A DNA stretch of 64,000 nt. Source: Eubacteriales bacterium. GTDB taxonomy: Bacteria > Bacillota > Clostridia > Lachnospirales > Lachnospiraceae. Positions within the stretch are counted from its first letter, which is position 1; each line of letters opens with the position of its first letter. The notes under the pieces are model-generated. The model searched no databases and was not told the DNA's origin. It saw only the letters and a program-made list of their open reading frames with translations. Shown piece by piece: positions 1 to 64,000 of this stretch. A program made the translations under genes and the position numbers. The DNA is taken from contig JAUNPS010000001.1 in assembly GCA_030536575.1 (NCBI GenBank), positions 89,585 through 153,584 of the forward strand, written 5' to 3'.

Positions 1-130
1 GATGCTTTCTGCCGATGCGCCTGTTTTTCCAGAAGCATGGATTCCGCTCCCGCCAGGTCTGATGCTTTCTGCCAATGCGCCTGTTTTCCAGAAGCATGGA
101 TTCCGCCCTCGCCGGGCCCTTATGCTGATC
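1..130. repeat. 60-bp GC-rich tandem repeat
   Basis: Two near-identical 60-bp units (1-60 and 61-120) run head to tail and a third begins at about 121. Each contains GATGCTTTCTGCC, a GCGCCTG block and CAGAAGCATGGATTCCGC. The units differ by a few substitutions and a one-base indel in a T run. The repeat lies just past the 3' end of the flippase-like gene on the minus strand, and its true extent is cut by the window edge. Open frames cross it but have no ribosome binding site, so it is read as non-coding. Confidence 0.75.
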
Positions 131-168
131 CGCCGCCGTGCCGCGTCTATCCTACAGGTGCCGGACGC

Positions 169-1176
169 CTATAAAAGAAAATTCGCCGCAGCGGTCATCA
201 CCGCGCTGATCAACAACTGCGAATAATAACTGATCCCTCTGGACAAAATCATCCCCGGCAGCAGGAAATGCCCTCCGAAAACCGGCAGGAACACCGACAG
301 AAACAGCTTTTCACTAACCCCCATCCCGCCCGGAAGCGGAAGCATATCCACCGCCACCGAAATCATTCCCTGCAATAGGACAATATCAAACAGCCTTTCC
401 CCTTGCAGCCCAAACGCCCGGTAAACCAGATACGTGACAAAAAACAGCACCATTCTCTGTGCAATCGTAATCAAAAACGCTTTCACCACCACGCTCTTAT
501 GGCCCCGGTAAAACTCCGCCGCCGCGTGGTACTGCTCCATCGAACCCTGCAGCTTCTCCATCCGTTCCGGTTTTTCCTTCAGAATGTGAAGCCGTTCTAG
601 CATCCGCAGGCCCTGGATCAGGAAAAAACTGGCCAACCGCGGATGAAACACCAGCACCAGCATTGCCCCGACACAGAACACATTCAGCGTAATCCCCAGG
701 TACATCCAGAACAGCACCGGCTGCAAATACGCCAAAATATGCTGCGGCCGAAACACCAGCACAAACGCCCCGATCACCACCAGCACCATTTTATATGTAA
801 TCGTCACGATCATCAGGATCAGCGTCGACTCCGGCACCGGGATGTCCCCTTTTTTCATATAATAAATCTGCGCCGGCTGTCCGCCGCTGGCGGACGGTGT
901 GATACAGCTGAAAAAGAATCCGATAAACGAATAAAGATAGCATTTCCCCGGATGAACCGAACGGCCAAGCGTTCGCAGAAGATACCAGATAATAATGGAT
1001 TCTCCCCAGATAAACGTGACCACGCACACAATGCCCCACAGCAGATAGCCGATTTTCGCCGTCTTCATATAAGTGAGCACCAGCCCCAGATCCTCGCCTC
1101 GAAATACCGCCCAGACCGTACAGGCAAAAACCACAGCGAGAAAACCCACATTCAAAATCGCTTTTCTTTTTTCCAT
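169..1176 (-). CDS. Flippase-like membrane protein (LPG synthase TM domain / UPF0104 family)
   Basis: A 335-aa integral membrane protein with about seven to eight hydrophobic helices. The order and motifs (FFSCITPSASGGQPAQ near residue 90, LPLPGGMGVSE near residue 285) match the transmembrane domain of lysylphosphatidylglycerol synthase and the AglD/YbhN-like flippase family. The soluble aminoacyl-transferase domain of MprF is absent, so lipid lysylation is unlikely. The role is probably transport or translocation of a lipid-linked substrate, but the substrate is unknown. An AGGAAGGGAA ribosome site precedes the ATG. The PAP2 phosphatase gene ends 28 bp upstream on the same strand, so the two are probably co-transcribed and share lipid-phosphate chemistry. 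Confidence 0.85.
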   Translation of the reverse strand: MEKRKAILNVGFLAVVFACTVWAVFRGEDLGLVLTYMKTAKIGYLLWGIVCVVTFIWGESIIIWYLLRTLGRSVHPGKCYLYSFIGFFFSCITPSASGGQPAQIYYMKKGDIPVPESTLILMIVTITYKMVLVVIGAFVLVFRPQHILAYLQPVLFWMYLGITLNVFCVGAMLVLVFHPRLASFFLIQGLRMLERLHILKEKPERMEKLQGSMEQYHAAAEFYRGHKSVVVKAFLITIAQRMVLFFVTYLVYRAFGLQGERLFDIVLLQGMISVAVDMLPLPGGMGVSEKLFLSVFLPVFGGHFLLPGMILSRGISYYSQLLISAVMTAAANFLL

Positions 1177-1204
1177 TTCCCTTCCTTTCCTGAAGCCGCG
1201 CCAC

Positions 1205-1888
1205 TTACGTAAGACCGGCCCGCTCGTTTATTTTTTCAAAAAATACCATGACCGGACGGTAAAAATTCCCGCGCATGGACAGCGAATAACAAATCTGCGC
1301 CAGTCCCACGCCGCCAATCACATCCACCAGATAATGCTGCTTCGTAAACTGCGTGGAAGCGCACACCAAAACCGCAAAAAACAGCGAAAAATACTGATAC
1401 CAGCGGCTAACTCCCTTCTGTCCCCGAATTCCGATATAGCAGTACCAGCTCGTCAGACAATGAATCGACGGGAACAGATTCGTCGGCTCATCCAGCGCAT
1501 ACACCCAGGCCATCAGCGTATCCCAGATTCCCGTGCCCGTAATCTCCGGGCGGACATTTGTCGTAGGCAGGAAAAGAAAAAAGATTCCGCAGATCAGGCG
1601 GGAAGCAATGTCCGCAGTCACGAACCGATAGAAATGCTCCTTTCCCTGTCTGCTGATCAGAATATAGTTTACAACCCAGAAAAGATAACAGATCAGATAA
1701 ATACTCACCCAGGCCGGAATAAACGGAATCTTTCGGTCCAGCCAGGTCGTAAAATCATAATGATAAGCATTCTTTAAAAATAACCGGATCACAAAATAGA
1801 CGATATCATTTACCAGAAAGCAGGCAAGCAGCGGCAGGATTCCATAGAGCGGGCAGATTTTTCCCGCAATTTTTTTCAGTCGTGCCAT
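1205..1888 (-). CDS. PAP2-family membrane phosphatase
   Basis: About 227 aa, multi-spanning. It carries the PAP2/Aur1-type signature: FPSIHCLTSWY in the middle (motif 2, with the catalytic-type histidine) and KQHYLVDVIGG near the C-terminus (motif 3). These proteins hydrolyse or transfer lipid phosphates such as phosphatidate or undecaprenyl diphosphate at the membrane; the substrate here cannot be told. The reading frame is open back to a TTG at 1942, but the ATG at 1888 has a GGGAGGG site eight bases upstream and starts just before the first hydrophobic stretch, so it is preferred. It is followed by the flippase-like gene. Confidence 0.8.
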   Translation of the reverse strand: MARLKKIAGKICPLYGILPLLACFLVNDIVYFVIRLFLKNAYHYDFTTWLDRKIPFIPAWVSIYLICYLFWVVNYILISRQGKEHFYRFVTADIASRLICGIFFLFLPTTNVRPEITGTGIWDTLMAWVYALDEPTNLFPSIHCLTSWYCYIGIRGQKGVSRWYQYFSLFFAVLVCASTQFTKQHYLVDVIGGVGLAQICYSLSMRGNFYRPVMVFFEKINERAGLT

Positions 1889-2017
1889 GCTGCCGTCCCT
1901 CCCCGCATTGTCGCGCTCCGTATTCATGCGCCGCTGTATCAAAAAACATCCGGCCCTCCCGGAGCTTCCGTTTCCGCTGCTCGAAAGAAGGACGCCTTCC
2001 CCGCAGCCGTTTTGACT

Positions 2018-2048
2018 ATTATAGCACTTTTTTCTGATATTGTGTCAA
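2018..2048 (-). promoter_or_regulatory. Probable promoter of the PAP2-flippase pair
   Basis: Read on the minus strand: TTGACA (2048-2043), a 19-base spacer and TATAAT (2023-2018) preceded by TGC, an extended -10. The spacer is slightly long, which the extended -10 may offset. Transcription would run into the PAP2 gene at 1888. The rest of 2050-2186 shows only AT-rich sequence and a short GC hairpin near 2117-2130. Confidence 0.55.
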
Positions 2049-2186
2049 ATATTTTGAAAATTCACGCAATATTAACGTGTCATTCATAATACGGACATAT
2101 TTCCCCGTGCCCCCAGCCCGTAGGGCTTTTGCTTTATGAGGTCAACGTATTACAGTTTTATCACAAAGTGCTATTTCCTATAAAAA

Positions 2187-2216
2187 AGACGATGGAGATT
2201 CGTTTCTCCACCGTCT
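2187..2216 (-). terminator. Intrinsic terminator after the 226-aa membrane protein gene
   Basis: Arms AGACGATGGAGA and TCTCCACCGTCT form a stem with one mismatch and a short loop. On the minus strand it is followed by six T residues. It lies 12 bp beyond the stop of the gene ending at 2229 and would close the ftsH transcription unit. Confidence 0.8.
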
Positions 2217-2228
2217 GATTCTTAACCT

Positions 2229-2909
2229 TTATTCCTGGAACAGATATTCAATAAATGCGACCGTATTCTCCAGATTCTTCCCGGACGCCACCGCGCACAG
2301 ATAAACCGGCTCATACGCCGTAAGCCCCAGTTCCTTCCACTTCGGCGCATCCTGAATCAAGATCGCGTCGCCCTGCACATAATCCTTCAATTCCTCGTAC
2401 AGCTCTTCGCTCAGAACCTCCGTCTTCATATCAAAGAAGGACTCCTGCTCGGAATAGTGCTCATAGTTCTCCTCATTACAGATCATCACATCCAGCGAAC
2501 CCGCCGCAATCAGCGCCAGCGTCTTCGCCTGCATCGCATACTCCGTCTGGGCGTCGCCATACATCTGAAGCGAAGTGTCAATGGTCACAATGTGGTACTC
2601 ATCCTCATCTCCCAGATAAGCCTTAAAATCTGCTGCCGCCAGATCCGGATCTTCCTCCATATTGGCATTGATCACCGCCGCGTAGAAAATATCATCCTTC
2701 TTCATATTATCTACCCATTCGACGATAAAACAAATCAAAAGGATCACGCCTAAAATCGCCGCCATCTGGGGTTTATAGTACGCCCAGATGTACTCCAGCT
2801 TTCCTTTCCAGCCCATGGAGTGAAGCTTCTCCTTCTCAAGCTCCCGCTTATCCTTTCGGGTCATATCTGACTCATAACGTTTCTTCTGATGTTCCTGCTG
2901 TTCCGCCAT
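2229..2909 (-). CDS. Hypothetical single-pass membrane protein downstream of ftsH
   Basis: A 226-aa protein with a charged cytoplasmic N-terminus of about 48 residues, rich in Lys/Glu/Gln, then one strongly hydrophobic helix (about residues 49-65) and an acidic C-terminal domain of about 160 residues expected outside the cytoplasm. I do not recognise a domain. The gene overlaps the end of ftsH by 38 bp and has a good AAGGAG site before its ATG, so the two are translationally linked. By position it might be an FtsH partner or substrate adaptor, but this is only inference. Confidence 0.75.
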   Translation of the reverse strand: MAEQQEHQKKRYESDMTRKDKRELEKEKLHSMGWKGKLEYIWAYYKPQMAAILGVILLICFIVEWVDNMKKDDIFYAAVINANMEEDPDLAAADFKAYLGDEDEYHIVTIDTSLQMYGDAQTEYAMQAKTLALIAAGSLDVMICNEENYEHYSEQESFFDMKTEVLSEELYEELKDYVQGDAILIQDAPKWKELGLTAYEPVYLCAVASGKNLENTVAFIEYLFQE

Positions 2910-4734
2910 CTGTAACTCCTTTCAGGTTCAGAATCCGCATGAATTCTTCGCCTGTAATCGTCTCATTCTCGTAAAGATATTTTGAAATTTCGTGAAGCTT
3001 TCCAATGTTATCCGACAAAATCTGATAAGCTTTGTCGTACTGGTTCTTCACAAGCTCCACAACCTTTTGGTCAAGGATCGTCTGTGTCTCCGGCGAGCAG
3101 GCCAGGGACGCGTCGCCGCCCAGATACTGGTTCGTCACCGTTTCCATCGCAACCATACCGAATTCCTCGCTCATGCCGTAGCGGGAGATCATCGCCCGCC
3201 CCAGCTTCGTCGCCTGTTCGATATCGTTCGAAGCGCCGGTGGTAATCTGGTGGAATACCAGCTCTTCCGCCGCACGCCCTCCGGTAAGAGTGGCAATCTT
3301 ATTCTCCATCTCCTCCTTGGTCATCAGGAAATGCTCGCCTTCCTCCACCTGCATGGTGTAACCCAGCGCCCCGGATGTACGGGGAATGATCGTAATCTTA
3401 TGCACAGGCGCGGACTCGGTCTGCAATGCCGCCACCAGCGCATGTCCCACCTCGTGGTACGCCACAACCAGCTTTTCTTTATTCGAAAGCACCCGGTTCT
3501 TCTTCTGATAACCGGCAATGACTACCTCAACGCTTTCTTCCAGATCCGCCTGGGTCGCAAATCTGCGGCCGTCACGAACTGCGCGCAGAGCGCCTTCATT
3601 GATAATATTGGCCAGTTCCGCACCGGAAGCGCCCGCTGCGGCCCGCGCGATCGCGCCAAAATCTACATTGTCCGCAATCTTAATCTTCTTCGCGTGGACT
3701 CTCAGGATATCTTCCCGGCCTTTCAGATCCGGCAGTTCCACCGGAACCCGCCGGTCAAACCGTCCCGGACGAAGCAGGGCCGGATCCAGGGATTCCGGAC
3801 GGTTCGTGGCCGCCAGGATCACAACACCCTTCGAGCCGTCGAACCCGTCCATCTCGGTCAGGAGCTGGTTCAGGGTCTGCTCACGCTCGTCATTTCCGCC
3901 CGGCATCGCGCCGTCACGCTTCTTTCCGATGGTATCGATCTCGTCGATGAAGACGATACAAGGAGCTTTTTCATTCGCCTGCTTGAACAGGTCACGGACT
4001 TTCGCCGCGCCCATGCCGACGAACATTTCCACGAATTCGGAACCGGAGATCGAGAAGAACGGAACGTCCGCTTCTCCGGCTACGGCCTTCGCCAGCAGGG
4101 TTTTCCCGGTGCCGGGAGGGCCTACGAGCAGCGCGCCTTTTGGCATGGATGCGCCGATGTCCTGATATTTCTGAGGATTATGAAGGAAATCGACAATCTC
4201 CTGGAGGACTTCCTTCGCCTCATCTTCTCCGGCTACGTCGGAAAATTTAATGCCGGTGGTGGACTTTACGTACACCTTCGCATTACTCTTTCCCATGCCA
4301 AACATCATGGAATCGCCGCCGCCCATCTTTGAGGTCATTTTCTTCATCAGGAACTGGCCTACGGCTACGATCAGAATGATCGGCAGCACATAACCGATCA
4401 GGATCTGCAAGAGCAGCGAGGGCTGTTTTACGATCTCTTTCGAGAAACGCGCGCCGGATTTATAGAGCCTGGATACCAGTTCAATATCGTCGATGACGCC
4501 GGTCTTATAAACATTTTCTCCGGATTTATCCGTAAACGTAATCTGGGTATCACTGATGTCTACATAGCCAACCTGCTGGGCTTCCACCATTTCCAGGAAG
4601 GTACTGTAATCGACTTCCTGGACTCTGCGTTCTACCAGGCTTGGATAGATCAGGACATTAATCAGGAACAGGACCACCAGCGCAATGATGTAGTAAAACA
4701 CGAATGGTTTTTTTGGGGGTTTTACTTCCTGCAT
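2872..4734 (-). CDS. ftsH: ATP-dependent zinc metalloprotease FtsH
   Basis: A 620-aa membrane-anchored AAA+ protease that degrades misfolded or regulated membrane and cytosolic proteins. Visible order: TM helix at about 12-30, a small external domain, TM helix at about 107-128, AAA domain with Walker A GPPGTGKT (205-212), Walker B VFIDEID (about 261-267), second region of homology with NRPESLDPALLRPGRFDRR (about 311-329), then the M41 protease domain with zinc motif HEVGH (427-431). Length is normal for the family. It starts at the ATG of 4734 after an AGGAG-type site; a TATAAT promoter lies about 90 bp upstream. Confidence 0.97.
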   Translation of the reverse strand: MQEVKPPKKPFVFYYIIALVVLFLINVLIYPSLVERRVQEVDYSTFLEMVEAQQVGYVDISDTQITFTDKSGENVYKTGVIDDIELVSRLYKSGARFSKEIVKQPSLLLQILIGYVLPIILIVAVGQFLMKKMTSKMGGGDSMMFGMGKSNAKVYVKSTTGIKFSDVAGEDEAKEVLQEIVDFLHNPQKYQDIGASMPKGALLVGPPGTGKTLLAKAVAGEADVPFFSISGSEFVEMFVGMGAAKVRDLFKQANEKAPCIVFIDEIDTIGKKRDGAMPGGNDEREQTLNQLLTEMDGFDGSKGVVILAATNRPESLDPALLRPGRFDRRVPVELPDLKGREDILRVHAKKIKIADNVDFGAIARAAAGASGAELANIINEGALRAVRDGRRFATQADLEESVEVVIAGYQKKNRVLSNKEKLVVAYHEVGHALVAALQTESAPVHKITIIPRTSGALGYTMQVEEGEHFLMTKEEMENKIATLTGGRAAEELVFHQITTGASNDIEQATKLGRAMISRYGMSEEFGMVAMETVTNQYLGGDASLACSPETQTILDQKVVELVKNQYDKAYQILSDNIGKLHEISKYLYENETITGEEFMRILNLKGVTDGGTAGTSEETL

Positions 4735-4819
4735 AACTTTTTCTCCTTTCTGCCGCCCGAAAGCGACAATCAGAAACAGCAGCCGTGCTACGATGACTGC
4801 TGCTTTCTTCGCCTGACCC

Positions 4820-4848
4820 CATTATAAAATCCGCCCCGTGAAAAAACA
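4820..4848 (-). promoter_or_regulatory. Probable ftsH promoter
   Basis: On the minus strand: TTGTTT (4848-4843), a 17-base spacer and TATAAT (4825-4820). Spacing is ideal and it sits about 90 bp before the ftsH start codon. Confidence 0.6.
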
Positions 4849-4888
4849 ATGTTTATTTTCTAAATAAAATATAAAGAAATTCCTTAAT

Positions 4889-5030
4889 GTTACTGTTCAC
4901 TCGTACCTCGTTCCAGTAACAACTCGCAGGCTCATTTTAAGTTTTGCTTCGCAAAAGAGCCTGCTCACACCTGAATCACGTTCTTACGTACCTGAGCAGC
5001 TAAGTACTCAGGTACTGTCTGAACAGTAAC
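4889..5030. mobile_element. 142-bp MITE-like element, copy 1, with 7-bp target duplication
   Basis: Non-coding element bounded by inverted ends GTTACTGTTCA and TGAACAGTAAC-type sequence. Inside are further complementary blocks: AGGCTCATTTTAAG and CTTCGCAAAAGAGCCT can pair, as can TACCTGAGCAGC and GCTCAGGTA-like sequence. CCTTAAT occurs directly on both sides (4882-4888 and 5031-5037), as expected for a target-site duplication. A second copy, almost identical, lies at 36045-36186. The right-hand duplication holds the stop codon of the HPr-like gene, so insertion occurred at the very end of that gene. No transposase is encoded, so it must be mobilised in trans. Confidence 0.8.
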
Positions 5031-5032
5031 CC

Positions 5033-5263
5033 TTAATAACAAATGTATTCGGAAAGCTCTTCCAGCAGATCGCTGCAATCTACAGCATGTACCTGCAGTT
5101 CCACATTTTCCGCATTACTCAGGCTGAACGCACTGATAATGGATTTCGCATCCAGGACAGAACCTTCGCTGGCAAGGTTCACATGATAATCAAAATGATT
5201 CACGATATTAACAAAACGGATGATATCTTCCGGTTTATGAAACTTTACTGGAATGTTCGGCAC
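5033..5263 (-). CDS. HPr-like small protein
   Basis: A 76-aa protein resembling the HPr fold of PTS phosphocarriers. The best-matching part is VNLASEGSVLDAKSIISAFSLS in the middle, equivalent to the segment around the regulatory serine helix of HPr. The canonical GLHARPA active-site loop is not preserved; there is one nearby histidine, but in a different setting (FHKPED). Phosphoryl transfer is therefore doubtful and a regulatory or structural role is possible. The frame is open to a GTG at 5272, but that codon abuts the AAAGGAA site. The GTG at 5263 has better spacing and is chosen. A MITE begins directly at the stop codon. Confidence 0.75.
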   Translation of the reverse strand: MPNIPVKFHKPEDIIRFVNIVNHFDYHVNLASEGSVLDAKSIISAFSLSNAENVELQVHAVDCSDLLEELSEYICY

Positions 5264-5298
5264 TTTACTCACTTCCTTTGGTATCTTTTACTATTGAC

Positions 5299-5326
5299 AT
5301 TATATCGAAAATGTAAACGATAGCAA
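5299..5326 (-). promoter_or_regulatory. Probable promoter of the HPr-like gene
   Basis: On the minus strand: TTGCTA (5326-5321), a 16-base spacer, TATAAT (5304-5299). It lies about 35 bp before the start codon. Confidence 0.55.
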
Positions 5327-5385
5327 ATGGATTTTTCATGAATTTTATATTAATTTTTTTACGATTTTTGAAAGTTTTTGCTTTC

Positions 5386-6348
5386 TTACAGAATATCCTG
5401 TTCTCCGAGCCTTCGGATGTTCTCCCGGATCACTCTGGCCGAGCCGGAAAACTGCGCCTGCTCCTCTCCGGTCAGGTAAAATTCGCCGATATCCTCCACC
5501 CCATTCCGGTTCAGGATCGCCGGAACGCCGCAGTAAATGCCGCTTTCTCCGTACTCGCCGTCCAGATAGGCTGAAACCGCATAAATCTGATTTTCATCAT
5601 AGAGAATCGCTTTTACGATCGCCGTAACGGCGCTGGCAATGCCGTACTGAGTGTTTCCCTTAGCCTTCAATACATACCCGCCGGATTTCCGCACTTCTTC
5701 CACCATGTGTTCCAGGTCAATTTCGTTGAGCCTGCCGCCTTTTTCTTTTGCAATGATCTGAAAACTCTTTCCTCCCGCACGCACATGGCTCCAGGGGATC
5801 ATCATGGCGTCTCCGTGTTCGCCCATCACATAGGCGTCCACGCTCCGCGGGTCGATCAGCATCGCTTTTGCGATCAGGTGCTTCAGGCGGGCCGTCTCCA
5901 GAATCGTTCCCGTCCCGATGACCCTGGACGCTGGAAGGCCGGAAAGCTTCCACACCAGCCAGGCCATCACATCCACCGGATTCGAAACGACCAGGAAAAT
6001 ACCGTCAAATCCGCTGGCCATGACCTGGGGGACAATGGAGCGCATGATGGACGCGGACTTGTCCAGCATGGCCCGGCGGTCGGTTTCGCCGTTCAGCGGG
6101 GCCGCGGCGGTGATGACGACAATATCGGCATCGGCGCATTCCTCGTAACCGCCCGCGCCGACGCGGACATTCCGGCGCTGGAATTCCATGCTGTGCTGCA
6201 TATCCAGGGCTTCTCCCCCGGCTTTTTCCTGGTTCAGGTCTACGAGGACGACTTCCGCCGCAACGCCCTGGACGACAAGGCTGTAGGCGGTGGTGGCGCC
6301 GACGGCGCCGGAGCCGATGATGGCGACTTTGGATTTGCTGATTTTCAT
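5386..6348 (-). CDS. L-lactate / L-2-hydroxyacid dehydrogenase
   Basis: A 320-aa NAD-dependent enzyme of the LDH/MDH family. Nucleotide-binding GSGAVG at 12-17, NAD-selecting Asp in LVDLN (about 37), SNPVDV at 122-127, the substrate-binding Arg in ETARLK (154) and the catalytic His in GEHGD (178). The loop that sets substrate choice reads AAPLN-GETD. The position that is Gln in lactate and Arg in malate dehydrogenases appears to be Leu (85), and the loop is one residue short, so a bulkier 2-oxoacid may be used. The frame runs upstream to 6603 but that part is low-complexity repeat. The ATG at 6348 follows AAGGAGGAATTAACC and is clearly the start. Confidence 0.88.
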   Translation of the reverse strand: MKISKSKVAIIGSGAVGATTAYSLVVQGVAAEVVLVDLNQEKAGGEALDMQHSMEFQRRNVRVGAGGYEECADADIVVITAAAPLNGETDRRAMLDKSASIMRSIVPQVMASGFDGIFLVVSNPVDVMAWLVWKLSGLPASRVIGTGTILETARLKHLIAKAMLIDPRSVDAYVMGEHGDAMMIPWSHVRAGGKSFQIIAKEKGGRLNEIDLEHMVEEVRKSGGYVLKAKGNTQYGIASAVTAIVKAILYDENQIYAVSAYLDGEYGESGIYCGVPAILNRNGVEDIGEFYLTGEEQAQFSGSARVIRENIRRLGEQDIL

Positions 6349-6369
6349 GGTTAATTCCTCCTTCTTGTG

Positions 6370-6555
6370 CTGGGATGCTGCTTCCCTGGCCGGACGCTTT
6401 TGCAGGCCGGATTCGTGTGGCTGGGCGGCGGGATAACGCTTCTCTGGCTGGGCGCTTTTGCAGGCCGGATTCGTGTGGCCGAGCGCGCGGGCAGGCTGGA
6501 TTCGCGGGGCCGAGCCGCTGGATTGCCGTTTCTCTGGCCGGGCGCTTTTGCGAGT
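6370..6555. repeat. GC-rich degenerate tandem repeat upstream of the dehydrogenase
   Basis: A block built on CTGGCCGGGCGCTTTTGC followed by AGGCCGGATTCGTGTGG occurs about three times with drift (near 6380, 6450 and 6530). It fills the space between the terminator at 6565-6596 and the dehydrogenase start. Reading frames cross it by chance. The leader contains no obvious AT-rich promoter. Confidence 0.65.
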
Positions 6556-6564
6556 TGAATTCAA

Positions 6565-6596
6565 AAAGTGCAGCCGCGTTTTAACGGCTGCACTTT
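6565..6596 (-). terminator. Intrinsic terminator after the 73-aa protein gene
   Basis: A perfect 12-bp stem, AAAGTGCAGCCG with CGGCTGCACTTT, and an eight-base loop, followed on the minus strand by a run of T. It starts four bases beyond the stop codon at 6600 and separates that gene from the dehydrogenase. Confidence 0.88.
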
Positions 6597-6599
6597 CAG

Positions 6600-6821
6600 T
6601 CAATATATTTTCTTTAATTCTTCAGGTTTAATTCCGTACTGTTCAAGAAACTGCTCCAGCTCCCGGTCGCTGCGAATCAGGGTGATTTCTTCAAAACTAC
6701 CGTCGGAAAGGTTCTGAAAGCCTGCGACACGCTCGCCGGTACAGATGCTGGCGCGAACGGCGGGAGCCTTCTCGGAACGGTCGAAGGTTTTAAGGGTGGT
6801 TTTTTTCTTTCGGAACAACAT
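6600..6821 (-). CDS. Small conserved hypothetical protein
   Basis: A 73-aa protein with a basic start (MLFRKKK) and an acidic end (ELEQFLEQYGIKPEELKKIY). I recognise it only as resembling small Lachnospiraceae proteins of unknown function. There is no signal peptide or membrane helix. The ATG at 6827 is too near the AGGAGGG site, whereas the ATG at 6821 has normal spacing and is preferred. It ends at a strong terminator and is probably monocistronic. Confidence 0.7.
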   Translation of the reverse strand: MLFRKKKTTLKTFDRSEKAPAVRASICTGERVAGFQNLSDGSFEEITLIRSDRELEQFLEQYGIKPEELKKIY

Positions 6822-6872
6822 GCGCATCCCTCCTGTTTGGGATAGTATAGCAGATTTTCCGGGGAATGTCTA

Positions 6873-7448
6873 TCATTTAAAAATCATTCTCGGTAAGATC
6901 TCCAGCAGCTGCTCCGTCAGTTCCTCCTTCGAAATCTCCTTCCGGTGTGTAAACCACCACTTTGCAACTTGCATAACCGCCCCGGCAAATAACTCCGCCA
7001 GAATCTCCGGGTCCGCTGCCAGCTCATTGCCCCTGCCTTCAATGATCTTCAGATGCTGTTTCACCTGCTCATTTAACTCTTTGGTAATCAAATCCAGCGT
7101 AGGCACTAACATGCTGTCCGCCTCAACCGCACAGATAAAATCCTCATATTCCTCCAAAAAATCCAGTGCAAACCGAATCATACATGGAATATAGGTTTCC
7201 GGTCCCATTTCCATAGCAACCTGTTCGCTTTGCTTTAAATACTCCTGTTTCATCTGGCGGATCATAAAAGCAAAAAAATCATATTTGTCCGAAAAATGGC
7301 TGTAAAAAGTGGCTGGTCTGGTTCTCGCACGGCTGCACAACTCCCGCACCGTAATCTTATCAAACGTCTTTTCCGTAATCAGCTCCTGAAAAGCCAGAAA
7401 CAGCGCGTCATACGTCTTTTGTACCCTTAAATCCACTTTTTCTTCCAC
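6873..7448 (-). CDS. TetR/AcrR-family transcriptional regulator
   Basis: A 191-aa regulator. Residues about 8-55 form a TetR-type helix-turn-helix with FDKITVRELCSRARTRPATFYSHF; the rest is the helical ligand domain with a conserved LDFLEEYEDF segment. It starts at a GTG (7448) after AAGAGG. It is divergent from the DUF308 membrane protein gene, so repression of that gene and of itself is the obvious hypothesis. The inducer is unknown. Confidence 0.88.
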   Translation of the reverse strand: MEEKVDLRVQKTYDALFLAFQELITEKTFDKITVRELCSRARTRPATFYSHFSDKYDFFAFMIRQMKQEYLKQSEQVAMEMGPETYIPCMIRFALDFLEEYEDFICAVEADSMLVPTLDLITKELNEQVKQHLKIIEGRGNELAADPEILAELFAGAVMQVAKWWFTHRKEISKEELTEQLLEILPRMIFK

Positions 7449-7481
7449 CCTGCGCCTCTTTCCAATACCGTAACAGCTTTC

Positions 7482-7582
7482 GGGTAACTGTCAATTATTT
7501 TACACCAGCTTGCCCTTTACGCCTTGTTTCCCAAAATCGACTGTATTATAATGCGAATCGTAACAAATGTCAATTATCTTAA
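7482..7582. promoter_or_regulatory. TetR-DUF308 intergenic promoter region with direct repeats
   Basis: Plus-strand promoter TTGTTT (7524-7529), 17-base spacer, TATAAT (7547-7552), which drives the DUF308 gene. The sequence GTAAC-N2-TGTCAATTAT-type occurs on both sides (about 7483-7494 and 7561-7576). These repeats flank the promoter and could bind the adjacent TetR protein. Confidence 0.5.
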
Positions 7583-7597
7583 GGGAGGAACGTTTTA

Positions 7598-8128
7598 ATG
7601 AAAGAGAAATCGTCGATTATTATCATGAGTCTTGCGGAAATCCTTGTCGGAATTCTGCTGTTGGTAAACCCGGTAGGCCTGACCACCTGGATTCTTATGG
7701 CTTTTGGAATCGGGCTGATTTTATTTGGTGCATACAATATCATTCAGTATTTCCGTCTGCCCGCAGGCGAAGCGGCTATGAAAAAGTCCCTTGCTGCCGG
7801 GATTCTGGCGGTTCTGATCGGACTTTGGTTCGTCCTGCGCAATGACTGGCTTATCGCACTCTTCCCGCTGCTGACGACGCTTTATGGGGTCGGGGTTCTG
7901 GTGAACGGTGTTTTGAAGATTCAGTGGGCGGCGGATATGGTTCGGCTGAAGAGAGGACAGTGGGTGTGGATGGCACTGTCGGCGGCGGTGACGCTGATTT
8001 GTGCGGCGGTGATACTGGCGCATCCGTTTTCTACGACGGCGGCGCTGTGGATCTTTATTGGGATTTCGATGATTGTGGAAGCGGTGATTGATATTATGGT
8101 GGTTCTTTTTAAGAAAGGCAAGAAATAA
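7598..8128 (+). CDS. DUF308 / HdeD-like membrane protein
   Basis: A 176-aa protein made of six hydrophobic helices in three hairpin-like pairs, typical of the DUF308/HdeD family. In enterobacteria HdeD contributes to acid resistance; the function in Firmicutes is unknown. The ATG follows AAGGGAGGAACGTTTTA. A TetR gene lies divergently upstream, so expression is probably inducible. Confidence 0.85.
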   Translation: MKEKSSIIIMSLAEILVGILLLVNPVGLTTWILMAFGIGLILFGAYNIIQYFRLPAGEAAMKKSLAAGILAVLIGLWFVLRNDWLIALFPLLTTLYGVGVLVNGVLKIQWAADMVRLKRGQWVWMALSAAVTLICAAVILAHPFSTTAALWIFIGISMIVEAVIDIMVVLFKKGKK

Positions 8129-8294
8129 GATTTATACAAATTTATATTTTGCAATATCCTTCTAAAATGATTCTCTTGCAAAATACAAAATAATATGTTA
8201 TACTACTTAACGGAAAGTCAAAGTACAAAAAGGCGGCCTACCCTCCTGTTTCGGAGGGGCGAACCCTCCAGACATAGAAAGGAGGGTGATGCCA

Positions 8295-8387
8295 ATGTAT
8301 GTTACATATTCGGATCTAATCCAGATAGGTATCTTATTGGTAGCCCTTGTCAGTCTCTTTTATGAGATTTACAAGGGAAAAAAGTAG
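8295..8387 (+). CDS. Putative holin-like type I toxin, 30 aa
   Basis: A 30-residue peptide: short polar start (MYVTYSDL), one hydrophobic helix (IQIGILLVALVSLFYEI) and a basic tail (YKGKK). This is the pattern of putative holin-like toxins of Firmicutes. The ATG at 8295 lies eight bases after GGAGGG; an in-frame ATG at 8289 is too close to that site. Such peptides insert in the membrane and are silenced by an antisense RNA. It is too short for ordinary gene finders. Confidence 0.75.
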   Translation: MYVTYSDLIQIGILLVALVSLFYEIYKGKK

Positions 8388-8412
8388 CCGCCACTACCGC
8401 AACTAGTGACGG
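8388..8412. terminator. Hairpin directly after the toxin stop codon
   Basis: CCGCCACTA and TAGTGACGG form a nine-base stem with one G-T pair and a seven-base loop, starting at the base after the toxin stop codon. It has no clear T tail, so it may stabilise the toxin mRNA or belong to the antisense RNA rather than end transcription. Confidence 0.5.
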
Positions 8413-8540
8413 CTCACCTCGTCTGAGGTTGTAACCCGTTAACGCAGGGTAGGCCATGTACTTTTGGCTTTCCCTTTGTATTTTTACTATATCACATCTT
8501 GCACCAGGATGCAAGAGGGAAATCCGAGAATTTTCATTCC

Positions 8541-9563
8541 CTACCGCACAATTCCCAACATCGCCTTCACATTCCCATAAGGCGTCTCCGTCCCCATCGC
8601 ACACCCCGGCCCCAAAATCACCCCCGTCTGCCTCTTTCCTCCAACAATCCCCAGCATCCTTCCCGTCTCCTCCCTCACCTGCTCCTCCGTCCCCTGAAAC
8701 AGCGTAAGCGGCGAAATCTGCCCCAAAATCACCTGCCTGCCCTTCATCCCCGGAAACACCTCCGCCAAATCCGTCTTCTGGTCAATCTCCAGAATATCCG
8801 CCTCCGCAAGCATCATCCGGTCAATGATCCGCGTCGCATTCCCACAGATATGCAGCGCCAGCGTCCCACCCAGCCCATGCACATACCGCGCTACCTGTCT
8901 CTCAAACGGCATCGCAAACTTCTCATAAAGCGCCGGCGAAAGCACATCCGGCCCCGCCGTACTGTCCCCCAGCGACGTCCCATGCGCCCCAGCCTCCAAA
9001 AGCGCTCTGCAGTAAATCTTCTCCGCCTCCACGCATGCCTGCAGCAGCTCAAAAATCTCCTCCTCGCACTCCTCATCCAGCAGATCCTCCAGAAGCCGGT
9101 TCATCCCATAAATCTGCGCCGCCAGGCTAAATGGCCCCTGATCCCCGCGTCCCATAAGAAAAACGGAATCTCCCAGCTCCCTTTTCAGAATCCGAACCGT
9201 TTCCAGATTCGCCCGGACAAGCGGCGATTCCAGAATCCGTTCATCCGGCTTGAGCTTTCGGACATCCTTCAGCGAATCGATGGCCGCCCCATGCGCCACC
9301 GGGCAATCCTTTTCCCGGTAAATCCCCCCACACCCCATCGCCTCCGCCAGCGCCGCCGTCCCGTTCTCGATCAGCAGCATATCCTGCCCGAACTCCCGCA
9401 GCAGGCGCATCTGCGCCTTCGCCATCCCCTCCGCATCCAGCACAAACTCTGAAAACGGCTCTCCGGACTCCTTCGCACACATCATGAAATTGTGCAGATC
9501 CGTCGGAATCCGGTCAACCTGCTGAAAATGCATGGCTGCCATACACCTTTCATACGAATTCAT
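8541..9563 (-). CDS. Uroporphyrinogen decarboxylase-like methyltransferase (MtaA/CmuA type)
   Basis: A 340-aa UroD-fold protein. True UroD has conserved porphyrin-binding Arg residues at the N-terminus; here HICGN near residue 231 and GPGC near residue 320 give the His-x-Cys...Cys zinc site of corrinoid-dependent methyltransferases such as MtaA and MtbA. These move methyl groups between a corrinoid protein and a thiol. No corrinoid-binding protein is next to it. It is the last gene of a sugar ABC operon, overlapping the GH13 gene by 14 bp, which is an unusual setting. It may act in demethylation of a methoxylated substrate, but this is inference. Confidence 0.85.
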   Translation of the reverse strand: MNSYERCMAAMHFQQVDRIPTDLHNFMMCAKESGEPFSEFVLDAEGMAKAQMRLLREFGQDMLLIENGTAALAEAMGCGGIYREKDCPVAHGAAIDSLKDVRKLKPDERILESPLVRANLETVRILKRELGDSVFLMGRGDQGPFSLAAQIYGMNRLLEDLLDEECEEEIFELLQACVEAEKIYCRALLEAGAHGTSLGDSTAGPDVLSPALYEKFAMPFERQVARYVHGLGGTLALHICGNATRIIDRMMLAEADILEIDQKTDLAEVFPGMKGRQVILGQISPLTLFQGTEEQVREETGRMLGIVGGKRQTGVILGPGCAMGTETPYGNVKAMLGIVR

Positions 9564-11313
9564 CTTCCGTCCCTCCCCATTCCAATAAAATCACCAGCAA
9601 TCCACCTTCCGCATGCTTATCCGGCCCGATTTTCCACATTTTTGCATCCAAATCACAGAGAGATTCCACACCGGCCTTTGCCGCCCCAAACAATACCTCG
9701 TACCGCACCTTTTCCAAATTTCCGGCCAGCGCCTCCGAAAACGAAATGCAAAGCCCGGCCGCTTCCTCCGTTTCCGGATTCGCCGCCACCAAAACCGCCC
9801 GCCTTTCTCCCAGGTACAGATAAGGTCTTGGCAAAATTTTCTCCGAATGATACGAAAGCGCCCTGACCTTTGGATTCTTTTCACACTCCATCTTCATCGG
9901 GCGGATCAAATGCGGAAACTGCTTTCGGATATCCAGCATTTTCCGGCAGTCCTGAAGCATTTCCCTCTTCGGCTGCTCCTCCAGCTGCTCCCACTGAATC
10001 CAGCTTCCGTACAGCCATTTTCCTTTTCCCGGCTCCTCTTTTCCATATAAATCCGCCGCATGCCAGGGAATCGGGACATAATCCGCATCAAATTCCTCCC
10101 CGGCCATAAAAATCGGAACTCCCGGCGCAAGCAGACAGCCATATCCCAGAAAATGACGGCTGCCCCTGGCGGCATACCCCGCTTCCTCCGTCCGGCTTCC
10201 AACCCATCCGTTATCATGACAGCTCAATTGAATGGACACATACTGCCCGGCCTGCTGCCGATATGGAAACGAAACCCTCATCGAAGACTCCTTCCGTTCC
10301 ACTTCCACATAAAAATCCGGCGTCATCGTATTCTCCCGGTTACTGTGCCAATGCCACCCCTGCTCATCATAAATGACCACATCCGCAACCGTTTTCTCCG
10401 GCCTGACATTTTCCAGACGCACGACCTTCCGCTCCTCACTATACGCCTCCCTCTGCAAAGTCTCCGTCCCTTCTTCACATACCTGAAGGCCGTCCCCATT
10501 ATGCTCCGCATCTGCCGGCATTTCCCAGGAAACCTGCACCTCGCCATCCGCATAATGAATCTCATAATGATACCGCTCTGTCCGCCTGGCACACACATCC
10601 GCCATGGCTCCGCCCATATCCCACAAAAGGCGGCTCTTCGGAAAACGCCTGTGATTATCGCTCAGGCGAAGCCCTCCCTGCAATACATCGGAAACCCCTG
10701 TAATCCCCGGCCCGGTTTCCAGCATAATCAGAATCTCATGCCCGGCCTCCCGGCACCGCCTGCGGATTTCCACCCACAGATCATTCCGGTAATGCGCCAC
10801 ATCCAGCCGATACCCATCAATGCCAAATTCCGTCACGTAACGCACCCACAGGTTCACCCACCACGCATCCAAATCGGGATGTTCCCCATACCAGTCATAA
10901 TCCGTCATCCCCCAGGAACCGCCCCGGAACCAGTCCGGATGCTCCTGCACCAGCGGGCTGTCCGACATGACGCCATGGGTGATCACATCCAGAAACACCC
11001 GAATCCCTTTTTCATGGGCGCGCCGGATCATCGAGCGGAAAGTTTCCTCCGTCCCCAGGCTCGGATCCAGAATTTCCGGATCAATGCAGGCATATTCCGT
11101 CCAGATATTGTAAAAATGCTTCGGGTCGCAAAGCTGATGGCCGGTCAGCCAAATACCCGTAATCCCAAGTTCCGCCAGATATTCCATTTTCTCTTCCAGA
11201 GAACGAAACGTCCCGCTCTCCGGCCCTTCCGGCGAGGTAAATCCCTTTGCCGCGATCTCATAAACCACTAAATTCTCCAGGAATTCCGGAGATCCAACCA
11301 TGTTCTGTCCCAT
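9550..11313 (-). CDS. Alpha-amylase family glycoside hydrolase (GH13)
   Basis: A 587-aa cytoplasmic GH13 enzyme; there is no signal peptide. GH13 region II GYRLDVAHY (about 168-176, nucleophile Asp), region III IMLETGPG (about 195-202, acid/base Glu) and region IV SCHDNGW (about 364-370, stabilising Asp) are visible. The N-terminus goes straight into the barrel (LEKMEYLAELGITGIWLTG). It probably hydrolyses or rearranges an alpha-glucan or oligosaccharide brought in by the adjacent ABC transporter. The exact specificity is not readable. It starts after GGAGGAAAAG, nine bp beyond the permease gene. Confidence 0.88.
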   Translation of the reverse strand: MGQNMVGSPEFLENLVVYEIAAKGFTSPEGPESGTFRSLEEKMEYLAELGITGIWLTGHQLCDPKHFYNIWTEYACIDPEILDPSLGTEETFRSMIRRAHEKGIRVFLDVITHGVMSDSPLVQEHPDWFRGGSWGMTDYDWYGEHPDLDAWWVNLWVRYVTEFGIDGYRLDVAHYRNDLWVEIRRRCREAGHEILIMLETGPGITGVSDVLQGGLRLSDNHRRFPKSRLLWDMGGAMADVCARRTERYHYEIHYADGEVQVSWEMPADAEHNGDGLQVCEEGTETLQREAYSEERKVVRLENVRPEKTVADVVIYDEQGWHWHSNRENTMTPDFYVEVERKESSMRVSFPYRQQAGQYVSIQLSCHDNGWVGSRTEEAGYAARGSRHFLGYGCLLAPGVPIFMAGEEFDADYVPIPWHAADLYGKEEPGKGKWLYGSWIQWEQLEEQPKREMLQDCRKMLDIRKQFPHLIRPMKMECEKNPKVRALSYHSEKILPRPYLYLGERRAVLVAANPETEEAAGLCISFSEALAGNLEKVRYEVLFGAAKAGVESLCDLDAKMWKIGPDKHAEGGLLVILLEWGGTEDEFV

Positions 11314-11322
11314 CTTTTCCTC

Positions 11323-12153
11323 CTATCCTTTCACCGATCCCGCAATCATACTTTCCGCCACCCGTTCCTGCAAAATCACATATAATACCAGGGTTGGTAC
11401 AATGCAAAGCACCAGCGCAGCAAACATTGACGTATAATTAAAGCTGAAAGAGGATGTAAAATATTTAATCATTAACGGCATTGTCCGGTTCGACTCACTG
11501 GACGTCAGCATCATTGCAAACAAAAACTCATTCCAGGAATTGATAAACGCCAGAATCGCCGAACTGGCCATAGCCGGCTTCGCCACCGGAAGCATAATCT
11601 GGAAAAATGCCCGGAAAAATCCCGCCCCGTCCAGATACGCCGCCTCCTCCAGTTCCCTTGGAATTCCCAGAAACGCGCTCCGCATCAGCGCCAGCGTCAT
11701 TGCCATCGCAAACCCCGTGTAGACCAAGATCAGCCCTGCCTTCGTATCATACAGCCCCAGGCTGCGGATCACAAAATAAATGGGCTGCACCATCGCATTC
11801 GACGGGATCAGCATCGATGAGAGCAGCAGGAAGAACAGCAGATTCCGCCCCCGAAATTCCACACGCGCCAATACATAAGCCGCCAGAGAATAAATCAGCA
11901 CCGCCAGCACCGTACTGCTCCCGGCCACGATCACCGACGTCAGAAACCGCATCGGAATATTCGCCTTTTCAATGGCAATCGCATACCCTTCCAGATACAG
12001 CGAATCCGGCAGGGAAAACGCCGACGATAAAATCTGCTTATTCGTCTTAAACGAAGAAATCAAAATCCATAAAAGCGGCGCAACGGAGATCAAAATGATG
12101 AACACCATCACAGCATAGTCAAAAAGCGCAATCCATTTCCAGCGTTTTTTCAT
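11323..12153 (-). CDS. Sugar ABC transporter permease (MalG type)
   Basis: A 276-aa permease with six predicted helices. The coupling motif EEAAYLDGAGFFRAFFQIMLP (about residues 168-188) is the EAA loop that contacts the ATPase. It is the MalG/CUT1-type partner of the upstream MalF-type permease. The operon has no ATPase gene, as is common when a shared MsmX-type ATPase serves several CUT1 transporters. Confidence 0.93.
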   Translation of the reverse strand: MKKRWKWIALFDYAVMVFIILISVAPLLWILISSFKTNKQILSSAFSLPDSLYLEGYAIAIEKANIPMRFLTSVIVAGSSTVLAVLIYSLAAYVLARVEFRGRNLLFFLLLSSMLIPSNAMVQPIYFVIRSLGLYDTKAGLILVYTGFAMAMTLALMRSAFLGIPRELEEAAYLDGAGFFRAFFQIMLPVAKPAMASSAILAFINSWNEFLFAMMLTSSESNRTMPLMIKYFTSSFSFNYTSMFAALVLCIVPTLVLYVILQERVAESMIAGSVKG

Positions 12154-12163
12154 GTTCTCCCTC

Positions 12164-13033
12164 CTAATCCGACGTGCTCATCGAAAAAATGCGGTTGCAG
12201 ACTGCCATTGCGAAGACGCCCATTAAAAGCAGCAGCATTCCCAGCGCATTCGCATAACCGTACTGATTGCTCTGGACAATTTTATCCAGCATCATTACGG
12301 AAATCGTCATCGTCGAAGAGCCTGGCCCGCCGTTCGTCGTCATATAAATGCTCTCAAATTCTTTGAACACCGACGTAATCGCGATAATCGCCCCGGTTCC
12401 GATAATGCGTTTCAAAAGCGGCAGATAAATATAAAAATCAATCTGCAGGGGCGACGCCCCGTCCACTTTTGCCGATTCCTCGATTTCCGAAGAAATGGAG
12501 AAAATTTCCGACAAGGTAATCAGCATGATCAGGGCCGCATACCACAGCCAGATATTGGTTACGCTCAGAAATGCCGTATCCGCGTCCGCCAGCCAGTTCC
12601 GGCAGTATTGTTCCAGTCCGATGAACCGCAGAAAGGTGTTGAGAAGCCCGACGTCCACCTTATAAATGAACACAAACATCAGGGAAATCGCCGCCCTGGA
12701 AATCACATTGGGCACCATAAAAGCAGCCCGTACAAACCGCCAGCCCTTCCGTTTTCGCTTCAGTACCAGAGCCGTCAGGACACCGAAAGGAACGTGAATC
12801 ACAATCGCCAGCAGCGCCCAGACCAGCGTATGGCGCAGCGCCGCATGAAACACCGGATCCTGGAAAATCCGCACATAATTACGCAGTCCAATAAATTTCA
12901 TCGGCGTCATCCCATTCCACTTTGTGAAACTGGATACCGCTCCAAGAACCATTGGCCCCAAATATACCAGGACAAACACGATAACGGCTGGCAGCAGGAA
13001 CAGAAAAACCCAAATCTTTTTTGTTTTTTGCAT
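12164..13033 (-). CDS. Sugar ABC transporter permease (MalF type)
   Basis: A 289-aa permease with six helices; the EAA loop is EIEESAKVDGASPLQIDFYI near residue 195. The frame is open to 13252, but the ATG at 13033 has GGAGGAAAAGGT just upstream and the first hydrophobic helix begins right after it. It is translated after the solute-binding protein and ten bp before the MalG-type permease. Confidence 0.93.
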   Translation of the reverse strand: MQKTKKIWVFLFLLPAVIVFVLVYLGPMVLGAVSSFTKWNGMTPMKFIGLRNYVRIFQDPVFHAALRHTLVWALLAIVIHVPFGVLTALVLKRKRKGWRFVRAAFMVPNVISRAAISLMFVFIYKVDVGLLNTFLRFIGLEQYCRNWLADADTAFLSVTNIWLWYAALIMLITLSEIFSISSEIEESAKVDGASPLQIDFYIYLPLLKRIIGTGAIIAITSVFKEFESIYMTTNGGPGSSTMTISVMMLDKIVQSNQYGYANALGMLLLLMGVFAMAVCNRIFSMSTSD

Positions 13034-13085
13034 ACCTTTTCCTCCTGTCAGAAGGGGACGCCGCAGATTCGGCGCCCCGTCTTTC

Positions 13086-14390
13086 TTATTCGATATCTTC
13101 CCGGTACTGGGCTGCGCCTGCATCCAGCATTTCGATAAAGGCGTCCAGGGTCGTGCTGCCATTGACCAAATTGGGGATTTCTCTTCCGAAAATGTCGTTC
13201 TGCGCCACCGGATCCCACTTATTCTGATAACTTGGGAAAATGATTTCCACATTTTTCGCGCATTCCGCGTATTCCTGCATGGTCGGAATCATCTGGTCGA
13301 TATCTTCCTGGCTGATTTCCATCGTGACGGGCATGGAACCATTGGTGATGGCCTGCTCGATCACGTATTCCGGCCGGGAAGAGAATTTCAGATATTCAAT
13401 CGCTCCTTCGATTACTTCCTGGGGCTGGTCGACGGAAACTGCTTTGGCAAACGCTTCCAGAGAACCCATCATCGCATTGCCCGGATAAGGCGCATAGCCA
13501 ACCTTCTCCTCAAACCCTTCCTCTGCGTAGCTGGTATCCGTCAGACTCTGCATCATCCACGGCCCATTTGCGATCATCGCCGTATCGCCTGCGAAGAAAT
13601 GGTTCGAAGCCAGCGCATAGCTGCCGCCAACCGCATCTTCCGTCGTATACTTCCGAAACAATTCCACCATCATTTCGACGGCCTCCCGAAATTCCGGCGT
13701 ATCGTAACTTTCCGGGAATTGCTGCTGCATAAATTCCAGGCCGGCATCTGTCTGGGCTAAATAAGCGGTGGTAAACAGCATCGCGCACCAGGCTGTCTCG
13801 GTCGTGTGCAGGGAAAGCGGCGTAATCCCTGCCTCCACAAGCTGGTCGCAGGCTGCGAAGAATTCCTCCCAGGTCTGCGGAAATTCGCTGATCCCCGCCT
13901 GTTCGAACAGCTCTTTATTATAATAAATGCCGCTCATCTGAATCCCGGAAGGCGGAACCAGAAACGTCCCTTTCTCCGTTTTAAAGTCCTCGATGGCCTG
14001 TGGAATCATATTCTGCATCCATTCCTCGTCTGCTTCCATGTACGGCTCCAGGTTCACCAGCCGGTCATTTTCAATCATTAAGTCCAAAAATGCAGGCTCT
14101 GTCCCGATACTCCACAAAATAGACGGGAGGGATTCGGAGCTGTTCAGCATTTTCAGCTTAGAGCGGTAATCCTCGGCCGCACCTGCCAGTTTTTCCGCTT
14201 CAATCCGGTAGACTCCGGCGTATTCTTCATTAAATGCCTCGATAATCTTTCCGTCTGAAATTTCCATGGAGTCGTTCGTACCGGTCGTCATCAAAATCGG
14301 AATCACGACTTCGTCCGCACAGGCTGAGATGCCTGTCATCCCCATAATCATTCCCGCACACAGTACGATTGCTAACGTTCTCTTTTTCAT
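13086..14390 (-). CDS. Sugar-binding lipoprotein of an ABC transporter
   Basis: A 434-aa extracellular solute-binding protein (family 1, CUT1 carbohydrate type). The signal peptide (residues 1-23) ends in ISAC, a plausible lipobox with Cys24 as the lipid-attached residue. The body includes the family features GTFLVPPSGIQMSGIYYNKELF and GPWMMQSL. It is the first gene of an operon with two permeases, GH13 and a UroD-like protein. The divergent YesN/YesM-type pair is the likely regulator. Confidence 0.92.
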   Translation of the reverse strand: MKKRTLAIVLCAGMIMGMTGISACADEVVIPILMTTGTNDSMEISDGKIIEAFNEEYAGVYRIEAEKLAGAAEDYRSKLKMLNSSESLPSILWSIGTEPAFLDLMIENDRLVNLEPYMEADEEWMQNMIPQAIEDFKTEKGTFLVPPSGIQMSGIYYNKELFEQAGISEFPQTWEEFFAACDQLVEAGITPLSLHTTETAWCAMLFTTAYLAQTDAGLEFMQQQFPESYDTPEFREAVEMMVELFRKYTTEDAVGGSYALASNHFFAGDTAMIANGPWMMQSLTDTSYAEEGFEEKVGYAPYPGNAMMGSLEAFAKAVSVDQPQEVIEGAIEYLKFSSRPEYVIEQAITNGSMPVTMEISQEDIDQMIPTMQEYAECAKNVEIIFPSYQNKWDPVAQNDIFGREIPNLVNGSTTLDAFIEMLDAGAAQYREDIE

Positions 14391-14425
14391 TGTAAAACCC
14401 CCTTCTGTTTTGTTTTGATAAACGT

Positions 14426-14452
14426 ATTATAACAAACCGGATTTTTCATCCG
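14426..14452 (-). promoter_or_regulatory. Promoter and inverted repeat of the sugar ABC operon
   Basis: TATAAT on the minus strand (14431-14426), 36 bp before the solute-binding protein gene. There is no good -35; in its place lies CGGAT-N5-ATCCG (14438-14452). The weak -35 and the repeat fit activation by the neighbouring AraC-type response regulator. Confidence 0.45.
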
Positions 14453-14507
14453 ATATAAATTATTAAACCTGTTTCTGCAAATAATTAAATGTCCGGATAT
14501 CAGGAAA

Positions 14508-14535
14508 TTGACACCCTATCCCCCTTTGTTATAAT
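14508..14535 (+). promoter_or_regulatory. Promoter of the two-component system
   Basis: TTGACA (14508-14513), 16-base spacer, TATAAT (14530-14535), 22 bp before the response-regulator ATG. A strong housekeeping promoter, so the regulators are probably made constitutively. Confidence 0.75.
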
Positions 14536-14556
14536 GAAAGAAACGGAGGTGCTGCT

Positions 14557-16137
14557 ATGCTGAAGCTTTTCATTGTTGACGACGAACCCATCATTTTATC
14601 CGGCCTTCTGAACACGTATCCCTGGGAACGGTGGGGCTTTACCCCGGTCGGCTCTGCCACGAAAGGGCGCACGGCCCTCACCCTGATTGAAAAATTGCAG
14701 CCGGATGTGGTCATTGCCGACGTCCGTATGAAAGACATGACCGGACTGGAAGTGCTGGAACAGGCTATGGAAAACCATCCTTCCATCGTATTCATTATGA
14801 TCAGCGCCTACCGGGATTTCCAATATGCGCAAAAAGCCTGCCAGCTCGGCGCTTACTCCTATCTGTTAAAGCCCCTTGACGAAAAGGAGCTTCAGAAAAC
14901 TATGCTGGAAGTGGCTGAACACATCCTGCAAAAACAGACGGATTCGGATCTTTCCGACAGTTATCACCTGTTTTTGACGAAACATTCCTATCATTATGAG
15001 CGTTCCCTGCTCCGCAGCTATGTCCAGGGCTACATGGAAACCAACGAATTTACCGACGCTTTTTCGTTTACGAATCCCGGCTGGAAGTCCTACCGGGTGG
15101 CCGCCGTAAGCCTGGGAATCGATATCAGCATGAACATCCTGAAATACCGTTCCGGCCATTATATCCTGCTGCAATATATCCAGTCCCACCGGCATGAACT
15201 GCCTTTCGGCTACGCCTTCGAGCGCCCGGACGGCGGTTTGTCCTATTTTCTTGTATTAAAACAGGGAGAGCATTTTGACCGCCGCAGTCTGGAAATTCTC
15301 TTCGAAAACTTTCAGAAGGAATTCCATCTGGGCGTCGTTTATGCCCTTTCGAAAGAGTACCCCTCCCTTCTGGACGCCCGGCAGGCGGCGGCCGAGGCGG
15401 ATTTCCTGCTGAAAATTGCCGACGATGCGGGCCTGGATCAGCTCTACCCGGAAAATGCGGCGGAAGAGCTGGCTGCAACCACGCCGTCTCCGGCCGGATA
15501 TCCGGAACATTTTTCTTCTCTGATCCTGCGCTGCATTCAGTCTCAGAACTATCCGGCGGCGAAAAAGAATCTGGAAAAATTCGTTTTCGCTCTTTCCGGG
15601 AACCACAGCATTGCTTTCCAAAAAGCGTGCCTTCTGCGGCTCACCACGGAAATTTATACGACGTTCTACCAAAGTGCGCTGCTTTCGGCGTCTCTGCGGG
15701 AAAATTTTGAGGATCTGATCGATTCGTTTCCGGAGACTCCGGTGCTGAAAACGATTCCGGCTATTCATCAGTTAATCAGGGCGCTGATTCCTCCAAGTGC
15801 GCCGCCTACTGCCAACAGCTATGTGGAAAAGGCGAAATTATACGCCCAGGAACATCTAGCCGATGAATATCTGAACATTACCACCGTTTCTGAAATGCTG
15901 TTTCTAAACCCGGTTTATTTTGGAAAATTATTTAAGAAGGCCACCGGGAAGGGCTTTAAGGCGTATCTTCTGGAACTTCGGATCGCTTACGCCAAACGGC
16001 AGCTCACCACGACTTCGAAAAGCATTTCCGCGATCTGTCAGGAAATCGGCATTCCCAATGCATCCTATTTTTCCCAGCTTTTTAAGGCATCCGAAGGGGT
16101 GCTTCCCACGGAATACCGAAAGGAGCGGCTGCTATGA
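14557..16137 (+). CDS. AraC-type response regulator (YesN family)
   Basis: A 526-aa regulator. The receiver domain (1-120) has the acidic pair D9/D10, phosphoacceptor D55 in IADVRMKD and K105 in LLKPLD. After a long middle part comes a double helix-turn-helix AraC domain at about 425-522, with NPVYFGKLFKKATGKGFKAY. It starts after CGGAGGTGCTGCT and overlaps the kinase gene by four bases. Together with that kinase it probably senses an external sugar and controls the divergent ABC/GH13 operon. Confidence 0.93.
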   Translation: MLKLFIVDDEPIILSGLLNTYPWERWGFTPVGSATKGRTALTLIEKLQPDVVIADVRMKDMTGLEVLEQAMENHPSIVFIMISAYRDFQYAQKACQLGAYSYLLKPLDEKELQKTMLEVAEHILQKQTDSDLSDSYHLFLTKHSYHYERSLLRSYVQGYMETNEFTDAFSFTNPGWKSYRVAAVSLGIDISMNILKYRSGHYILLQYIQSHRHELPFGYAFERPDGGLSYFLVLKQGEHFDRRSLEILFENFQKEFHLGVVYALSKEYPSLLDARQAAAEADFLLKIADDAGLDQLYPENAAEELAATTPSPAGYPEHFSSLILRCIQSQNYPAAKKNLEKFVFALSGNHSIAFQKACLLRLTTEIYTTFYQSALLSASLRENFEDLIDSFPETPVLKTIPAIHQLIRALIPPSAPPTANSYVEKAKLYAQEHLADEYLNITTVSEMLFLNPVYFGKLFKKATGKGFKAYLLELRIAYAKRQLTTTSKSISAICQEIGIPNASYFSQLFKASEGVLPTEYRKERLL

Positions 16138-17864
16138 TGAAACGCTTTCTCTATGGATTTAAAAAACAGTTTTTTCTCTATACGGCTGCGATTATGCTGG
16201 TTTTTCTGGCGGCAATCTCTGTCATTTTCGCGCGGACGGCCAGCCGGAATATCCGGGAGCTGGCCCTGCAAAGCTACGCAACCTCGAATGAACAGCATTT
16301 ATTGAATTTTCAGAAAAATTACGAGTCTCTCAGCAGCCTCACCCAGTCCTATGTCCTGAATACGTATATTCAGCGGGCGCTGTCTTCCGGGACGCTCACC
16401 TACACAGACCGGAAATACATCACCAGCAGCCTGCGCTATCCGAACAATGATCTGGTGGAGTCTGCTTTTTACATAAACAATGATTCGGAAATTTTTTATT
16501 CATCGCTGGATGTCCGGCGGATTGCCCTGAATCAGGAGCTTCTGGCGCTGTTTTCTTCCGCCGTGGAGGAGACGTATTCCAGGCCTGTCCTTCTTAGCCT
16601 TTCAAAGGAATATGGGGAAAATGCGGGACTTTATATAATTCGGAAGATTCGCCATCTGGAAATTAACTGCCCGCCGGGGCTTCTGGTGCTTCGGGTTTCC
16701 GAGCGTTTTTACAACAGTATTTTTTCAGACAATGGATTTCAGAAAGAGGCGATCCTTCTGCTTCTGGAACCGGATTCTGCCCTTTGTTATGCGCAGAATA
16801 CTACGGCGTTTGCCGTTCCGGATTCTGAAATGCTGGTGAAATCCTGCGCGGCGTTTGCGGAGCCTTATGGGATTCAGAACGGGCAGTATTTTTTCTGCCG
16901 GCAGGATGCGGAGACAGGATTCTGGCTGCTCTGTGTCATTCCGAAGCCGATCATTGCGGCGTATTCGGAGTCTTTTTATCGGACGCTGCTGTTCCTTTCG
17001 CTTTTCTTGCTGCTGATCCTGACGCCGTTTATTTATCTGGCAGCGGGGCATTTTACCAGGCCGGTGCGGAAGCTTTCGGAAACAATGTCGGCATTTTCGG
17101 TGGAAAATATGGGAAAGAAAATTCAGACGAGTACGAATACGGAGCTGGATACGATTTCAGAAAGTTATAATATGATGGTGCGCAATATTCAGGAATTGAT
17201 GCAGGCATTGAAAAAAGAACAGGAAATTTTACGGGCAAATGAGTACAGCCTTTTGCTGCATCAGATAAATCCGCATTTTCTTTACAATACATTGGATAAT
17301 ATCCATATGCTTGCCAGGATGCACGGCGATTCTACCACCGTTCAGCTCATTTCTTCGCTGACGAAATTGCTGCGCATCAGTTTGAGCAATGGGCATGAGA
17401 TTATTCCGCTGGCGCAGGAGTTGGAACATATTCGGTGCTATCTGGAAATCGAGCAGATTCGGACGGTGCGGCTGTTTGATTTTTGGATCGATTCGCCGGA
17501 GGAGTTGGATGAGGTGATGATTCCGAAGCTGATCTTGCAGCCGATTGTGGAGAATGGGATTAAGTATGGATTTGCGGAGTTGGAAGAAGGCGGAGTCATT
17601 ACGGTGCAGGTGCGAAGAGTGGGTGGAAATTTGTGGATTTCGGTGTTTAATAATGGGGAAGGGATTTCGGAGGAGGCGATGCGGCGGCTGAATGGGCTGT
17701 CGGGGATGAATCTGGAGGAGATTGCGCAGGAGTTTCCGCAAACGGCGGGAGGATATGGGGTCGCAAATGTGGTGTGCAGGCTGAAGCTGCGGTATCAGGA
17801 GCGGTTTGTGCTGTATTATAGTAATCAGGGCGGGACACTGTGTACGATGGTGCTGCCGGGGTAA
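16134..17864 (+). CDS. Sensor histidine kinase (YesM family)
   Basis: A 576-aa membrane kinase. TM helix about 16-36, a 250-residue external sensor region, TM helix about 287-308, HAMP (about 310-360), His-kinase domain with HQINPHFLYNTLDNI near residue 380 (phospho-His) and an ATPase domain with the N-box LQPIVENGIKYG near residue 465 and GGYGVANV near residue 540. This is the usual YesM layout. The start overlaps the stop of the regulator gene (ATGA), so translation is coupled. Confidence 0.93.
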   Translation: MMKRFLYGFKKQFFLYTAAIMLVFLAAISVIFARTASRNIRELALQSYATSNEQHLLNFQKNYESLSSLTQSYVLNTYIQRALSSGTLTYTDRKYITSSLRYPNNDLVESAFYINNDSEIFYSSLDVRRIALNQELLALFSSAVEETYSRPVLLSLSKEYGENAGLYIIRKIRHLEINCPPGLLVLRVSERFYNSIFSDNGFQKEAILLLLEPDSALCYAQNTTAFAVPDSEMLVKSCAAFAEPYGIQNGQYFFCRQDAETGFWLLCVIPKPIIAAYSESFYRTLLFLSLFLLLILTPFIYLAAGHFTRPVRKLSETMSAFSVENMGKKIQTSTNTELDTISESYNMMVRNIQELMQALKKEQEILRANEYSLLLHQINPHFLYNTLDNIHMLARMHGDSTTVQLISSLTKLLRISLSNGHEIIPLAQELEHIRCYLEIEQIRTVRLFDFWIDSPEELDEVMIPKLILQPIVENGIKYGFAELEEGGVITVQVRRVGGNLWISVFNNGEGISEEAMRRLNGLSGMNLEEIAQEFPQTAGGYGVANVVCRLKLRYQERFVLYYSNQGGTLCTMVLPG

Positions 17865-17893
17865 GAAAATAGCCCCGGACAGCGCTCACCGCA

Positions 17894-18592
17894 TTACCAT
17901 AAATCCGTCCACCCACACTCCTCTCCCTCTCTAAACGGCTCCGGCGTCTCCGACGCCTCCTGCATTTCCCGGTAAATCTGCCTGCTCACATCCGGTACTG
18001 TATCCGGCCCATAGTCTTCAAACTCCCTGGAATTTAAAATCACCGCCCCCATCCGCCGCATATCCTCGATATTCACCCTCTGAATCTCCTCCGTCTGCGA
18101 CGAACAGCAATCCTCCAAAATCACCACATTATACTCCAGCGAATTCGCATCATAACACGTCGTCCGCACACAGTTCGGCGTCGTCGTCCCGATCAGGATC
18201 ACCGTCTCCACCTGGAGCCTGCGCAGGATCAGATCCAGCTCCGTATGGAAAAATGCACTCCACCGGGGCTTGATGATCGTATAATCCCCCGGCTGCGGCC
18301 GCAGGCCCTCCGGCGCCTGGGCGCTGTTCTCCCCTCTGCTCTCCGGCGTCATCGCGCGCCCGCCGCGTTTCCACCCCTCATACCGGGTCAGCTCCACATC
18401 ACTCCCGTCCGTCCGGTAAATCCGCTTCACAAAAAACACCGGAATCCCTTTTTCGCGGGCGGTTTCCACGGCGTGTACGCAGGCGGGAACCGTAGCCGCC
18501 GCATATTTGATGCAGTGCGCGGACTTCGGATTCACGAATCCGTTCTCCATATCGATCACGATCAAAGCCGATTTTGTCTTATTTTCTTTCAT
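17894..18592 (-). CDS. Isochorismatase-family cysteine hydrolase
   Basis: A 232-aa protein of the isochorismatase/nicotinamidase fold. The catalytic triad is Asp14 (VIDMENGF), Lys108 (IIKPRWSAF) and Cys141 (TTPNCVRTTCYDA), with the cis-peptide GTTTPN before the cysteine. Likely reactions are hydrolysis of an amide such as nicotinamide or an N-carbamoyl compound; the substrate is unknown. It lies 79 bp after the second cobN gene with a GC hairpin between them, so it is either the last gene of that operon or separate. A GTG at 18598 is an alternative start. Confidence 0.85.
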   Translation of the reverse strand: MKENKTKSALIVIDMENGFVNPKSAHCIKYAAATVPACVHAVETAREKGIPVFFVKRIYRTDGSDVELTRYEGWKRGGRAMTPESRGENSAQAPEGLRPQPGDYTIIKPRWSAFFHTELDLILRRLQVETVILIGTTTPNCVRTTCYDANSLEYNVVILEDCCSSQTEEIQRVNIEDMRRMGAVILNSREFEDYGPDTVPDVSRQIYREMQEASETPEPFREGEECGWTDLW

Positions 18593-18641
18593 TTTCACAG
18601 TTCCTTTCCTCTTTTCGTTCGCGTGTCAGTGGCAAAACCGG

Positions 18642-18661
18642 GCCCCCGTTGGCCAGGGGGC
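18642..18661 (-). terminator. GC-rich hairpin after the second cobN gene
   Basis: GCCCCC and GGGGGC pair around an eight-base loop, followed on the minus strand by CCGGTTTTG. The T tail is short, so termination may be partial. Confidence 0.5.
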
Positions 18662-18671
18662 ATCCCGCCGC

Positions 18672-21600
18672 TCAGAGCCGCCCCTCCAGCGTGTTCAAAT
18701 ATGCATCAATCTCCTGCAAATTCTCCCGCCATCCCTCCACCTGCTCATCCCGCACAATCTCCACGCTGCCTCCCTGAATCTCTCCATTTCCTCCCGCCTC
18801 ATCTTCCATACAGCCCTCAATCCGCAGATAATCCTCCCGCAGCGCCTGCAGCACCTCTTCCTGCGGCTTCCACCTTCCCCGGCTCTCCAACTCCAGCAGC
18901 CGCCGCGCAATCTCCTCCGCCGCATACGGATTCTGCCCCAAAAGCCACTCCCGCATTTCCTCCTGATTCACATACGTCTCCGCCAACTGATCCAGAACCG
19001 CATCAGAAACGCAGTCATTCATACACTTCGCCTCAAAAACCCGCTGCATCCGGCTCATCATCTCGCCCGCTCCCCGGTATCCCTCCTCACGCGTCCGATC
19101 CTGCCAGACCGGATTCAGCAGCGTCTGCCGAATATCCCGCTCCACGCTCTCTCCCAGCGCCAGCGTCTCCATCGGCTGATTTTTCTCACTGTAACTCTGA
19201 TACTGGCGGATCTCCTTCTTCCCAATCATCTTCGCCGCCAGCCGGAACCCTCCCTGCACCTGTACCCCAAAACCGCAGGACAGCGAATCATTCCTCCTGG
19301 AAGAAGACAAATCACAGCTCAAATCAATCTTCTTCACATTCTGGACAAACTCCCGGATACTGCTCCTCCCGTTCAGTCCGTTTCCATACGCAAACGCGGA
19401 TGCCTGGATAAAATACCGGGCCAGGTCTTCGTCCGTTTCCCAGGCGCTGGCCTTCAGCGCCAGATCCAGCCCAGCCCCATACGTTCCCGGCGGGTCGCCG
19501 AAAATCCGGATCGTACCGGCTCGCTTCCCCAGCTCGCCGCATTCACGCTCCATTTCATGAGTATTCGCCAAAATGTAGTTCTCCTCCTCGCTCTCCGGCA
19601 GGGAAGCTGCCAACAGCACCGCTTCGTCCATCAGATTCACCGCATCCGGCCAGGTATCCCGCATCACGCCGGAAATCCGCAGCGTCACATCGATCCTGGG
19701 CCGCCCCAGTTCGGAAACGGGGATTTCCTTCAGCCCAATCACCCGGCCCTGCCGATCCCAGACCGGACGCACCCCCAGCAAATACAGGAACTGGGAGAGC
19801 TGCTCTCCATGGGTACGGGCAATGTCCAGCGAAATCATATTCATTGCAATCTTCTTCGGATAGGCTCCCGCATCTTTCAAATATGTCTCCAAAAGCTGTT
19901 TCGCCAGCTCGCTTCCCCGCTCATAAGCCACCGGGTCCGGAATCTTATCCATGTTCATCTGATAAAAATTCCGCCCCGTCGGCAAAATCCTCCGCCCGTT
20001 TTCATCCGGCATCCCGCCTTCCGAAGACGGAATAAAGCCGCCGTTCAGCCCGTGAACCAGCAGATCCATCTCCTGTTTTGTGCACAGCAAAAGCCGGTAC
20101 ACCCGCCGGATATCCTCTCCCAGCAGTCCTCCCGTGTCCGTACTGCGCAGACATTCTTCGACAACTTCCCGCACCCGCCGCTGATAATCAAAGGCGCTTT
20201 CGTTCGCCCTGCGCTCCAATACCTGATCTGCCAGAAGCAGCTCTGTCAGATACCCAAGAATCTCTTCCTCATCCGGATTTTCTCCAAACACATGGAGCCT
20301 GGAAAGCTTCCCGCTTTCCGCGCTGGCCAGCAGTGCATCCCGCACAAGTGAAATCCCTTCCTCGAAAGTTTCCGCCGAATTCAATAATCCGCGCATGGCT
20401 TCCTTTTCTTCCAGCAGCTCCAAAATCCGTTCCCGAAAGGCTGTCCCCTGTCCGTTTTTCATCTGCACGGCTTCTTCATACGCCTGAATCTGATCCATCA
20501 GCCGCAGTTCCTCCGCGTCAAAGCCGCCGCTGCTGGCCGGATAATATCCAAACAAAACCGCATTCGCCCTGCGCTTCGCAATGCATCCTTCCGAAGTCAC
20601 TCCGATATGATACGGATAAAGGTTCGGCATGCTTCCCAGCACGGCATACGGCCAGCACTCCTGCCCCAGGCCGCTTCCCTTCCCCGGAAGATATTCCAGG
20701 CTTCCGTCCGTTCCGATATGAACCACGGCATGCACCTGCCGCACCCGTTCCAGATAGCGGTACGTGGCAATATACTGATGAGTGGGCGGGCAATTCGGAT
20801 CATGGAGAATCCGGCAGACCTCCCCGGTACATTTCGCACCATAGCACCCGCGCTTCGGCTGCACCAGCAGACAGACATTGCCAAAAGACAGTCCGGTAAT
20901 AATCAGGTCGCCGCCCTGCACCATGCCTTCTCCGGGCGGATCCCCCCATGCTTTCCGGAGGGCTTCCCGCATCCGCGGGGTAAATTCCTGAAAATACTCC
21001 TGATATTCGCCCTGGGCGGACATCCGGTACAAACAGCCTCCGCTTTGCAGGATATCTTCCACGCTTGTCCAGCGAAAATCCGAGAACGCCTTTTTCTCCA
21101 GAATCAATTTCAGCAGCGCCTTGCCGTCCTCCGGAATCTGTTCCACCTGATATCCTTCTTTCTTCAGGCGCTTCAGAATCGCCACCGCACTTTCCAGCGC
21201 ATCCAGCCCAAACGCCTTCCCAATCGTCGCCTCAACGCCTGCGCAGACAGAATTGTGTAAAATAAGCGCTATCTTTTTACGGCTGTTGGGCGTCGTCCGA
21301 AGGGCAATCCAGCTTTTTACCCGCCTGGCAAGCCCCTTTATGCTCTCTGGTTGTAAAACAATCTTCCGCTCCCTGGGGCTTCGCAGCGCAATCAGCACCG
21401 GTTCCGTCATGCCCGCCATCTCCGGATTCAAATAAGCCGACTGCATTTCCTCCGCCAGCGGATTCGTCTCTTCCTCCCACGTCTCGGTGGTGACGAAATA
21501 CGTGCTGACCGGATGGAAGACCGGAACATCGTATTTGCAGAACATCCGGACTGAATTCTCCGACGCGCTCAGCCCGTCCGCCCCCTTAATCAAATGCATC

Positions 21601-22343
21601 TGGAACTGCACCAGCCCCTGAATCAGCACCTTCCCATCCTGACAGAAATAGTGCTCCACAAGCTCCTCAAACCCATAGCTGCGGATCGTCTCCCCGGTTT
21701 CCCCGGCGGAAAAGACCGGAATCACACCGATTCCCAGTTCGTGAAATGCTCCAATCAATGCTTCCTCTGCCTGAAGGGTCTGGCTGACCCAGGAACTCCG
21801 ATGGCTCATGATTCCCACATACGTCTCATAGCCCGCTTCCTCTTTTTCCAAAAAAGCCGTTACATCCTGGTAAACCTCTCCGGTACGAACTCCATAAATC
21901 CCGTCAAAGGGCAGCCTGCACGGCTCCTCCGGAATCGGCGCCCCCTCCTCCAAAAACAGCCAGTGCCGGATATAGGAAACGCAGCGGCGCAGATTTTCAT
22001 CACCGCCATACAACAGATATTCATTGATCGTCGTAATAAATTCTTTTTTTACATTTCCCTGATTCAGCAGGAGCGCCTCCGAGCCGACGGGAACCAGCAG
22101 CATTTCTCCCTGCAAGGCGGTCAGAAATTCTTCCTGCGTTTTATTCATTCCACGGCTTCCAAACAAAAGGGCTACCTGCTCTTCCCGACACCAGGTATCC
22201 AGCTTTTCCAAAAACTCCTGCCTCTTTTGCTCGGTATCCAGCATGTCCCACTGGTAAATGCATAAGCTGACCTTCTGCTCCTGAGCGGCCTCTTCCCAGC
22301 CGCTTCCCTGCCCGCAAAACAAATCCAAAAGTATCAGTCTCAT
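18672..22343 (-). CDS. CobN-like chelatase large subunit, divergent paralogue
   Basis: A 1223-aa protein of the CobN/ChlH/BchH family, the tetrapyrrole-binding subunit of ATP-dependent metal chelatases. The conserved metal-site segment reads HIGTDGSLEYLPGK near residue 539, where the upstream paralogue and the family have HVGTHG-x-x-E. The second histidine is thus Asp here. Other family features remain: YLLGVRPVW, ELGRPRIDVTLRISG and GDPPGTYGAG. The start at 22343 overlaps the stop of the first cobN (ATGA) with AAGGAGA upstream; longer starts are rejected. It may be a second chelatase for a different tetrapyrrole or metal, or a partner of the first copy. Confidence 0.9.
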   Translation of the reverse strand: MRLILLDLFCGQGSGWEEAAQEQKVSLCIYQWDMLDTEQKRQEFLEKLDTWCREEQVALLFGSRGMNKTQEEFLTALQGEMLLVPVGSEALLLNQGNVKKEFITTINEYLLYGGDENLRRCVSYIRHWLFLEEGAPIPEEPCRLPFDGIYGVRTGEVYQDVTAFLEKEEAGYETYVGIMSHRSSWVSQTLQAEEALIGAFHELGIGVIPVFSAGETGETIRSYGFEELVEHYFCQDGKVLIQGLVQFQMHLIKGADGLSASENSVRMFCKYDVPVFHPVSTYFVTTETWEEETNPLAEEMQSAYLNPEMAGMTEPVLIALRSPRERKIVLQPESIKGLARRVKSWIALRTTPNSRKKIALILHNSVCAGVEATIGKAFGLDALESAVAILKRLKKEGYQVEQIPEDGKALLKLILEKKAFSDFRWTSVEDILQSGGCLYRMSAQGEYQEYFQEFTPRMREALRKAWGDPPGEGMVQGGDLIITGLSFGNVCLLVQPKRGCYGAKCTGEVCRILHDPNCPPTHQYIATYRYLERVRQVHAVVHIGTDGSLEYLPGKGSGLGQECWPYAVLGSMPNLYPYHIGVTSEGCIAKRRANAVLFGYYPASSGGFDAEELRLMDQIQAYEEAVQMKNGQGTAFRERILELLEEKEAMRGLLNSAETFEEGISLVRDALLASAESGKLSRLHVFGENPDEEEILGYLTELLLADQVLERRANESAFDYQRRVREVVEECLRSTDTGGLLGEDIRRVYRLLLCTKQEMDLLVHGLNGGFIPSSEGGMPDENGRRILPTGRNFYQMNMDKIPDPVAYERGSELAKQLLETYLKDAGAYPKKIAMNMISLDIARTHGEQLSQFLYLLGVRPVWDRQGRVIGLKEIPVSELGRPRIDVTLRISGVMRDTWPDAVNLMDEAVLLAASLPESEEENYILANTHEMERECGELGKRAGTIRIFGDPPGTYGAGLDLALKASAWETDEDLARYFIQASAFAYGNGLNGRSSIREFVQNVKKIDLSCDLSSSRRNDSLSCGFGVQVQGGFRLAAKMIGKKEIRQYQSYSEKNQPMETLALGESVERDIRQTLLNPVWQDRTREEGYRGAGEMMSRMQRVFEAKCMNDCVSDAVLDQLAETYVNQEEMREWLLGQNPYAAEEIARRLLELESRGRWKPQEEVLQALREDYLRIEGCMEDEAGGNGEIQGGSVEIVRDEQVEGWRENLQEIDAYLNTLEGRL

Positions 22344-25300
22344 TCTTCGTCTCCTTCGAAATCCCCTTCCATTTCCAGGTAAATTTCCTGCAGTTTCTCC
22401 AGCTTCTCCTCCGAGGCGTTCCACATGTTCCGCTGCGCCGCCTCCAGCAGCCGCTCGCTCATCGCATGCAGCGCCCAGGGATTTACCTCTTTAATCCAGT
22501 CGTGAAGCTCCTGGTTATTCAGATATTGCTCAAACACATCGTCGTACATATAGTCCTCGACCACATCGCTGGTCGCGTCCCAGCCGAACAAAATGTCCAC
22601 CATAACCGAAAATTCCTGCGCACCTTTGAATCCGTGCTGCTTCATTCCCTCAATCCACCGGGGATTGTTGATCCGCGCCCGCATAATCCGGGCCGTCTCC
22701 TGAGCCACATTGCGCGTCACTACGTGCTCCGTATCCGCCGCATTGGTGGAATAGGAGGCCGGGGCACTCCCTTTCTGAGACTTGACCGCGGCAATCAGCC
22801 CGCCGTGATAATTATAGAAATCGTCGCTGTCCAGCATGTCCGCCTCGCAGGAAGAAATATTCTTCACCGTCACATCACACCCTGTCAGCCGATTCGCGAA
22901 CAAATCCTGCATCTTTTCCCCGTGATACCGTCTGGAATAGCCGTGGCCGCTCCAGGTAATGTACGCCTTCCCTAAGTCGTCGCTGGTCTCCCATTTCCGG
23001 CTGTTGACCATGATATCGACGCCTGCCCCATAGTTTCCGGGCGGGCATCCGAAAATCCGCACAGCCGCCCGCTCGTAGGCCTGCTCCCGATCCAGCCCGC
23101 TCTTCAGGAACGTCTCCATGTCCGCTTCCACATGCTTGCGGATGAAATTTTCCTCCGGCCCTTCCTCCAGCCCGGCGGCTAAGTTGACCGCTTCATCCAC
23201 CAATTCGATCAGATTCGGGAAGGTATCCCGGAACAGGCCGCTGATGCGAAGCGTCACATCGATTCTGGGACGTCCCAGCTCCTCTGTCGGGATCACTTCC
23301 AACCCGATCACCCGATCCGTCTGCCCCAGCCAGACCGGACGCACGCCATACAGATACAGGATTTCTGCAATGTCGTCGCCGCCCGTCTTCATCGTCTCCC
23401 CGGAATAAACCACAATCGCAATCTCCTCCGGAACCGCTCCCGTCTCCTTCTCATGGGTCTTCAAGAGCTGGTCAGCCAGCCTTTTGCCTGTCTCCCAGGC
23501 CGCGCGGCTGGGAACCTCGGTGGGATCGATCGTGTAAAAATTCCGCCCGGTCGGCAGGATGTGCGCGTTCCCGCGGCTGGGCGCGCCGGAAGGCCCTTTT
23601 CGCACAAATTTCCCGTTCAGGCCGTCCAGCACCGACTGAATTTCATCCGCTGTGTCCATCAGGCGCGGATACACTTCGTCGGCCACGAACCGGAGACACT
23701 GTTCCAGTTGGTCACTCCGCGCCGGATTCAGCCCCTCCTGTTCGGAAATCTCCTGAATCATTCCTGCAATTTCTGTCTTCGCATACCCTTTTTCTTCCCA
23801 GCATGCAAACAGCTTCCGGCCAATCTCATCCGCCTGCTCCAGCTTCATGGCGTTCGTGCGGCCCGTTTCGTCGCACGCTTCCGGATACTCCAGCAAAGAT
23901 TCCAGATCATAGCCCAGCATCCGGCAAATCCCCTGGCGCAGAGACGGTACATTGCCATTTTTCACCCGCACCAGAAGCCGCAGAAGATTCGTCAGGCGCT
24001 CGCCTTTTGGCGGCTGGCCAAACACGTGCAGGCCGTCCCGGATCTCCGAAGCCTTGATTTCGCTGACCCACAGATGCAGCTTTTCGGCCGTCTCCTCAAA
24101 GGATTCCGTAAAATCCTGCCAGGTAAGTCCCAGATCCCGCGTCAGATTCATGCGCTCTGCCAGTTCCCGGATTTCTTCCTGCAATTCGGCCGTCTTGCTG
24201 TTGCCGTTCTGTTTCGCATGGTAATACTTTGCCAGCCGCTCATCGATCACCGCAATGTCCCCATAAGCTCCTCCTTCCCGCATGGATGGGATCAGATGAT
24301 CCACAATGCAGGCGGCCGTCCGGCGCTTGGCCTGGGCTCCCTCACCCGGCACATCAATGATATACGGATAAATGTTTGGCAGGTTCCCAATAGCCGCGTC
24401 CGGATAGCAGTTCCGGGACAGCCCGATTTCCTTCCCCGGAAGCCACTCGATGGTGCCGTGGGTACCGACGTGAATCACCGCATTGGCCCCAAATTCGTAT
24501 TCCAGGTAGCGGTAAAAGGCCAGATATTGGTAGGGACATACCAGGTCGGTAGAGTGATAGCATTCCTCCGCTTTCTCTTCCTGCGCCCGGGGCGGCTGCA
24601 AGCCGATCAGAATATTTCCATTTTTAATGCACGGAACCAGAATCTGATCTCCCACTGCCATAAAGTCGCCCGGCGCTTCGCCCCAGTCCCGCAAAAGCTC
24701 CCTGCGGATCTTTTCCGGCAGCGCCGTGAACCAGCTCTGCCACTCCTGGGGCCCCGCCGTTGCCTCCGCCCGCGCAAGCAGTTCCTCGGCCGAACGGAAA
24801 CGCCCGTCATTCGTCAGCCCCTTCGTAATCCGGTCAATAATCTCCTGCCCGTCCCGGAACGCATACTCTGTGCGGATGCCCTGTCCTTCCATGGCGCACA
24901 CCAGATGGTAAACGGATTCCGGCGTGTCCAGCCCGTAGGCGCAGCCGATCATGTCCGCCCGGGGCGGCATATTGTGCAGAATAATCGCAACCTTTTTCTC
25001 AGACTGGGGGATTCTGGAAAGGTTCGCCCAGTTCTTCGCCAGACGGACAAGCTTCTCCGCCCGATCCCGGACCAGCACCGGACGTTCCTTCACGCCGTAA
25101 GGGGTTTTCACCTGTTCCGTGCAGGTCAGAGGAACGCCGATGAGCTGGCCGTCAAATTCCGCCGTGTAAACATTGCCCAGATACATCGCATCCATCCCCC
25201 GCACCGACTCCTGCCACTGCTGATACGTATAATTCGTCGTCAGCGCCTGGATGGCCGGAACGCCCAGAATCTCAAAAATACTGTCCTGTACCTGCTCCAT

Positions 25301-26095
25301 CCCACAACCCGGCGCGGAAAGTACGCTGAGGGAATGTCCGGCTGCCACGATCATTGCCTGGGGAACGCTGCGCCCCTCCCAGATCAGGTACTTCCGGAGG
25401 GAAGCCCGCAGGCCGCCGTAAGAAACGTCCGTCGACGGCATCACATTGGAATAGAGCACCAGCGGTGTACAGCCAAAATCCCGGATGATTGCCATCAATT
25501 GATCCAGGTATTCCGTTTCACCAGTTTGAATGGTATGGAAATGGATCAGCACGCCGATGACCGGCTTCGGATCCTGGCTGACCGCTTCCAGATAGGCTTC
25601 GTCCGTCAGCCCTTCGTCCTTTCCATAATACCCGTCCCAGCGCGGGAACACGACCGGTTCATACGTACAGGGATAACCGGCCACCTTCTGAAACAGATAA
25701 CGCAGAAAATTCCGCAGATTTTCTTTCCCGCCTGCTTCCAGGTAACTCAACAGGGTAGTCACCACCTGGGCCGGAAGTTTGCATTGCTTCGTCATCTCTT
25801 CCATTTCGGATTCAATGGTCGAGCGGAAGAAATACGGTTTTTTTCCTTCGAAATACTCCCGAAATTTTAAGTAGCTCCGGAAATAGGCCATACTTCCATG
25901 AAAATTGAAGATGACAAAGTCCGCCTGCTTCACGCTTTCCAGGCTTTCCCTGCAAATATCTTCGTCCCGGTCGATCTCCGCTGTGTCATAGACGTCCATG
26001 AAAATATCGCTTATTTCCCTTCCTGCCTCCTCGAACGCTTCCCGAAAATCGCAGACAGGCCGTTTTCCTTCAAAAATTGCCGCAATTTTAAACAT
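22340..26095 (-). CDS. cobN: CobN-like cobaltochelatase large subunit
   Basis: A 1251-aa CobN/ChlH-family protein. It has the canonical HVGTHGTIEWLPGK near residue 539, ILPTGRNFYTIDPTEVPSRAAWE near residue 855, LYGVRPVW, ELGRPRIDVTLRISGLFRDTFP and FGCPPGNYGAG. With the ChlI/ChlD-like proteins of the same operon it would form a three-part ATP-driven chelatase. The classic aerobic role is cobalt insertion into hydrogenobyrinate diamide, but no ring-synthesis genes are nearby and CobN relatives acting on other tetrapyrroles exist. Metal and substrate are therefore open. An intrinsic terminator lies between btuF and this gene. Confidence 0.92.
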   Translation of the reverse strand: MFKIAAIFEGKRPVCDFREAFEEAGREISDIFMDVYDTAEIDRDEDICRESLESVKQADFVIFNFHGSMAYFRSYLKFREYFEGKKPYFFRSTIESEMEEMTKQCKLPAQVVTTLLSYLEAGGKENLRNFLRYLFQKVAGYPCTYEPVVFPRWDGYYGKDEGLTDEAYLEAVSQDPKPVIGVLIHFHTIQTGETEYLDQLMAIIRDFGCTPLVLYSNVMPSTDVSYGGLRASLRKYLIWEGRSVPQAMIVAAGHSLSVLSAPGCGMEQVQDSIFEILGVPAIQALTTNYTYQQWQESVRGMDAMYLGNVYTAEFDGQLIGVPLTCTEQVKTPYGVKERPVLVRDRAEKLVRLAKNWANLSRIPQSEKKVAIILHNMPPRADMIGCAYGLDTPESVYHLVCAMEGQGIRTEYAFRDGQEIIDRITKGLTNDGRFRSAEELLARAEATAGPQEWQSWFTALPEKIRRELLRDWGEAPGDFMAVGDQILVPCIKNGNILIGLQPPRAQEEKAEECYHSTDLVCPYQYLAFYRYLEYEFGANAVIHVGTHGTIEWLPGKEIGLSRNCYPDAAIGNLPNIYPYIIDVPGEGAQAKRRTAACIVDHLIPSMREGGAYGDIAVIDERLAKYYHAKQNGNSKTAELQEEIRELAERMNLTRDLGLTWQDFTESFEETAEKLHLWVSEIKASEIRDGLHVFGQPPKGERLTNLLRLLVRVKNGNVPSLRQGICRMLGYDLESLLEYPEACDETGRTNAMKLEQADEIGRKLFACWEEKGYAKTEIAGMIQEISEQEGLNPARSDQLEQCLRFVADEVYPRLMDTADEIQSVLDGLNGKFVRKGPSGAPSRGNAHILPTGRNFYTIDPTEVPSRAAWETGKRLADQLLKTHEKETGAVPEEIAIVVYSGETMKTGGDDIAEILYLYGVRPVWLGQTDRVIGLEVIPTEELGRPRIDVTLRISGLFRDTFPNLIELVDEAVNLAAGLEEGPEENFIRKHVEADMETFLKSGLDREQAYERAAVRIFGCPPGNYGAGVDIMVNSRKWETSDDLGKAYITWSGHGYSRRYHGEKMQDLFANRLTGCDVTVKNISSCEADMLDSDDFYNYHGGLIAAVKSQKGSAPASYSTNAADTEHVVTRNVAQETARIMRARINNPRWIEGMKQHGFKGAQEFSVMVDILFGWDATSDVVEDYMYDDVFEQYLNNQELHDWIKEVNPWALHAMSERLLEAAQRNMWNASEEKLEKLQEIYLEMEGDFEGDEE

Positions 26096-26132
26096 ACCTC
26101 TTCTCCTTTCCTGCCGTGCTGACCCGCAGGTG

Positions 26133-26171
26133 AAAAAACTGGCTGCCGCACATTTCCATGCACCAGCCAGT
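26133..26171 (-). terminator. Intrinsic terminator between btuF-like and cobN
   Basis: ACTGGCTG (26138-26145) and CAGCCAGT (26164-26171) form a perfect eight-base stem, followed on the minus strand by six T. It starts 12 bp beyond the btuF-like stop. It would lower transcription of both cobN genes relative to the genes before them. Confidence 0.8.
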
Positions 26172-26182
26172 CCATGCTTTAT

Positions 26183-27313
26183 TTATTCTGCAAGGCTTAC
26201 GTAATAGGTCAGTTCCCGATCCGGGAATACGTCCGGATAGATCGCTGCTGCCAGGTCAGCGGCCATCACGTCGGTCTGGTCAATACCAAGCCAGAACGGG
26301 TCGCCGTACTGATAAACGCATCCGTTCTCATAGGCTGCGCACTCTGTGAGCTGCGGGAATGCTTCCAGAACGCCTTCCATTCCGTTGCAGTAAGCCGGGG
26401 TCGACGTATAAATGATCACGTCCGCATCCTGCACGCAGTCAAAGGCTGCTTCCAGTGTCAGAGCACCTTCTGTCTGTCCACTGAACGCGTTGACGCCGCC
26501 CATATCAGCCAGCATCGTGCCAACCCAGCTCGTGTCGGAAGTCGCGTATACCGTTCCGTCATAAACGGAGAAAATAGCCACTTTCTTCTGTTCCTGGCCT
26601 TCCAGAGCCTCTTTTACCGCGTCTACGTTTGCCTGTGCTTCCTGCATCACGGCGTCAACCTGCTCGTCCGCGTCGAAGAAGGTCAGCAGGAAACGCATCC
26701 ATTCCATACGAGCCATGTAATTAGATTCCATGTACTCATTGTCAACGGCATAGTTAATGCCCAGTTCCTCAAGTTTGGCAATAACGCTGGACTGCGGGCT
26801 GGAACCCGTGTATACAAATACAACGTCCGGTTCCAGAGACTGGATCAGCTCATAGTCCGGATCGCCCATTCCGCCGCCGACATCCACGATGTCGCCGCTT
26901 TCCATGGCTTCCTGAATCGCCGGAATCTCCGCCCAGCTGTCCGCGGAACCGTTTACGCCGCCGATGGCGCTGATGACCGCGTCGTCATCCACCGCGCGGA
27001 ATGCGCAGACCTGCGTAGAGGAAAGGAATACCGCATTATCCACCGGAGTCCGGATCACAATGCTGTCCGCGTATTCTTCCGGAACCGCTTCCAGCTCCTT
27101 CGGGACTAAAATCAGCTCCCGGTCTTCGCCGTCGATGACGCGTTTGATCCCGTCTTCCAGCAGTTCGATGGAAAAATCCGGATCGTAGAGGTTTTCTACG
27201 ACGCCCGTGGCTTCCTCTGCCTGTACGATAACCGCATTGTTCGGCAAGCTGCCAAGAGACAGGCCTGCTGCCAGCACGCCGGCCAGCATCCATGTTACCA
27301 TTCTTTTTTTCAT
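26183..27313 (-). CDS. btuF: BtuF/FecB-type substrate-binding protein
   Basis: A 376-aa secreted binding protein. Signal peptide 1-32 ending VQAEE; no lipobox is visible. The body follows the two-lobed helical-backbone type (VFLSSTQVCAFRAVDDD, GDPDYELIQSLEPDVVFVY, VIYTSTPAYC). This class binds corrinoids, heme or siderophores. Its place next to CbiZ and behind a cobalamin riboswitch argues for corrinoids. The frame extends to 27658, but AAGGAGAG and a signal peptide fix the start at 27313. Confidence 0.87.
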   Translation of the reverse strand: MKKRMVTWMLAGVLAAGLSLGSLPNNAVIVQAEEATGVVENLYDPDFSIELLEDGIKRVIDGEDRELILVPKELEAVPEEYADSIVIRTPVDNAVFLSSTQVCAFRAVDDDAVISAIGGVNGSADSWAEIPAIQEAMESGDIVDVGGGMGDPDYELIQSLEPDVVFVYTGSSPQSSVIAKLEELGINYAVDNEYMESNYMARMEWMRFLLTFFDADEQVDAVMQEAQANVDAVKEALEGQEQKKVAIFSVYDGTVYATSDTSWVGTMLADMGGVNAFSGQTEGALTLEAAFDCVQDADVIIYTSTPAYCNGMEGVLEAFPQLTECAAYENGCVYQYGDPFWLGIDQTDVMAADLAAAIYPDVFPDRELTYYVSLAE

Positions 27314-27357
27314 GATGTTACTCTCCTTTGGTTTTCTATTTCTGAGCCTTTCGGCAT

Positions 27358-28443
27358 TCAGATCGTTATACATTTGACGAGGGTTTCTTTCAGATCCTGG
27401 ATCATCCAGGCAAGGGTTTCCTCCGCCCCGACGGCCGGTTCCGGCTGCTCCCGGTGCTGTCCCAGCATAATTCCGGTAAGCTTCGCGCCCATCTGCTTCG
27501 CCTCGTCCGGCGTAACCATTCCCCACATCAGCTGATCCAGCAAATGTGCATATAAGGAAACGCTCACCACCAGATCGCCCCGGCTGGCGGCCTGATACCA
27601 GCATTCGGAAAACTCCGCCCGCGTCAGTCCCTCCGAAGTACGGCAGAACTCCTCCCACAGGGTCTGTTCCGTAATGCCGAAGCGGTCAACCCGCTGATCT
27701 ACGTAATGCTGTCTTTCGGGGCAAAGGCCGCTCTGTTTGTTCAGCGCCTCTTTCACGGCTGCTTTTACGGCTTTACCGATCAGTTCGCCGAGCTTGCTGT
27801 GCTTTCCGGCATTGGTCAGACAGACGTCCGAATCGGCATTGCAGACCACAATCGTGCCGTCGGTGCCGGAACCTGTAGCCAGCCCCATGGAATAACGGCT
27901 GGGGGCCAACAGCTCCTGAATGGCCGCAGTCTTGGCCTCCGTGCAGGTAACAACTGCCCGTGTCAGCGCCCCCTTGCTCAAATCCGTATTGATAAACAGC
28001 ATAATATTAATGGTTCCCTGCTTCACTTCCTGGGCCTTTCCGGCCACTTCATGCCAGGATGCCGGGTCGCCCACGCGCCCCCCGTTTACTTCGATGCCTC
28101 CGGTCACCACCGCAGTCACCACGGTCTCTTTGAATTCCTCGGTACAGATTGCCACATTTTCCATACTGGCCGCCGTGGACATGCCGGCCGCCGTCTGGGG
28201 ATCCAGCCCGATTTCCTCTGCAATCAGGGCCATATGTTCTTCGTAAGTGGGCGCACGCAGGGTACATGCCATCCCCGCGCCGGGATTCCCGTCATTGTTA
28301 AAAACAGAGGTCAAATCCTCCCGGTATCCGCCGTTTAAGGGGCAGGTACTGAGCACCCGCCGTTTGCCGGTAAAGGGCACTACGACACATTTGCGGTAGC
28401 GGTATACCCGATCGCCCACCGGCAGCGTATGAATCTGCATCAT
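27358..28443 (-). CDS. cbiZ: Adenosylcobinamide amidohydrolase CbiZ
   Basis: A 361-aa CbiZ-family protein. CbiZ cleaves the amide between the corrin ring and the aminopropanol arm, giving cobyric acid for corrinoid salvage and remodelling. Family features: STAASMENVAI near residue 93, VVTGGIEVNGGRVGDPA near residue 113, GTINIMLFINTDLSKGALTRA near residue 142 and GLATGSGTDGTIVV near residue 187. The C-terminal 120 residues (from about 240) go beyond the core and are mostly helical. It overlaps the TIM-barrel gene before it (ATGA). Confidence 0.9.
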   Translation of the reverse strand: MMQIHTLPVGDRVYRYRKCVVVPFTGKRRVLSTCPLNGGYREDLTSVFNNDGNPGAGMACTLRAPTYEEHMALIAEEIGLDPQTAAGMSTAASMENVAICTEEFKETVVTAVVTGGIEVNGGRVGDPASWHEVAGKAQEVKQGTINIMLFINTDLSKGALTRAVVTCTEAKTAAIQELLAPSRYSMGLATGSGTDGTIVVCNADSDVCLTNAGKHSKLGELIGKAVKAAVKEALNKQSGLCPERQHYVDQRVDRFGITEQTLWEEFCRTSEGLTRAEFSECWYQAASRGDLVVSVSLYAHLLDQLMWGMVTPDEAKQMGAKLTGIMLGQHREQPEPAVGAEETLAWMIQDLKETLVKCITI

Positions 28444-29420
28444 TCCATCCCTCCTTGGTTCAGTGCTTCCAGTTGTTCCCGCAAAGCCCGGCTGTGTTCC
28501 TCCCGGCCGCAGGAAATCAGTTCAAAGGTTAAAAATTTCGGATGAATCCGGCGGATCAGCCCTGCCGCCTGGGGCGCGGTAAACGGCCGGTGCCGGTCGA
28601 TCTGGAAAATATGCGGATATACCTGGCTGAAACGCTCCCAGTATGTTCCGGTAAGCTTCGGCGGGTTCGCAATCACGCTCTCCACATATTCCCCTGAAAG
28701 GGACTGCTGCAGATGAATGCCTTTGATCCATCCGCACAATTCGCCATGTTCATCGAGCATCCGTTCAATGTAGGAGACGGCCTCTTCCTGTGTGCGCAGG
28801 CTGCGGTTCGTGTGCAGCAAATGCCCGGTGTCCAGCATAATCCCTTTTTTCTCATAGGAAATGCCGTAAAGCAGCCGCTCCGTGATTTCCGGCCGGGTCA
28901 TCGTAAACCCGCTCCACCAGAGGTTTTCCACCAGAAAATAAAAGGAATACGGCTTATCCGAAAGCAATGCGCGGATGATCTCGCAGGCGGCGTCACAGAC
29001 CTCTTCATCCGTGTGCTTCTGCCGGTAGGTAAAACACTCTTCCAGACTGCATTCGGACACATGGAAGACCACGTACCGGACGCCCTGGGCCTGGGCAATT
29101 TCCAGCTCCTGTTCCCATCTGTGCAGCATCGCATCCCGTTCCAGGCCCCCATAAACCGTGCGTACCGTCTCCCGGTCGCCATACTCCGCAAGCAGCGCAT
29201 CCCAGTCTTCCCGCCAGAAATCCAGCCAGCTTGAAAAGTAGCTCAGATGAATTCCCTGCACGTCTTCCGCCGGAACAATCGGCGGAATCTCTTCTGCGCC
29301 GCAGAGCATCAGTTCCAATCCGTCGATTCCCTTGTCTTTATAAAATGCCCGCAAATCGGCCCGATCCTGATAGCGATCCAAATCCTGATTTGAAGCGGTG
29401 ATATTCATCGATGTAATCAT
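28440..29420 (-). CDS. Sugar-phosphate isomerase/epimerase-like TIM-barrel protein
   Basis: A 326-aa protein of the xylose-isomerase-like TIM-barrel superfamily. Metal-ligand-like positions are visible: the Glu in FLVENLWW, the Asp/His of MLDTGHLLHTN, the His in KGIHLQQS and the Glu in FELISCG. The enzymatic role is unknown. It overlaps both neighbours by ATGA junctions (start 29420 with the radical SAM stop, end 28440 with the cbiZ start), so it is tightly part of the operon. A role in handling the ribose or linker part of the corrinoid nucleotide loop is possible but only inferred. Confidence 0.82.
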   Translation of the reverse strand: MITSMNITASNQDLDRYQDRADLRAFYKDKGIDGLELMLCGAEEIPPIVPAEDVQGIHLSYFSSWLDFWREDWDALLAEYGDRETVRTVYGGLERDAMLHRWEQELEIAQAQGVRYVVFHVSECSLEECFTYRQKHTDEEVCDAACEIIRALLSDKPYSFYFLVENLWWSGFTMTRPEITERLLYGISYEKKGIMLDTGHLLHTNRSLRTQEEAVSYIERMLDEHGELCGWIKGIHLQQSLSGEYVESVIANPPKLTGTYWERFSQVYPHIFQIDRHRPFTAPQAAGLIRRIHPKFLTFELISCGREEHSRALREQLEALNQGGME

Positions 29421-30433
29421 GTCGCATCCCTTTCTTTTTCCGCCAGCGCAAAAGCCGTTTTCAGCAATACGCAGTCCAAATCTCCCCCGCCGCGAAGCCC
29501 TCTGGAAGGACATCCCCCGGGACAGAATGGCCGATAACGGCAGGCTGTACAGCTTTCGGCTCTCTGCGCAGAAACCGAAACCGCCGGAGCATCCTCACTT
29601 CGCGGCTGAAACGTCTCCACGGTTCCCATCCGGTACTCCCCCAGCAGCAGCGAGCCGCAGGGGTACAGTGCACCGTCCGGCAAAACCACAAGGGAACGGC
29701 CACAGGAGGCGTAGCAGTAGTCCCCTCCGCCCCCGTCTGCCGTCAGGCGCTTTTTCGCCTGCTCGATTTCCCGGATCTGAATCTTTCTTCCGGAAAGCTG
29801 CTCAAGCTCCAGGCTGCGCCGCTGCATGGCTTCAAGCGCCTCCGCCAGAAGCTCCGGTTCCGCCGCCGAAACGCGGCTTTCTTCCCGTCCGCGCCCTGCT
29901 CTGCGCAGAAGATCCAGGCCGATGCCGCCCACATTGCCCAGATAAAAGGCAAAGTCCACAAGTTTTGGCAGCTCTTTCACATTCGCTGCCGTCACGACCG
30001 CATTCAGCCCGATCGTGATCTGCTGTTCGGCCAGAAATCCGATCCCCTGCAAGGCATTCTTCGTCCGGCCGCGGGTCAGGCGGTTGACACTTGGAATCCC
30101 GTCCAGGCTGACACCCGTTGAAATCCCATACCGTTTCAGCTTCGCGGCAATTGTACGGTCGATTAACGTCCCGTTCGTCTGCAATTGAAACACCGCATCG
30201 ATCCCCTGTTCCCGCACATACGCAATGATCTGCTCTGCAAGGCCAAAGTTCAGCAGCGGCTCCCCTCCGGCGAACTGGATTTTCAGCGGGTATTCCCGCA
30301 ATGTGTCCAGAATCTTCCGCGCCGTCTCAAAACGCATATCTTCCGCAGCCGTATTTTCACTGGCATAGCAGTAGGTACACTGCAGGTTACAGCGGCCGGT
30401 CAGCCACAGAACCAGCAGAAGCCGCTTACGCAT
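29417..30433 (-). CDS. Radical SAM/SPASM protein of the chelatase operon
   Basis: A 338-aa radical SAM enzyme. C15, C19 and C22 (RCNLQCTYC) bind the SAM cluster; FAGGEPLLN is the GGE motif. The C-terminal SPASM-like region has [17 protein letters not shown] and [18 protein letters not shown], enough cysteines for one or two further Fe-S clusters. Such enzymes mostly modify peptides or proteins. No precursor peptide is seen nearby, so the target may be one of the operon proteins or a tetrapyrrole. The start at 30433 overlaps the ChlI-like gene by eight bases; an upstream ATG at 30466 is less likely. Confidence 0.88.
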
Positions 30434-31454
30434 GTTCCCGCAGGATCTGCTCGATCGCCGCCTCATCCAACACGCCGTTTTCGAACGGTGTGCGGCGCAT
30501 CCGGTGGGGCAGTACCAGCACGGCGGCGTTTTTCAGGTCTTCCCGGCTCACCTTCGTCCGGCCCTCAAAAGCGGCAAGCGTCATCGCCGTCTTAATCATC
30601 GTGATATCCGCCCGGTGCCCGTCCACGCCCAGCGTCAGGGACAGGGCCGCCGCCATCAGCAGAATTTCATTCTCATAGCGGACGCTTCCCAGCCGCTCTT
30701 TCGCCTGTAAAATCTGCCCCGCTAACCGTTGTTGTTCCGGCTCGTACTGCCTGGCGAACTGCTCCGGATTTTCCTCAAATTCCAGCCTGCGGCGCACCAC
30801 CTCGGCGCGCTGCTCTTTGCTGTTTTCCCCGCACACGTCCACCACCAGCCCGAAGCGGTCTAAAAGCTGGGGCCGCAGGTCGCCTTCCTCCGGGTTCATG
30901 GTTCCCACCAGGGTAAACCGGGCCGGATGGCTGTAGGAAATCCCCTCCCGTTCCACGGTATTGACGCCCATGGCCGCGGAATCCAGCAGGACGTCCACCA
31001 CATGGTCGTCGAGGAGGTTTACTTCGTCCACATAGAGAATGTTGCGGTTGGCCTGGGCCAGAATCCCGCATTCGAATTTCTTCGTCCCATGGGAAATGGC
31101 ATATTCAATGTCCAGGGTGCCGACTACCCGGTCTTCGGTAGCGCTGACCGGAAGGTCGATTACCTGCATTTTCCCTTCCGTCCGCTCCAACGGCTCGCCC
31201 GCCTCCAGATGCGCTTCGCACTCCGGGCAGAAGTCCGTTCCGTCCGGATCACAGCCAAACCGGCAGCCTTTTACCTTCTGAAGCGTCGGCATCAGGGCCG
31301 CCAGCGCCCGGACGGCGGTGGATTTGGCCGTTCCCTTCTCGCCCCGGATCAGGACGCCGCCCAGTCTGGGATTGATGATATTTAAAATCAGAGCCTGTTT
31401 CATCCGTTCCTGCCCGACAATCGCGGTAAACGGATACTGTATGTTTTCTTTCAT
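30426..31454 (-). CDS. Magnesium/cobalt chelatase ATPase subunit I (ChlI/BchI-like)
   Basis: A 342-aa AAA+ ATPase. Walker [10 protein letters not shown] at 38-46, a cysteine cluster C64/C68/C76/C79 in an insert that could hold zinc, Walker B-like [10 protein letters not shown] and the sensor segment [23 protein letters not shown]. It would form the hexameric motor with the ChlD-like protein and drive metal transfer by a CobN subunit. It starts at an ATGA overlap with the ChlD-like gene. Confidence 0.92.
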
Positions 31455-33388
31455 TCGTCAGCCCGCCTTTTCTTCCTTAAAATCCCTGTATTCTCTTTCA
31501 CGGCCATGCTCACCGCCGAGACGATGGCTCCTGCCCGCAGCTCCGACAGTTGATAGACCGTTGCGTCCATTTCCCGCCCCAGCTTTTCCGCCAGCCGCAG
31601 TTTGATAAAATCCTGCTCCACGTCGATGATCACCGTTTTAATGTGGTCGGCCGTCAGGGCCTTCCCTTCTTCCACCGCGTCTGCAAAGGGGTTTTTGCTG
31701 CGTCCGGCCGTCGCGCGCCCATCCGACACCAGTACAACTACCGGTAATAAATCCTTTTCTCTGCGTCTGGCCGCCTGCACCAGCGTATGCGCCGCTTCCA
31801 GCCCGGCATAGAGGGGCGTTTTTCCTCCTGTGGAAAGGGTTTCCAGCTTTTTCGCCGCCAAATCCACGCTGCGGGTCATTCCCAGCACCAATTCCGCCTG
31901 GTTTCGCCGGAAGGTAATCATAGCCACTTTATCCCGTTTCTGGTAGGCGTCTCCCAGCATCGAAAGAATCGCCCCTTTCACCGCGGCCATCCGCCTGCCG
32001 ACCCCCATAGAGCCAGAGGCATCCACGACGAACACGATAAAGTTCCCGGTTCGCTTTTCCCGCACCTTCGTGCGGATATCTTCCTTCTCGATCACCAGCG
32101 CCAGATCTTCCCGCCTCCGGGTTTTCTGATAAGGGGCCGCCGCCCGCAGGGTCGCGTCAAAGGCCAGATCCAGGTCTTCCCGGCGGTTCATGGTGCTCTT
32201 CACATAGCGCCCCTGAAGGGAGCTGGTCTTGACCAGGCTGCGCCTGCCGCTTCCCCGGCGCACCAGAGTTTTGGACTTTTCTTCCAGCCAGCGCCCCACC
32301 GCAAAGGTTTCGCCGATTTCCTCGGTCTTCTCTTTCTCTTTTCCGGGCGCGGACTGGCCGGAATCGGAACCGCTTTCTTCCGGTTTGGGGTCCTCCTCAG
32401 ATTCTTTCGTCTGCTGTTCTTCCGGTGTCTTTTCCGGTTCGGAGGGCGGTTCGGTTTCCCGGGTTTCTTCCGTCGGCTCTTCCGGCGCTTCTTCCCTTTG
32501 GTCTTCTTCCGGCGGCGTCTCCGTCTGCTGGGGCGCAGGCTGAGCATCCCGCATTCGGTGCGGGAGCGCGTAACGCGCCGCCTCCGTGATGGCCTCTTTA
32601 TTCACGGAAGAGGAGCCGTTCCACGCACAGATGGCTCTTGCCGTCTCAATGACAGCGATTTCTCCCCGGCTTCCCTGGCAGTTCGCGTTCTGCGCAAGTT
32701 GGGCCGCCAGCGTCAGGGCCGCATCCGACACGCCGATAGACGAAAGGCGCTCCTTAGCCTTTTGGATCCGCCCGGCAAGCTGCCGCTCTTCCTCCTGATA
32801 TTCTTCCGCAAAAGCCTGGGAATCCGCTTCAAACGCAATCCTGCGCCGCACAATCTCGCACCGCAGCAGCGGATTTTCCTCCGCCGTCACATCCACATAA
32901 AGCCCAAAGCGATCCAGAAGCTGGCTGCGCAGTCCGCTCTCCTCCGGGTTCATGCTTCCAACCAGCACAAACCGGCACGGATAGCTGGCGGAAATTCCTT
33001 CCCGCTCCACCCGGCAGACGCCGTCTCCGGCGGCCTCCACCAAAATTTTTGTCAGATTATCGCTCAGTAAATTGATCTCATCGACATACAGGACATTTTG
33101 ATCCGCCTCATATAGGATGCCTTTTTCCAGTTTCCGGACGCCTCGGCGAATCGCCTCTTCAAAATCAATGGCTCCTACCAGGCGGTCTTCCGTGGCATTT
33201 AACGGCAGTTCGATGATTTTCTTCCCACTGATCGCCCCGGAGGCGCGCACCAGCGTGGATTTTGCGGTTCCTTTCTGGCCGCTGATCAGAACGCCGCCAA
33301 TCTGAGGATTGATAAAATTCCAGATCAGCGCGTTTTTAATTTGCTCCTGGCCCAGAACCGCGGAAAATGGAAAAATTGGTCGTTTCAT
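31451..33388 (-). CDS. Chelatase ATPase/VWA subunit (ChlD/CobT-like)
   Basis: A 645-aa protein with three parts: an N-terminal AAA+ domain (Walker [10 protein letters not shown] near 37-45, [17 protein letters not shown]), an acidic Pro/Glu/Thr-rich linker at about 285-370 and a C-terminal VWA domain with an intact MIDAS (VVDASGSMG near residue 455, then TGGKTPL and VSDGRAT). This is the ChlD/BchD arrangement, but the AAA Walker A is intact where it is often lost. The ATG at 33388 is chosen; one at 33418 in frame is possible. Confidence 0.9.
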
Positions 33389-33392
33389 GTCG

Positions 33393-34592
33393 TCACCCCG
33401 CCGTTTCCAGCTTTTCAAATAATTCGGTTACGCTGGAAACGGTGCATACATTTTCTGCTTTATTTCCGTACAATGCTTCGCATTCTTCCCGGCTGCGCAC
33501 TGACCAGATCTGACGCCCGGCGGCCAGGGCCTCCTGCAGAAGGGTCAGGTTCTCCCGGTTTTCCGTGCCAACCGGAAAGCCGCTGTCTACAATATAGCGG
33601 GCCTTCTGCATCAGCACCTTCGCCCGTCTGGCATTTTCCGGACAAATCCGTTCAAAGGGTTTTTCGGATACCACTTCCCCGCAGATGCTTTTGGCCACCT
33701 GATAGTCCGCGTCGTTTTCATGCAGGATGCCGGAGGTCAGGCCATAGCCTTTGCGGGAGAGCGCGCGGTATAAGCGGATGCCGCTGGAATTGCCGCCGGT
33801 TACAAAAATGTCGTTCCCTTCCCGCCCTTTTAATTCGATTGCCCCAAAAAGCTCGCTGTACTGCGCTCCCCGAATTTCATAGAGCTGCTGGATAACCCCA
33901 TCGCGCACCACGTCTTCCGGCGTTCCCTGAGACACAATTTTCCCATTATGTACCAATAGTACAATCTGGCAGCCCTTGAGCGCCAGGTCAATGTCGTGCA
34001 GGGACAAAATGCAGGTAATGCCTTTTTCATTCGCCAGTTTCTGCAGGACACGGACGACTTCCACTTTATGTTTAATATCCAGATGGCTTGTCGGTTCATC
34101 CAGGATAATCAACTCCGGCTCCTGTACCAGCGCCCGCGCAATCATCACTTTCTGCTTCTCGCCGTCGCTCAGTTCGCTGAAAAAGCGCTCCCGGAAGGCG
34201 GACGCGCCCACGGTTTCCAGGGATTCGTCGATAATTTTCTGGTCTTCCGGCGTCAGCTTTCCCAAAAAATTCGTATAAGGCGTGCGCCCCATCGCAATCA
34301 GTTCGTACACGGTGGTCATCGACGGCGCCACCTGATCGGTCAGCACCAGCGACATTTTCCGGGCAATGTCTTTCTTTTTCATCTTTTTCAGGTCGATGCC
34401 TTCCACCTGGACGGCGCCGCTCACCGGAGCCAAAAGGCCGGACAGGGTGCGCAGGATCGTACTTTTTCCCGCGCCGTTGGGGCCAAGCAGGCAGATAACC
34501 TGTCCGCGCATGGCGCGAAGTTCCACATCTGAGATCACGGCCCGGTTATGATAGCCTACATCCAGGTTTTCTGTACGGATAATCGGTTCCAT
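33393..34592 (-). CDS. btuD: Corrinoid ABC transporter ATPase (BtuD-like) with C-terminal extension
   Basis: A 399-aa protein. Residues 1-255 are a FecCD/BtuCD-type ATPase with Walker A GPNGAGKST (36-44), signature LSDGEKQKV (about 141-149) and LIILDEPTSHLDI. Residues from about 258 form an additional domain of 140 residues (GNDIFVTGGNSS, GYGLTSGILHENDADY, YIVDSGFPVGTENREN) that is not needed for transport and may bind a ligand. It starts at the base after the btuC stop. Confidence 0.9.
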   Translation of the reverse strand: MEPIIRTENLDVGYHNRAVISDVELRAMRGQVICLLGPNGAGKSTILRTLSGLLAPVSGAVQVEGIDLKKMKKKDIARKMSLVLTDQVAPSMTTVYELIAMGRTPYTNFLGKLTPEDQKIIDESLETVGASAFRERFFSELSDGEKQKVMIARALVQEPELIILDEPTSHLDIKHKVEVVRVLQKLANEKGITCILSLHDIDLALKGCQIVLLVHNGKIVSQGTPEDVVRDGVIQQLYEIRGAQYSELFGAIELKGREGNDIFVTGGNSSGIRLYRALSRKGYGLTSGILHENDADYQVAKSICGEVVSEKPFERICPENARRAKVLMQKARYIVDSGFPVGTENRENLTLLQEALAAGRQIWSVRSREECEALYGNKAENVCTVSSVTELFEKLETAG

Positions 34593-35618
34593 TTACATTT
34601 CCCCTCTCTTTTGTTTTACCAGCAAATACACGACAATCGGCGCGCCGATCAGGGAGGTCATGGCTCCCAGCGGCAGTTCGGTGGGGGACATCAAAAGCCG
34701 TGCCCCCATGTCGCACAGGCCAGCCATCACGGCTCCGTAAATGCAGGAAGCCGGAATGACGATACGGTTATCCGAGGTTTTGAACAGACAGCGCACGATG
34801 TGCGGCACCGCCAAACCCACGAAAGAAATGGAACCGGCGAATGCGGTCACGACCGCGGTCAGCACGCTGGATACCAGAACCATCAAAAAGCGGAAAGGCC
34901 GGATAGAGATTCCCATGGACTGGGCATATTTTTCGCCCAACAGCATGGCGTTCAGCGGTTTGCTCATCAAAAAGGCCAGAAACAGGAATGGAATCGTGAC
35001 CAGATACAAAATTTTCACGTGGCTCCAGGTAAATCCGGCGAAGCTTCCCATCGTCCAGATGGAAAAGGCGGCGATTTTTTCCCGGTCGGCGATTACGGTC
35101 AGGACGCTGGTTCCGGCGCTGCACACGTAGCCCACCATCATGCCGATGATTAAAAGTGTCGTAATGCTTTTCACCTTCTGGGAGGCGAAGATAACGATCA
35201 CCATAACCAGCATAGCGCCGAGAAACGCGCCCACGAAAAGACCCATAGAGGTCATGGTTTTCATCCCGAAAGTATAGCCTCCCAGGATAATCAGTGCCAG
35301 AACGAGAGTCGAACCGGACGAAATTCCGAGGATGTAGGGTTCGACGATGGGGTTTCCAAAAAAGACCTGAAGCAGGATACCGGAAGTGGCAAGTGCTGCG
35401 CCTCCGGCCAGGGCGGCCAATGTCCGTGGCAGACGGATATTCAAAATGATCGAATAGTGGGAACGGTTTACCAGTTCTGGTTCTGTGAAGCATTGAAGAA
35501 TTTCCGGCAGGGTAATCTGGACGGAACCCAGGGAAATATTCAGCAAAAAGATGGCCAGCAAGGCCAGGAGTCCAATGGTAAAAAGGAGGCTGTAGCGTAA
35601 GGTCGTTTTGTGCGTCAT
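34593..35618 (-). CDS. btuC: Corrinoid ABC transporter permease (BtuC/FecCD family)
   Basis: A 341-aa permease with about ten helices. FecCD family features: LPRTLAALAGGAALATSGILLQ near residue 65, NPIVEPYILGISSGS near residue 90 and GSISFVGLAVPHIVR near residue 250. The ATG at 35618 follows AGGAGAACACACAAGA; the frame is open further upstream through the riboswitch terminator, which is not coding. It is the first gene after the cobalamin riboswitch. Confidence 0.93.
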   Translation of the reverse strand: MTHKTTLRYSLLFTIGLLALLAIFLLNISLGSVQITLPEILQCFTEPELVNRSHYSIILNIRLPRTLAALAGGAALATSGILLQVFFGNPIVEPYILGISSGSTLVLALIILGGYTFGMKTMTSMGLFVGAFLGAMLVMVIVIFASQKVKSITTLLIIGMMVGYVCSAGTSVLTVIADREKIAAFSIWTMGSFAGFTWSHVKILYLVTIPFLFLAFLMSKPLNAMLLGEKYAQSMGISIRPFRFLMVLVSSVLTAVVTAFAGSISFVGLAVPHIVRCLFKTSDNRIVIPASCIYGAVMAGLCDMGARLLMSPTELPLGAMTSLIGAPIVVYLLVKQKRGEM

Positions 35619-35644
35619 TCTTGTGTGTTCTCCTGAAAATAAAA

Positions 35645-35678
35645 AACATCTGATGGAACTTCGCTCCCAAAAGATGTT
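35645..35678 (-). terminator. Terminator of the btuC cobalamin riboswitch
   Basis: AACATCT (35645-35651) and AGATGTT (35672-35678) pair around a purine-rich loop; the minus strand continues with six T. It lies between the riboswitch aptamer and btuC and is the likely expression platform, stopping transcription when corrinoid is bound. Confidence 0.8.
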
Positions 35679-35783
35679 TAAAATACAATTTGAATACACA
35701 GCTTCTCACCGCTGTGCAGCCTGCATTCTTATCTGTTCGCCAGAGTTCCGCAGCTCCCAGATAACACCCGTTGGAAACGAGCA

Positions 35784-35956
35784 AAATACAGGTAAGTATT
35801 CCGACTGATAGCTGCTGAGCTCTCAGCATATGCGCGCCTTCCCGGAAAACTCCAGTGGCTGGGAACATCCCTGCGCATAAATAAGCTAAACACGGCAACG
35901 GCCTTGTCCAGGATTCTCACCTGGTTCCTTTTTTCTGTGCTTGCACACCTGCATTT
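35784..35956 (-). promoter_or_regulatory. Cobalamin riboswitch upstream of the btuC-cobN operon
   Basis: On the minus strand the closing stem P1 is AAATGCAGGT with ACCTGTATTT. Between them come the conserved blocks GGAACCAGGTGAGAATCCTGG, ACAAGGCCGTTGCCGTG, CAGCCACTGGAG, CCGGGAAGGC and the B12-box equivalent AGTCGGAATACTTACCTG. Their order matches the cobalamin riboswitch family. The downstream terminator makes it a transcriptional OFF switch. Confidence 0.88.
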
Positions 35957-35976
35957 CGAATTTTTATATTAACCAA

Positions 35977-36005
35977 ATTCTACTACTAAGCCCCTGGAAA
36001 GTCAA
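35977..36005 (-). promoter_or_regulatory. Promoter of the riboswitch-btuC operon
   Basis: On the minus strand: TTGACT (36005-36000), a 17-base spacer, TAGAAT (35982-35977), about 20 bp before the riboswitch closing stem. Confidence 0.65.
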
Positions 36006-36044
36006 TTTCTTTTTCTTTTCTCCACGGTGGGAATTGCTGGAATG

Positions 36045-36186
36045 GTTACTGTTCACTCGTACCTCGTTCCAGTAACGATTCACAGGCTCATTTTAAGTTT
36101 TGCTTCGCAAAAGAGCCTGCTCACACCTGAATCACGTTCTTACGTACCTGAGCAGCTAAGTGCTCAGGTACTGTCTGAACAGTAAC
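36045..36186. mobile_element. 142-bp MITE-like element, copy 2, with 8-bp target duplication
   Basis: Nearly identical to the element at 4889-5030; the visible differences are in three bases after the first GTAAC and at one position near TAAGTGCTCAGG. Ends are GTTACTGTTCAC and CTGAACAGTAAC-type. CTGGAATG flanks it directly on both sides (36037-36044 and 36187-36194). It sits 40 bp upstream of the btuC promoter. Confidence 0.82.
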
Positions 36187-36194
36187 CTGGAATG

Positions 36195-36317
36195 GGCTAT
36201 ATGTTCACACCTTATATTCCCTCCACGTAAGCATAATCGAACGCCGCCGAATCAGATGAAAACCTTCCGGGGAACGGGGCAAGAGATAGACAATAGTGTG
36301 AACAGTAACGCTGGAAT
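36195..36317. repeat. Second, diverged terminal-repeat element next to MITE copy 2
   Basis: TGTTCACAC (36202-36210) and GTGTGAACA form an inverted pair about 100 bp apart. The right end reads GTGTGAACAGTAAC, the same terminus as the MITE. It is followed by GCTGGAATT, a third copy of the CTGGAAT flank. The inside has no similarity to the 142-bp element. It may be a decayed relative or a product of a second insertion in the same site. Confidence 0.45.
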
Positions 36318-36370
36318 TGCTTTTTCTGGCAATTTATGCTACTGTAAAGAAAAACGCAAGGAGGCCCTCT

Positions 36371-37021
36371 ATGAGCACCACCATCAAAGTATTCTTCGAC
36401 TACGTCTGCCCGTTCTGCTACCTGGAATTTTTCGCATTAAAAAAGGCCATCGCTGGCCGTGACGTCACCTTAGAACTCATCCCCCACGAACTTCGCCGTC
36501 CCCCGGTGGCAAAAGTCGACCCGATGCACGACGAAATGCGCCTTAAACGCTTCGAAGAAGTCCTCGCCCCGGAAGCCAAAAAACTTGGCATCCCCATGGA
36601 ACTCCCCTGGATTTCCCCCCATCCGTACACCACGGACACCTTCCTGGGCTTCCTCTACTGCCAGGATCGCGGCCTGGAAATCGCCTATACGGAAAAGGTC
36701 TTTACTGCTTTTTATGTTGACCAGAAAGATATCGGCGAACTCGACGTCCTGAAAGAAATCGCCGCCTCACTGGGCCTCGACCCGGAAGACTTCGCTGACG
36801 AAATCCAGTCCCAGCGTCAGCTTCCAAAACTTGACGCCTTAAACGCTCTTTCCAAAGACTACGCCGTCACCAGCATCCCCGTGACCCTCATCGGAAGCCA
36901 GCGCCTGACCGGAAACTACGAACCCGAAACCTACGCCCTCCTGCTGGACTTGGCCAAACAGCCAGACAACGCTCCCACCGGCGGCATGGCCTGCGGCCCG
37001 GACGGAAACTGCGGCTTCTAA
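36371..37021 (+). CDS. DsbA-family (FrnE-like) thiol oxidoreductase
   Basis: A 216-aa thioredoxin-fold protein without signal peptide. The active-site CPFC (13-16) follows FFDYVC, and the cis-proline loop is TSIPVTLIG near residue 170. The inserted helical domain fits the FrnE/2-hydroxychromene isomerase-like DsbA group, which acts in the cytoplasm. The C-terminal end CGPDGNCGF holds two more cysteines that could bind metal or take part in redox. Start after AAGGAGGCCCTCT. The next gene is a zinc-sensor-type repressor. Confidence 0.87.
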   Translation: MSTTIKVFFDYVCPFCYLEFFALKKAIAGRDVTLELIPHELRRPPVAKVDPMHDEMRLKRFEEVLAPEAKKLGIPMELPWISPHPYTTDTFLGFLYCQDRGLEIAYTEKVFTAFYVDQKDIGELDVLKEIAASLGLDPEDFADEIQSQRQLPKLDALNALSKDYAVTSIPVTLIGSQRLTGNYEPETYALLLDLAKQPDNAPTGGMACGPDGNCGF

Positions 37022-37024
37022 ATA

Positions 37025-37053
37025 TTGACCAAACGCAAATTTTCCTTTAAAAT
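37025..37053 (+). promoter_or_regulatory. Promoter of the ArsR-family gene
   Basis: TTGACC (37025-37030), a 17-base spacer, TAAAAT (37048-37053), 33 bp before the ATG. It starts right after the DsbA-like stop codon, so the repressor gene can be transcribed separately. Confidence 0.55.
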
Positions 37054-37086
37054 GGTAGCAACGCTTCACTGGAAAGGAAGATTCTC

Positions 37087-37395
37087 ATGAACACGCAAAC
37101 TGCAAACCTCCCCATCGACGACGAAACCCTCACCCGCGCCGCCGACCTCTTCAAAATCTTCGGCGACCCCACCCGCCTCCGCATCCTCTGCCTCCTCTCA
37201 GGAGGCGAGCTCTGCGTCCAGGACATCGCAGGCGGACTTGCCATGACCCAGAGCGCCATTTCGCACCAGCTCCGGATTCTGAAGCAGTCCGCCCTCGTAA
37301 AGTCCCGCCGCGACGGGAAAACGGTCTACTATTCCCTGGCGGACGAGCACGTTGCCACGATCATCCAGCAGGGATTAGAACACGTCTGCGAATAA
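37087..37395 (+). CDS. ArsR/SmtB-family metal-sensing repressor
   Basis: A 102-aa winged-helix repressor. Recognition helix MTQSAISHQLRILK; wing RRDGKTVYYSL. The C-terminal helix carries D86, H88, H99 and E102, the exact spacing of the alpha-5 zinc site of SmtB and CzrA. A Cys in ELCVQD is present in alpha-3, but the second Cys of the CadC/ArsR alpha-3 site is missing, so zinc or cobalt sensing is more likely than arsenic or cadmium. A matching operator-like repeat lies in the promoter of the P-type ATPase 8.3 kb away. Confidence 0.9.
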   Translation: MNTQTANLPIDDETLTRAADLFKIFGDPTRLRILCLLSGGELCVQDIAGGLAMTQSAISHQLRILKQSALVKSRRDGKTVYYSLADEHVATIIQQGLEHVCE

Positions 37396-37409
37396 TTCTG
37401 CCGGGCTCT

Positions 37410-38372
37410 TTAATAGCTTTCGGCAGAATCTTCCAGGCCATACGCCACCAGCGGATCGCCCTCCAGCACGCACATGCCCGCCGTGTAGTAAATCACGGTT
37501 CCGTCCCCGGCGGCATAATACCGCTCGGTCACATTTCCGAAGAAATCTCCCAGCTCGCCCAGCAGCTCGCCTTTTTTCACCTTCTGGTTCTCCTGAACCG
37601 CCGGATACCACACGCCCCGTTTCGCAGTCTCCAGATACTCCGCATTCCGGTAAATTTTCCGCCCGGCCGTATCCAGCTTCGGCATGCCAAACGCATACAT
37701 CTCAAAATGTTCCAGCAAACGCTTCATGCACTCCTGCACTTGCTGTATCCATTCTTCCCGCAGCAATCCGCCGTAACCGCATTCCAGAATAAATCCCGGA
37801 ATATCCAGCATATTCGCCGCATAGCCGTACTCGCCCACCGCATTCGAGGATGCCAGTAAATAGTTCACATTCATCGCCTTCGCAGCCCCCAGCGCGCATT
37901 CCGTCACCTTCGGGGCCCTTGGGAAAAAGATGCACGGCGCCAGCGCCTCACACATGCCGCCTCCGTGAAGATCCGCGATAAAATCCACCTGCGGGAATAC
38001 CTCCTTCACGAACCACGCCGCAATCTGCTGCCCGATTGTCCCGTCTTCCTTCCCCGGATAATCCGCATTCAAATTCACATGGTCTTCCGGGATAAACCGC
38101 GGCTGCTGCTGCCAGAATCCGCTGGTGTTCACGCAATGCATCAGAATCACGTTCCCGCACAGCTTCTCCGGTTCGATTTCCTTCGCCAGACGCGCGGCCG
38201 CCGCCGAACCGTTGTATTCGCCCGCATGAATCTGGGCTGTGATCAGCAGGGTTTTCCCTTCCTTCGCGCCGCAGATCAGCGTCGTGGGAATTTCATAATT
38301 CCTGCCGTTGGGGTGCAGGATCACCTGCTTTTTTTCACCGCTTTCCAGCTCGTATCCGCCTACATTCCACAT
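37410..38372 (-). CDS. Succinylglutamate desuccinylase/aspartoacylase-like zinc amidohydrolase (M14 family)
   Basis: A 320-aa protein of the AstE/AspA group. Zinc ligands H49 and E52 (QIHAGEYNG) and H136 (ADLHGGG); the general-base Glu is probably in LECGYGG near residue 215. The C-terminal part (YPAVQENQKVKKGELLGELGD) is a barrel-like domain. Such enzymes remove acyl or aminoacyl groups by amide hydrolysis. It is the last gene of the riboswitch-controlled ABC operon, so it may process the imported compound. Confidence 0.87.
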   Translation of the reverse strand: MWNVGGYELESGEKKQVILHPNGRNYEIPTTLICGAKEGKTLLITAQIHAGEYNGSAAAARLAKEIEPEKLCGNVILMHCVNTSGFWQQQPRFIPEDHVNLNADYPGKEDGTIGQQIAAWFVKEVFPQVDFIADLHGGGMCEALAPCIFFPRAPKVTECALGAAKAMNVNYLLASSNAVGEYGYAANMLDIPGFILECGYGGLLREEWIQQVQECMKRLLEHFEMYAFGMPKLDTAGRKIYRNAEYLETAKRGVWYPAVQENQKVKKGELLGELGDFFGNVTERYYAAGDGTVIYYTAGMCVLEGDPLVAYGLEDSAESY

Positions 38373-38389
38373 TCGCTTTTCTCCTTTTT

Positions 38390-39577
38390 CTATCGTTCTG
38401 CAAACGCCTTGAAATCATCAAAGCTTGCATTCGGATTAAACTCTTTTAATACCTGCATAATGTCCGCCGCGCTGTAGGTATTGTCATACATTCCCACGGA
38501 AAGCGCATACAATTCGTTAAACTCGTCCACATTCTCAGCCGTCCAGAAATTCTGTTCCAGCCGGAAGGCCTGTCCATTGTCCCGGAAATCCTCCGCGTAG
38601 CCCGCATAAGCATTGCAGATCGAAGCAAAGGCCGGAGCCACGCACGCGCCGTATCTTCCCACCAGGTAATCCAATTCCTGTTCGCCGCCGTTATAGGTTC
38701 CGTTAAAATACTCGTAAGCTTCCTCTGTGAAGCAGTCGATCGCACCTACCCGGATATTGATCTGGTTCGCTTCCTCCGCCTCACGCACGGCATCCATCAG
38801 CGTATTCACGATATTTGTACTCATAACCGTATCAATGCTTCCGTCCGCGAGCTGCACCGCAACCTCCTCCGGAAACGTCTCCGTAAACGGATACCCCGGA
38901 AGCAGGACGATCTTTATCCCATCTTTTTCTACGGTCAGCACTTCCGAAGTCTGAACCAGTTCGGACGCAGGCGTATCGTAGGTAAATCCATAGATTTCCG
39001 CCAGCTTTTCCAGCATTGCCAGCCCGCGGAGCCGGTGCATTTCATTTCCAAGGCCCGCTCCTCCGGTACAGATCAAGTAGCGGTGGGCTTTCTCCGTATC
39101 GTCCGCGGCGAAAAATTCCGCCATGCCTGCCCCTGCTTCCCGCTCGCTCTCGTTCGAGGCGCCGATGGTTCCCAGGAAACTGGGGCTGTCCTTAATCGCA
39201 TTGAACGCCTCGTCGCTTAAGCTGGAAGACCCGAACACGTAATACATTCCATATTCCTCACAAAGCTCGATCACGGCCTCTCTGTCCACAGACTGGGAAG
39301 AAATAATTCCTTTTATCCCCAATGCGTGCAGCTCATCCACAAACGCCTTTTCATCTTCCCATGTGCTGATATCGCTCGAATAAAGAAAATCCGCGTTAAA
39401 GGCCTCGCCCAGATAATCCTCATAATAGGTTCGGAACGCCTTCGTCTGCGCATCCTCCTGATTGTATACGGCAATCCCAATCGTAATTCCCTGCGTCATA
39501 TCATCCGACGCTGCCGCCTGCATTCCCAAACCGCAGACGAGCGCCATCCCGCACAAAAATCCCGTTAATTTTTTCAT
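38390..39577 (-). CDS. Periplasmic-binding-protein-like secreted protein (type 1 fold)
   Basis: About 395 aa with signal peptide 1-24 (ending MQAAASDD). The remainder resembles the LacI/ribose-type two-domain binding fold: GITIGIAVYNQEDAQTKAF, GIKGIISSQSVDREAVIELCEEYGMYYVFGS, and a late NQINIRVGAIDCF. It follows the DppF-like gene by eight bases although that transporter already has its own binding protein of another family. It may deliver a second ligand or act as a sensor. The ATG at 39577 is chosen because the signal peptide begins there. Confidence 0.8.
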   Translation of the reverse strand: MKKLTGFLCGMALVCGLGMQAAASDDMTQGITIGIAVYNQEDAQTKAFRTYYEDYLGEAFNADFLYSSDISTWEDEKAFVDELHALGIKGIISSQSVDREAVIELCEEYGMYYVFGSSSLSDEAFNAIKDSPSFLGTIGASNESEREAGAGMAEFFAADDTEKAHRYLICTGGAGLGNEMHRLRGLAMLEKLAEIYGFTYDTPASELVQTSEVLTVEKDGIKIVLLPGYPFTETFPEEVAVQLADGSIDTVMSTNIVNTLMDAVREAEEANQINIRVGAIDCFTEEAYEYFNGTYNGGEQELDYLVGRYGACVAPAFASICNAYAGYAEDFRDNGQAFRLEQNFWTAENVDEFNELYALSVGMYDNTYSAADIMQVLKEFNPNASFDDFKAFAER

Positions 39578-39585
39578 CTTCTCTG

Positions 39586-40563
39586 TCACCTTTCCGTTTT
39601 TCCCTGAAACAGATGGCACGCCGCCTGGTGGTTCGGCCCGACTTCCACAAGCTGCGGCTTCTGCGTCCTGCATATCTCCATGCAATGGCCGCACCGGTTC
39701 TGGAACGGGCATCCCGGCGGCACATCCACCGGACTGGGCGCCTCGCTCTCGATGCTCTCGATTTTCTTTGTGAAATCCATTCTTGTGGAGAAGATCGCGC
39801 CGAGCATTGCCTGCGTGTAGGGATGCATTGCATTCGTCCCAACTTCATTGCCCGGAAGCACTTCCACGATATTTCCAAGGTACATCACCGCCACCTGATG
39901 GGCAAAAGACTGCACCAGCGCCATATCATGGCAGATAAAGACAAAGGAAATCCCTTTTTCTTTCTGAAGCCGCACCAGAAGCTCGATCACCCGATCCTGC
40001 ACGGACACGTCCAGCGCGCTGGTGGCCTCGTCGCAGACAATGATTTCCGGTTCCAGAGCCAGGGCACGGGCAATCCCAATCCGCTGGCGCTGGCCGCCGC
40101 TCATATTATGCGGAAACCGGTAGACGAAATCTTCCGGCAGGTCAACCATCCGCAGAAGTTCCTTCGCCTTGGCCTCTTTTTCGGTTTTTTTGATCATTTT
40201 GAAGTTCAGCAGCGGTTCCGTCACAATGTCCATGACTTTCATCTTCGGATGAAAGGCCGCCGACGGGTCCTGGAACACCATCTGGATCTTCTTCCGGCAC
40301 TGGCGGAGTTCCTCGCCTTTCAGCTTCGTGATGTCCCGTCCTCCGTAGATGATTTCCCCTTCCGTGGGCGGGTAAAGCTGCACAATCATTTTTACAAAGG
40401 AAGATTTTCCGCAGCCGCTCTCGCCCACGATGCCGAGGGTCTGGCCTTTGCGTACCTGTAAATTCACGTCATTGCACGCCAGGAGCGGACGCCCGCTGCC
40501 GGATACGAATTTTTTTGTCACGTGCTTTGCTTCCATAATTACCGGCGCTTCTTTAACCGACAT
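39586..40563 (-). CDS. Dipeptide/oligopeptide/nickel-type ABC ATPase (DppF-like)
   Basis: A 325-aa ATPase with Walker A GESGCGKSS, signature MSGGQRQRIGIARAL and Walker B IVCDEATSALD. The C-terminus has CPFQNRCGHCMEICRTQKP and a later Cys, the cysteine pattern of the oligopeptide ATPase C-terminal domain, which holds an Fe-S cluster in some members. It overlaps the DppD-like gene by 11 bp with GGGAGGG before its ATG. Confidence 0.93.
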   Translation of the reverse strand: MSVKEAPVIMEAKHVTKKFVSGSGRPLLACNDVNLQVRKGQTLGIVGESGCGKSSFVKMIVQLYPPTEGEIIYGGRDITKLKGEELRQCRKKIQMVFQDPSAAFHPKMKVMDIVTEPLLNFKMIKKTEKEAKAKELLRMVDLPEDFVYRFPHNMSGGQRQRIGIARALALEPEIIVCDEATSALDVSVQDRVIELLVRLQKEKGISFVFICHDMALVQSFAHQVAVMYLGNIVEVLPGNEVGTNAMHPYTQAMLGAIFSTRMDFTKKIESIESEAPSPVDVPPGCPFQNRCGHCMEICRTQKPQLVEVGPNHQAACHLFQGKTER

Positions 40564-41350
40564 AACGTTTCCCTCCCATCTCCGGAACCGCGGCCAGCAG
40601 GTTTTTCGTGTACTCGTTGGTCGGGTTGTTCATCACCTCGTCACGGGTTCCTGCGTCCACGACTTTTCCGTACTGCATCACGATCAGTTTATCGGCCATG
40701 TAGGCCGCCACGCCGATGTTATGCGTCACGACGATCATCGACGTCCCATACGTTTCCCGCAATTCCATGAACTGACGGACAATCTGGGCCTGGGTCGTCA
40801 CGTCCAGGGCGCTGGTGGGCTCGTCGGCCAGCAAAAGTTTCGGCTGGAAAGTCATTGCCATCGCAATGCCTACGCGCTGGCGCATCCCGCCGGAGAGCTG
40901 GAACGGATAGCTCTTCATGATGTTATCGCCGGACGGCAGACGCATTTTTTCCAGCATTTCCACGCCCTTTTTCCATGCTTCTTTTTTGGACATTTTCTGG
41001 TGGGTGCGGATGTATTCCACGAACTGGTCGCCGATCCTGCGGATGGGGTTAATCATTGCCCCGGAATCCTGGAAGATCATGGACATTTGCGACCCCCGCA
41101 GATCTCTCCACTGTTCTTTATTCAGCTTTAAAAGGGACTGGCCCTCAAACAGGATGTCCCCCTGGGTCACTTTTCCGCCTCCGGGAAGCAGGCCCAGCAC
41201 GGAACGGATGACGGTGGTCTTCCCGCTTCCGCTCTCTCCGACGACGCTGACGATTTCCCCTTCTTTCATGTCCAGGCTGAAATGTTCGATGGTCGGCTTG
41301 GGATTTTTGCCGTAGGTCACGGTAATATCTTTAATGTTTAATAAATCCAT
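40553..41350 (-). CDS. Dipeptide/oligopeptide/nickel-type ABC ATPase (DppD-like)
   Basis: A 265-aa ATPase with Walker A GESGSGKTT, signature LSGGMRQRVGIAMAM and LLADEPTSALDVTT. It lacks most of the C-terminal cysteine-containing extension that many DppD proteins have, since it ends soon after the EYTKNLLAAVPEMGGKR segment. It pairs with the DppF-like ATPase and two permeases. Confidence 0.93.
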   Translation of the reverse strand: MDLLNIKDITVTYGKNPKPTIEHFSLDMKEGEIVSVVGESGSGKTTVIRSVLGLLPGGGKVTQGDILFEGQSLLKLNKEQWRDLRGSQMSMIFQDSGAMINPIRRIGDQFVEYIRTHQKMSKKEAWKKGVEMLEKMRLPSGDNIMKSYPFQLSGGMRQRVGIAMAMTFQPKLLLADEPTSALDVTTQAQIVRQFMELRETYGTSMIVVTHNIGVAAYMADKLIVMQYGKVVDAGTRDEVMNNPTNEYTKNLLAAVPEMGGKRYVG

Positions 41351-41362
41351 AGTCCTTCCCCC

Positions 41363-42193
41363 CTACTCTTCATCCCGCGGGTCCAGCACATCCCGCAGGC
41401 TGTCCCCCAGAAGATTGAATATTACGACGACGATCAGAATCGCAAGGCCCGGAAAGATCATCATCCACGGCGCGTTCTGCATGTAGGCCCTTCCTTCGCT
41501 TAACATCAGGCCCCATTCCGCCATGGGCGGCCTTGCGCCGAAGCCGAGGAAGGAAAGCCCGGCCAGTTCCAGCATCATGCTGCCGATATCTGTTGCCGCT
41601 GTGATGACCAGCGTGGGCGTCACGTTCGGGAACATGTAGCGGACCAGAATGTGGGTGGTGGTCGAACCCGTCACCCTTGCCGCTGCAACGTAGTCGCAGT
41701 TTTTCATTTTCAGGACAAGGCTGCGCGCCAGGCGTGCATATTTCGTCCAGCTTACCAGCGCAATTGCGATCACCGCGTTCGTGATGCTCGGCCCCAAAAT
41801 ACCGGCCACCGCAATCGCCAGCACCATTCCCGGAAAGGCGATCATCATATCTGCAATGCGCATGATCACGGTGTCCACCCATCCGCCGAAGTATCCGGCC
41901 AGAATCCCCAAAATGCTTCCGATAACAAAAATGACTGCTACCAGGATCAGGGACGCGGACACGGAAACTCTGGTTCCGTAAATGACTCTTGAAAATAAAT
42001 CTCTTCCCAGCTTATCCGTGCCGAACCAGTGCTCTTTGGACGGCGCTTTCAGGGCATCGGTCAGGATGGCTTCCGCGGGGTCGTGGGTTGCGATAAACGG
42101 CGCGAAGACCGCGACCAGGCCGATACCCACCGCCAGGAGAAGCAAAATGGTAAACATTTTATTTTTTCGAAATACTTTTAATTTTCCCTGCAT
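41363..42193 (-). CDS. Dipeptide/nickel-type ABC permease (DppC/NikC-like)
   Basis: A 276-aa permease. N-terminal cytoplasmic part, TM about 18-38, then the DppC-type HWFGTDKLGRDLFSRVIYGTR segment near residue 56, and the coupling loop AARVTGSTTTHILVRYMFPNV near residue 180. The ATG at 42193 follows AGAGGTAGGAAT; it lies just after the stop of the DppB-like gene. Confidence 0.92.
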   Translation of the reverse strand: MQGKLKVFRKNKMFTILLLLAVGIGLVAVFAPFIATHDPAEAILTDALKAPSKEHWFGTDKLGRDLFSRVIYGTRVSVSASLILVAVIFVIGSILGILAGYFGGWVDTVIMRIADMMIAFPGMVLAIAVAGILGPSITNAVIAIALVSWTKYARLARSLVLKMKNCDYVAAARVTGSTTTHILVRYMFPNVTPTLVITAATDIGSMMLELAGLSFLGFGARPPMAEWGLMLSEGRAYMQNAPWMMIFPGLAILIVVVIFNLLGDSLRDVLDPRDEE

Positions 42194-42197
42194 ATTC

Positions 42198-43136
42198 CTA
42201 CCTCTTTTCCCTGATTCGCGGATCAAGATAGTTATAGGAAATGTCCACAAGCAGATTGATTACCATATAAATCAACGCAATCCACAATACATATCCCTGC
42301 ACCATCGGATAATCCATCGCTGTAATGGACGTTACCGCCAGATTTCCTAGTCCCGGATAGGAAAAAATGACCTCCACCACGGCGGTTCCGCCAAGCAGCG
42401 AGCCCAGCGAAAGCCCCAGCATTGTTACCAGCGGGAGCAATGCGTTCGGGAACACGTGTCTCCACAGAATTACGCTTTCCTTTACGCCTCTGGCCCTGGC
42501 TCCGGTCACGTAGTCCTGGCTCAGTTCTTCCAGAATGGCTGTGCGCACCTGTCTGGTATATTTTGCCGACATGGCGAAGGCCAGGGTGAGCGCCGGCAGG
42601 ATGATTTTTTTGAATCCCTGTCCGGTCGAAATGACGGGAACCAGCTTCCACTGGAGCGCCACCACATAGAGCAGGAGCAGGCCTACCCAGAAGTTCGGCA
42701 TGGAGACGCCGAAAAAGGTGAAGGCGCGGACAAGGTAGTCAATGGGTTTTCCTTTATATACCGCGGAAAGCATCCCGAAAGGAACCGCAATCAGCAGCAT
42801 GATCACAAGGGACGTCAGGGACAGCTTCAGCGTGGGCCAAAGTCTGGAAGACAGAAGTTCCAGCACGGGCTTTCGCAGCGAATAGGACGTTCCGAAATCT
42901 CCGTGAAGACAGCCGGTCAGCCAGTCCCAGTATTGAACCAGAAACGGTTTGTTTAAGCCCAGTTCTTCCCGCGTCTGCTCCAGAACCGCTTCGCTGGGCA
43001 TCATACCTGTGGCCGTGTACATCGCGGTTACCGGGTCGCCCGGCGCCAGGTAGGTCAGCATGAAAGTGAGAAAACTGATCCCGATCAGGACAATCAGAAT
43101 CTGAAGGAGACGTTTTCCAAGCTTCTTTGCATTCAT
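42198..43136 (-). CDS. Dipeptide/nickel-type ABC permease (DppB/NikB-like)
   Basis: A 312-aa permease. MNAKKLGKRLLQ then TM1; the DppB-type LAPGDPV segment near residue 37, LGLNKPFLVQYWDWLTGCLHGDFG near residue 65, and coupling loop GARARGVKESVILWRHVFPNAL near residue 210. The ATG at 43136 after GAGGAGGGTAACA is preferred over upstream in-frame ATGs. Confidence 0.92.
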   Translation of the reverse strand: MNAKKLGKRLLQILIVLIGISFLTFMLTYLAPGDPVTAMYTATGMMPSEAVLEQTREELGLNKPFLVQYWDWLTGCLHGDFGTSYSLRKPVLELLSSRLWPTLKLSLTSLVIMLLIAVPFGMLSAVYKGKPIDYLVRAFTFFGVSMPNFWVGLLLLYVVALQWKLVPVISTGQGFKKIILPALTLAFAMSAKYTRQVRTAILEELSQDYVTGARARGVKESVILWRHVFPNALLPLVTMLGLSLGSLLGGTAVVEVIFSYPGLGNLAVTSITAMDYPMVQGYVLWIALIYMVINLLVDISYNYLDPRIREKR

Positions 43137-43185
43137 TGTTACCCTCCTCATTTTCGGTATAGCCATCCGCGGCGCGGATATGGAA

Positions 43186-43268
43186 AAAGGAGCCTGCACT
43201 TAGCGGCAGCTCCTCTCTCCGTATTTGTTGTCACGCGGATGTTTTTAACGTGCCCGTTAGGCGGGCAT
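43186..43268 (-). promoter_or_regulatory. Hairpins between the binding-protein and permease genes
   Basis: Two stems lie in this 138-bp gap: AGGAGC-type with GCTCCT-type arms (about 43189-43216) and TGCCCG with CGGGCA (about 43250-43266). Neither has a strong T tail. They may protect the abundant binding-protein mRNA or reduce expression of the transporter genes. Confidence 0.45.
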
Positions 43269-43274
43269 GAAAGC

Positions 43275-44897
43275 TTATTCTGCGGGTTTGATATCGGTGC
43301 TCAGCCAGTAGTAGTCGAAGGCCGGGATTTCGGCGCCGGTTACTTTCGAGGCGTTGCTGATCATCGTGGAGTTGTAGTAGCCGTGTACCAAAACCGCGCA
43401 GTCGTTGACCAGGATCTGTTCCATCTGAACGACCAGGTCGTTTCGTTCCTCGGTATCCAGGGACTGGGTGAACTGCTCGTAGAGGGCGTTGAACTCTTCG
43501 TTGTCGTAGTGGCAGTAGTTGGAGGCGTCGGTGTTTTCGTCGCTGTAGAAGTTGTCGCCGCCATTGCCATACCAGTTCAGGAGGAAGGCGGTCGGGTCGC
43601 CGGTTCCCACGGTGGTCCAGTTCTGGTTCAGGAGGTCGTACTGGCCGGCCTGCATCATCATCCAGTTTGTGTCGCTGTCGGTGCTGTTTACATTGACACC
43701 GATTCCGATCACGGAAAGCTGGGTCATGATCGCTTCTGCGAAGGTATCCAGACAACGGTTTTTATAGGTAACGAAGTTCAGGTTAATGTTTTCGCCGTCC
43801 AGTTCACGGATGCCGTCGCCGTCGGTATCCACGATTCCGTTTTCGTCCAGGAGAGCGATGGCTGCATCCACATTGTAAGCCCAGGGATTGTCCAGATTTT
43901 CGTCTTCATAAGACAGGCCTACGGGCAGTACGCCGGGGCCGTAGGTGTACATGCCGCCTACCGTTACATCGCAGAGGGTCTGGCCGTCGATAGCCATAAA
44001 GACTGCCTGGCGAAGAGCGTCATTGCCAAGAACGCCGTCAAAGTTTACATAGGCGAAACCGGTACGCACACCGTCTTTCTGGGAGATGTAGTAAGCATCG
44101 TCTGCGGCCAGGGTCTGCAGGTCGCTGATGGTCGTTACGTTTTCTGTCAGGTCGATGTCGCCGCTCTGCAGGGCGTAGGCTTTGGTCGTATCGTCTTCGA
44201 TGAAGGTCATCGTGATGCTTCCGTAGGGAACTTCGCCGTTCCAGTAGTTTTCATTTGCAACCAGCTCGCCGCTCTTGCTCAGTTCGTCGAAATAGCTCAG
44301 CACGTAGGGGCCGGTGGCGATGATGGAGGTGCTGTAGCCGCCTGCGTGTTCGGCGTCCGTCGTGTCGCCTTCTACGTTAATAATCGAATAGAAGGGGAAG
44401 CATAAGGGGCCGGTCAGGTCGGCGTAGGCTACGTTGGTCACGATGGTTACGGTGTTGGCGGCCTGGTCGGCTTCGATGCTGGCCATGTCGATGTACTGGT
44501 TCGGAGTGGAGCTGTAGTCGGTGGTGGCGCAGACGTTGAACAGGCGGTTCAGGGAGTCTGCGACGGCCTGGGCGTCACAAGGGTCGCCGTTGGAGAAGAG
44601 GACGCCGTCGCGGATGTGGAAGGTCCAGGTTTTGTGGTCTTCGCTGACTTCGTAGGTGTCGCAGAGGTTGGGTTCTACGCTGGCGTCGTCGTTGAATTTG
44701 AAGAGGCATTCGGTGATGCCCCAGCGCATGCCTTGCCAGGCGGCGTTTTGGTAGTGGGCTGGGTCGAAGGATGTGGAGTAGACGTAACAGCCGAAGTTTA
44801 GGTGGGCGTCGCTGGCGGCGAGGGCGGTAACGGGGGCGGCGGTCAGGAGCATTGCTGCGGAGAGGCTGGCGGCCAGGATTTTGGTTGCTTTTTTCAT
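43275..44897 (-). CDS. Family 5 extracellular substrate-binding protein (OppA/DppA/NikA-like)
   Basis: A 540-aa secreted protein. Signal peptide 1-27 (ends ALAASDA; no lipobox). Family 5 features: LCDTYEVSEDHKTWTFHIRDG near residue 80, FSNGDPCDAQAVADSLNRLF and NYWNGEVPYGSITMTFIEDD near residue 215. The ligand could be a peptide, nickel/cobalt chelate or heme; sequence alone does not tell. It is the first gene after the second cobalamin riboswitch, which favours a cobalt or corrinoid-related ligand. Confidence 0.9.
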   Translation of the reverse strand: MKKATKILAASLSAAMLLTAAPVTALAASDAHLNFGCYVYSTSFDPAHYQNAAWQGMRWGITECLFKFNDDASVEPNLCDTYEVSEDHKTWTFHIRDGVLFSNGDPCDAQAVADSLNRLFNVCATTDYSSTPNQYIDMASIEADQAANTVTIVTNVAYADLTGPLCFPFYSIINVEGDTTDAEHAGGYSTSIIATGPYVLSYFDELSKSGELVANENYWNGEVPYGSITMTFIEDDTTKAYALQSGDIDLTENVTTISDLQTLAADDAYYISQKDGVRTGFAYVNFDGVLGNDALRQAVFMAIDGQTLCDVTVGGMYTYGPGVLPVGLSYEDENLDNPWAYNVDAAIALLDENGIVDTDGDGIRELDGENINLNFVTYKNRCLDTFAEAIMTQLSVIGIGVNVNSTDSDTNWMMMQAGQYDLLNQNWTTVGTGDPTAFLLNWYGNGGDNFYSDENTDASNYCHYDNEEFNALYEQFTQSLDTEERNDLVVQMEQILVNDCAVLVHGYYNSTMISNASKVTGAEIPAFDYYWLSTDIKPAE

Positions 44898-44939
44898 TTT
44901 TGTTTTTCCTCCTTGAATTTCAGTGACTTTTTACGGTGG

Positions 44940-45155
44940 GTTACGGGTTTCTTGGGCCGGTTTCGCCGGGGGCGCACAGGCTTTCGTCCGGCGCGGGGCG
45001 GGTTGGCCTGGCGCGGAGGCCTTGACCCGACGCGGGGGAGTTTTCCTCGGCCCGGCGCGGCTCGATTTGACCTGGTGCGGCCTGGTTTTACGCGGCCGGC
45101 GCGGCTCGATTTGACCTGGTGCGGCCTGGTTTTACGCGGCCGGCGCGGGGTTCCT
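44940..45155. repeat. GC-rich tandem repeats in the leader of the Dpp-type operon
   Basis: A block of about 50 bp, GGCGCGGCTCGATTTGACC plus TGGTGCGGCCTGGTTTTACGCGGCC, occurs twice (about 45055-45104 and 45104-45148) and degenerate versions extend to about 44950. It lies between the riboswitch terminator and the binding-protein gene and would form strong RNA structure. Confidence 0.7.
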
Positions 45156-45160
45156 GTAAC

Positions 45161-45187
45161 AAAAAAAGCGCGCATTTTGGGCGCACT
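45161..45187 (-). terminator. Terminator of the second cobalamin riboswitch
   Basis: AGCGCGC and GCGCACT pair (one G-T) around a short loop; the minus strand ends in seven T. It is 54 bp past the aptamer and is the probable expression platform. Confidence 0.78.
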
Positions 45188-45240
45188 TTCAGACATAAAA
45201 ATGAGTCTTTCTTATACACCGTAAGATTAACTTTTCCACC

Positions 45241-45399
45241 AATGTAAGCAGGTCTCCTGACTTAAGTTCTTCGTCTTCTATGGCCTTCCCGCTTTCGCAG
45301 TGACACAACATGAATAGAAGACTCACTATCACAGTGACGGGATCGTACCGGATTTCCACCGGTTTCCCTTTTCATCCCAACTTAATGGGAACTTACATT
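45241..45399 (-). promoter_or_regulatory. Cobalamin riboswitch upstream of the Dpp-type operon
   Basis: On the minus strand: closing stem AATGTAAG with CTTACATT, then GGGAAACCGGTGGAAATCCGG-type core, ACGATCCCGTCACTGTGA, a peripheral stem with AGTCTTCTAT and ATAGAAGACG-type arms, GTCACTGCGAAAGCGGGAAGGCC and the B12 box AAGTCAGGAGACCTGC. This is a textbook cobalamin aptamer, closer to consensus than the first one. Confidence 0.95.
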
Positions 45400-45431
45400 T
45401 TATTAAATTTTGTAAAATATCTAACAGAAAT

Positions 45432-45460
45432 ATTATAAGCCTCCCGTCGAATTTTGTCTA
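45432..45460 (-). promoter_or_regulatory. Promoter of the riboswitch-Dpp operon
   Basis: On the minus strand: TAGACA (45460-45455), 17-base spacer, TATAAT (45437-45432), about 35 bp before the aptamer. Confidence 0.65.
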
Positions 45461-45681
45461 TAGGTTGATTAAAAAAATCCGAATTTTGTAACTATAGCCT
45501 AAATTTTTTCTAAATTCTTTAGGACTTTTTCGCGTTGACAGCCGCGGACGGCTTTTATATAATAGCGGTATCCACCGAATCGAAATGTTCTAAAATATCT
45601 AATTTTCATGTCATCGCGAGAGACTTGCGGTGTCTGTTTGATTACTCAAAAAATACCCTTTTCATTCTGTTTATTTTTTGC

Positions 45682-45734
45682 TTGACAGGCATATGGATAT
45701 GAGCTACAATGCTTATATGAATATTTGTTCATAT
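45682..45734 (+). promoter_or_regulatory. Promoter and SmtB-like operator of the P-type ATPase
   Basis: TTGACA (45682-45687), 17-base spacer, TACAAT (45705-45710): a near-perfect promoter. Directly after it lies ATATGAA-N6-TTCATAT (45715-45721 and 45728-45734), the 12-2-12 type repeat bound by SmtB/CzrA repressors. A bound repressor would block the start site; zinc or a similar metal would release it. Confidence 0.75.
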
Positions 45735-45804
45735 GTTCATGTTTTTGGCATAATGATAAAAGGATGGCTGTTTTATTTGCGAATAGGAAAAAGGAGGACA
45801 CTCA

Positions 45805-48800
45805 ATGGAAAAGAAGGTTTATATCCTGGAGAATCTGGGATGTGCGAACTGTGCTTCGAAGATTGAGCGGAAGGTCGCGGCGCTGCCTGGGGTGAGCGAG
45901 GCGACGATTACGTTTGCGACGAAGCAGCTTCGGCTGACGGCTGAGGATCCGGATGCGCTGATTCCGGAGATTCAGAAGATTGCGAATGCGCTGGAGCCGG
46001 AGATTGTGATTACGGAGAGGAAGAGGAAGGGGAGTGGGGCGGCTGCGCACGGCGTGGAGCAGGCGCATGCGGAGCATGACGAGCACGGGCATGGCCACGA
46101 CGAGCATGAGCATCATCATGAACACGGCGACTCCTGCGGATGTGGACACGACCACGGCCATGACGATCACGAGCATCATCACGAACACGGCGACGCTTGC
46201 GGTTGCGGTCACGACCACGGCCATGACGAACATGAGCATCATCACGAGCATGGCGACGCTTGCGGTTGCGGGCATGATCATGACCATGAGGGACATGAGC
46301 ACCACCACGACGATCACGAGCATCATCACGAACACGGCGACTCCTGCGGATGCGGACATGACCACGGCCATGATGAACACGAGGAGCACGCTCACGAGCC
46401 TCATCATGAACGTGGCGATGCTTGCGGCTGCGGGCACGACCACGAGCACGGCGACCACCCGCACTCCCACCACGTCCCCGGCCACCCCGACGACTGCGAC
46501 TGCGAACTCTGCCACCCCCACGAAGAATACTGCGACGTCTGCGGCCAGAGCCTCGCAAACTGCACCTGCCGCATGCCGGACGAAGACTGCATAAAACGCG
46601 TCTACATCCTGGAGAACTTAGGCTGCGCCAACTGCGCCGCCAAAATGGAGAAAAAAATCAAAGAACTCCCCGACGTCAAATACGCCACCATCACCTACAC
46701 CACCAAGCAGCTCCGTCTCTCCGCCAAGGACCCCGACGCCCTGCTTCCCCAGATTCAGGCAATCTGCTCCTCCATCGAGTCCGAAGTCCGCGTTGTACCG
46801 CGTTCCAAAAACCTGGGAGCTACCGTTACCCGAATCTACACCGTGGAAAATCTCGGCTGCGCCAACTGTGCCGCCAAAATGGAACGCCGCATTTCCGACC
46901 TTCCCGGCGTCACAAACGCAACCCTGACCTTCGCAACCAAACAGTTAAAAGTCTCTGGAAAAGACCCGGATTCCCTGCTTGAAGACATGCAGCGCATCTG
47001 CTCTTCCATTGAATCCGAAGTCAAACTCGTTCCCAGAGACAAACGCCCCAAGAGCGAAGAAGTCCTGAAAGTCTCCGACGTCGTACCTCCCGCGCGGGAA
47101 GTCAAACCGATGTTCCAGCTCACGGACAACCAGAAAACCCTCGCCGAAATCGGCGTTGGAGCTGTCCTGTTCATTGCAGGCGAAGTCCTGGAACACATGC
47201 ACATGGAAATGGGCTCCCTGATCGTCCTGATCATTGCCTACGTCCTCCTTGGCGGCCGCATCGTCCTGACCGCCGTGAAGAACCTTACCAAAGGCCAGAT
47301 TTTCGATGAAAACTTTCTGATGAGCGTCGCCACCCTGGGCGCCTTCGCCATCCGCGAATACCCCGAAGCCGTCGGCGTTATGCTCTTCTACCGGATCGGC
47401 GAATTCTTCGAGCACATTGCCGTAGAAAAAAGCCGCGGCCAGATCATGGACGCCGTTGACATGCGTCCCGAAGTGGTGAATCTGGTCATCGGCGATGAAG
47501 TGAAAGTCATCGACGCCGAGGAAGCCAATGTCGGCGATATCCTCCTGATCCGCCCCGGCGACCGCATCCCTCTGGACGGTGTCATCATTGAAGGCGAAAG
47601 CCGCATTGATACCTCACCCGTCACCGGTGAGCCGGTTCCCGTAAAGGCAGGCTACGGCGACGAAGTAACCTCCGGCTGTGTGAATACCTCCGGCCTTTTG
47701 AAAATCCGTGTGGAAAAGATCCTGGAAGAATCCATGGTAACCCGTATTCTGGATTCCGTGGAAAACGCGGCGGCAAGCAAGCCGAAGATCGACCGTTTCA
47801 TCACCCGTTTCGCCCGGATTTACACCCCGTTTGTCGTAATCCTGGCCGCGTGTACCGCCATCATCCCCTCTCTTTTCACCGGGGATTGGAACTATTGGGT
47901 TTACACCGCATTATCCTTCCTGGTTATGAGCTGCCCGTGCGCCCTTGTTCTGAGCGTTCCACTGGCGTTCTTCTCCGGAATCGGCGCAGGTTCCAAGCGC
48001 GGAATCCTGTTTAAAGGCGGCGTTTCTCTGGAAGCTATGAAAAATGTCGATGCCGTTGTCATGGATAAGACCGGAACGATCACGAAAGGCAATTTCGTCC
48101 TTCAGCGCGCCATTCCTACCGGGGACGTCAGCGCGGACGAACTCCTTTCCCTGTGCGCAAGCTGCGAGCTGACCTCCACGCACCCGATTGGAAACAGCAT
48201 CGTAACCGCCGCGAAAGACCGGAATCTTTCCGTTGTCCGCCCCTCTTCCGTAGAAGAGATCGCCGGCCACGGAATCCGCGCCATCCTTCCGGAGGGCGAA
48301 ATTCTCTGCGGCAATCGGAAACTGATGGATAAATTCCATGTGTCCCTGGACGGCTATGAGAAAGAAGGTTTCGGCACCGAAGTGCTCGCCGCGAAAGACG
48401 GCGTTTTCATCGGCCATCTGGTGATTTCGGATACGATTAAGGAAGACGCGCAGTCTGCGATCGCGCAGATCAAAAAGCTGGGAATCGCTACGGTTATGCT
48501 GACCGGAGATGCACAGGACAGCGCGGAAGCCGTTGCAGCCGCTACCGGAATTGACGAAGTGCACGCAAAACTGCTGCCGCAGGATAAATTGAACGAGCTG
48601 ACCAAGGTGCGGAATGCACACGGGGCTGTGATGTTCGTCGGTGACGGCATCAATGATGCGCCTGTTTTGGCGGGCGCGGATGTGGGCGCGGCAATGGGAA
48701 GCGGCGCGGACGCGGCCATCGAGGCGGCCGATGTGGTGTTCATGACTTCCAGTATGGAAGCGATCCCGCAATCCCTGGCGATTGCGCGGGCTACCAGCCG

Positions 48801-48966
48801 GATTTCCTGGCAAAACGTAGTGTTCGCGCTGGTTGTAAAAGTGCTAGTTATGATTCTTGGCCTGTGCGGTTATGCATCCATGTGGATGGCCGTATTTGCT
48901 GATACTGGTGTGGCAATGCTTTGCGTCCTGAATTCGATTCGGGTTCTGTATAAAAAAGATAAGTAA
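45805..48966 (+). CDS. Heavy-metal P1B-type ATPase with three HMA domains and a His/Cys-rich repeat
   Basis: A 1053-aa exporter. HMA domain 1 (GCANC at 12-16), a His/Asp/Cys-rich region at about 83-245 with about five copies of a HEHHHEHGDACGCGHDHGHD-like unit, a Cys cluster (CDCELCHPHEEYCDVC), HMA domains 2 and 3 (each with GCANC) at about 262-410, then the ATPase core. The core has membrane CPC near residue 709, phosphorylation site DKTGT near 754, HPIGNS near 790 and GDGINDAP near 946. CPC and the His-rich region fit Zn/Cd/Co/Pb export. The SmtB-like operator upstream agrees. Confidence 0.95.
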   Translation: MEKKVYILENLGCANCASKIERKVAALPGVSEATITFATKQLRLTAEDPDALIPEIQKIANALEPEIVITERKRKGSGAAAHGVEQAHAEHDEHGHGHDEHEHHHEHGDSCGCGHDHGHDDHEHHHEHGDACGCGHDHGHDEHEHHHEHGDACGCGHDHDHEGHEHHHDDHEHHHEHGDSCGCGHDHGHDEHEEHAHEPHHERGDACGCGHDHEHGDHPHSHHVPGHPDDCDCELCHPHEEYCDVCGQSLANCTCRMPDEDCIKRVYILENLGCANCAAKMEKKIKELPDVKYATITYTTKQLRLSAKDPDALLPQIQAICSSIESEVRVVPRSKNLGATVTRIYTVENLGCANCAAKMERRISDLPGVTNATLTFATKQLKVSGKDPDSLLEDMQRICSSIESEVKLVPRDKRPKSEEVLKVSDVVPPAREVKPMFQLTDNQKTLAEIGVGAVLFIAGEVLEHMHMEMGSLIVLIIAYVLLGGRIVLTAVKNLTKGQIFDENFLMSVATLGAFAIREYPEAVGVMLFYRIGEFFEHIAVEKSRGQIMDAVDMRPEVVNLVIGDEVKVIDAEEANVGDILLIRPGDRIPLDGVIIEGESRIDTSPVTGEPVPVKAGYGDEVTSGCVNTSGLLKIRVEKILEESMVTRILDSVENAAASKPKIDRFITRFARIYTPFVVILAACTAIIPSLFTGDWNYWVYTALSFLVMSCPCALVLSVPLAFFSGIGAGSKRGILFKGGVSLEAMKNVDAVVMDKTGTITKGNFVLQRAIPTGDVSADELLSLCASCELTSTHPIGNSIVTAAKDRNLSVVRPSSVEEIAGHGIRAILPEGEILCGNRKLMDKFHVSLDGYEKEGFGTEVLAAKDGVFIGHLVISDTIKEDAQSAIAQIKKLGIATVMLTGDAQDSAEAVAAATGIDEVHAKLLPQDKLNELTKVRNAHGAVMFVGDGINDAPVLAGADVGAAMGSGADAAIEAADVVFMTSSMEAIPQSLAIARATSRISWQNVVFALVVKVLVMILGLCGYASMWMAVFADTGVAMLCVLNSIRVLYKKDK
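46090..46460 (+). repeat. In-frame tandem repeat coding for the His/Cys-rich metal-binding region
   Basis: Units of about 60-75 bp with GAGCATCATCACGAACACGGCGA-type core, split as CATCATCACGAACACGGC and TGCGGTTGCGGTCACGACC, repeat about five times in frame within the ATPase gene. Copies differ mostly at third codon positions plus small indels of whole codons. Copy number may vary between strains. Confidence 0.85.
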
Positions 48967-48973
48967 AATCAAT

Positions 48974-49005
48974 GGGGCAGAAACCTGTTTTCAGATTTCT
49001 GCCCC
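48974..49005. terminator. Shared terminator between the ATPase and fic genes
   Basis: GGGGCAGAAA and TTTCTGCCCC form a perfect ten-base stem, starting eight bases after the ATPase stop. The fic stop codon (48991) lies inside its loop. Only the minus strand is followed by a T-rich tail, so it works best for fic. Confidence 0.75.
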
Positions 49006-50106
49006 GTTCAGATCCACCAGCACTTCCCACTTTCCGTTTCGTTTTCCATTCATTCTTCGAATATAACCTTTTTCCTTTAAAGATGCGATTTTACTTTTTA
49101 TCGTCCGTTCTGATTTTTCAATCCTTTTCGCTAACTCTTTTTGCGTAATATTGGGATTCTCTATAATCATTTTCAAAATTGCCAGTTCATCCAAAGGGCA
49201 ATTCAAAGTGCAAATTTTGCCCTTTGAAGCATCGTCAATTGCACTTTGAATGGGCTGAACAAGCGGCTCCGGTACAAAATCGATGTGTAAATACCGATTT
49301 TTTAATTCATAATGCGTTTCCAAAAGCAGATTGCTAAAAAACAATTCCAGATATTTTGTCGTTGCATGAATACCGTTTCGCAGGTCATTATAATTTGCCC
49401 GGACAAGCGCATTCCGGAAATACCATGAATGGCTTCGAAACGCTTCGTTGTCTGCCTTCAATCCAAATGTTTTTATATATTTTATTATGAAAACCGCTGT
49501 TGCCCTTGTATTCCCCTCACAGAATGGGTGGATTTGCCAGATATCCGATGTAAATTTGGCTAAATGGCGAATCGCCTCTTGCAGAGACAGTCCCTCGTAG
49601 GAAAAATGCTTTTCCATTTCAAAATCATAGTTCAACGTATCCCGAATACTGTTCCAGGACGCATAGAGAACCGTCTGGCCATTCAACACCCATTCTTTTT
49701 TCGTAATATTATACGTTCGAATCTGTCCTGCATAATCAAATACACCTTCGAAAAGTCTTCGATGAATGTTCTGCAGTTCTGCCGGCGAGAACTGAAACGT
49801 CTTTTCCCCCAGAAGTTCTGTTATTCTGGAAGATACAATATCTGCTTCTTCCGTACCATTTTCGATTTCTTTCCGCTCTGCCTGTTCTTCGTAATAAGTC
49901 CGGATTCTTTGCTGGGCTTGTTTAATACTGATTTTCCCTTCAATATGCTCTTTTGCCGTATCCAGAAGATAGGCGGACGTCTGTAAGCCGTCTACCTGCT
50001 GCAAGCCAATGGCGATCTGCCAGGCTTCGCTTTTTTCCACCCGTTCCGGCTCTCCCTGACGGATATATTCGTCCAAATCAAACTGCCAGTCCTTTTCTTC
50101 TGCCAT
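48991..50106 (-). CDS. Fic-domain protein with N-terminal VbhA-like segment and C-terminal HTH
   Basis: About 371 aa. The Fic core HPFCEGNTRATAVF near residue 190 has the catalytic His and the phosphate-binding loop of AMP-transferring enzymes. N-terminal residues 20-80 (GLQTSAYLLDTAKEHIEGKISIKQAQQRI) look like a VbhA-type antitoxin helix, but the inhibitory motif S/T-x-x-x-E-G/N is only seen as LQQVDG. The C-terminus (about 305-371) is a winged-helix DNA-binding domain with ITQKELAKRIEKSERTIKSKI. The role may be toxin or regulator. The ATG at 50106 after GGGAGCGGCAGC is preferred to a start at 50235. An IS element is inserted 95 bp upstream. Confidence 0.87.
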   Translation of the reverse strand: MAEEKDWQFDLDEYIRQGEPERVEKSEAWQIAIGLQQVDGLQTSAYLLDTAKEHIEGKISIKQAQQRIRTYYEEQAERKEIENGTEEADIVSSRITELLGEKTFQFSPAELQNIHRRLFEGVFDYAGQIRTYNITKKEWVLNGQTVLYASWNSIRDTLNYDFEMEKHFSYEGLSLQEAIRHLAKFTSDIWQIHPFCEGNTRATAVFIIKYIKTFGLKADNEAFRSHSWYFRNALVRANYNDLRNGIHATTKYLELFFSNLLLETHYELKNRYLHIDFVPEPLVQPIQSAIDDASKGKICTLNCPLDELAILKMIIENPNITQKELAKRIEKSERTIKSKIASLKEKGYIRRMNGKRNGKWEVLVDLNGAEI

Positions 50107-50201
50107 GCTGCCGCTCCCTTCGTCTGGAATCCTTCTTCCTGCTGCCGTTCTCTCATTATAGCGCGAACCGCACCGTAAATCAACCGAGCCTGCCCGACCG
50201 T

Positions 50202-51457
50202 CACGACAAACGCATGAATGATCGTTTTTCTCCAATCTTTATAGAGTCTATTTTTTAAGAGTTTAATACTTCCTCCAGAAAGCGGATTGGGGCCAACCCA
50301 ATTACAAAACGTTTCGTTTTCATTGATAGCCTCTTATTCTTTAACGATAATTCCGCCATTTTTAGGATACCAAGACTCCATTTCCTTATGATATTTTGAT
50401 TTTGTGCTGCTGTTTTATCAATAGTCTTGTTCGCATCCTCTCGGAATGTTACATCCAGATGCCAATGCATGCTTTCTATACTCCAGTGTCCTCTTACTGC
50501 ACGGCTCAGTGTCTCAATGTCATTTCCCAGGCTGCTGATAAAATACCGGTATTCCTCTTTCTTTTCCCCTTCCCTCTCTATCATCTTTTTCTCCATCCCT
50601 ATACTTTTCAGGCCTTTCCACTCTTTCTTTTGGCTCAGCCATTTGATTTCCTCCGTCTGGTAATACTCCCTCGTTTCTATCTGGTTCCGGGCTTTTTCTA
50701 TGGTTTTCTTATAGTTCTTCTCTTCTTTCATCTTTTCCCGGAATTCTTTGTCTCCAAAATATTCCTTTACATCTTCATAAAGGGTTCCCTGGTTCCTTTT
50801 CAGTGCCAGGACATAGTCCGCCCTCTTTGACCGGATTTTCTCAGCTATCTTTGTTTGTGTTCCCATTGCGTCAATGGTTATGATGTGGCCTTTGACCTGA
50901 ATTTTGTCTAACAGTTCTGGAATAGCCGTGATCTCGTTGCTTTTTTCTTCTACTGCCTTTTGACCCAGACTGTAACCGTCCTCTTTACTCCACGCTGACA
51001 CGATATGGCTTGCTTTTGTCCCCTTTTTCTGGTTCCCACGCATCGTTTTCCCATCCAGAGCGATGATTTTTTTCAACGCTTTCCCTTCCTCCCGGTTAAG
51101 CAGCTCTTGCCACTTCCCATACACCTGCTGTAAAACTTCCGGCGAGATAAGGCCCATTACACGGCAGATGGTATCGTGGGAGGGAGGGCCATTTTTTAAT
51201 TCAATGTACTTACGCAGGTAATCCTGGTACATTTCCGCGAACGCCGCGATTTCGACCCAGTTGTCCGCGTTTGCCAGCGTCGCAAAAAGAACTATAACTA
51301 CAATGTCCTTTAAAGAATGGCGCACTTTTCGTTTTTGGCGGATATCTTCTATATATTCTATCCATTGTAATAATTCTTCCATATAGCAATCCCCTTTTCT
51401 TTTATTTTACACAGAAATGGGATTGTTTACAATTTATTTACTCATGCGTTTGTCGTG
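50202..51457 (-). mobile_element. ISAs1-family insertion sequence, complete
   Basis: A 1256-bp element with perfect 16-bp inverted ends CACGACAAACGCATGA (50202-50217 and 51442-51457) and a 9-bp target duplication CCCGACCGT (50193-50201 and 51458-51466). It holds one intact transposase gene. Intact ends, duplication and gene suggest recent insertion. It separates fic from whatever lay upstream. Confidence 0.93.
50255..51382 (-). CDS. ISAs1-family transposase
   Basis: A 375-aa DDE transposase of full length. Catalytic residues: D110 (ALDGKT), D171 (TIDAMGT) and E303 (GHWSIESMHWHLDV). N-terminal DUF4096-like region with RQKRKVRHSLKDIVVIVL. No frameshift or stop is seen, so it is likely functional. 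Gene composition is more AT-rich than the surroundings, as expected for a mobile gene. Confidence 0.95.
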   Translation of the reverse strand: MEELLQWIEYIEDIRQKRKVRHSLKDIVVIVLFATLANADNWVEIAAFAEMYQDYLRKYIELKNGPPSHDTICRVMGLISPEVLQQVYGKWQELLNREEGKALKKIIALDGKTMRGNQKKGTKASHIVSAWSKEDGYSLGQKAVEEKSNEITAIPELLDKIQVKGHIITIDAMGTQTKIAEKIRSKRADYVLALKRNQGTLYEDVKEYFGDKEFREKMKEEKNYKKTIEKARNQIETREYYQTEEIKWLSQKKEWKGLKSIGMEKKMIEREGEKKEEYRYFISSLGNDIETLSRAVRGHWSIESMHWHLDVTFREDANKTIDKTAAQNQNIIRKWSLGILKMAELSLKNKRLSMKTKRFVIGLAPIRFLEEVLNS

Positions 51458-51489
51458 CCCGACCGTTCCCCCGCAAAAGCGCAAAATTT

Positions 51490-51524
51490 AAGGCTATCTG
51501 ACTTTCTCGTCATCAGATAGCCTT
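51490..51524 (-). terminator. Perfect 12-bp hairpin upstream of the IS
   Basis: AAGGCTATCTGA and TCAGATAGCCTT pair perfectly around an 11-base loop; the minus strand continues AAATTTTG. It may end the transcript from the M42 gene or the short leader at 51530-51720. Confidence 0.65.
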
Positions 51525-51529
51525 CCTAA

Positions 51530-51720
51530 TGAATAATCTGCAGTTTCACTTCATAACCTCCATTTCTTCAATTTTCTTTTTCCGCTATGGACCTCTGGAT
51601 TTCAATGGTATCTCCTCCTTCAGACCTTTTGGTAAGTGCTGGGTTTAGAGATCAGTGGGTTTTAACTTATCTTCCCATTGGACCGTCCTCCTGAGATTTT
51701 TTTGTTTCTTTGTTTTTGAT
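51530..51720 (-). other. Non-coding or degenerate leader with several ribosome sites
   Basis: On the minus strand this 190-bp stretch holds three or four good Shine-Dalgarno sequences (CAGGAGGAC, AAGGAGGAG, ATGGAGG), each followed within 5-9 bases by a start codon and only three to seven codons before a stop. It ends in the hairpin at 51490-51524. The layout recalls a type I toxin mRNA that has lost its toxin body. No gene can be supported. The flanking 51721-51832 is T-rich with nothing recognisable. Confidence 0.3.
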
Positions 51721-51832
51721 GGTTTTATTGTACTACGTATTTGGAGGTTTGTCAAGTGTTTTTCTTATATTTTTTTATTCTTTTTCTTTTATCTGTTAAT
51801 TGTCTGAATTTTAATGAAAATTGAAATTTTTT

Positions 51833-52894
51833 CTACTGTTCACAGGGTTCTCCGGGAATGTAACCGGCCAAAACCTTCAGGGTATTCACCGCCCCATCCC
51901 GATGGCTCCGCTCATATCCGTGGGAAGCATACACCCCCGCCCCAATGAGTCCATGCCGCACGTCATAACCGGCCCGCAGCGTCGCCTCCACATCCGACCC
52001 ATAATGCGGATACACATCCACCGCAAAATCCGCCCGCATCTTCTTCGCCGCCGCCATCAGCCCCTTCACGACCTCATAATCATAAGGGCCGCCGCTGTCC
52101 TTCGCACAAATGGACACCTGGCGCTCCGTGCACATCAGCCCGTCGCCCACGCATCCCATATCCACCGAAATCGCCTCCGTCACCCCTTCCGGCACCGAAG
52201 CGCTCCCGCCATGCCCCACTTCCTCGTAGGCCGTAATGTGAAGATAAACTTTCCTCTCCGGACAGATTCCTTCCTCCTTCAGATACTTCGCATACCCCAG
52301 CAAAATGCCGACACTCAGCTTATCATCCAGAAAACGGCTCTTAATGTAACCGCTCTCCGTAATCCGCGTCCGCGGCTCGAAGCACACGAAATCCCCCTGG
52401 CAAATGCCAAGCTCCAGAACATCCTCCTTCGACCGCACGTCTTCATCCAACACCAGTTCCATGTTATTGTAATCGCGTTTCTTGTCGTTGTAATCGTCGT
52501 TTACATGGATGGACGCATTGTTTAACTGAAAGGTTCCTTCATAAATGCCGTCAAATTTCGTCACAACGCGGCAGTTTTCACCCTCCGCATTGTTCGCATT
52601 CATCCCGCCGATCGGGGTCAGGCGCAATCTGCCGTTCTCCTTCACTTCCGCCACCATAGCTCCCAGCGTATCCATATGGGCTTCCAGAAAAATCGCATCC
52701 TCCGCGTTTTTTCCGCCCAAATCCGCCAAAACGCCGCCCTTCCGGGTCAGGCTGGACGCGTACCCCAGGCTTTTCAACTCGTCCTGGACGAATCTGGCTG
52801 CCCGGCGGGTCAGGCCGCTGGGACTGTCAATAGCTAAAAGGCGGCTGGTAGTATCCAGAATATAGTCGCCGTATTCTTTTTCGTTTTTCATCAT
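51833..52894 (-). CDS. M42-family aminopeptidase
   Basis: A 353-aa cytosolic metallopeptidase of the FrvX/PepA type, dinuclear zinc or cobalt. H73 and D75 in LEAHMDTLG, a bridging Asp in RFLDDKLSVG near 189, catalytic Glu and ligand in TAYEEVGHGG near 222, Asp in SVDMGCVG and the last His in YASHGYERSHRDG. It releases N-terminal residues from peptides. It starts after AAGGGAAGACAGCAGA. The foldase-like gene lies upstream with a 99-bp gap. Confidence 0.92.
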   Translation of the reverse strand: MMKNEKEYGDYILDTTSRLLAIDSPSGLTRRAARFVQDELKSLGYASSLTRKGGVLADLGGKNAEDAIFLEAHMDTLGAMVAEVKENGRLRLTPIGGMNANNAEGENCRVVTKFDGIYEGTFQLNNASIHVNDDYNDKKRDYNNMELVLDEDVRSKEDVLELGICQGDFVCFEPRTRITESGYIKSRFLDDKLSVGILLGYAKYLKEEGICPERKVYLHITAYEEVGHGGSASVPEGVTEAISVDMGCVGDGLMCTERQVSICAKDSGGPYDYEVVKGLMAAAKKMRADFAVDVYPHYGSDVEATLRAGYDVRHGLIGAGVYASHGYERSHRDGAVNTLKVLAGYIPGEPCEQ

Positions 52895-52993
52895 TCTGCT
52901 GTCTTCCCTTCTGCTTTTTTGGCGGAATGGATTCGCTTCCGCCGAACATCTCTACGCGTCCATTATAATACGGCGACCGCCCGCAGGCAATGC

Positions 52994-54124
52994 TTATCCG
53001 CGCTCAAAATAAACAATCTCCGACTCCTCTTTCAGCTCTGCCAGCCGTTCCTCCATCTTCTCCTCCGCACGCTCCCCATACAGCTCCTCCTGAAGCGCCG
53101 CCGCCAGCGTATCCGAAAGCTCCACCGCCCCATCCGGGACGTCCTTCAAATAATAAAGAATATGCACATTGTCCTCGAATACCACCGGCTGGCTGTAATC
53201 GCCAATCTCCTGCATCTCCTCTCCAAAAGCCGCTTCCACAAACGCCTCCTCCCAAAGAATCGAATCCGGATGCACCTGATACCCCGTTTCCAGGAACCCC
53301 TCTTTCTCAAAGGCGCTGTCTTCTCCATAAACGCTGATCAACTCCTCAAAGGCCTCGCCCTGCTCCAGCCGCGCATAAATTTCATCCGTCTTTTCCTTTA
53401 CCGACGCAAGCTTTTCTTTCTCATCCTCTCCTTCCGCTTTCATCATAATCTGCAGAATCGCGCGGTAGCCTGCCGGGCGATACCAGACTTCCTTTCCGCT
53501 CGCAACCGCCGTCTCAAAAGCGCTCACATCCTCTTCATACGCGGCCCTGCTCTCCTCCACCCGCTGTTCATAGGCAGCCTGCACTTCCTCATCGGTAATC
53601 GCGGCCTCCCCTTCCATCAGCCAGTCCTCGTATTTTTCCGAAGCCAACGCATTGCGATAATAATTTTCCATATATTCCAACGTATACCCGCTCTCGTTCA
53701 GCGCACTCTGCGCCGCATCGGCAGCCGTCAGCCCCTCGTCCTCCCCGTCAAGATACTGCGTATAATACGCCTCATACTGCTGCGTCAGATTTTCCCACGA
53801 AACCCTCGCCGCCTCCGTGATCGCCGATTCTTCGTCCGCAGACATTTCATAGCATCCCTGAGCCGTCATATCCTGCGTCAGCAGCCGGTCTTCCACCAGC
53901 TCCGTAAGCGCGGATGCCTCGATGATTGCCGCAATTTCTTCCTCACTGGCATCAATCCCGTACTGGGTCATCCGGTTTTTCAGCGTATTGACCATATTGT
54001 CCAGTTCTGTTTGGGTAATCGTTTCTCCATTCACCGCTGCAACATTGCCCGTCTCTTCCGCGGCTGCCCCAAAACTCACGGCTCCAAGCGCCGCCACGAG
54101 CAGACCGATCAGTAATTTCTTCAT
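52994..54124 (-). CDS. PrsA/SurA-like secreted peptidyl-prolyl isomerase/foldase
   Basis: A 376-aa protein with signal peptide 1-22 (ends GAAAEE, no lipobox). The N-terminal helical SurA-type domain (VNGETITQTELDNMVNTLKNRM) and the glutamate-rich coil at about 100-230 are followed by a parvulin-like segment (about 235-330: AILQIMMKAEGE, VFEDNVHILYYLKDV). The parvulin part is weak, so isomerase activity is uncertain. It lies after the GH3 gene and may help fold secreted enzymes. Confidence 0.8.
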   Translation of the reverse strand: MKKLLIGLLVAALGAVSFGAAAEETGNVAAVNGETITQTELDNMVNTLKNRMTQYGIDASEEEIAAIIEASALTELVEDRLLTQDMTAQGCYEMSADEESAITEAARVSWENLTQQYEAYYTQYLDGEDEGLTAADAAQSALNESGYTLEYMENYYRNALASEKYEDWLMEGEAAITDEEVQAAYEQRVEESRAAYEEDVSAFETAVASGKEVWYRPAGYRAILQIMMKAEGEDEKEKLASVKEKTDEIYARLEQGEAFEELISVYGEDSAFEKEGFLETGYQVHPDSILWEEAFVEAAFGEEMQEIGDYSQPVVFEDNVHILYYLKDVPDGAVELSDTLAAALQEELYGERAEEKMEERLAELKEESEIVYFERG

Positions 54125-54153
54125 CCGTTTTCCTCCCATTTCTCCGAATATGG

Positions 54154-54181
54154 AAAAACCGGCAGCGGGCATCAACTGCCG
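54154..54181 (-). terminator. Intrinsic terminator after the first GH3 gene
   Basis: CGGCAG (54160-54165) and CTGCCG (54176-54181) with a ten-base loop; the minus strand continues GGTTTTTCC. It follows the GH3 stop at 54204 by about 20 bp and precedes the foldase gene. Confidence 0.65.
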
Positions 54182-54203
54182 CACCGCCGGGTCCTCCCAA
54201 ACA

Positions 54204-56654
54204 TTATTCTGTAATCGTGATCGTACCAACCAGGTCGCCGATCTCAATCGTATATTCGCCGGCATCCAGAGTCAGGTCCATCTGCAGCACGCGCCAGCTT
54301 CCGCCTTCAACGGTCATGATCTTCTCGGCTACTACTTCGCCATTGGCCTTCGCCTGGGTGATGGTAAAGCCGTCCGCGCCGTTGTTGCGCAGCAGGGCGT
54401 ATACGGTAAACGGTTCGCCCGCTTTCGTTTCATTGACCAGCGTGGTCTGCGTGGTCGTAGAAGAACCGCTTTCCACTTCTTCAGTAATCTGCACGGTCGG
54501 CAGGATCAGGCAGGAATACTGGAAATCCGGGTCCTGTCCGTAGCTCATGCCAAAGCCGTAGGTCACAAGGGGATCGCCCCAGTTGTTCGGGGAAGCATGG
54601 TTTTCATCATCTTCCATCGTGGCCTGCACCATCAGCCGTACATACGGAGATGCGCCCTGATCGCCTGCGAGGTCTTTCCACTGATCGTTGTCACTCACTT
54701 CGTCTCTGGCAATTTCCTTGTTGATAATACCGCCCGGCTCCCGCTCGCCAAAGAGCAGATCCACATAGATCCACGGGGAAGTTCCGGTTACGAAGCCGCC
54801 TTCCGTTGAACCGTGGTCAGCCGCCTGGCTGTAGCTGAGGTACAGAACCGCGTCCGCATTTTCCAGCGCATACGCAGTGGGTTCCGTGTTATTCATTGTC
54901 AGTACAATGGGTTTTCCGGCGTCCTGGGCATCCTCGATGAACAGTTCTGCCGCGTCATTGATCGTTCCGTAATCGCCGACAACAACGTCTGCTTCGTCCA
55001 TGGTTTCGACAACCGTTGCGCCCATTTCCGCAATGTATTTTTTATAGCCTTCCAGCGCGGTGCTTCCGGAGCCGTCGATGTAAACTTTCGCATCTTTTGC
55101 CAGCGGAAGCAGGTTGTTGTCATTTTTCACCAGAACGGCGGATTCTGCCTGCAATTTTTCTGTCAGCTCCACTTCGTAGGGATTGCGGGCTGCGCGCAGC
55201 TCTTCGTCATTGGTGATCTCCGTCGGGTTTGCCGCCCACTCGGCGCTCGCGCAAAGCTCTACCGCCGCGTCTACGTCACAGTACGGATTCTCGAACAGGC
55301 CTTTCTCAAATTTGAACCGCAGGATACGGGTCGCCGCCTGATCGACGTTCGCTTTTTCCACTTCGCCGCTTTCCAGGCCGTCGATGATGGCGTCCGGATA
55401 ATTGCTGGACGGAGAGGATTCCCAATCGGAATAGTCGTGGTACATGCTGCCGGAACCGAACATGTCGGTGCCGTTTGCCAGCGCTTCATTGTAGAGCCAG
55501 CCGATGGTCTGCTCGCCAAGGTCTACGCCTTCGGAGGTGATGCCGGTCATACGGCCGGGGTTGTTCGGGCCGCCGCCAAGGGCCCACCAGTCAGACACCA
55601 CAACGCCGTCAAAGCCCAGGGTATCCCGCAGGTAGCTCATGGTTGCCTTGTCCCATTTTACGTCGACGGTGTTCGAAATGCCGGTGCCGCCGCAGTTTGT
55701 CATCACCCATTCGGAGCCTGCGGACAGGGCCGCTTCCCAGCCAACCATCCAGTTGTCAAAGTTCTGCGCTACGGAACGGGCATTTCCGAAAGAGGAATCG
55801 CCGCCGCGGCCGATCCAGTGTTTCGTACAGGAGGCCAGGCCGTTTTCTTCCAGACCGCGGATTTCTTCGTGGACAATGCTTGCAATGTATTCCGGGTTCT
55901 CGCCGTACTGGGCGCCGATCTCGTTTGCGTAGGGTTCAAAGGTTACGTGGATTCCCACGGCCCGCATGGCTTTGCCGTAGAAGGAAGCCAGTTCGTAGGC
56001 CAGTTCGGGATCATTGGCTGTTCCGAAGCCTTCGTGAGCCTTGTCAATGTAGCCGCCAAAGGAGTTGTATTCACGGTCGGAGGTAAAGACCATGGGAACG
56101 CCAAGGCGTTCGGCTTCCGCGCTGGCCTGAAGGTTATTCAGGGTGTTGGTGATGGTGATCGGCGTGCCGTTCAGGTTAAAGAGCTGGCAGGTCAGGGCGT
56201 ATTCCTGAACCATGTAGCGGGCGTCTGCGAGCTGCGTGTTGACGCAGAACAGAAGGCCGACTTCTTCTTTGGCATCCATCTGGCCGATCAGGTCGGCAAT
56301 ACGGGTGTCGGTTTCCTCGCGCCAGTCTTCGTAAACGTCCAGCGTGCCGTTTTTGTTCAGATCCTTGAATTTCAGGCCGTCCACTTCCAGGATCGGGGTA
56401 ATGCCCTCCATGTAGGATAATTTGACCTGGCCGGTGGACTCGTCCGCTTCGATGACGGAGAATTCGCAGTCCTGCTGGAGGTAGGCTTCCTCTGCGGCTG
56501 CTTCTTCGGAGTCGGCGGATTCGTTTGCCATGTCGATGACGTCTGCGGCTGACTTGACCGTTTTTTCTGTTTCGGTTTCTGCTTCGGCGAAGGCGCCGGT
56601 TACGCAGGTCAGGGGCATCAGCATTGCCAGTACGATGGATAATGCTTTTTTCAT
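54204..56654 (-). CDS. Secreted GH3-family beta-glycosidase, copy A
   Basis: An 816-aa enzyme. Signal peptide 1-23. An EF-hand-like loop DLNKNGTLDVYED (98-110) before the catalytic domain. GH3 barrel with DREYNSFGG, TKHWIGRGGD and the nucleophile region FDGVVVSDWWALGG (Asp near residue 355), then the second alpha/beta domain (VVGDYGTINDAAELFIEDAQDAGKPIVLTMNN) and a C-terminal fibronectin-like part. The long open frame reaches 56891, but AAGGAG and the signal peptide place the start at 56654. It is about 40 percent like copy B by eye and probably removes terminal beta-linked sugars outside the cell. Confidence 0.92.
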   Translation of the reverse strand: MKKALSIVLAMLMPLTCVTGAFAEAETETEKTVKSAADVIDMANESADSEEAAAEEAYLQQDCEFSVIEADESTGQVKLSYMEGITPILEVDGLKFKDLNKNGTLDVYEDWREETDTRIADLIGQMDAKEEVGLLFCVNTQLADARYMVQEYALTCQLFNLNGTPITITNTLNNLQASAEAERLGVPMVFTSDREYNSFGGYIDKAHEGFGTANDPELAYELASFYGKAMRAVGIHVTFEPYANEIGAQYGENPEYIASIVHEEIRGLEENGLASCTKHWIGRGGDSSFGNARSVAQNFDNWMVGWEAALSAGSEWVMTNCGGTGISNTVDVKWDKATMSYLRDTLGFDGVVVSDWWALGGGPNNPGRMTGITSEGVDLGEQTIGWLYNEALANGTDMFGSGSMYHDYSDWESSPSSNYPDAIIDGLESGEVEKANVDQAATRILRFKFEKGLFENPYCDVDAAVELCASAEWAANPTEITNDEELRAARNPYEVELTEKLQAESAVLVKNDNNLLPLAKDAKVYIDGSGSTALEGYKKYIAEMGATVVETMDEADVVVGDYGTINDAAELFIEDAQDAGKPIVLTMNNTEPTAYALENADAVLYLSYSQAADHGSTEGGFVTGTSPWIYVDLLFGEREPGGIINKEIARDEVSDNDQWKDLAGDQGASPYVRLMVQATMEDDENHASPNNWGDPLVTYGFGMSYGQDPDFQYSCLILPTVQITEEVESGSSTTTQTTLVNETKAGEPFTVYALLRNNGADGFTITQAKANGEVVAEKIMTVEGGSWRVLQMDLTLDAGEYTIEIGDLVGTITITE

Positions 56655-56933
56655 AGTAATCTCCTTTCTTTCCTTTTCATTTCCTTTTTTGCTGCACCTT
56701 TTTGCGCCCTGGGGCGCGTAAACCTCCCTTCTTTCGTTTTCATCAGCTAAGGGAATCGTAGCATAATCGGGTTTGGGGGAACTTGTAATTTCGGGCACCG
56801 AGGGTGTGAACTTTTCGTTGGGGGAGTGGGGAGTGGGAAAATTGGGTACTGTTTGTTGGAAAATTGGGTACAGGGGTGGAAAAATAAGCATTGCGCTGCT
56901 AATCGTTGCGATTCTGAATTATACACATAAAAA

Positions 56934-56970
56934 ATAGCTCGTCCTGTCTCTGGTAAAATAGGCGAGCTAT
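56934..56970. terminator. Bidirectional-looking terminator between the GH3 genes
   Basis: ATAGCTCG (56934-56941) and CGAGCTAT (56963-56970). The minus strand is followed by six T, the plus strand by CTTTTTC. It ends the transcript of GH3 copy B. The rest of 56655-57126 shows the AAGGAG of copy A, a poorly conserved promoter area and nothing else. Confidence 0.82.
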
Positions 56971-57126
56971 CTTTTTCTTGTTTTTCTTTCGCCGGGGCGG
57001 GTGAGCTGCATTCACCTTCCGGCTGTCCTGTTAAGCATATTATAACGTTTCCAGGGCCGCTATGTCAAGGCAATATCGAAAACAAATCCAGGGCGGCTGC
57101 GCCTTCCGGCGCGCCGCCCCCTCACA

Positions 57127-59604
57127 CTACTCCACAACATTGACCGTCTTCGTCAAATCTCCCACCGTAATCGTATGCTCGCCCGGCGTATCCAGCGTAA
57201 TCGTCATCTCCACAACACGCCAGCTTCCACCCGTAACCGCCATAATCTTCTCCGCGATCACTTCGTCGCCGTCCTTCGCTTCCACCGTGGTCATCCCATC
57301 CGCGCCGTTATTCCACAGCAGCGTATAGATTTCAAACGCCTCTCCGGCCTTCACTTCCACCACCGACTCGCTGCTCGTCCGCGTACTTCCATTCTCCTCC
57401 GTGGTCACTTCCTTCGTCACCCGCGGCAGCACCAGCGTATCATAGACAAATTCCGGCTCCTCGCCGTAGCGCATCCCATACTGATACTGTAAGAGCGGAT
57501 CGCCCCAGTTATTCGGGGTGGTGTTATTTTCACTGGTTTTCATCGTGGCCAGGAGCATCATACGTACCCACTGATTCGCTCCCTGATCCCCCGCAAGATC
57601 TTTCCACTGATTCTCGTCCATTGTTTCATCCCGCGCAATTTCCTTTACAACCATTCCCGAAGGCTCCGCATCGCCAAAAAGCAGCCTGGCCAGCATAATC
57701 GGCTCCGTCGTCGTAATGAAGCCGCCCGCACCTGTGCCATGATCCGCCGGACGCGAGAACGTCAGCGCCAGCACCGCATCGCCATTTTCAATCAGATACG
57801 TATTCGGGTCCACGCAGTTCGCCACCACCACAAGCTTCTTTCCAAGAGCTTTGGCATCGTCGATCAGCAGCTCCGCCGCATCATTGATCTGCGTACAGTC
57901 CGCAATCACCACATCCGCGCTTTCCATATCCTCCACAACCTCGGCAAACTCCGGAAGAACCTCTTTGTATCCTTCCAGCGTTATCTCGGAAGCCGTCGAT
58001 CCGCTATAAACCTTTGTCCCTTTTTCCAGCGGCAGAAGGTTTTCCTCATTTTTAATCAGAATCGCGGATTCCGCCTGAAGCTGACGCTCCAGCTCCACAA
58101 CCTCCGGATTCCGGGCCGCATTCAGCGTCTCCAGATCCGTGATTTCCCAGGGTTCCGCAATATATTCTTCCGAAGCCGCAAGGGAAAGGGCATATTCCGC
58201 ATCCGAATAAGGATTCTCAAATAATCCAAGTTCAAAACGGTCTTTCAGCACCCGATAGCAGGTTTCGTTCAGACGTTCTTCCGTAATCAGGCCCTGCTCG
58301 TAAGCTTCCTGCACCGCCCCGCGGTCGCTGTTAAAGCCGGGATTCTCCACATCATAAGCCGAGCCGGGGCTTCCGATCTGATCCAGGCCCAGATTGATCG
58401 TGAATGCATACCGCTCCGGAATCGTCAGCTCGTCCAGATTGATGCCGTCGTAAGTCACGCCGGAAGAATTGTCCGCACCCTGTGCGCCCCAGTCGGACAC
58501 AATAATGCCTTCGTAGCCCAAAGTTTCCCGCAGGTACTGCATGGTCGGTTCATCGTAGTCCACATGGACGGTATTGGTCAGGCCGGTGGAGTAGCCGTTG
58601 GTCATCAGCCATTTGGGATTAGATTCCAGGGCAATGCTCCAGGCCGTCATCCAGTTGTCCACCGTCTGGGCGTCGCTGCGTGCACCGGAAAATGCGGAAT
58701 CCCCGCCGCGGGCAATGAAATGCTTCGCGCACGCTTCCGTACCGCCCTCCACCTGAATCGCTTCAATCTCCAGTTTTCCCATGGTTCCGGCATACTCCGG
58801 ATCTTCCCCGTTCCAGGAACCAAGCTCCTGCCCGTAGGGATGCAGCACCACATGAATGCCGGCCGCGCGGCTTTCCAGGGAATACTGCGTCCATAATTTC
58901 TGAGCCAGCTCCGGGTCATTGGCTGCGCCGAATGCGTCGTGGGCCGTGTCGATCATGCCGCCCCAGGCGTTGTACTGGCGGTCGTTTGAGATCAGGATTG
59001 GAATGCCAAGGCGGGTATCTTCGCCGAGCGCCTGCATTGCATTGTGATAAACGATCTGCTCCGTGGGCGTCCCGTTCGTATTATCCAGGTAAGTGGTGAT
59101 GCCAAGCTCATTCACATAGTACCACATGGAATAGCTTCCGCCGGTCATCGGCCCGCTCACTTCTTCTCCCTCGCCCGGAACGTCGAATGGGATTTCCGTG
59201 TGGAACATATAGCGTTCGTCCGCAAAATCCACGCCTGTGGGATCTCCGCAGGTATTGACGTGGTAAAACAGTCCTGATTTTTCTTCAATGGTCATCTGGC
59301 TGATCAAATCCCAGACCCGCTCTTCCACGTCGGCGCGCCAGTCTTCGTAGACGTCCAGGGTTCCGTTGCCGTTTAAGTCCTTGAATTGAAGGCCGTCCGC
59401 CTCCAGAATCGTTGTCACACCGTTTAAATAGCCCAGTTCTTTCTGAGTGTCCGTACCTTCGATAATGGTAATCGCTTCATTAACCTGGTCATAGTTGGTA
59501 AATGTCGCCTGATACTCCGCCGTTTCTTCTGCCTGTACATAGTTCTGCATCATGCTGCAAACCAGCATTGCGGCTGCAATGGATACTGTTATTTTTCGTT
59601 TCAT
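57127..59604 (-). CDS. Secreted GH3-family beta-glycosidase, copy B
   Basis: An 825-aa paralogue of copy A. Signal peptide 1-25 (ends YVQAEE). EF-hand-like loop DLNGNGTLDVYED (76-88). Catalytic barrel with NDRQYNAWGG, AKHFIARGGD and nucleophile region YEGIIVSDWGAQG, then the alpha/beta domain (VVIADCTQINDAAELLIDDAKALGKKLVVVANC) and a terminal domain. Identity with copy A is spread along the whole length, so the two came from an old duplication. It follows the CBM9-like gene by 27 bp, probably in one transcript. Confidence 0.92.
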   Translation of the reverse strand: MKRKITVSIAAAMLVCSMMQNYVQAEETAEYQATFTNYDQVNEAITIIEGTDTQKELGYLNGVTTILEADGLQFKDLNGNGTLDVYEDWRADVEERVWDLISQMTIEEKSGLFYHVNTCGDPTGVDFADERYMFHTEIPFDVPGEGEEVSGPMTGGSYSMWYYVNELGITTYLDNTNGTPTEQIVYHNAMQALGEDTRLGIPILISNDRQYNAWGGMIDTAHDAFGAANDPELAQKLWTQYSLESRAAGIHVVLHPYGQELGSWNGEDPEYAGTMGKLEIEAIQVEGGTEACAKHFIARGGDSAFSGARSDAQTVDNWMTAWSIALESNPKWLMTNGYSTGLTNTVHVDYDEPTMQYLRETLGYEGIIVSDWGAQGADNSSGVTYDGINLDELTIPERYAFTINLGLDQIGSPGSAYDVENPGFNSDRGAVQEAYEQGLITEERLNETCYRVLKDRFELGLFENPYSDAEYALSLAASEEYIAEPWEITDLETLNAARNPEVVELERQLQAESAILIKNEENLLPLEKGTKVYSGSTASEITLEGYKEVLPEFAEVVEDMESADVVIADCTQINDAAELLIDDAKALGKKLVVVANCVDPNTYLIENGDAVLALTFSRPADHGTGAGGFITTTEPIMLARLLFGDAEPSGMVVKEIARDETMDENQWKDLAGDQGANQWVRMMLLATMKTSENNTTPNNWGDPLLQYQYGMRYGEEPEFVYDTLVLPRVTKEVTTEENGSTRTSSESVVEVKAGEAFEIYTLLWNNGADGMTTVEAKDGDEVIAEKIMAVTGGSWRVVEMTITLDTPGEHTITVGDLTKTVNVVE

Positions 59605-59631
59605 CGAATACCTCCCTTTTCAAAAATGGTT

Positions 59632-60420
59632 TTACTCTGCCAGTGTCACCGATCCCCATTCGCTGGGGTTCGTGTTGATGTTTTCCGTTCCGCTCCACGC
59701 CATCTGCGGAATGTACTCCGTGCCGGGGCAGGGGTAGCTGATATCGGTAATTGCGAAATTGCAGGAAAGGGTGTCGCCGGCCTGCGGTTCATATACGGCA
59801 ATGTTGTCATTCGAGAAGCAGGCCCACGGAATTACCGCCTCCCAGATGAAGCCCGTGGCTGTCATGCTGACCGCGCACTCGTAGCCGTCCAGGACGCTCT
59901 CGCCGCCGTCCATCCCGACGCTGACGAAGCGCTCGCGGGACTCCTTGGGAACCATGGAACGGTCGATGGCCGTATCCCAGTAGCCTTCATCCATGACGAA
60001 ATAGACCAGGAAATCGTTTGTGCCGTATTCGGTGCGTTCCGGGTCGGCGGAGGGGTCGGTGGAAATGTAGAGCTTCAGGTTGTCTTCTCCGTCGATGGGG
60101 AGCATTTCGATGGCGCCAAGGGGTGTGTCTTCGGTGACGTCTGCGGCCATGTAGAGGTTATCTTCGTCCCAGGCCAGGTAATAGGCGGCGGAGCAGTCGT
60201 TTTCGCCCTGCCAGAATACGACGTCGCGGATGACCTGGGCTGCGTCTTTGACAATGGCAGGGGATTCCAGGTTCCACTCGTCCAGGCTGCCGTCGATGGC
60301 AATGTCCTGGGCTTTGTAGGCCGTGATGTTCGGGCGGGCGGTTTCTTCCGCACAGGCCGGGACAGCGAAGGTCAGGGAAGCGAGCGCGCCCAGGGTCAGG
60401 TAACACAGTTTCTTTTTCAT
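59632..60420 (-). CDS. Secreted CBM9-like carbohydrate-binding protein
   Basis: A 262-aa protein with signal peptide 1-24 (ends PACAEE). The start AYKAQDIAIDGSLDEWNLE and later YYLAWDEDNLYMAADVTEDTP match the CBM9/DOMON-like fold that binds sugar ends or heme; no catalytic signature is seen. It is placed just before GH3 copy B, which suggests it helps capture the substrate. Starts after AAAGGAGAGTACATCA. Confidence 0.82.
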   Translation of the reverse strand: MKKKLCYLTLGALASLTFAVPACAEETARPNITAYKAQDIAIDGSLDEWNLESPAIVKDAAQVIRDVVFWQGENDCSAAYYLAWDEDNLYMAADVTEDTPLGAIEMLPIDGEDNLKLYISTDPSADPERTEYGTNDFLVYFVMDEGYWDTAIDRSMVPKESRERFVSVGMDGGESVLDGYECAVSMTATGFIWEAVIPWACFSNDNIAVYEPQAGDTLSCNFAITDISYPCPGTEYIPQMAWSGTENINTNPSEWGSVTLAE

Positions 60421-60475
60421 TGATGTACTCTCCTTTCGGGGCAGAACAGAAATGGGGTCTGCCTGTGATTTTTGT

Positions 60476-60491
60476 TGCTAACATCTTAGCA
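60476..60491. promoter_or_regulatory. 16-bp palindrome upstream of the CBM9-like gene
   Basis: TGCTAA-CATC-TTAGCA, a perfect 6-4-6 palindrome 56 bp upstream of the start codon and overlapping the likely -10 area (TGCTAAGAT on the minus strand). It may be an operator. Confidence 0.4.
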
Positions 60492-60529
60492 TAGGACTTG
60501 GGGGAAATATCGGGAGAATCCTGCACAGT

Positions 60530-60722
60530 TGGATGGAAAATCCGACACGGCGGGGCGGGGGCATCCGGCGGCTTGGCAGGATTTTCGCGGCAATGTGCTC
60601 GCGGCGGGCGGGCTTCATCCCGCGGCTCGGCAGGTGTCTTTGCTCTGCGGACATTTCGTTTGAACCCGCCTGGCGGCGTCTTTCGCTGGCGTTTTAATCC
60701 GGGCCGTCTGGCGGTTTAAGCC
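60530..60722. repeat. GC-rich degenerate repeat between the CBM9-like and beta-helix genes
   Basis: Blocks such as CGGCTTGGCAGGATTTTCGCGG and CGGCTCGGCAGGTGTCTTTGC, each under 25 bases, recur with drift. No coding or RNA structure with a T tail is evident. It resembles in style the repeats near 1, 6370, 44940, 62180 and 63900. Confidence 0.5.
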
Positions 60723-60724
60723 CC

Positions 60725-62143
60725 TCATTCTGCGGCCCAGGGCGCTCCCTCCGCAGCCGCCATGTCCCCCGCGTTCCCGGCCCACAGGCTCCCGCTCATC
60801 GTCCCGACAGCCTGCACATTGCTCCCGTTATCTCCTGTAAACGTATTTCCGCAGAACCGACTGTACGCAATGTCGCGCAGGTACAGCGCGCAGCTCTCAT
60901 TTTCCTCGAAAACATTGCCCGAAACTTCAAAAGCGACCTCTCCGTAGCACATCACGCCAACCCAATTCCCCGCGATCCGGTTCCCGCTAAAAACCGTAGG
61001 TGTCCAGTCCAGGCGGACACCGCATACCGTACAACCTGTAACCATGCATCCGGCCATCAACGTCTCCCCCTCTTTTTGCAGGTTAAATCCATTTTCACAG
61101 TCCTCCGCTGTACAATCCCACAGCGCATTTCCAGCCCCTCCGGCCAGAAAATACCCCTGCCCCGTCCGCCTGACCACGCATCCCTCCATCACACTGTCCT
61201 CCATATGCGAAAAAAACAGCCCCTGGTCACAATCCGAAGCCTCACAGTCAATCAATGCAAAATTCTTGCTGGCGCGCAGATCCATCCCATGATTCGTGCC
61301 CGCGGACGTGCATTCCCGCAGCACGCCGCCCCCGCACTTCGCCGCATAAATCCCAAACACCCCGCAGCGATCCGCCTTACACTTCTCTACCGTCACCCAG
61401 TCATTATAGGCCAGCACCATCCCCATACTGCAGTCCGACACATCCGCGTTCCTCACCGTAACCTCCCCGCATCCGCAGCAAATCACCTCGCCCGCATCCT
61501 CTGGTGCCTCCACCGTCTCCTGCAAAACCGCATAAAACAGCGGCTTCCCGTTCACCGTACAATTTTCAATGGTATGGCTTGTAAAATACGCCTCGTCCTC
61601 CCCGACCTCAAACAATCCCGTCAGCACCGGAACCTCCTGGCTCCTCTCCGACAACGGAGGCCCCGCCAATGCAATCCCACACCCCTCAAACGTACATTCT
61701 TTCACCGTCATCCGGTAAATCCCCCCGCACCACATCCCGCAGGAAGACGTCCGCCACGCCTCCTCAGCCAGCACGATCCGGCAGTCCGTAACCGTCAGCT
61801 CATCTCCCACCGCATAAATGCCTGTGCGCCGCATCCGGATTTCCAGGCCCGTAAGCGTCACGCCTGCCGCCTCCACCCGCACCGCGGCCTGAAACGCCGG
61901 GGCATCGATCACCGGACTTGCGCCCTTGGCTGCGCGGATTGTCACCGCCTTTTTTACGGTCAGCGGAAATGTCTCCCCTGGCTCCGCGTAAACGCCCTCC
62001 GCCAGCTCGATCACATCCCCGTCCGCGCACTGTTCCAGCGCTTCCGTCAGGCTCCTTCCTTCCGGCGAAACCGTGATCGTTTCCGCGGAAACCGGAAACG
62101 CCCAAAAAGCCAAACCCAAAAGAAAAAACAGGATCTTCTTCAT
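60725..62143 (-). CDS. Secreted right-handed parallel beta-helix protein
   Basis: A 472-aa protein with signal peptide 1-20 (ends PVSAET). The start TITVSPEGRSLTEALEQCADGDVIELAEGVY is typical of pectate-lyase-like and NosD/PbH1 repeat proteins; the rest is rungs with repeated GVTLTGLEIRM-like and N/C-rich turns. It may be a polysaccharide lyase, glycosidase or carbohydrate binder; no lyase active site is certain. It is unusually Cys-rich for a secreted protein (over 20 Cys). It is divergent from the AraC-type regulator. Confidence 0.82.
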   Translation of the reverse strand: MKKILFFLLGLAFWAFPVSAETITVSPEGRSLTEALEQCADGDVIELAEGVYAEPGETFPLTVKKAVTIRAAKGASPVIDAPAFQAAVRVEAAGVTLTGLEIRMRRTGIYAVGDELTVTDCRIVLAEEAWRTSSCGMWCGGIYRMTVKECTFEGCGIALAGPPLSERSQEVPVLTGLFEVGEDEAYFTSHTIENCTVNGKPLFYAVLQETVEAPEDAGEVICCGCGEVTVRNADVSDCSMGMVLAYNDWVTVEKCKADRCGVFGIYAAKCGGGVLRECTSAGTNHGMDLRASKNFALIDCEASDCDQGLFFSHMEDSVMEGCVVRRTGQGYFLAGGAGNALWDCTAEDCENGFNLQKEGETLMAGCMVTGCTVCGVRLDWTPTVFSGNRIAGNWVGVMCYGEVAFEVSGNVFEENESCALYLRDIAYSRFCGNTFTGDNGSNVQAVGTMSGSLWAGNAGDMAAAEGAPWAAE

Positions 62144-62179
62144 ATCATCTCTCCCTTCAAACCTTCGCTGCTTCCAGAC

Positions 62180-62345
62180 TTCGAATGCGGCCTGGAAATA
62201 TACCTAGTTTGTCCACCTCGGCCGCCGTCCACGCTCCCCCGCCCCGAAACCCGTCCGGATATCTGCCCGGCTTGTCTGCCACTGCCGCCATCCCACGCGC
62301 CCCCGCCCCGAAACCCCGCCCGGAATATCCGGCACAGCCTGCCGG
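62180..62345. repeat. GC-rich tandem repeat between the beta-helix gene and the regulator
   Basis: A unit of about 70 bp occurs twice: TTGTC-x-CC...GCCGCC...CACGC-CCCCGCCCCGAAACCC...CCGGATATC-type, at about 62208-62275 and 62273-62345. It resembles in style the other GC-rich intergenic repeats of the window. Confidence 0.65.
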
Positions 62346-62384
62346 AAAAACAGGTACTTTGCTGAAATTTCCCTTTTTCTATGC

Positions 62385-62393
62385 TATACTTGA
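62385..62393 (+). promoter_or_regulatory. Extended -10 promoter of the second response regulator
   Basis: TGCTATACT close to 62383-62393, an extended -10, with a poor -35. It lies about 20 bp before the AGGAGG of the regulator gene. Confidence 0.45.
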
Positions 62394-62413
62394 CAAAAAA
62401 GGAGGCAATCTTC

Positions 62414-63880
62414 ATGTATCGTGTACTGATCGTTGATGATGAGCTTCCCGCGCTGCGGTTTGTAAGCTCCATCATCGAAAAATTTTCCCAGTCCTTCAAA
62501 GTCGCCGGAACCGTATCCAGCGGAGAACTGGCTTTAAATTTCCTGCAGAAGCAGACCGTCGACCTACTGATCACCGACATCAGCATGCACGGAATGAACG
62601 GCATCGAGCTGGCTCTGGCCGCGCGCCGCATGCAGCCGAATATCCACATTGTCATCATCAGCGGCTATGGCGAATTCGAGTACGCCCAGGGCGCGATCCA
62701 GGCCGGCGTGGACGACTATCTGCTAAAACCTGTCAGCGTCACCAAAATCACCGCAATCTTACAGTCCATCCAGGAAAAGCTGGAAGCCAAAAATACGAAT
62801 CTCTCGGCTTCTATCCTGCCTGCTCTGGCCTGCCGGCAGCCTTATGTCCAGGAAACCGCTGCCCGGCTCTACGGACGGAAAAGCTACCGTTTCGCGTTCC
62901 TACGCTGGGGAAACCTTGACATGACCCTGCCGAAAAATCTGAGCGCGACTTCCTTAATCCTTCCCACGAATGAGCAGCTTTACGAGCTGCGGGGCCGGGA
63001 CGACGAGGAGCGCATCCTGATCGCGGAAGACCAGGGGATCGATGAATTCCTCTCCCGTTTGAGTGTCTATATGACCCAGCATGGCAGCCTTCCTACCTGG
63101 ACGGCGGTGTATACGCCGATTTCGCGGCCGATTGAGGAGCTGGCGGATTTTGTAGATCCGGCGATCAATCTGGTTTACCAGCGCACGGTCATCGGACGCC
63201 ATCAGATCATGCAGTTTTCCGGCGGCACGAACCCGAAGATCCTCCGCCTCCCGGCAGCGGATTTAAAGCAGCTCGCCTATTTTGTCTCGTTTGATAAGAC
63301 GCGGATGATCCGGGAATACTTCGCATCTCTGGCGGTTTCCTGGGAGCGTGCGAATACGCCGCAGAGGCAGGTGTGGCATATGGGGAGGCAGGTTATTCAT
63401 CAGATCGCGGCGGTCAGCCAGCCTGTTGCCGGGCGGCTGGAAGAGGTGCTTCAGGAGTTTAACCAGCAGCTTCTTCTAGCAGATTCCTACAGTGATCTGA
63501 TGCGGAAAACCTATGCGCTGCTGTTTGAGGACGGGAGCGCGCGCGACCGGAAGATGTCTACCCGTGAGCTTTATGATTATGCAATTTCGTATATTGAGGA
63601 AAATTATGTGCAGCCGTTAAGTATGCAGAGTCTCTGCGACGAGCTCGGTATTTCCCAGACCTATTTAAGCCGCCTCTTCCGCAAATACAGCAGTACCACG
63701 TTCAATGCTTATCTCACGAAATGCCGTATGGAAGCCGCGATGCAGCTTCTGCGGGAAAAGCCGGAGCTGCTGCTGCGGGACGTGGCCGCGTGCGTGGGCT
63801 ACGAGGATTCCTCCTATTTCACCAAAGTTTTTCGGCAATATACCGGAAAGAACCCGTCTCAGTGGGTTTCCGGGGAGTGA
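62414..63880 (+). CDS. AraC-type response regulator (YesN family), second copy
   Basis: A 488-aa regulator. Receiver domain with D8/D9, phosphoacceptor D55 (LLITDISMHG) and K105 (YLLKPVS); a middle region of about 270 residues and a C-terminal AraC DNA-binding domain at about 385-485 (TYLSRLFRKYSSTTFNAYLTKCRM, CVGYEDSSYFTKVFRQYTG). The ATG at 62414 follows AAAGGAGGCAATCTTC. The partner kinase is not in the window and may follow after 64000. It likely controls the divergent GH3/beta-helix block. Confidence 0.92.
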   Translation: MYRVLIVDDELPALRFVSSIIEKFSQSFKVAGTVSSGELALNFLQKQTVDLLITDISMHGMNGIELALAARRMQPNIHIVIISGYGEFEYAQGAIQAGVDDYLLKPVSVTKITAILQSIQEKLEAKNTNLSASILPALACRQPYVQETAARLYGRKSYRFAFLRWGNLDMTLPKNLSATSLILPTNEQLYELRGRDDEERILIAEDQGIDEFLSRLSVYMTQHGSLPTWTAVYTPISRPIEELADFVDPAINLVYQRTVIGRHQIMQFSGGTNPKILRLPAADLKQLAYFVSFDKTRMIREYFASLAVSWERANTPQRQVWHMGRQVIHQIAAVSQPVAGRLEEVLQEFNQQLLLADSYSDLMRKTYALLFEDGSARDRKMSTRELYDYAISYIEENYVQPLSMQSLCDELGISQTYLSRLFRKYSSTTFNAYLTKCRMEAAMQLLREKPELLLRDVAACVGYEDSSYFTKVFRQYTGKNPSQWVSGE

Positions 63881-63889
63881 AGCGCGGGT

Positions 63890-64000
63890 TTCCGGCGGGC
63901 CGCCCAGGCGGGCACGGCACCTCTGACAACGCCCGAACCCAGCCCAGGCAGAACAAAACGCCGCTAACACGCCCGAATCCAGCCCATGCAGAGCAAAACG
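63890..64000. repeat. 45-bp GC-rich tandem repeat at the window end
   Basis: The unit AACGCCCGAACCCAGCCC then AGGCAGAACAAAACGCCG is followed by ACACGCCCGAATCCAGCCC then ATGCAGAGCAAAACG. It is cut by the window edge. Its reverse complement shares the GCTGGATTCGGGCG style with the repeat at 6370-6555. Confidence 0.6.

Follow-up and report, generated by a model that had tools for sequence, protein, structure and literature searches.

CobN and ChlH are described as inserting metal in an ATP-dependent manner together with their accessory subunits, and the metal-removing enzyme HmuS as having no ATP requirement (PMC12583661). Intermediates of the cobalt-early route of corrin synthesis are reported to need cobalt, and the occurrence of a late ATP-driven cobaltochelatase in cobalt-early organisms is a puzzle in print for haloarchaea, for which a salvage role was offered as speculation (PMC8305020). 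What such homologs do in archaea has been called unclear (PMC12583661). In bacteria, operon-2 of Dehalobacter restrictus and its counterpart in Acetobacterium woodii share with the locus studied here a riboswitch, a Btu-type transporter, CbiZ, CobN and Mg-chelatase-type subunits, and the corrinoid operon-2 proteins of D. restrictus were up about 46-fold at low B12 (PMC4285132). The main text of that paper names 'CobN' once and 'radical SAM' nowhere.

Here we analyse a window of 64,000 nucleotides from a Eubacteriales bacterium (contig JAUNPS010000001.1). It contains a gene block that is probably switched on at B12 shortage to import and trim B12-like molecules and to handle their metal by an ATP-driven chelatase.

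Layout of the operon and its neighbourhood

Downstream of one cobalamin riboswitch lie ten genes on the minus strand, in the order btuC, btuD, chlD, chlI, radical SAM, TIM barrel, cbiZ, btuF, cobN1 and cobN2, the last ending at position 18672 (Table 1). With the chosen start codons, no intergenic gap exceeds 87 nt, and ATGA overlaps occur at four junctions (chlD/chlI, radical SAM/TIM barrel, TIM barrel/cbiZ, and cobN1/cobN2 with cobN2 starting at ATG 22343). The terminator-like hairpin has 8+5 pairs followed by a T-run, with an RNA-fold z-score of -1.1, and is absent from the consensus-scan list. The promoter-like site is weak, because two sites were found in 35500-36200 against 0.9 expected by chance. 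The best NCBIfam match of the btuD product was the corrinoid ABC ATPase PRK09536, under its cut-off, and a PDB sequence search with CbiZ at E 0.01 gave zero matches.

An earlier, sequence-only reading of this DNA had proposed a riboswitch-controlled operon for corrinoid import and side-chain removal, with ten same-strand genes in this order, several ATGA overlaps and a complete three-part ATP-driven chelatase. The RF00174 match and the Pfam and NCBIfam identities agree with this layout, and the riboswitch and gene content (BtuFCD-type import, CbiZ, chelatase) back part of the proposed function. The chelatase is of class I and complete, with CobN1 over the TIGR02257 cut-off, Walker A and B motifs in ChlI, and VWA and MIDAS in ChlD.

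Directly upstream of the corrinoid operon lies the operon of a Ni/Co-type importer. Both of its permeases scored over the cut-off as 'nickel' permeases (Opp2B 403.8 bits, Opp2C 346.3 bits); its SBP and ATPases were under every cut-off among the matches listed. The riboswitch of this importer operon, which the earlier reading did not include, is stronger than that of the corrinoid operon (113 vs. 72.5 bits).

Table 1. Positions in the window of the features of the corrinoid operon and its upstream neighbour.
Feature	Position	Strand	Basis
Cobalamin riboswitch aptamer	35774..35967	-	Rfam RF00174, 72.5 bits, E 6e-16; gathering score 31.5
Promoter-like site TTGACT-17-TAGAAT, just 5' of riboswitch	35977..36005	-	Consensus scan, 10/12 matches
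Terminator-like hairpin and T-run, between aptamer and btuC	35644..35679	-	Sequence and RNA fold
btuC-type permease	34593..35618	-	PF01032, 276.7 bits; start ATG 35618, preceded by ribosome-binding-like AGGAGA
btuD-type ATPase with C-terminal extension	33393..34592	-	PF00005; best NCBIfam PRK09536
ChlD-type chelatase subunit, AAA+ and VWA domains	31451..33388	-	Profiles; P-loop and MIDAS motifs present
ChlI-type AAA+ chelatase subunit	30426..31454	-	Profiles
Radical SAM/SPASM protein	29417..30433	-	PF04055
Xylose-isomerase/endonuclease IV-like TIM barrel	28440..29420	-	PF01261, 32.6 bits (cut-off 31.1)
CbiZ adenosylcobinamide amidohydrolase with C-terminal extension	27358..28443	-	PF01955, 202.1 bits, residues 24-230 of 361
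BtuF-type binding protein	26183..27313	-	PF01497, 67.3 bits; start ATG 27313
CobN1, large chelatase subunit	22340..26095	-	TIGR02257, 928.4 bits (cut-off 822.05); cleft His546, codon 24458-24460
CobN2, divergent CobN paralog	18672..22343	-	PF02514, 924.3 bits; Asp546 for cleft His, codon 20706-20708
Second cobalamin riboswitch, of neighbouring metal importer operon (context)	45230..45411	-	RF00174, 113 bits
Ni/Co-type ABC importer (SBP, two permeases, two ATPases), under second riboswitch (context)	39586..44897	-	Profile matches

Chelatase subunits, radical SAM protein and TIM barrel

The Walker motifs are present in ChlI and ChlD, and ChlD carries the MIDAS motif. Both proteins scored under the cut-off of 779.45 for TIGR02442, the putative cobaltochelatase ATPase subunit (ChlD 651.5, ChlI 498.1). 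CobN1 matched solved CobN with 713 bits and HmuS with 378 bits, and CobN2 remained under the TIGR02257 cut-off (570.7 vs. 822.05). The two CobN proteins are deep paralogs that fall in different deep clades; this split and the missing cleft His of CobN2 are new observations. Two dissimilar CobN were also paired in several other genomes. The earlier reading had listed the second cobN without comment.

A contig scan by single-protein patterns gave 33 loci, mostly archaeal, which were used for the alignment and for L083. The histidine of the central cleft (His-522 in Mt CobN, His-538 in HmuS) is present in CobN1 and was kept by 72 other CobN, while it is Asp in CobN2 and Gly in three relatives. 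Both glutamates matched to ChlH E625 and E660 are retained in CobN1 as well as in CobN2. The His appears to have been lost in two separate branches, and its loss is not a trait of the whole CobN2 clade, since the CobN2 of G848 and G1088 keep it.

The CxxxCxxC motif and the SPASM cysteines of the radical SAM protein were present in 19 of 19 alignment rows listed, and its structural model (pLDDT 86.9) had anSME as nearest solved fold. The protein was found in 15 of 299 phylum genomes, all 15 of which contain CobN, and this exclusive occurrence is new. It was under the cut-off in the best 25 of 78 NCBIfam matches, and scored 112.9 against a cut-off of 340 for NF047865, the ranthipeptide maturase PapB. 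Moreover, the gene overlaps both of its neighbours, which leaves no room for an adjoining precursor peptide gene. A role as peptide maturase was rejected on these two grounds.

The TIM barrel model (pLDDT 93.3) resembled the folds of endonuclease IV and of ketose 3-epimerase, with a TM of about 0.5-0.6, and a PDB sequence search at E 0.01 gave zero matches. In general, the neighbourhoods of its homologs rule out a CobN-specific protein: the surroundings of 20 of the 28 homologs listed in the order besides that of the operon itself were analysed, none of these 20 had a CobN or radical SAM match, and none of the 7 among them that were scanned had a cobalamin riboswitch. In G1088, however, two cobalamin riboswitches flank a homolog located 5' of btuF.

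Ring synthesis and spread of the module

None of the 30 window proteins profiled was a corrin-ring synthesis protein, in agreement with the earlier statement that no such genes were in view. Elsewhere in the genome they are present: other contigs carry a cluster of cbi genes of the cobalt-early type as well as two CbiK chelatases, so ring synthesis should not need CobN and a salvage-only genome is ruled out. Judged by CbiD and CbiK, which were identified by profile, and CbiG, identified by eye, the genome does not have a cobalt-late (aerobic) pathway in place of cobalt-early genes. The sequence-only reading had named as counter-evidence a synthesis locus using CobN, ChlI and ChlD for normal cobalt insertion; the cbi cluster is not such a locus, because it is cobalt-early, CbiK is encoded elsewhere in the genome and CobN should not be needed.

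The contig is unlikely to be misbinned. Tetranucleotide profiles of six stretches of the same genome correlated at 0.935-0.972 with the operon or its flanks, compared with a maximum of 0.856 for 14 stretches from other genomes. CobN and CbiD also occur together in single-contig genomes (e.g. G505, G595, G967, G1021, G1088 and G1167). GC content (0.562 in the operon, 0.528 in the flanks) and profile correlation (0.971) gave no sign of a recent foreign island, although CobN is patchy, being present in 1 of 61 relatives, 10 of 391 class genomes and 43 of 398 phylum genomes.

The idea that genomes with this operon lack ring synthesis did not hold, neither here nor in the 49 of 52 CobN genomes tested that have CbiD. 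With CbiK as the one early chelatase searched for, 9 of the 30 phylum CobN genomes tested gave no match. Five further genomes of the class share much of the operon, and the recurring module in relatives comprises transporter and chelatase genes, often with CbiZ and a riboswitch; at 7 of the 20 CobN loci scanned there was no cobalamin riboswitch. Many relatives have an ABC-2 exporter within the module. Furthermore, cobalt or nickel/cobalt importer genes adjoin it in two lineages, two relatives have CbiC directly after cobN2, and one has CbiJ upstream.

Possible roles of the chelatase and comparison with known systems

The riboswitch, BtuFCD-type import, CbiZ and a complete class I chelatase occur together, which links the operon to imported corrinoids. 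Judging from the sequences, we tentatively favour a corrinoid salvage module under repression by B12, whose CobN1-ChlI-ChlD could well put cobalt into imported corrinoids. At cobamide shortage, a riboswitch of this structure would let transcription proceed, BtuFCD would import corrinoids, and CbiZ would cut the nucleotide-loop side toward cobyric acid, as is known for its family. CobN1, with the ChlI-ChlD ATP motor, would insert cobalt into imported corrinoids that have no cobalt or carry another metal, and this cobalt may come from the B12-switched nickel/cobalt-type importer encoded next to the operon. As CobN2 does not have the usual cleft His, its most likely task is to bind, hold or strip corrinoid and not standard cobalt insertion, and the radical SAM protein might, as our best guess, modify or repair the corrinoid. 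Since the cell also makes the ring itself with CbiK, the operon would supplement synthesis. Should metal be inserted or swapped, the corrinoids that anaerobes share would extend to those with no metal or with the wrong one.

For this salvage reading, the habitat would have to offer metal-free corrinoids, and the literature, among the matches listed, gave laboratory preparation only. The scanned CobN loci with no riboswitch, the TIGR02442 scores under the cut-off and the phylum CobN genomes with no CbiK match also speak against it. Cobalt insertion needs neither two dissimilar CobN, nor a radical SAM protein, nor the ABC-2 exporter of the relatives.

Insertion is tentatively favoured over removal. 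It is unlikely, but still conceivable, that one or both CobN strip cobalt or the wrong metal, either to gain cobalt or to allow ring remodelling before reinsertion. HmuS shows that a protein with the CobN fold can remove metal (PMC12583661), and the paired CobN, the missing cleft His of CobN2 and the exporter of many relatives, which could expel a product, are all consistent with demetallation. However, HmuS needs no ATP, yet ChlI and ChlD carry ATPase motifs; B12 starvation is an odd time for corrinoid destruction, and the nearby importer could already provide cobalt. An extended form, in which one CobN strips imported corrinoids of their metal, the bare ring is edited or repaired by the radical SAM protein, cobalt is reinserted by the second CobN together with ChlI-ChlD and the exporter of relatives expels rejects, is improbable; if true, it would extend corrinoid remodelling from the known lower-ligand exchange to the ring itself.

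We consider it just as doubtful that the complex is a spare late cobaltochelatase for the ring synthesis of the cell itself, there to take up metal-free intermediates missed by CbiK. The fit of CobN1 to the cobaltochelatase model, the CbiC and CbiJ neighbours in relatives and the CbiD of most CobN genomes tested argue for such a role, but within the window the operon combines import and CbiZ salvage genes with no ring synthesis, and cobalt-early intermediates are reported to require cobalt (PMC8305020). Slightly less probable still is corrinoid handling without metal chemistry, with the CobN proteins and the AAA+ motor binding, unloading or passing on corrinoids: CobN2 has apparently lost its His in two branches and kept both glutamates, as if binding was retained and insertion was not, whereas CobN1 still has all three residues. 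Among the three ideas of the earlier reading (insertion, exchange or removal, and another tetrapyrrole), insertion stays in front and heme or another porphyrin is very improbable as substrate: BtuFCD and heme transporters form one family, the best NCBIfam match of BtuF is IsdE (40.3 bits, cut-off 298.65) and HmuS sets a precedent, but the operon contains a cobalamin riboswitch and CbiZ, and CobN1 scores higher with solved CobN than with HmuS.

Compared with HmuS, the common element is a CobN-like fold; HmuS is described as ATP-independent and working without I and D subunits (PMC12583661), whereas this operon has ChlI, ChlD and a cobalamin riboswitch. Membrane helices at both ends, a methionine-rich insertion and Met/His heme ligands are traits of HmuS itself. 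The radical SAM protein shares the CxxxCxxC core, SPASM cysteines and anSME-like fold with AnSME, PapB and the tetrapyrrole enzymes AhbC, AhbD and NirJ, and differs in being found with CobN. With class I cobaltochelatases (CobNST, CobN-ChlI-ChlD) the operon shares the large subunit, with CobN1 passing TIGR02257, and the AAA+ I and D subunits; in contrast, the genome here has cobalt-early genes and CbiK, the chelatase genes sit with import and salvage genes, and a second CobN has no cleft His. The haloarchaeal system likewise combines CobN with a ChlI/ChlD-type motor in a cobalt-early organism, but is described with a ChlID protein (PMC8305020), whereas here separate ChlI and ChlD, two CobN, a radical SAM protein, the riboswitch and the transporter belong to one operon.

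The module, whose published relatives include that of A. woodii, ties a late chelatase to corrinoid import, a specific radical SAM family and a His-less second CobN, and the puzzle is therefore open to gene deletion and enzyme assay. The operon is a variant of the block already described: the riboswitch, Btu-type transporter, CbiZ, CobN and Mg-chelatase-type subunits of the Dehalobacter-type operon-2 occur together here as well, and the operon differs from the Dehalobacter and Acetobacterium versions, as far as these are described (PMC4285132), in having no ABC-2 exporter, one CbiZ and a TIM barrel gene.

Layout and control of the operon

The ten genes and the riboswitch of the sequence-only reading were confirmed at their positions by an Rfam-type aptamer match and by family assignments, which gave FecCD/BtuC, a BtuD-type ATPase, ChlD, ChlI, a radical SAM protein, a TIM barrel, CbiZ, a BtuF-type binding protein and two CobN. 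After revision of the start codons, intergenic gaps were at most 87 nt, and ATGA overlaps occurred at four junctions. A promoter-like site lies 5' of the aptamer (consensus scan: two sites found vs 0.9 expected). The hairpin and T-run between the aptamer and btuC fit the expectation for an off-switch; their z-score was weak (-1.1) and a consensus scan missed them. The start of the BtuF-type protein is signal-like, but residues 1-40 contain no cysteine, so that no lipoprotein anchor is evident; the copy in the phylum genome G1088 differs. An isochorismatase-family hydrolase, which begins 73 nt past cobN2 and beyond a GC-rich hairpin, could be an eleventh operon gene.

The operon is adjoined by a nickel/cobalt-type ABC importer, headed by a cobalamin riboswitch with a stronger match than the operon's own. 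This is a predicted B12-controlled metal uptake system. An AstE/AspA-like hydrolase follows downstream on the same strand, and a heavy-metal P-type ATPase is divergent from the importer operon.

Coordinates of features in the window and in other fetched loci (L numbers)
Feature	Stretch	Coordinates	Strand	Remark
Cobalamin aptamer	window	35774-35967	minus	72.5 bits
Hairpin and T-run	window	35679-35644		before btuC
BtuF-type protein	window	26183-27313	minus
CobN1	window	22340-26095	minus
CobN2	window	18672-22343	minus
Isochorismatase-family hydrolase	window	17894-18598	minus
Second riboswitch, metal importer and AstE/AspA-like hydrolase	window	37410-45411		riboswitch 113 bits
P-type ATPase	window	45805-48966		1053 residues, three HMA stretches
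AdoCbl-II riboswitch, cbiD	L007, contig C38	17399-18505		borderline, 36.7 vs 36.5 bits
TIM barrel, second copy	L046, contig C95	9532-10539		43% identical
cobN1 pieces	L126, genome G471	16252-17175		N-terminal only
Radical SAM-CobN pair	L083, Syntrophobacterales MAG	8489-23561		riboswitch between the genes

Corrin ring synthesis and the distribution of CobN

The genome itself is a draft assembly of 4.81 Mb in 100 contigs (90.7% complete, 3.1% contamination). One same-strand cluster on contig C38 was read as cbiD, cbiL, cbiF, cbiG, cbiH, a cbiJ-E-T fusion, cbiA, cbiB, an aminotransferase gene, cbiP and cbiC, of which CbiD and four TP_methylase domains were confirmed by profiles and the remaining names were assigned by eye. 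Two CbiK homologs were found on contigs C47 and C97, the copy on C97 being flanked by a riboswitch on one side and a second btuFCD on the other. Stretches of these contigs agreed with the window in tetranucleotide profile. Given the cbi cluster, the two CbiK and this agreement, the cell should, judging from its genes, be capable of building the corrin ring through the cobalt-early pathway; the window chelatase would then be an extra. The borderline riboswitch 5' of cbiD has beside it genes resembling, by eye, those for the microcompartment proteins EutP and EutS.

All counts describe sampled genomes. CobN (PF02514) was found in one of 61 relatives, namely the genome itself. The CobN1 query (E 1e-30) detected CobN in 10 of the 391 class genomes and the CobN2 query in 43 of the 398 phylum genomes, own genome included in both. 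The sequence-only reading had proposed to look for the same gene order elsewhere and to ask whether such genomes lack ring synthesis; CbiD was present in 49 of 52 CobN genomes (10 of 10 in the class, 39 of 42 others in the phylum). CbiD is common also without regard to CobN (129 of 299 sampled phylum genomes), and occurred in 27 of 30 CobN genomes vs 102 of 269 others (Fisher p 4e-8, ignoring kinship and with the 30 CobN genomes inferred from handle numbers).

CbiK was found in all nine other CobN genomes of the class, in one of them below the cut-off. Hence, CobN should be dispensable for ring synthesis in the own genome and the class. Among 30 of the 42 phylum CobN genomes, 21 had a CbiK match at E 0.001, 12 of them above the cut-off, and nine had none; only three matches were full-length, and the short ones could be CbiX-type. 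For part of the phylum, this dispensability is therefore less certain.

The conserved module, its two CobN and the radical SAM protein

A large part of the operon was found again in five class genomes (neighbouring genes were named from profiles, or by eye where stated). G505 and G595 carry btuC, btuD with a C-terminal extension, cbiZ, btuF, cobN1, chlD, chlI, the radical SAM gene and cobN2, with CbiC immediately 3' of cobN2; in G505, the upstream genes include those for CbiJ, CbiQ, an ATPase and CbiM. G575 has the same set, but one CobN was found. In G766 the module is interrupted by contig ends. G471 retains cobN2, chlD, chlI, cbiZ and btuCD with fragmentary cobN1, and its fetched stretch gave no radical SAM match. 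The TIM barrel was absent from all five class stretches. Its second own-genome copy lies in a fetched stretch with neither a CobN match nor a cobalamin riboswitch.

In the phylum, G848, G997, G1021 and G1167 combine a CobN1-type gene (in G1021 and G1167 assigned by 41-42% identity, not by tree), a second-clade CobN, chlI, chlD and the radical SAM gene in one neighbourhood. G1088 has both CobN, chlI, cbiZ, btuFCD and the TIM barrel, with a radical SAM match of just 66 residues. A DrrA/DrrB-like ABC-2 pair occurs in G505 and, from matches or ORF sizes, in most other fetched modules; it is absent from the window operon. Of the CobN loci fetched, 20 were scanned for riboswitches, which were found at 13 (own, G505, G595, G575, G600, G635, G848, G1088, G1007, G1167, G967, G900, L083) and not at seven, some cut short (G997, G1102, G1083, G1021, G766, G774, G471). 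Close to the L083 pair are btuCD and the beginning of another CobN; by eye, the locus also has a pair of TonB receptors and a pair of binding proteins.

A tree of 76 CobN placed CobN1 and CobN2 in different deep clades, the CobN2 clade uniting window, G505, G595, G471, G848 and G1088 (support 1.0). Both retain the two ChlH-type glutamates (E625 and E660), which were located by way of mutant chains. CobN1 His546 aligns with the histidine that follows a lysine in the cleft of Mt CobN (His-522 in the numbering of the HmuS paper, PMC12583661). Over 77 rows, many of them related, this position held 72 His, three Gly, one Asp and one gap; in CobN2 it is Asp in the window, Gly in G505, G595 and G471, and His in G848 and G1088. 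The tree suggests that CobN2 lost the histidine on two separate occasions. A second conserved histidine (CobN1 1154) is missing from CobN2 of the window, G505, G595 and G471, the members compared.

With up to seven candidates scored per genome, the radical SAM protein was detected (E 1e-30) in at least 15 of 299 phylum genomes, all 15 being CobN genomes (Fisher p 2e-17, on the same inferred 30 and ignoring kinship). By the listed positions, it shares a contig with CobN in all 15 and is no more than about 18 kb away. The CxxxCxxC and SPASM cysteines were conserved in all 19 rows compared. The nearest folds to its model (pLDDT 86.9) were anaerobic sulfatase maturase and peptide-modifying enzymes, a predicted likeness that would point to peptides or proteins as targets no less than to a corrin. 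Its sequence matches below the cut-off included the tetrapyrrole enzymes AhbC, AhbD and NirJ.

Proposed function and published counterparts

The riboswitch, importer, CbiZ and published induction together make a role in corrinoid salvage probable. That the chelatase inserts metal during this salvage is the favoured, if tentative, reading. Metal removal in place of insertion appears less likely, because the ATP-driven I and D subunits and the nearby metal import both count for insertion. A metal swap is more doubtful still, and is retained because CobN2, the radical SAM protein, the TIM barrel and the relatives' exporter are unexplained by simple insertion.

Among the papers listed, titles and abstract openings gave no description of a radical SAM-CobN link or of a second CobN of this kind. 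A haloarchaeal review raises the question why cobalt-early organisms retain such a chelatase and, in the part consulted, speculates on salvage (PMC8305020). The closest counterpart in the excerpts consulted is operon-2 of Dehalobacter restrictus, in which a cobalamin riboswitch is combined with genes for a Btu-type transporter, two CbiZ, CobN and Mg-chelatase subunits, and which shares synteny with a portion of the Acetobacterium woodii genome (PMC4285132). Those excerpts assign the chelatase no role other than uptake and remodelling, and report that the operon-2 proteins rose 46-fold on average at low B12.
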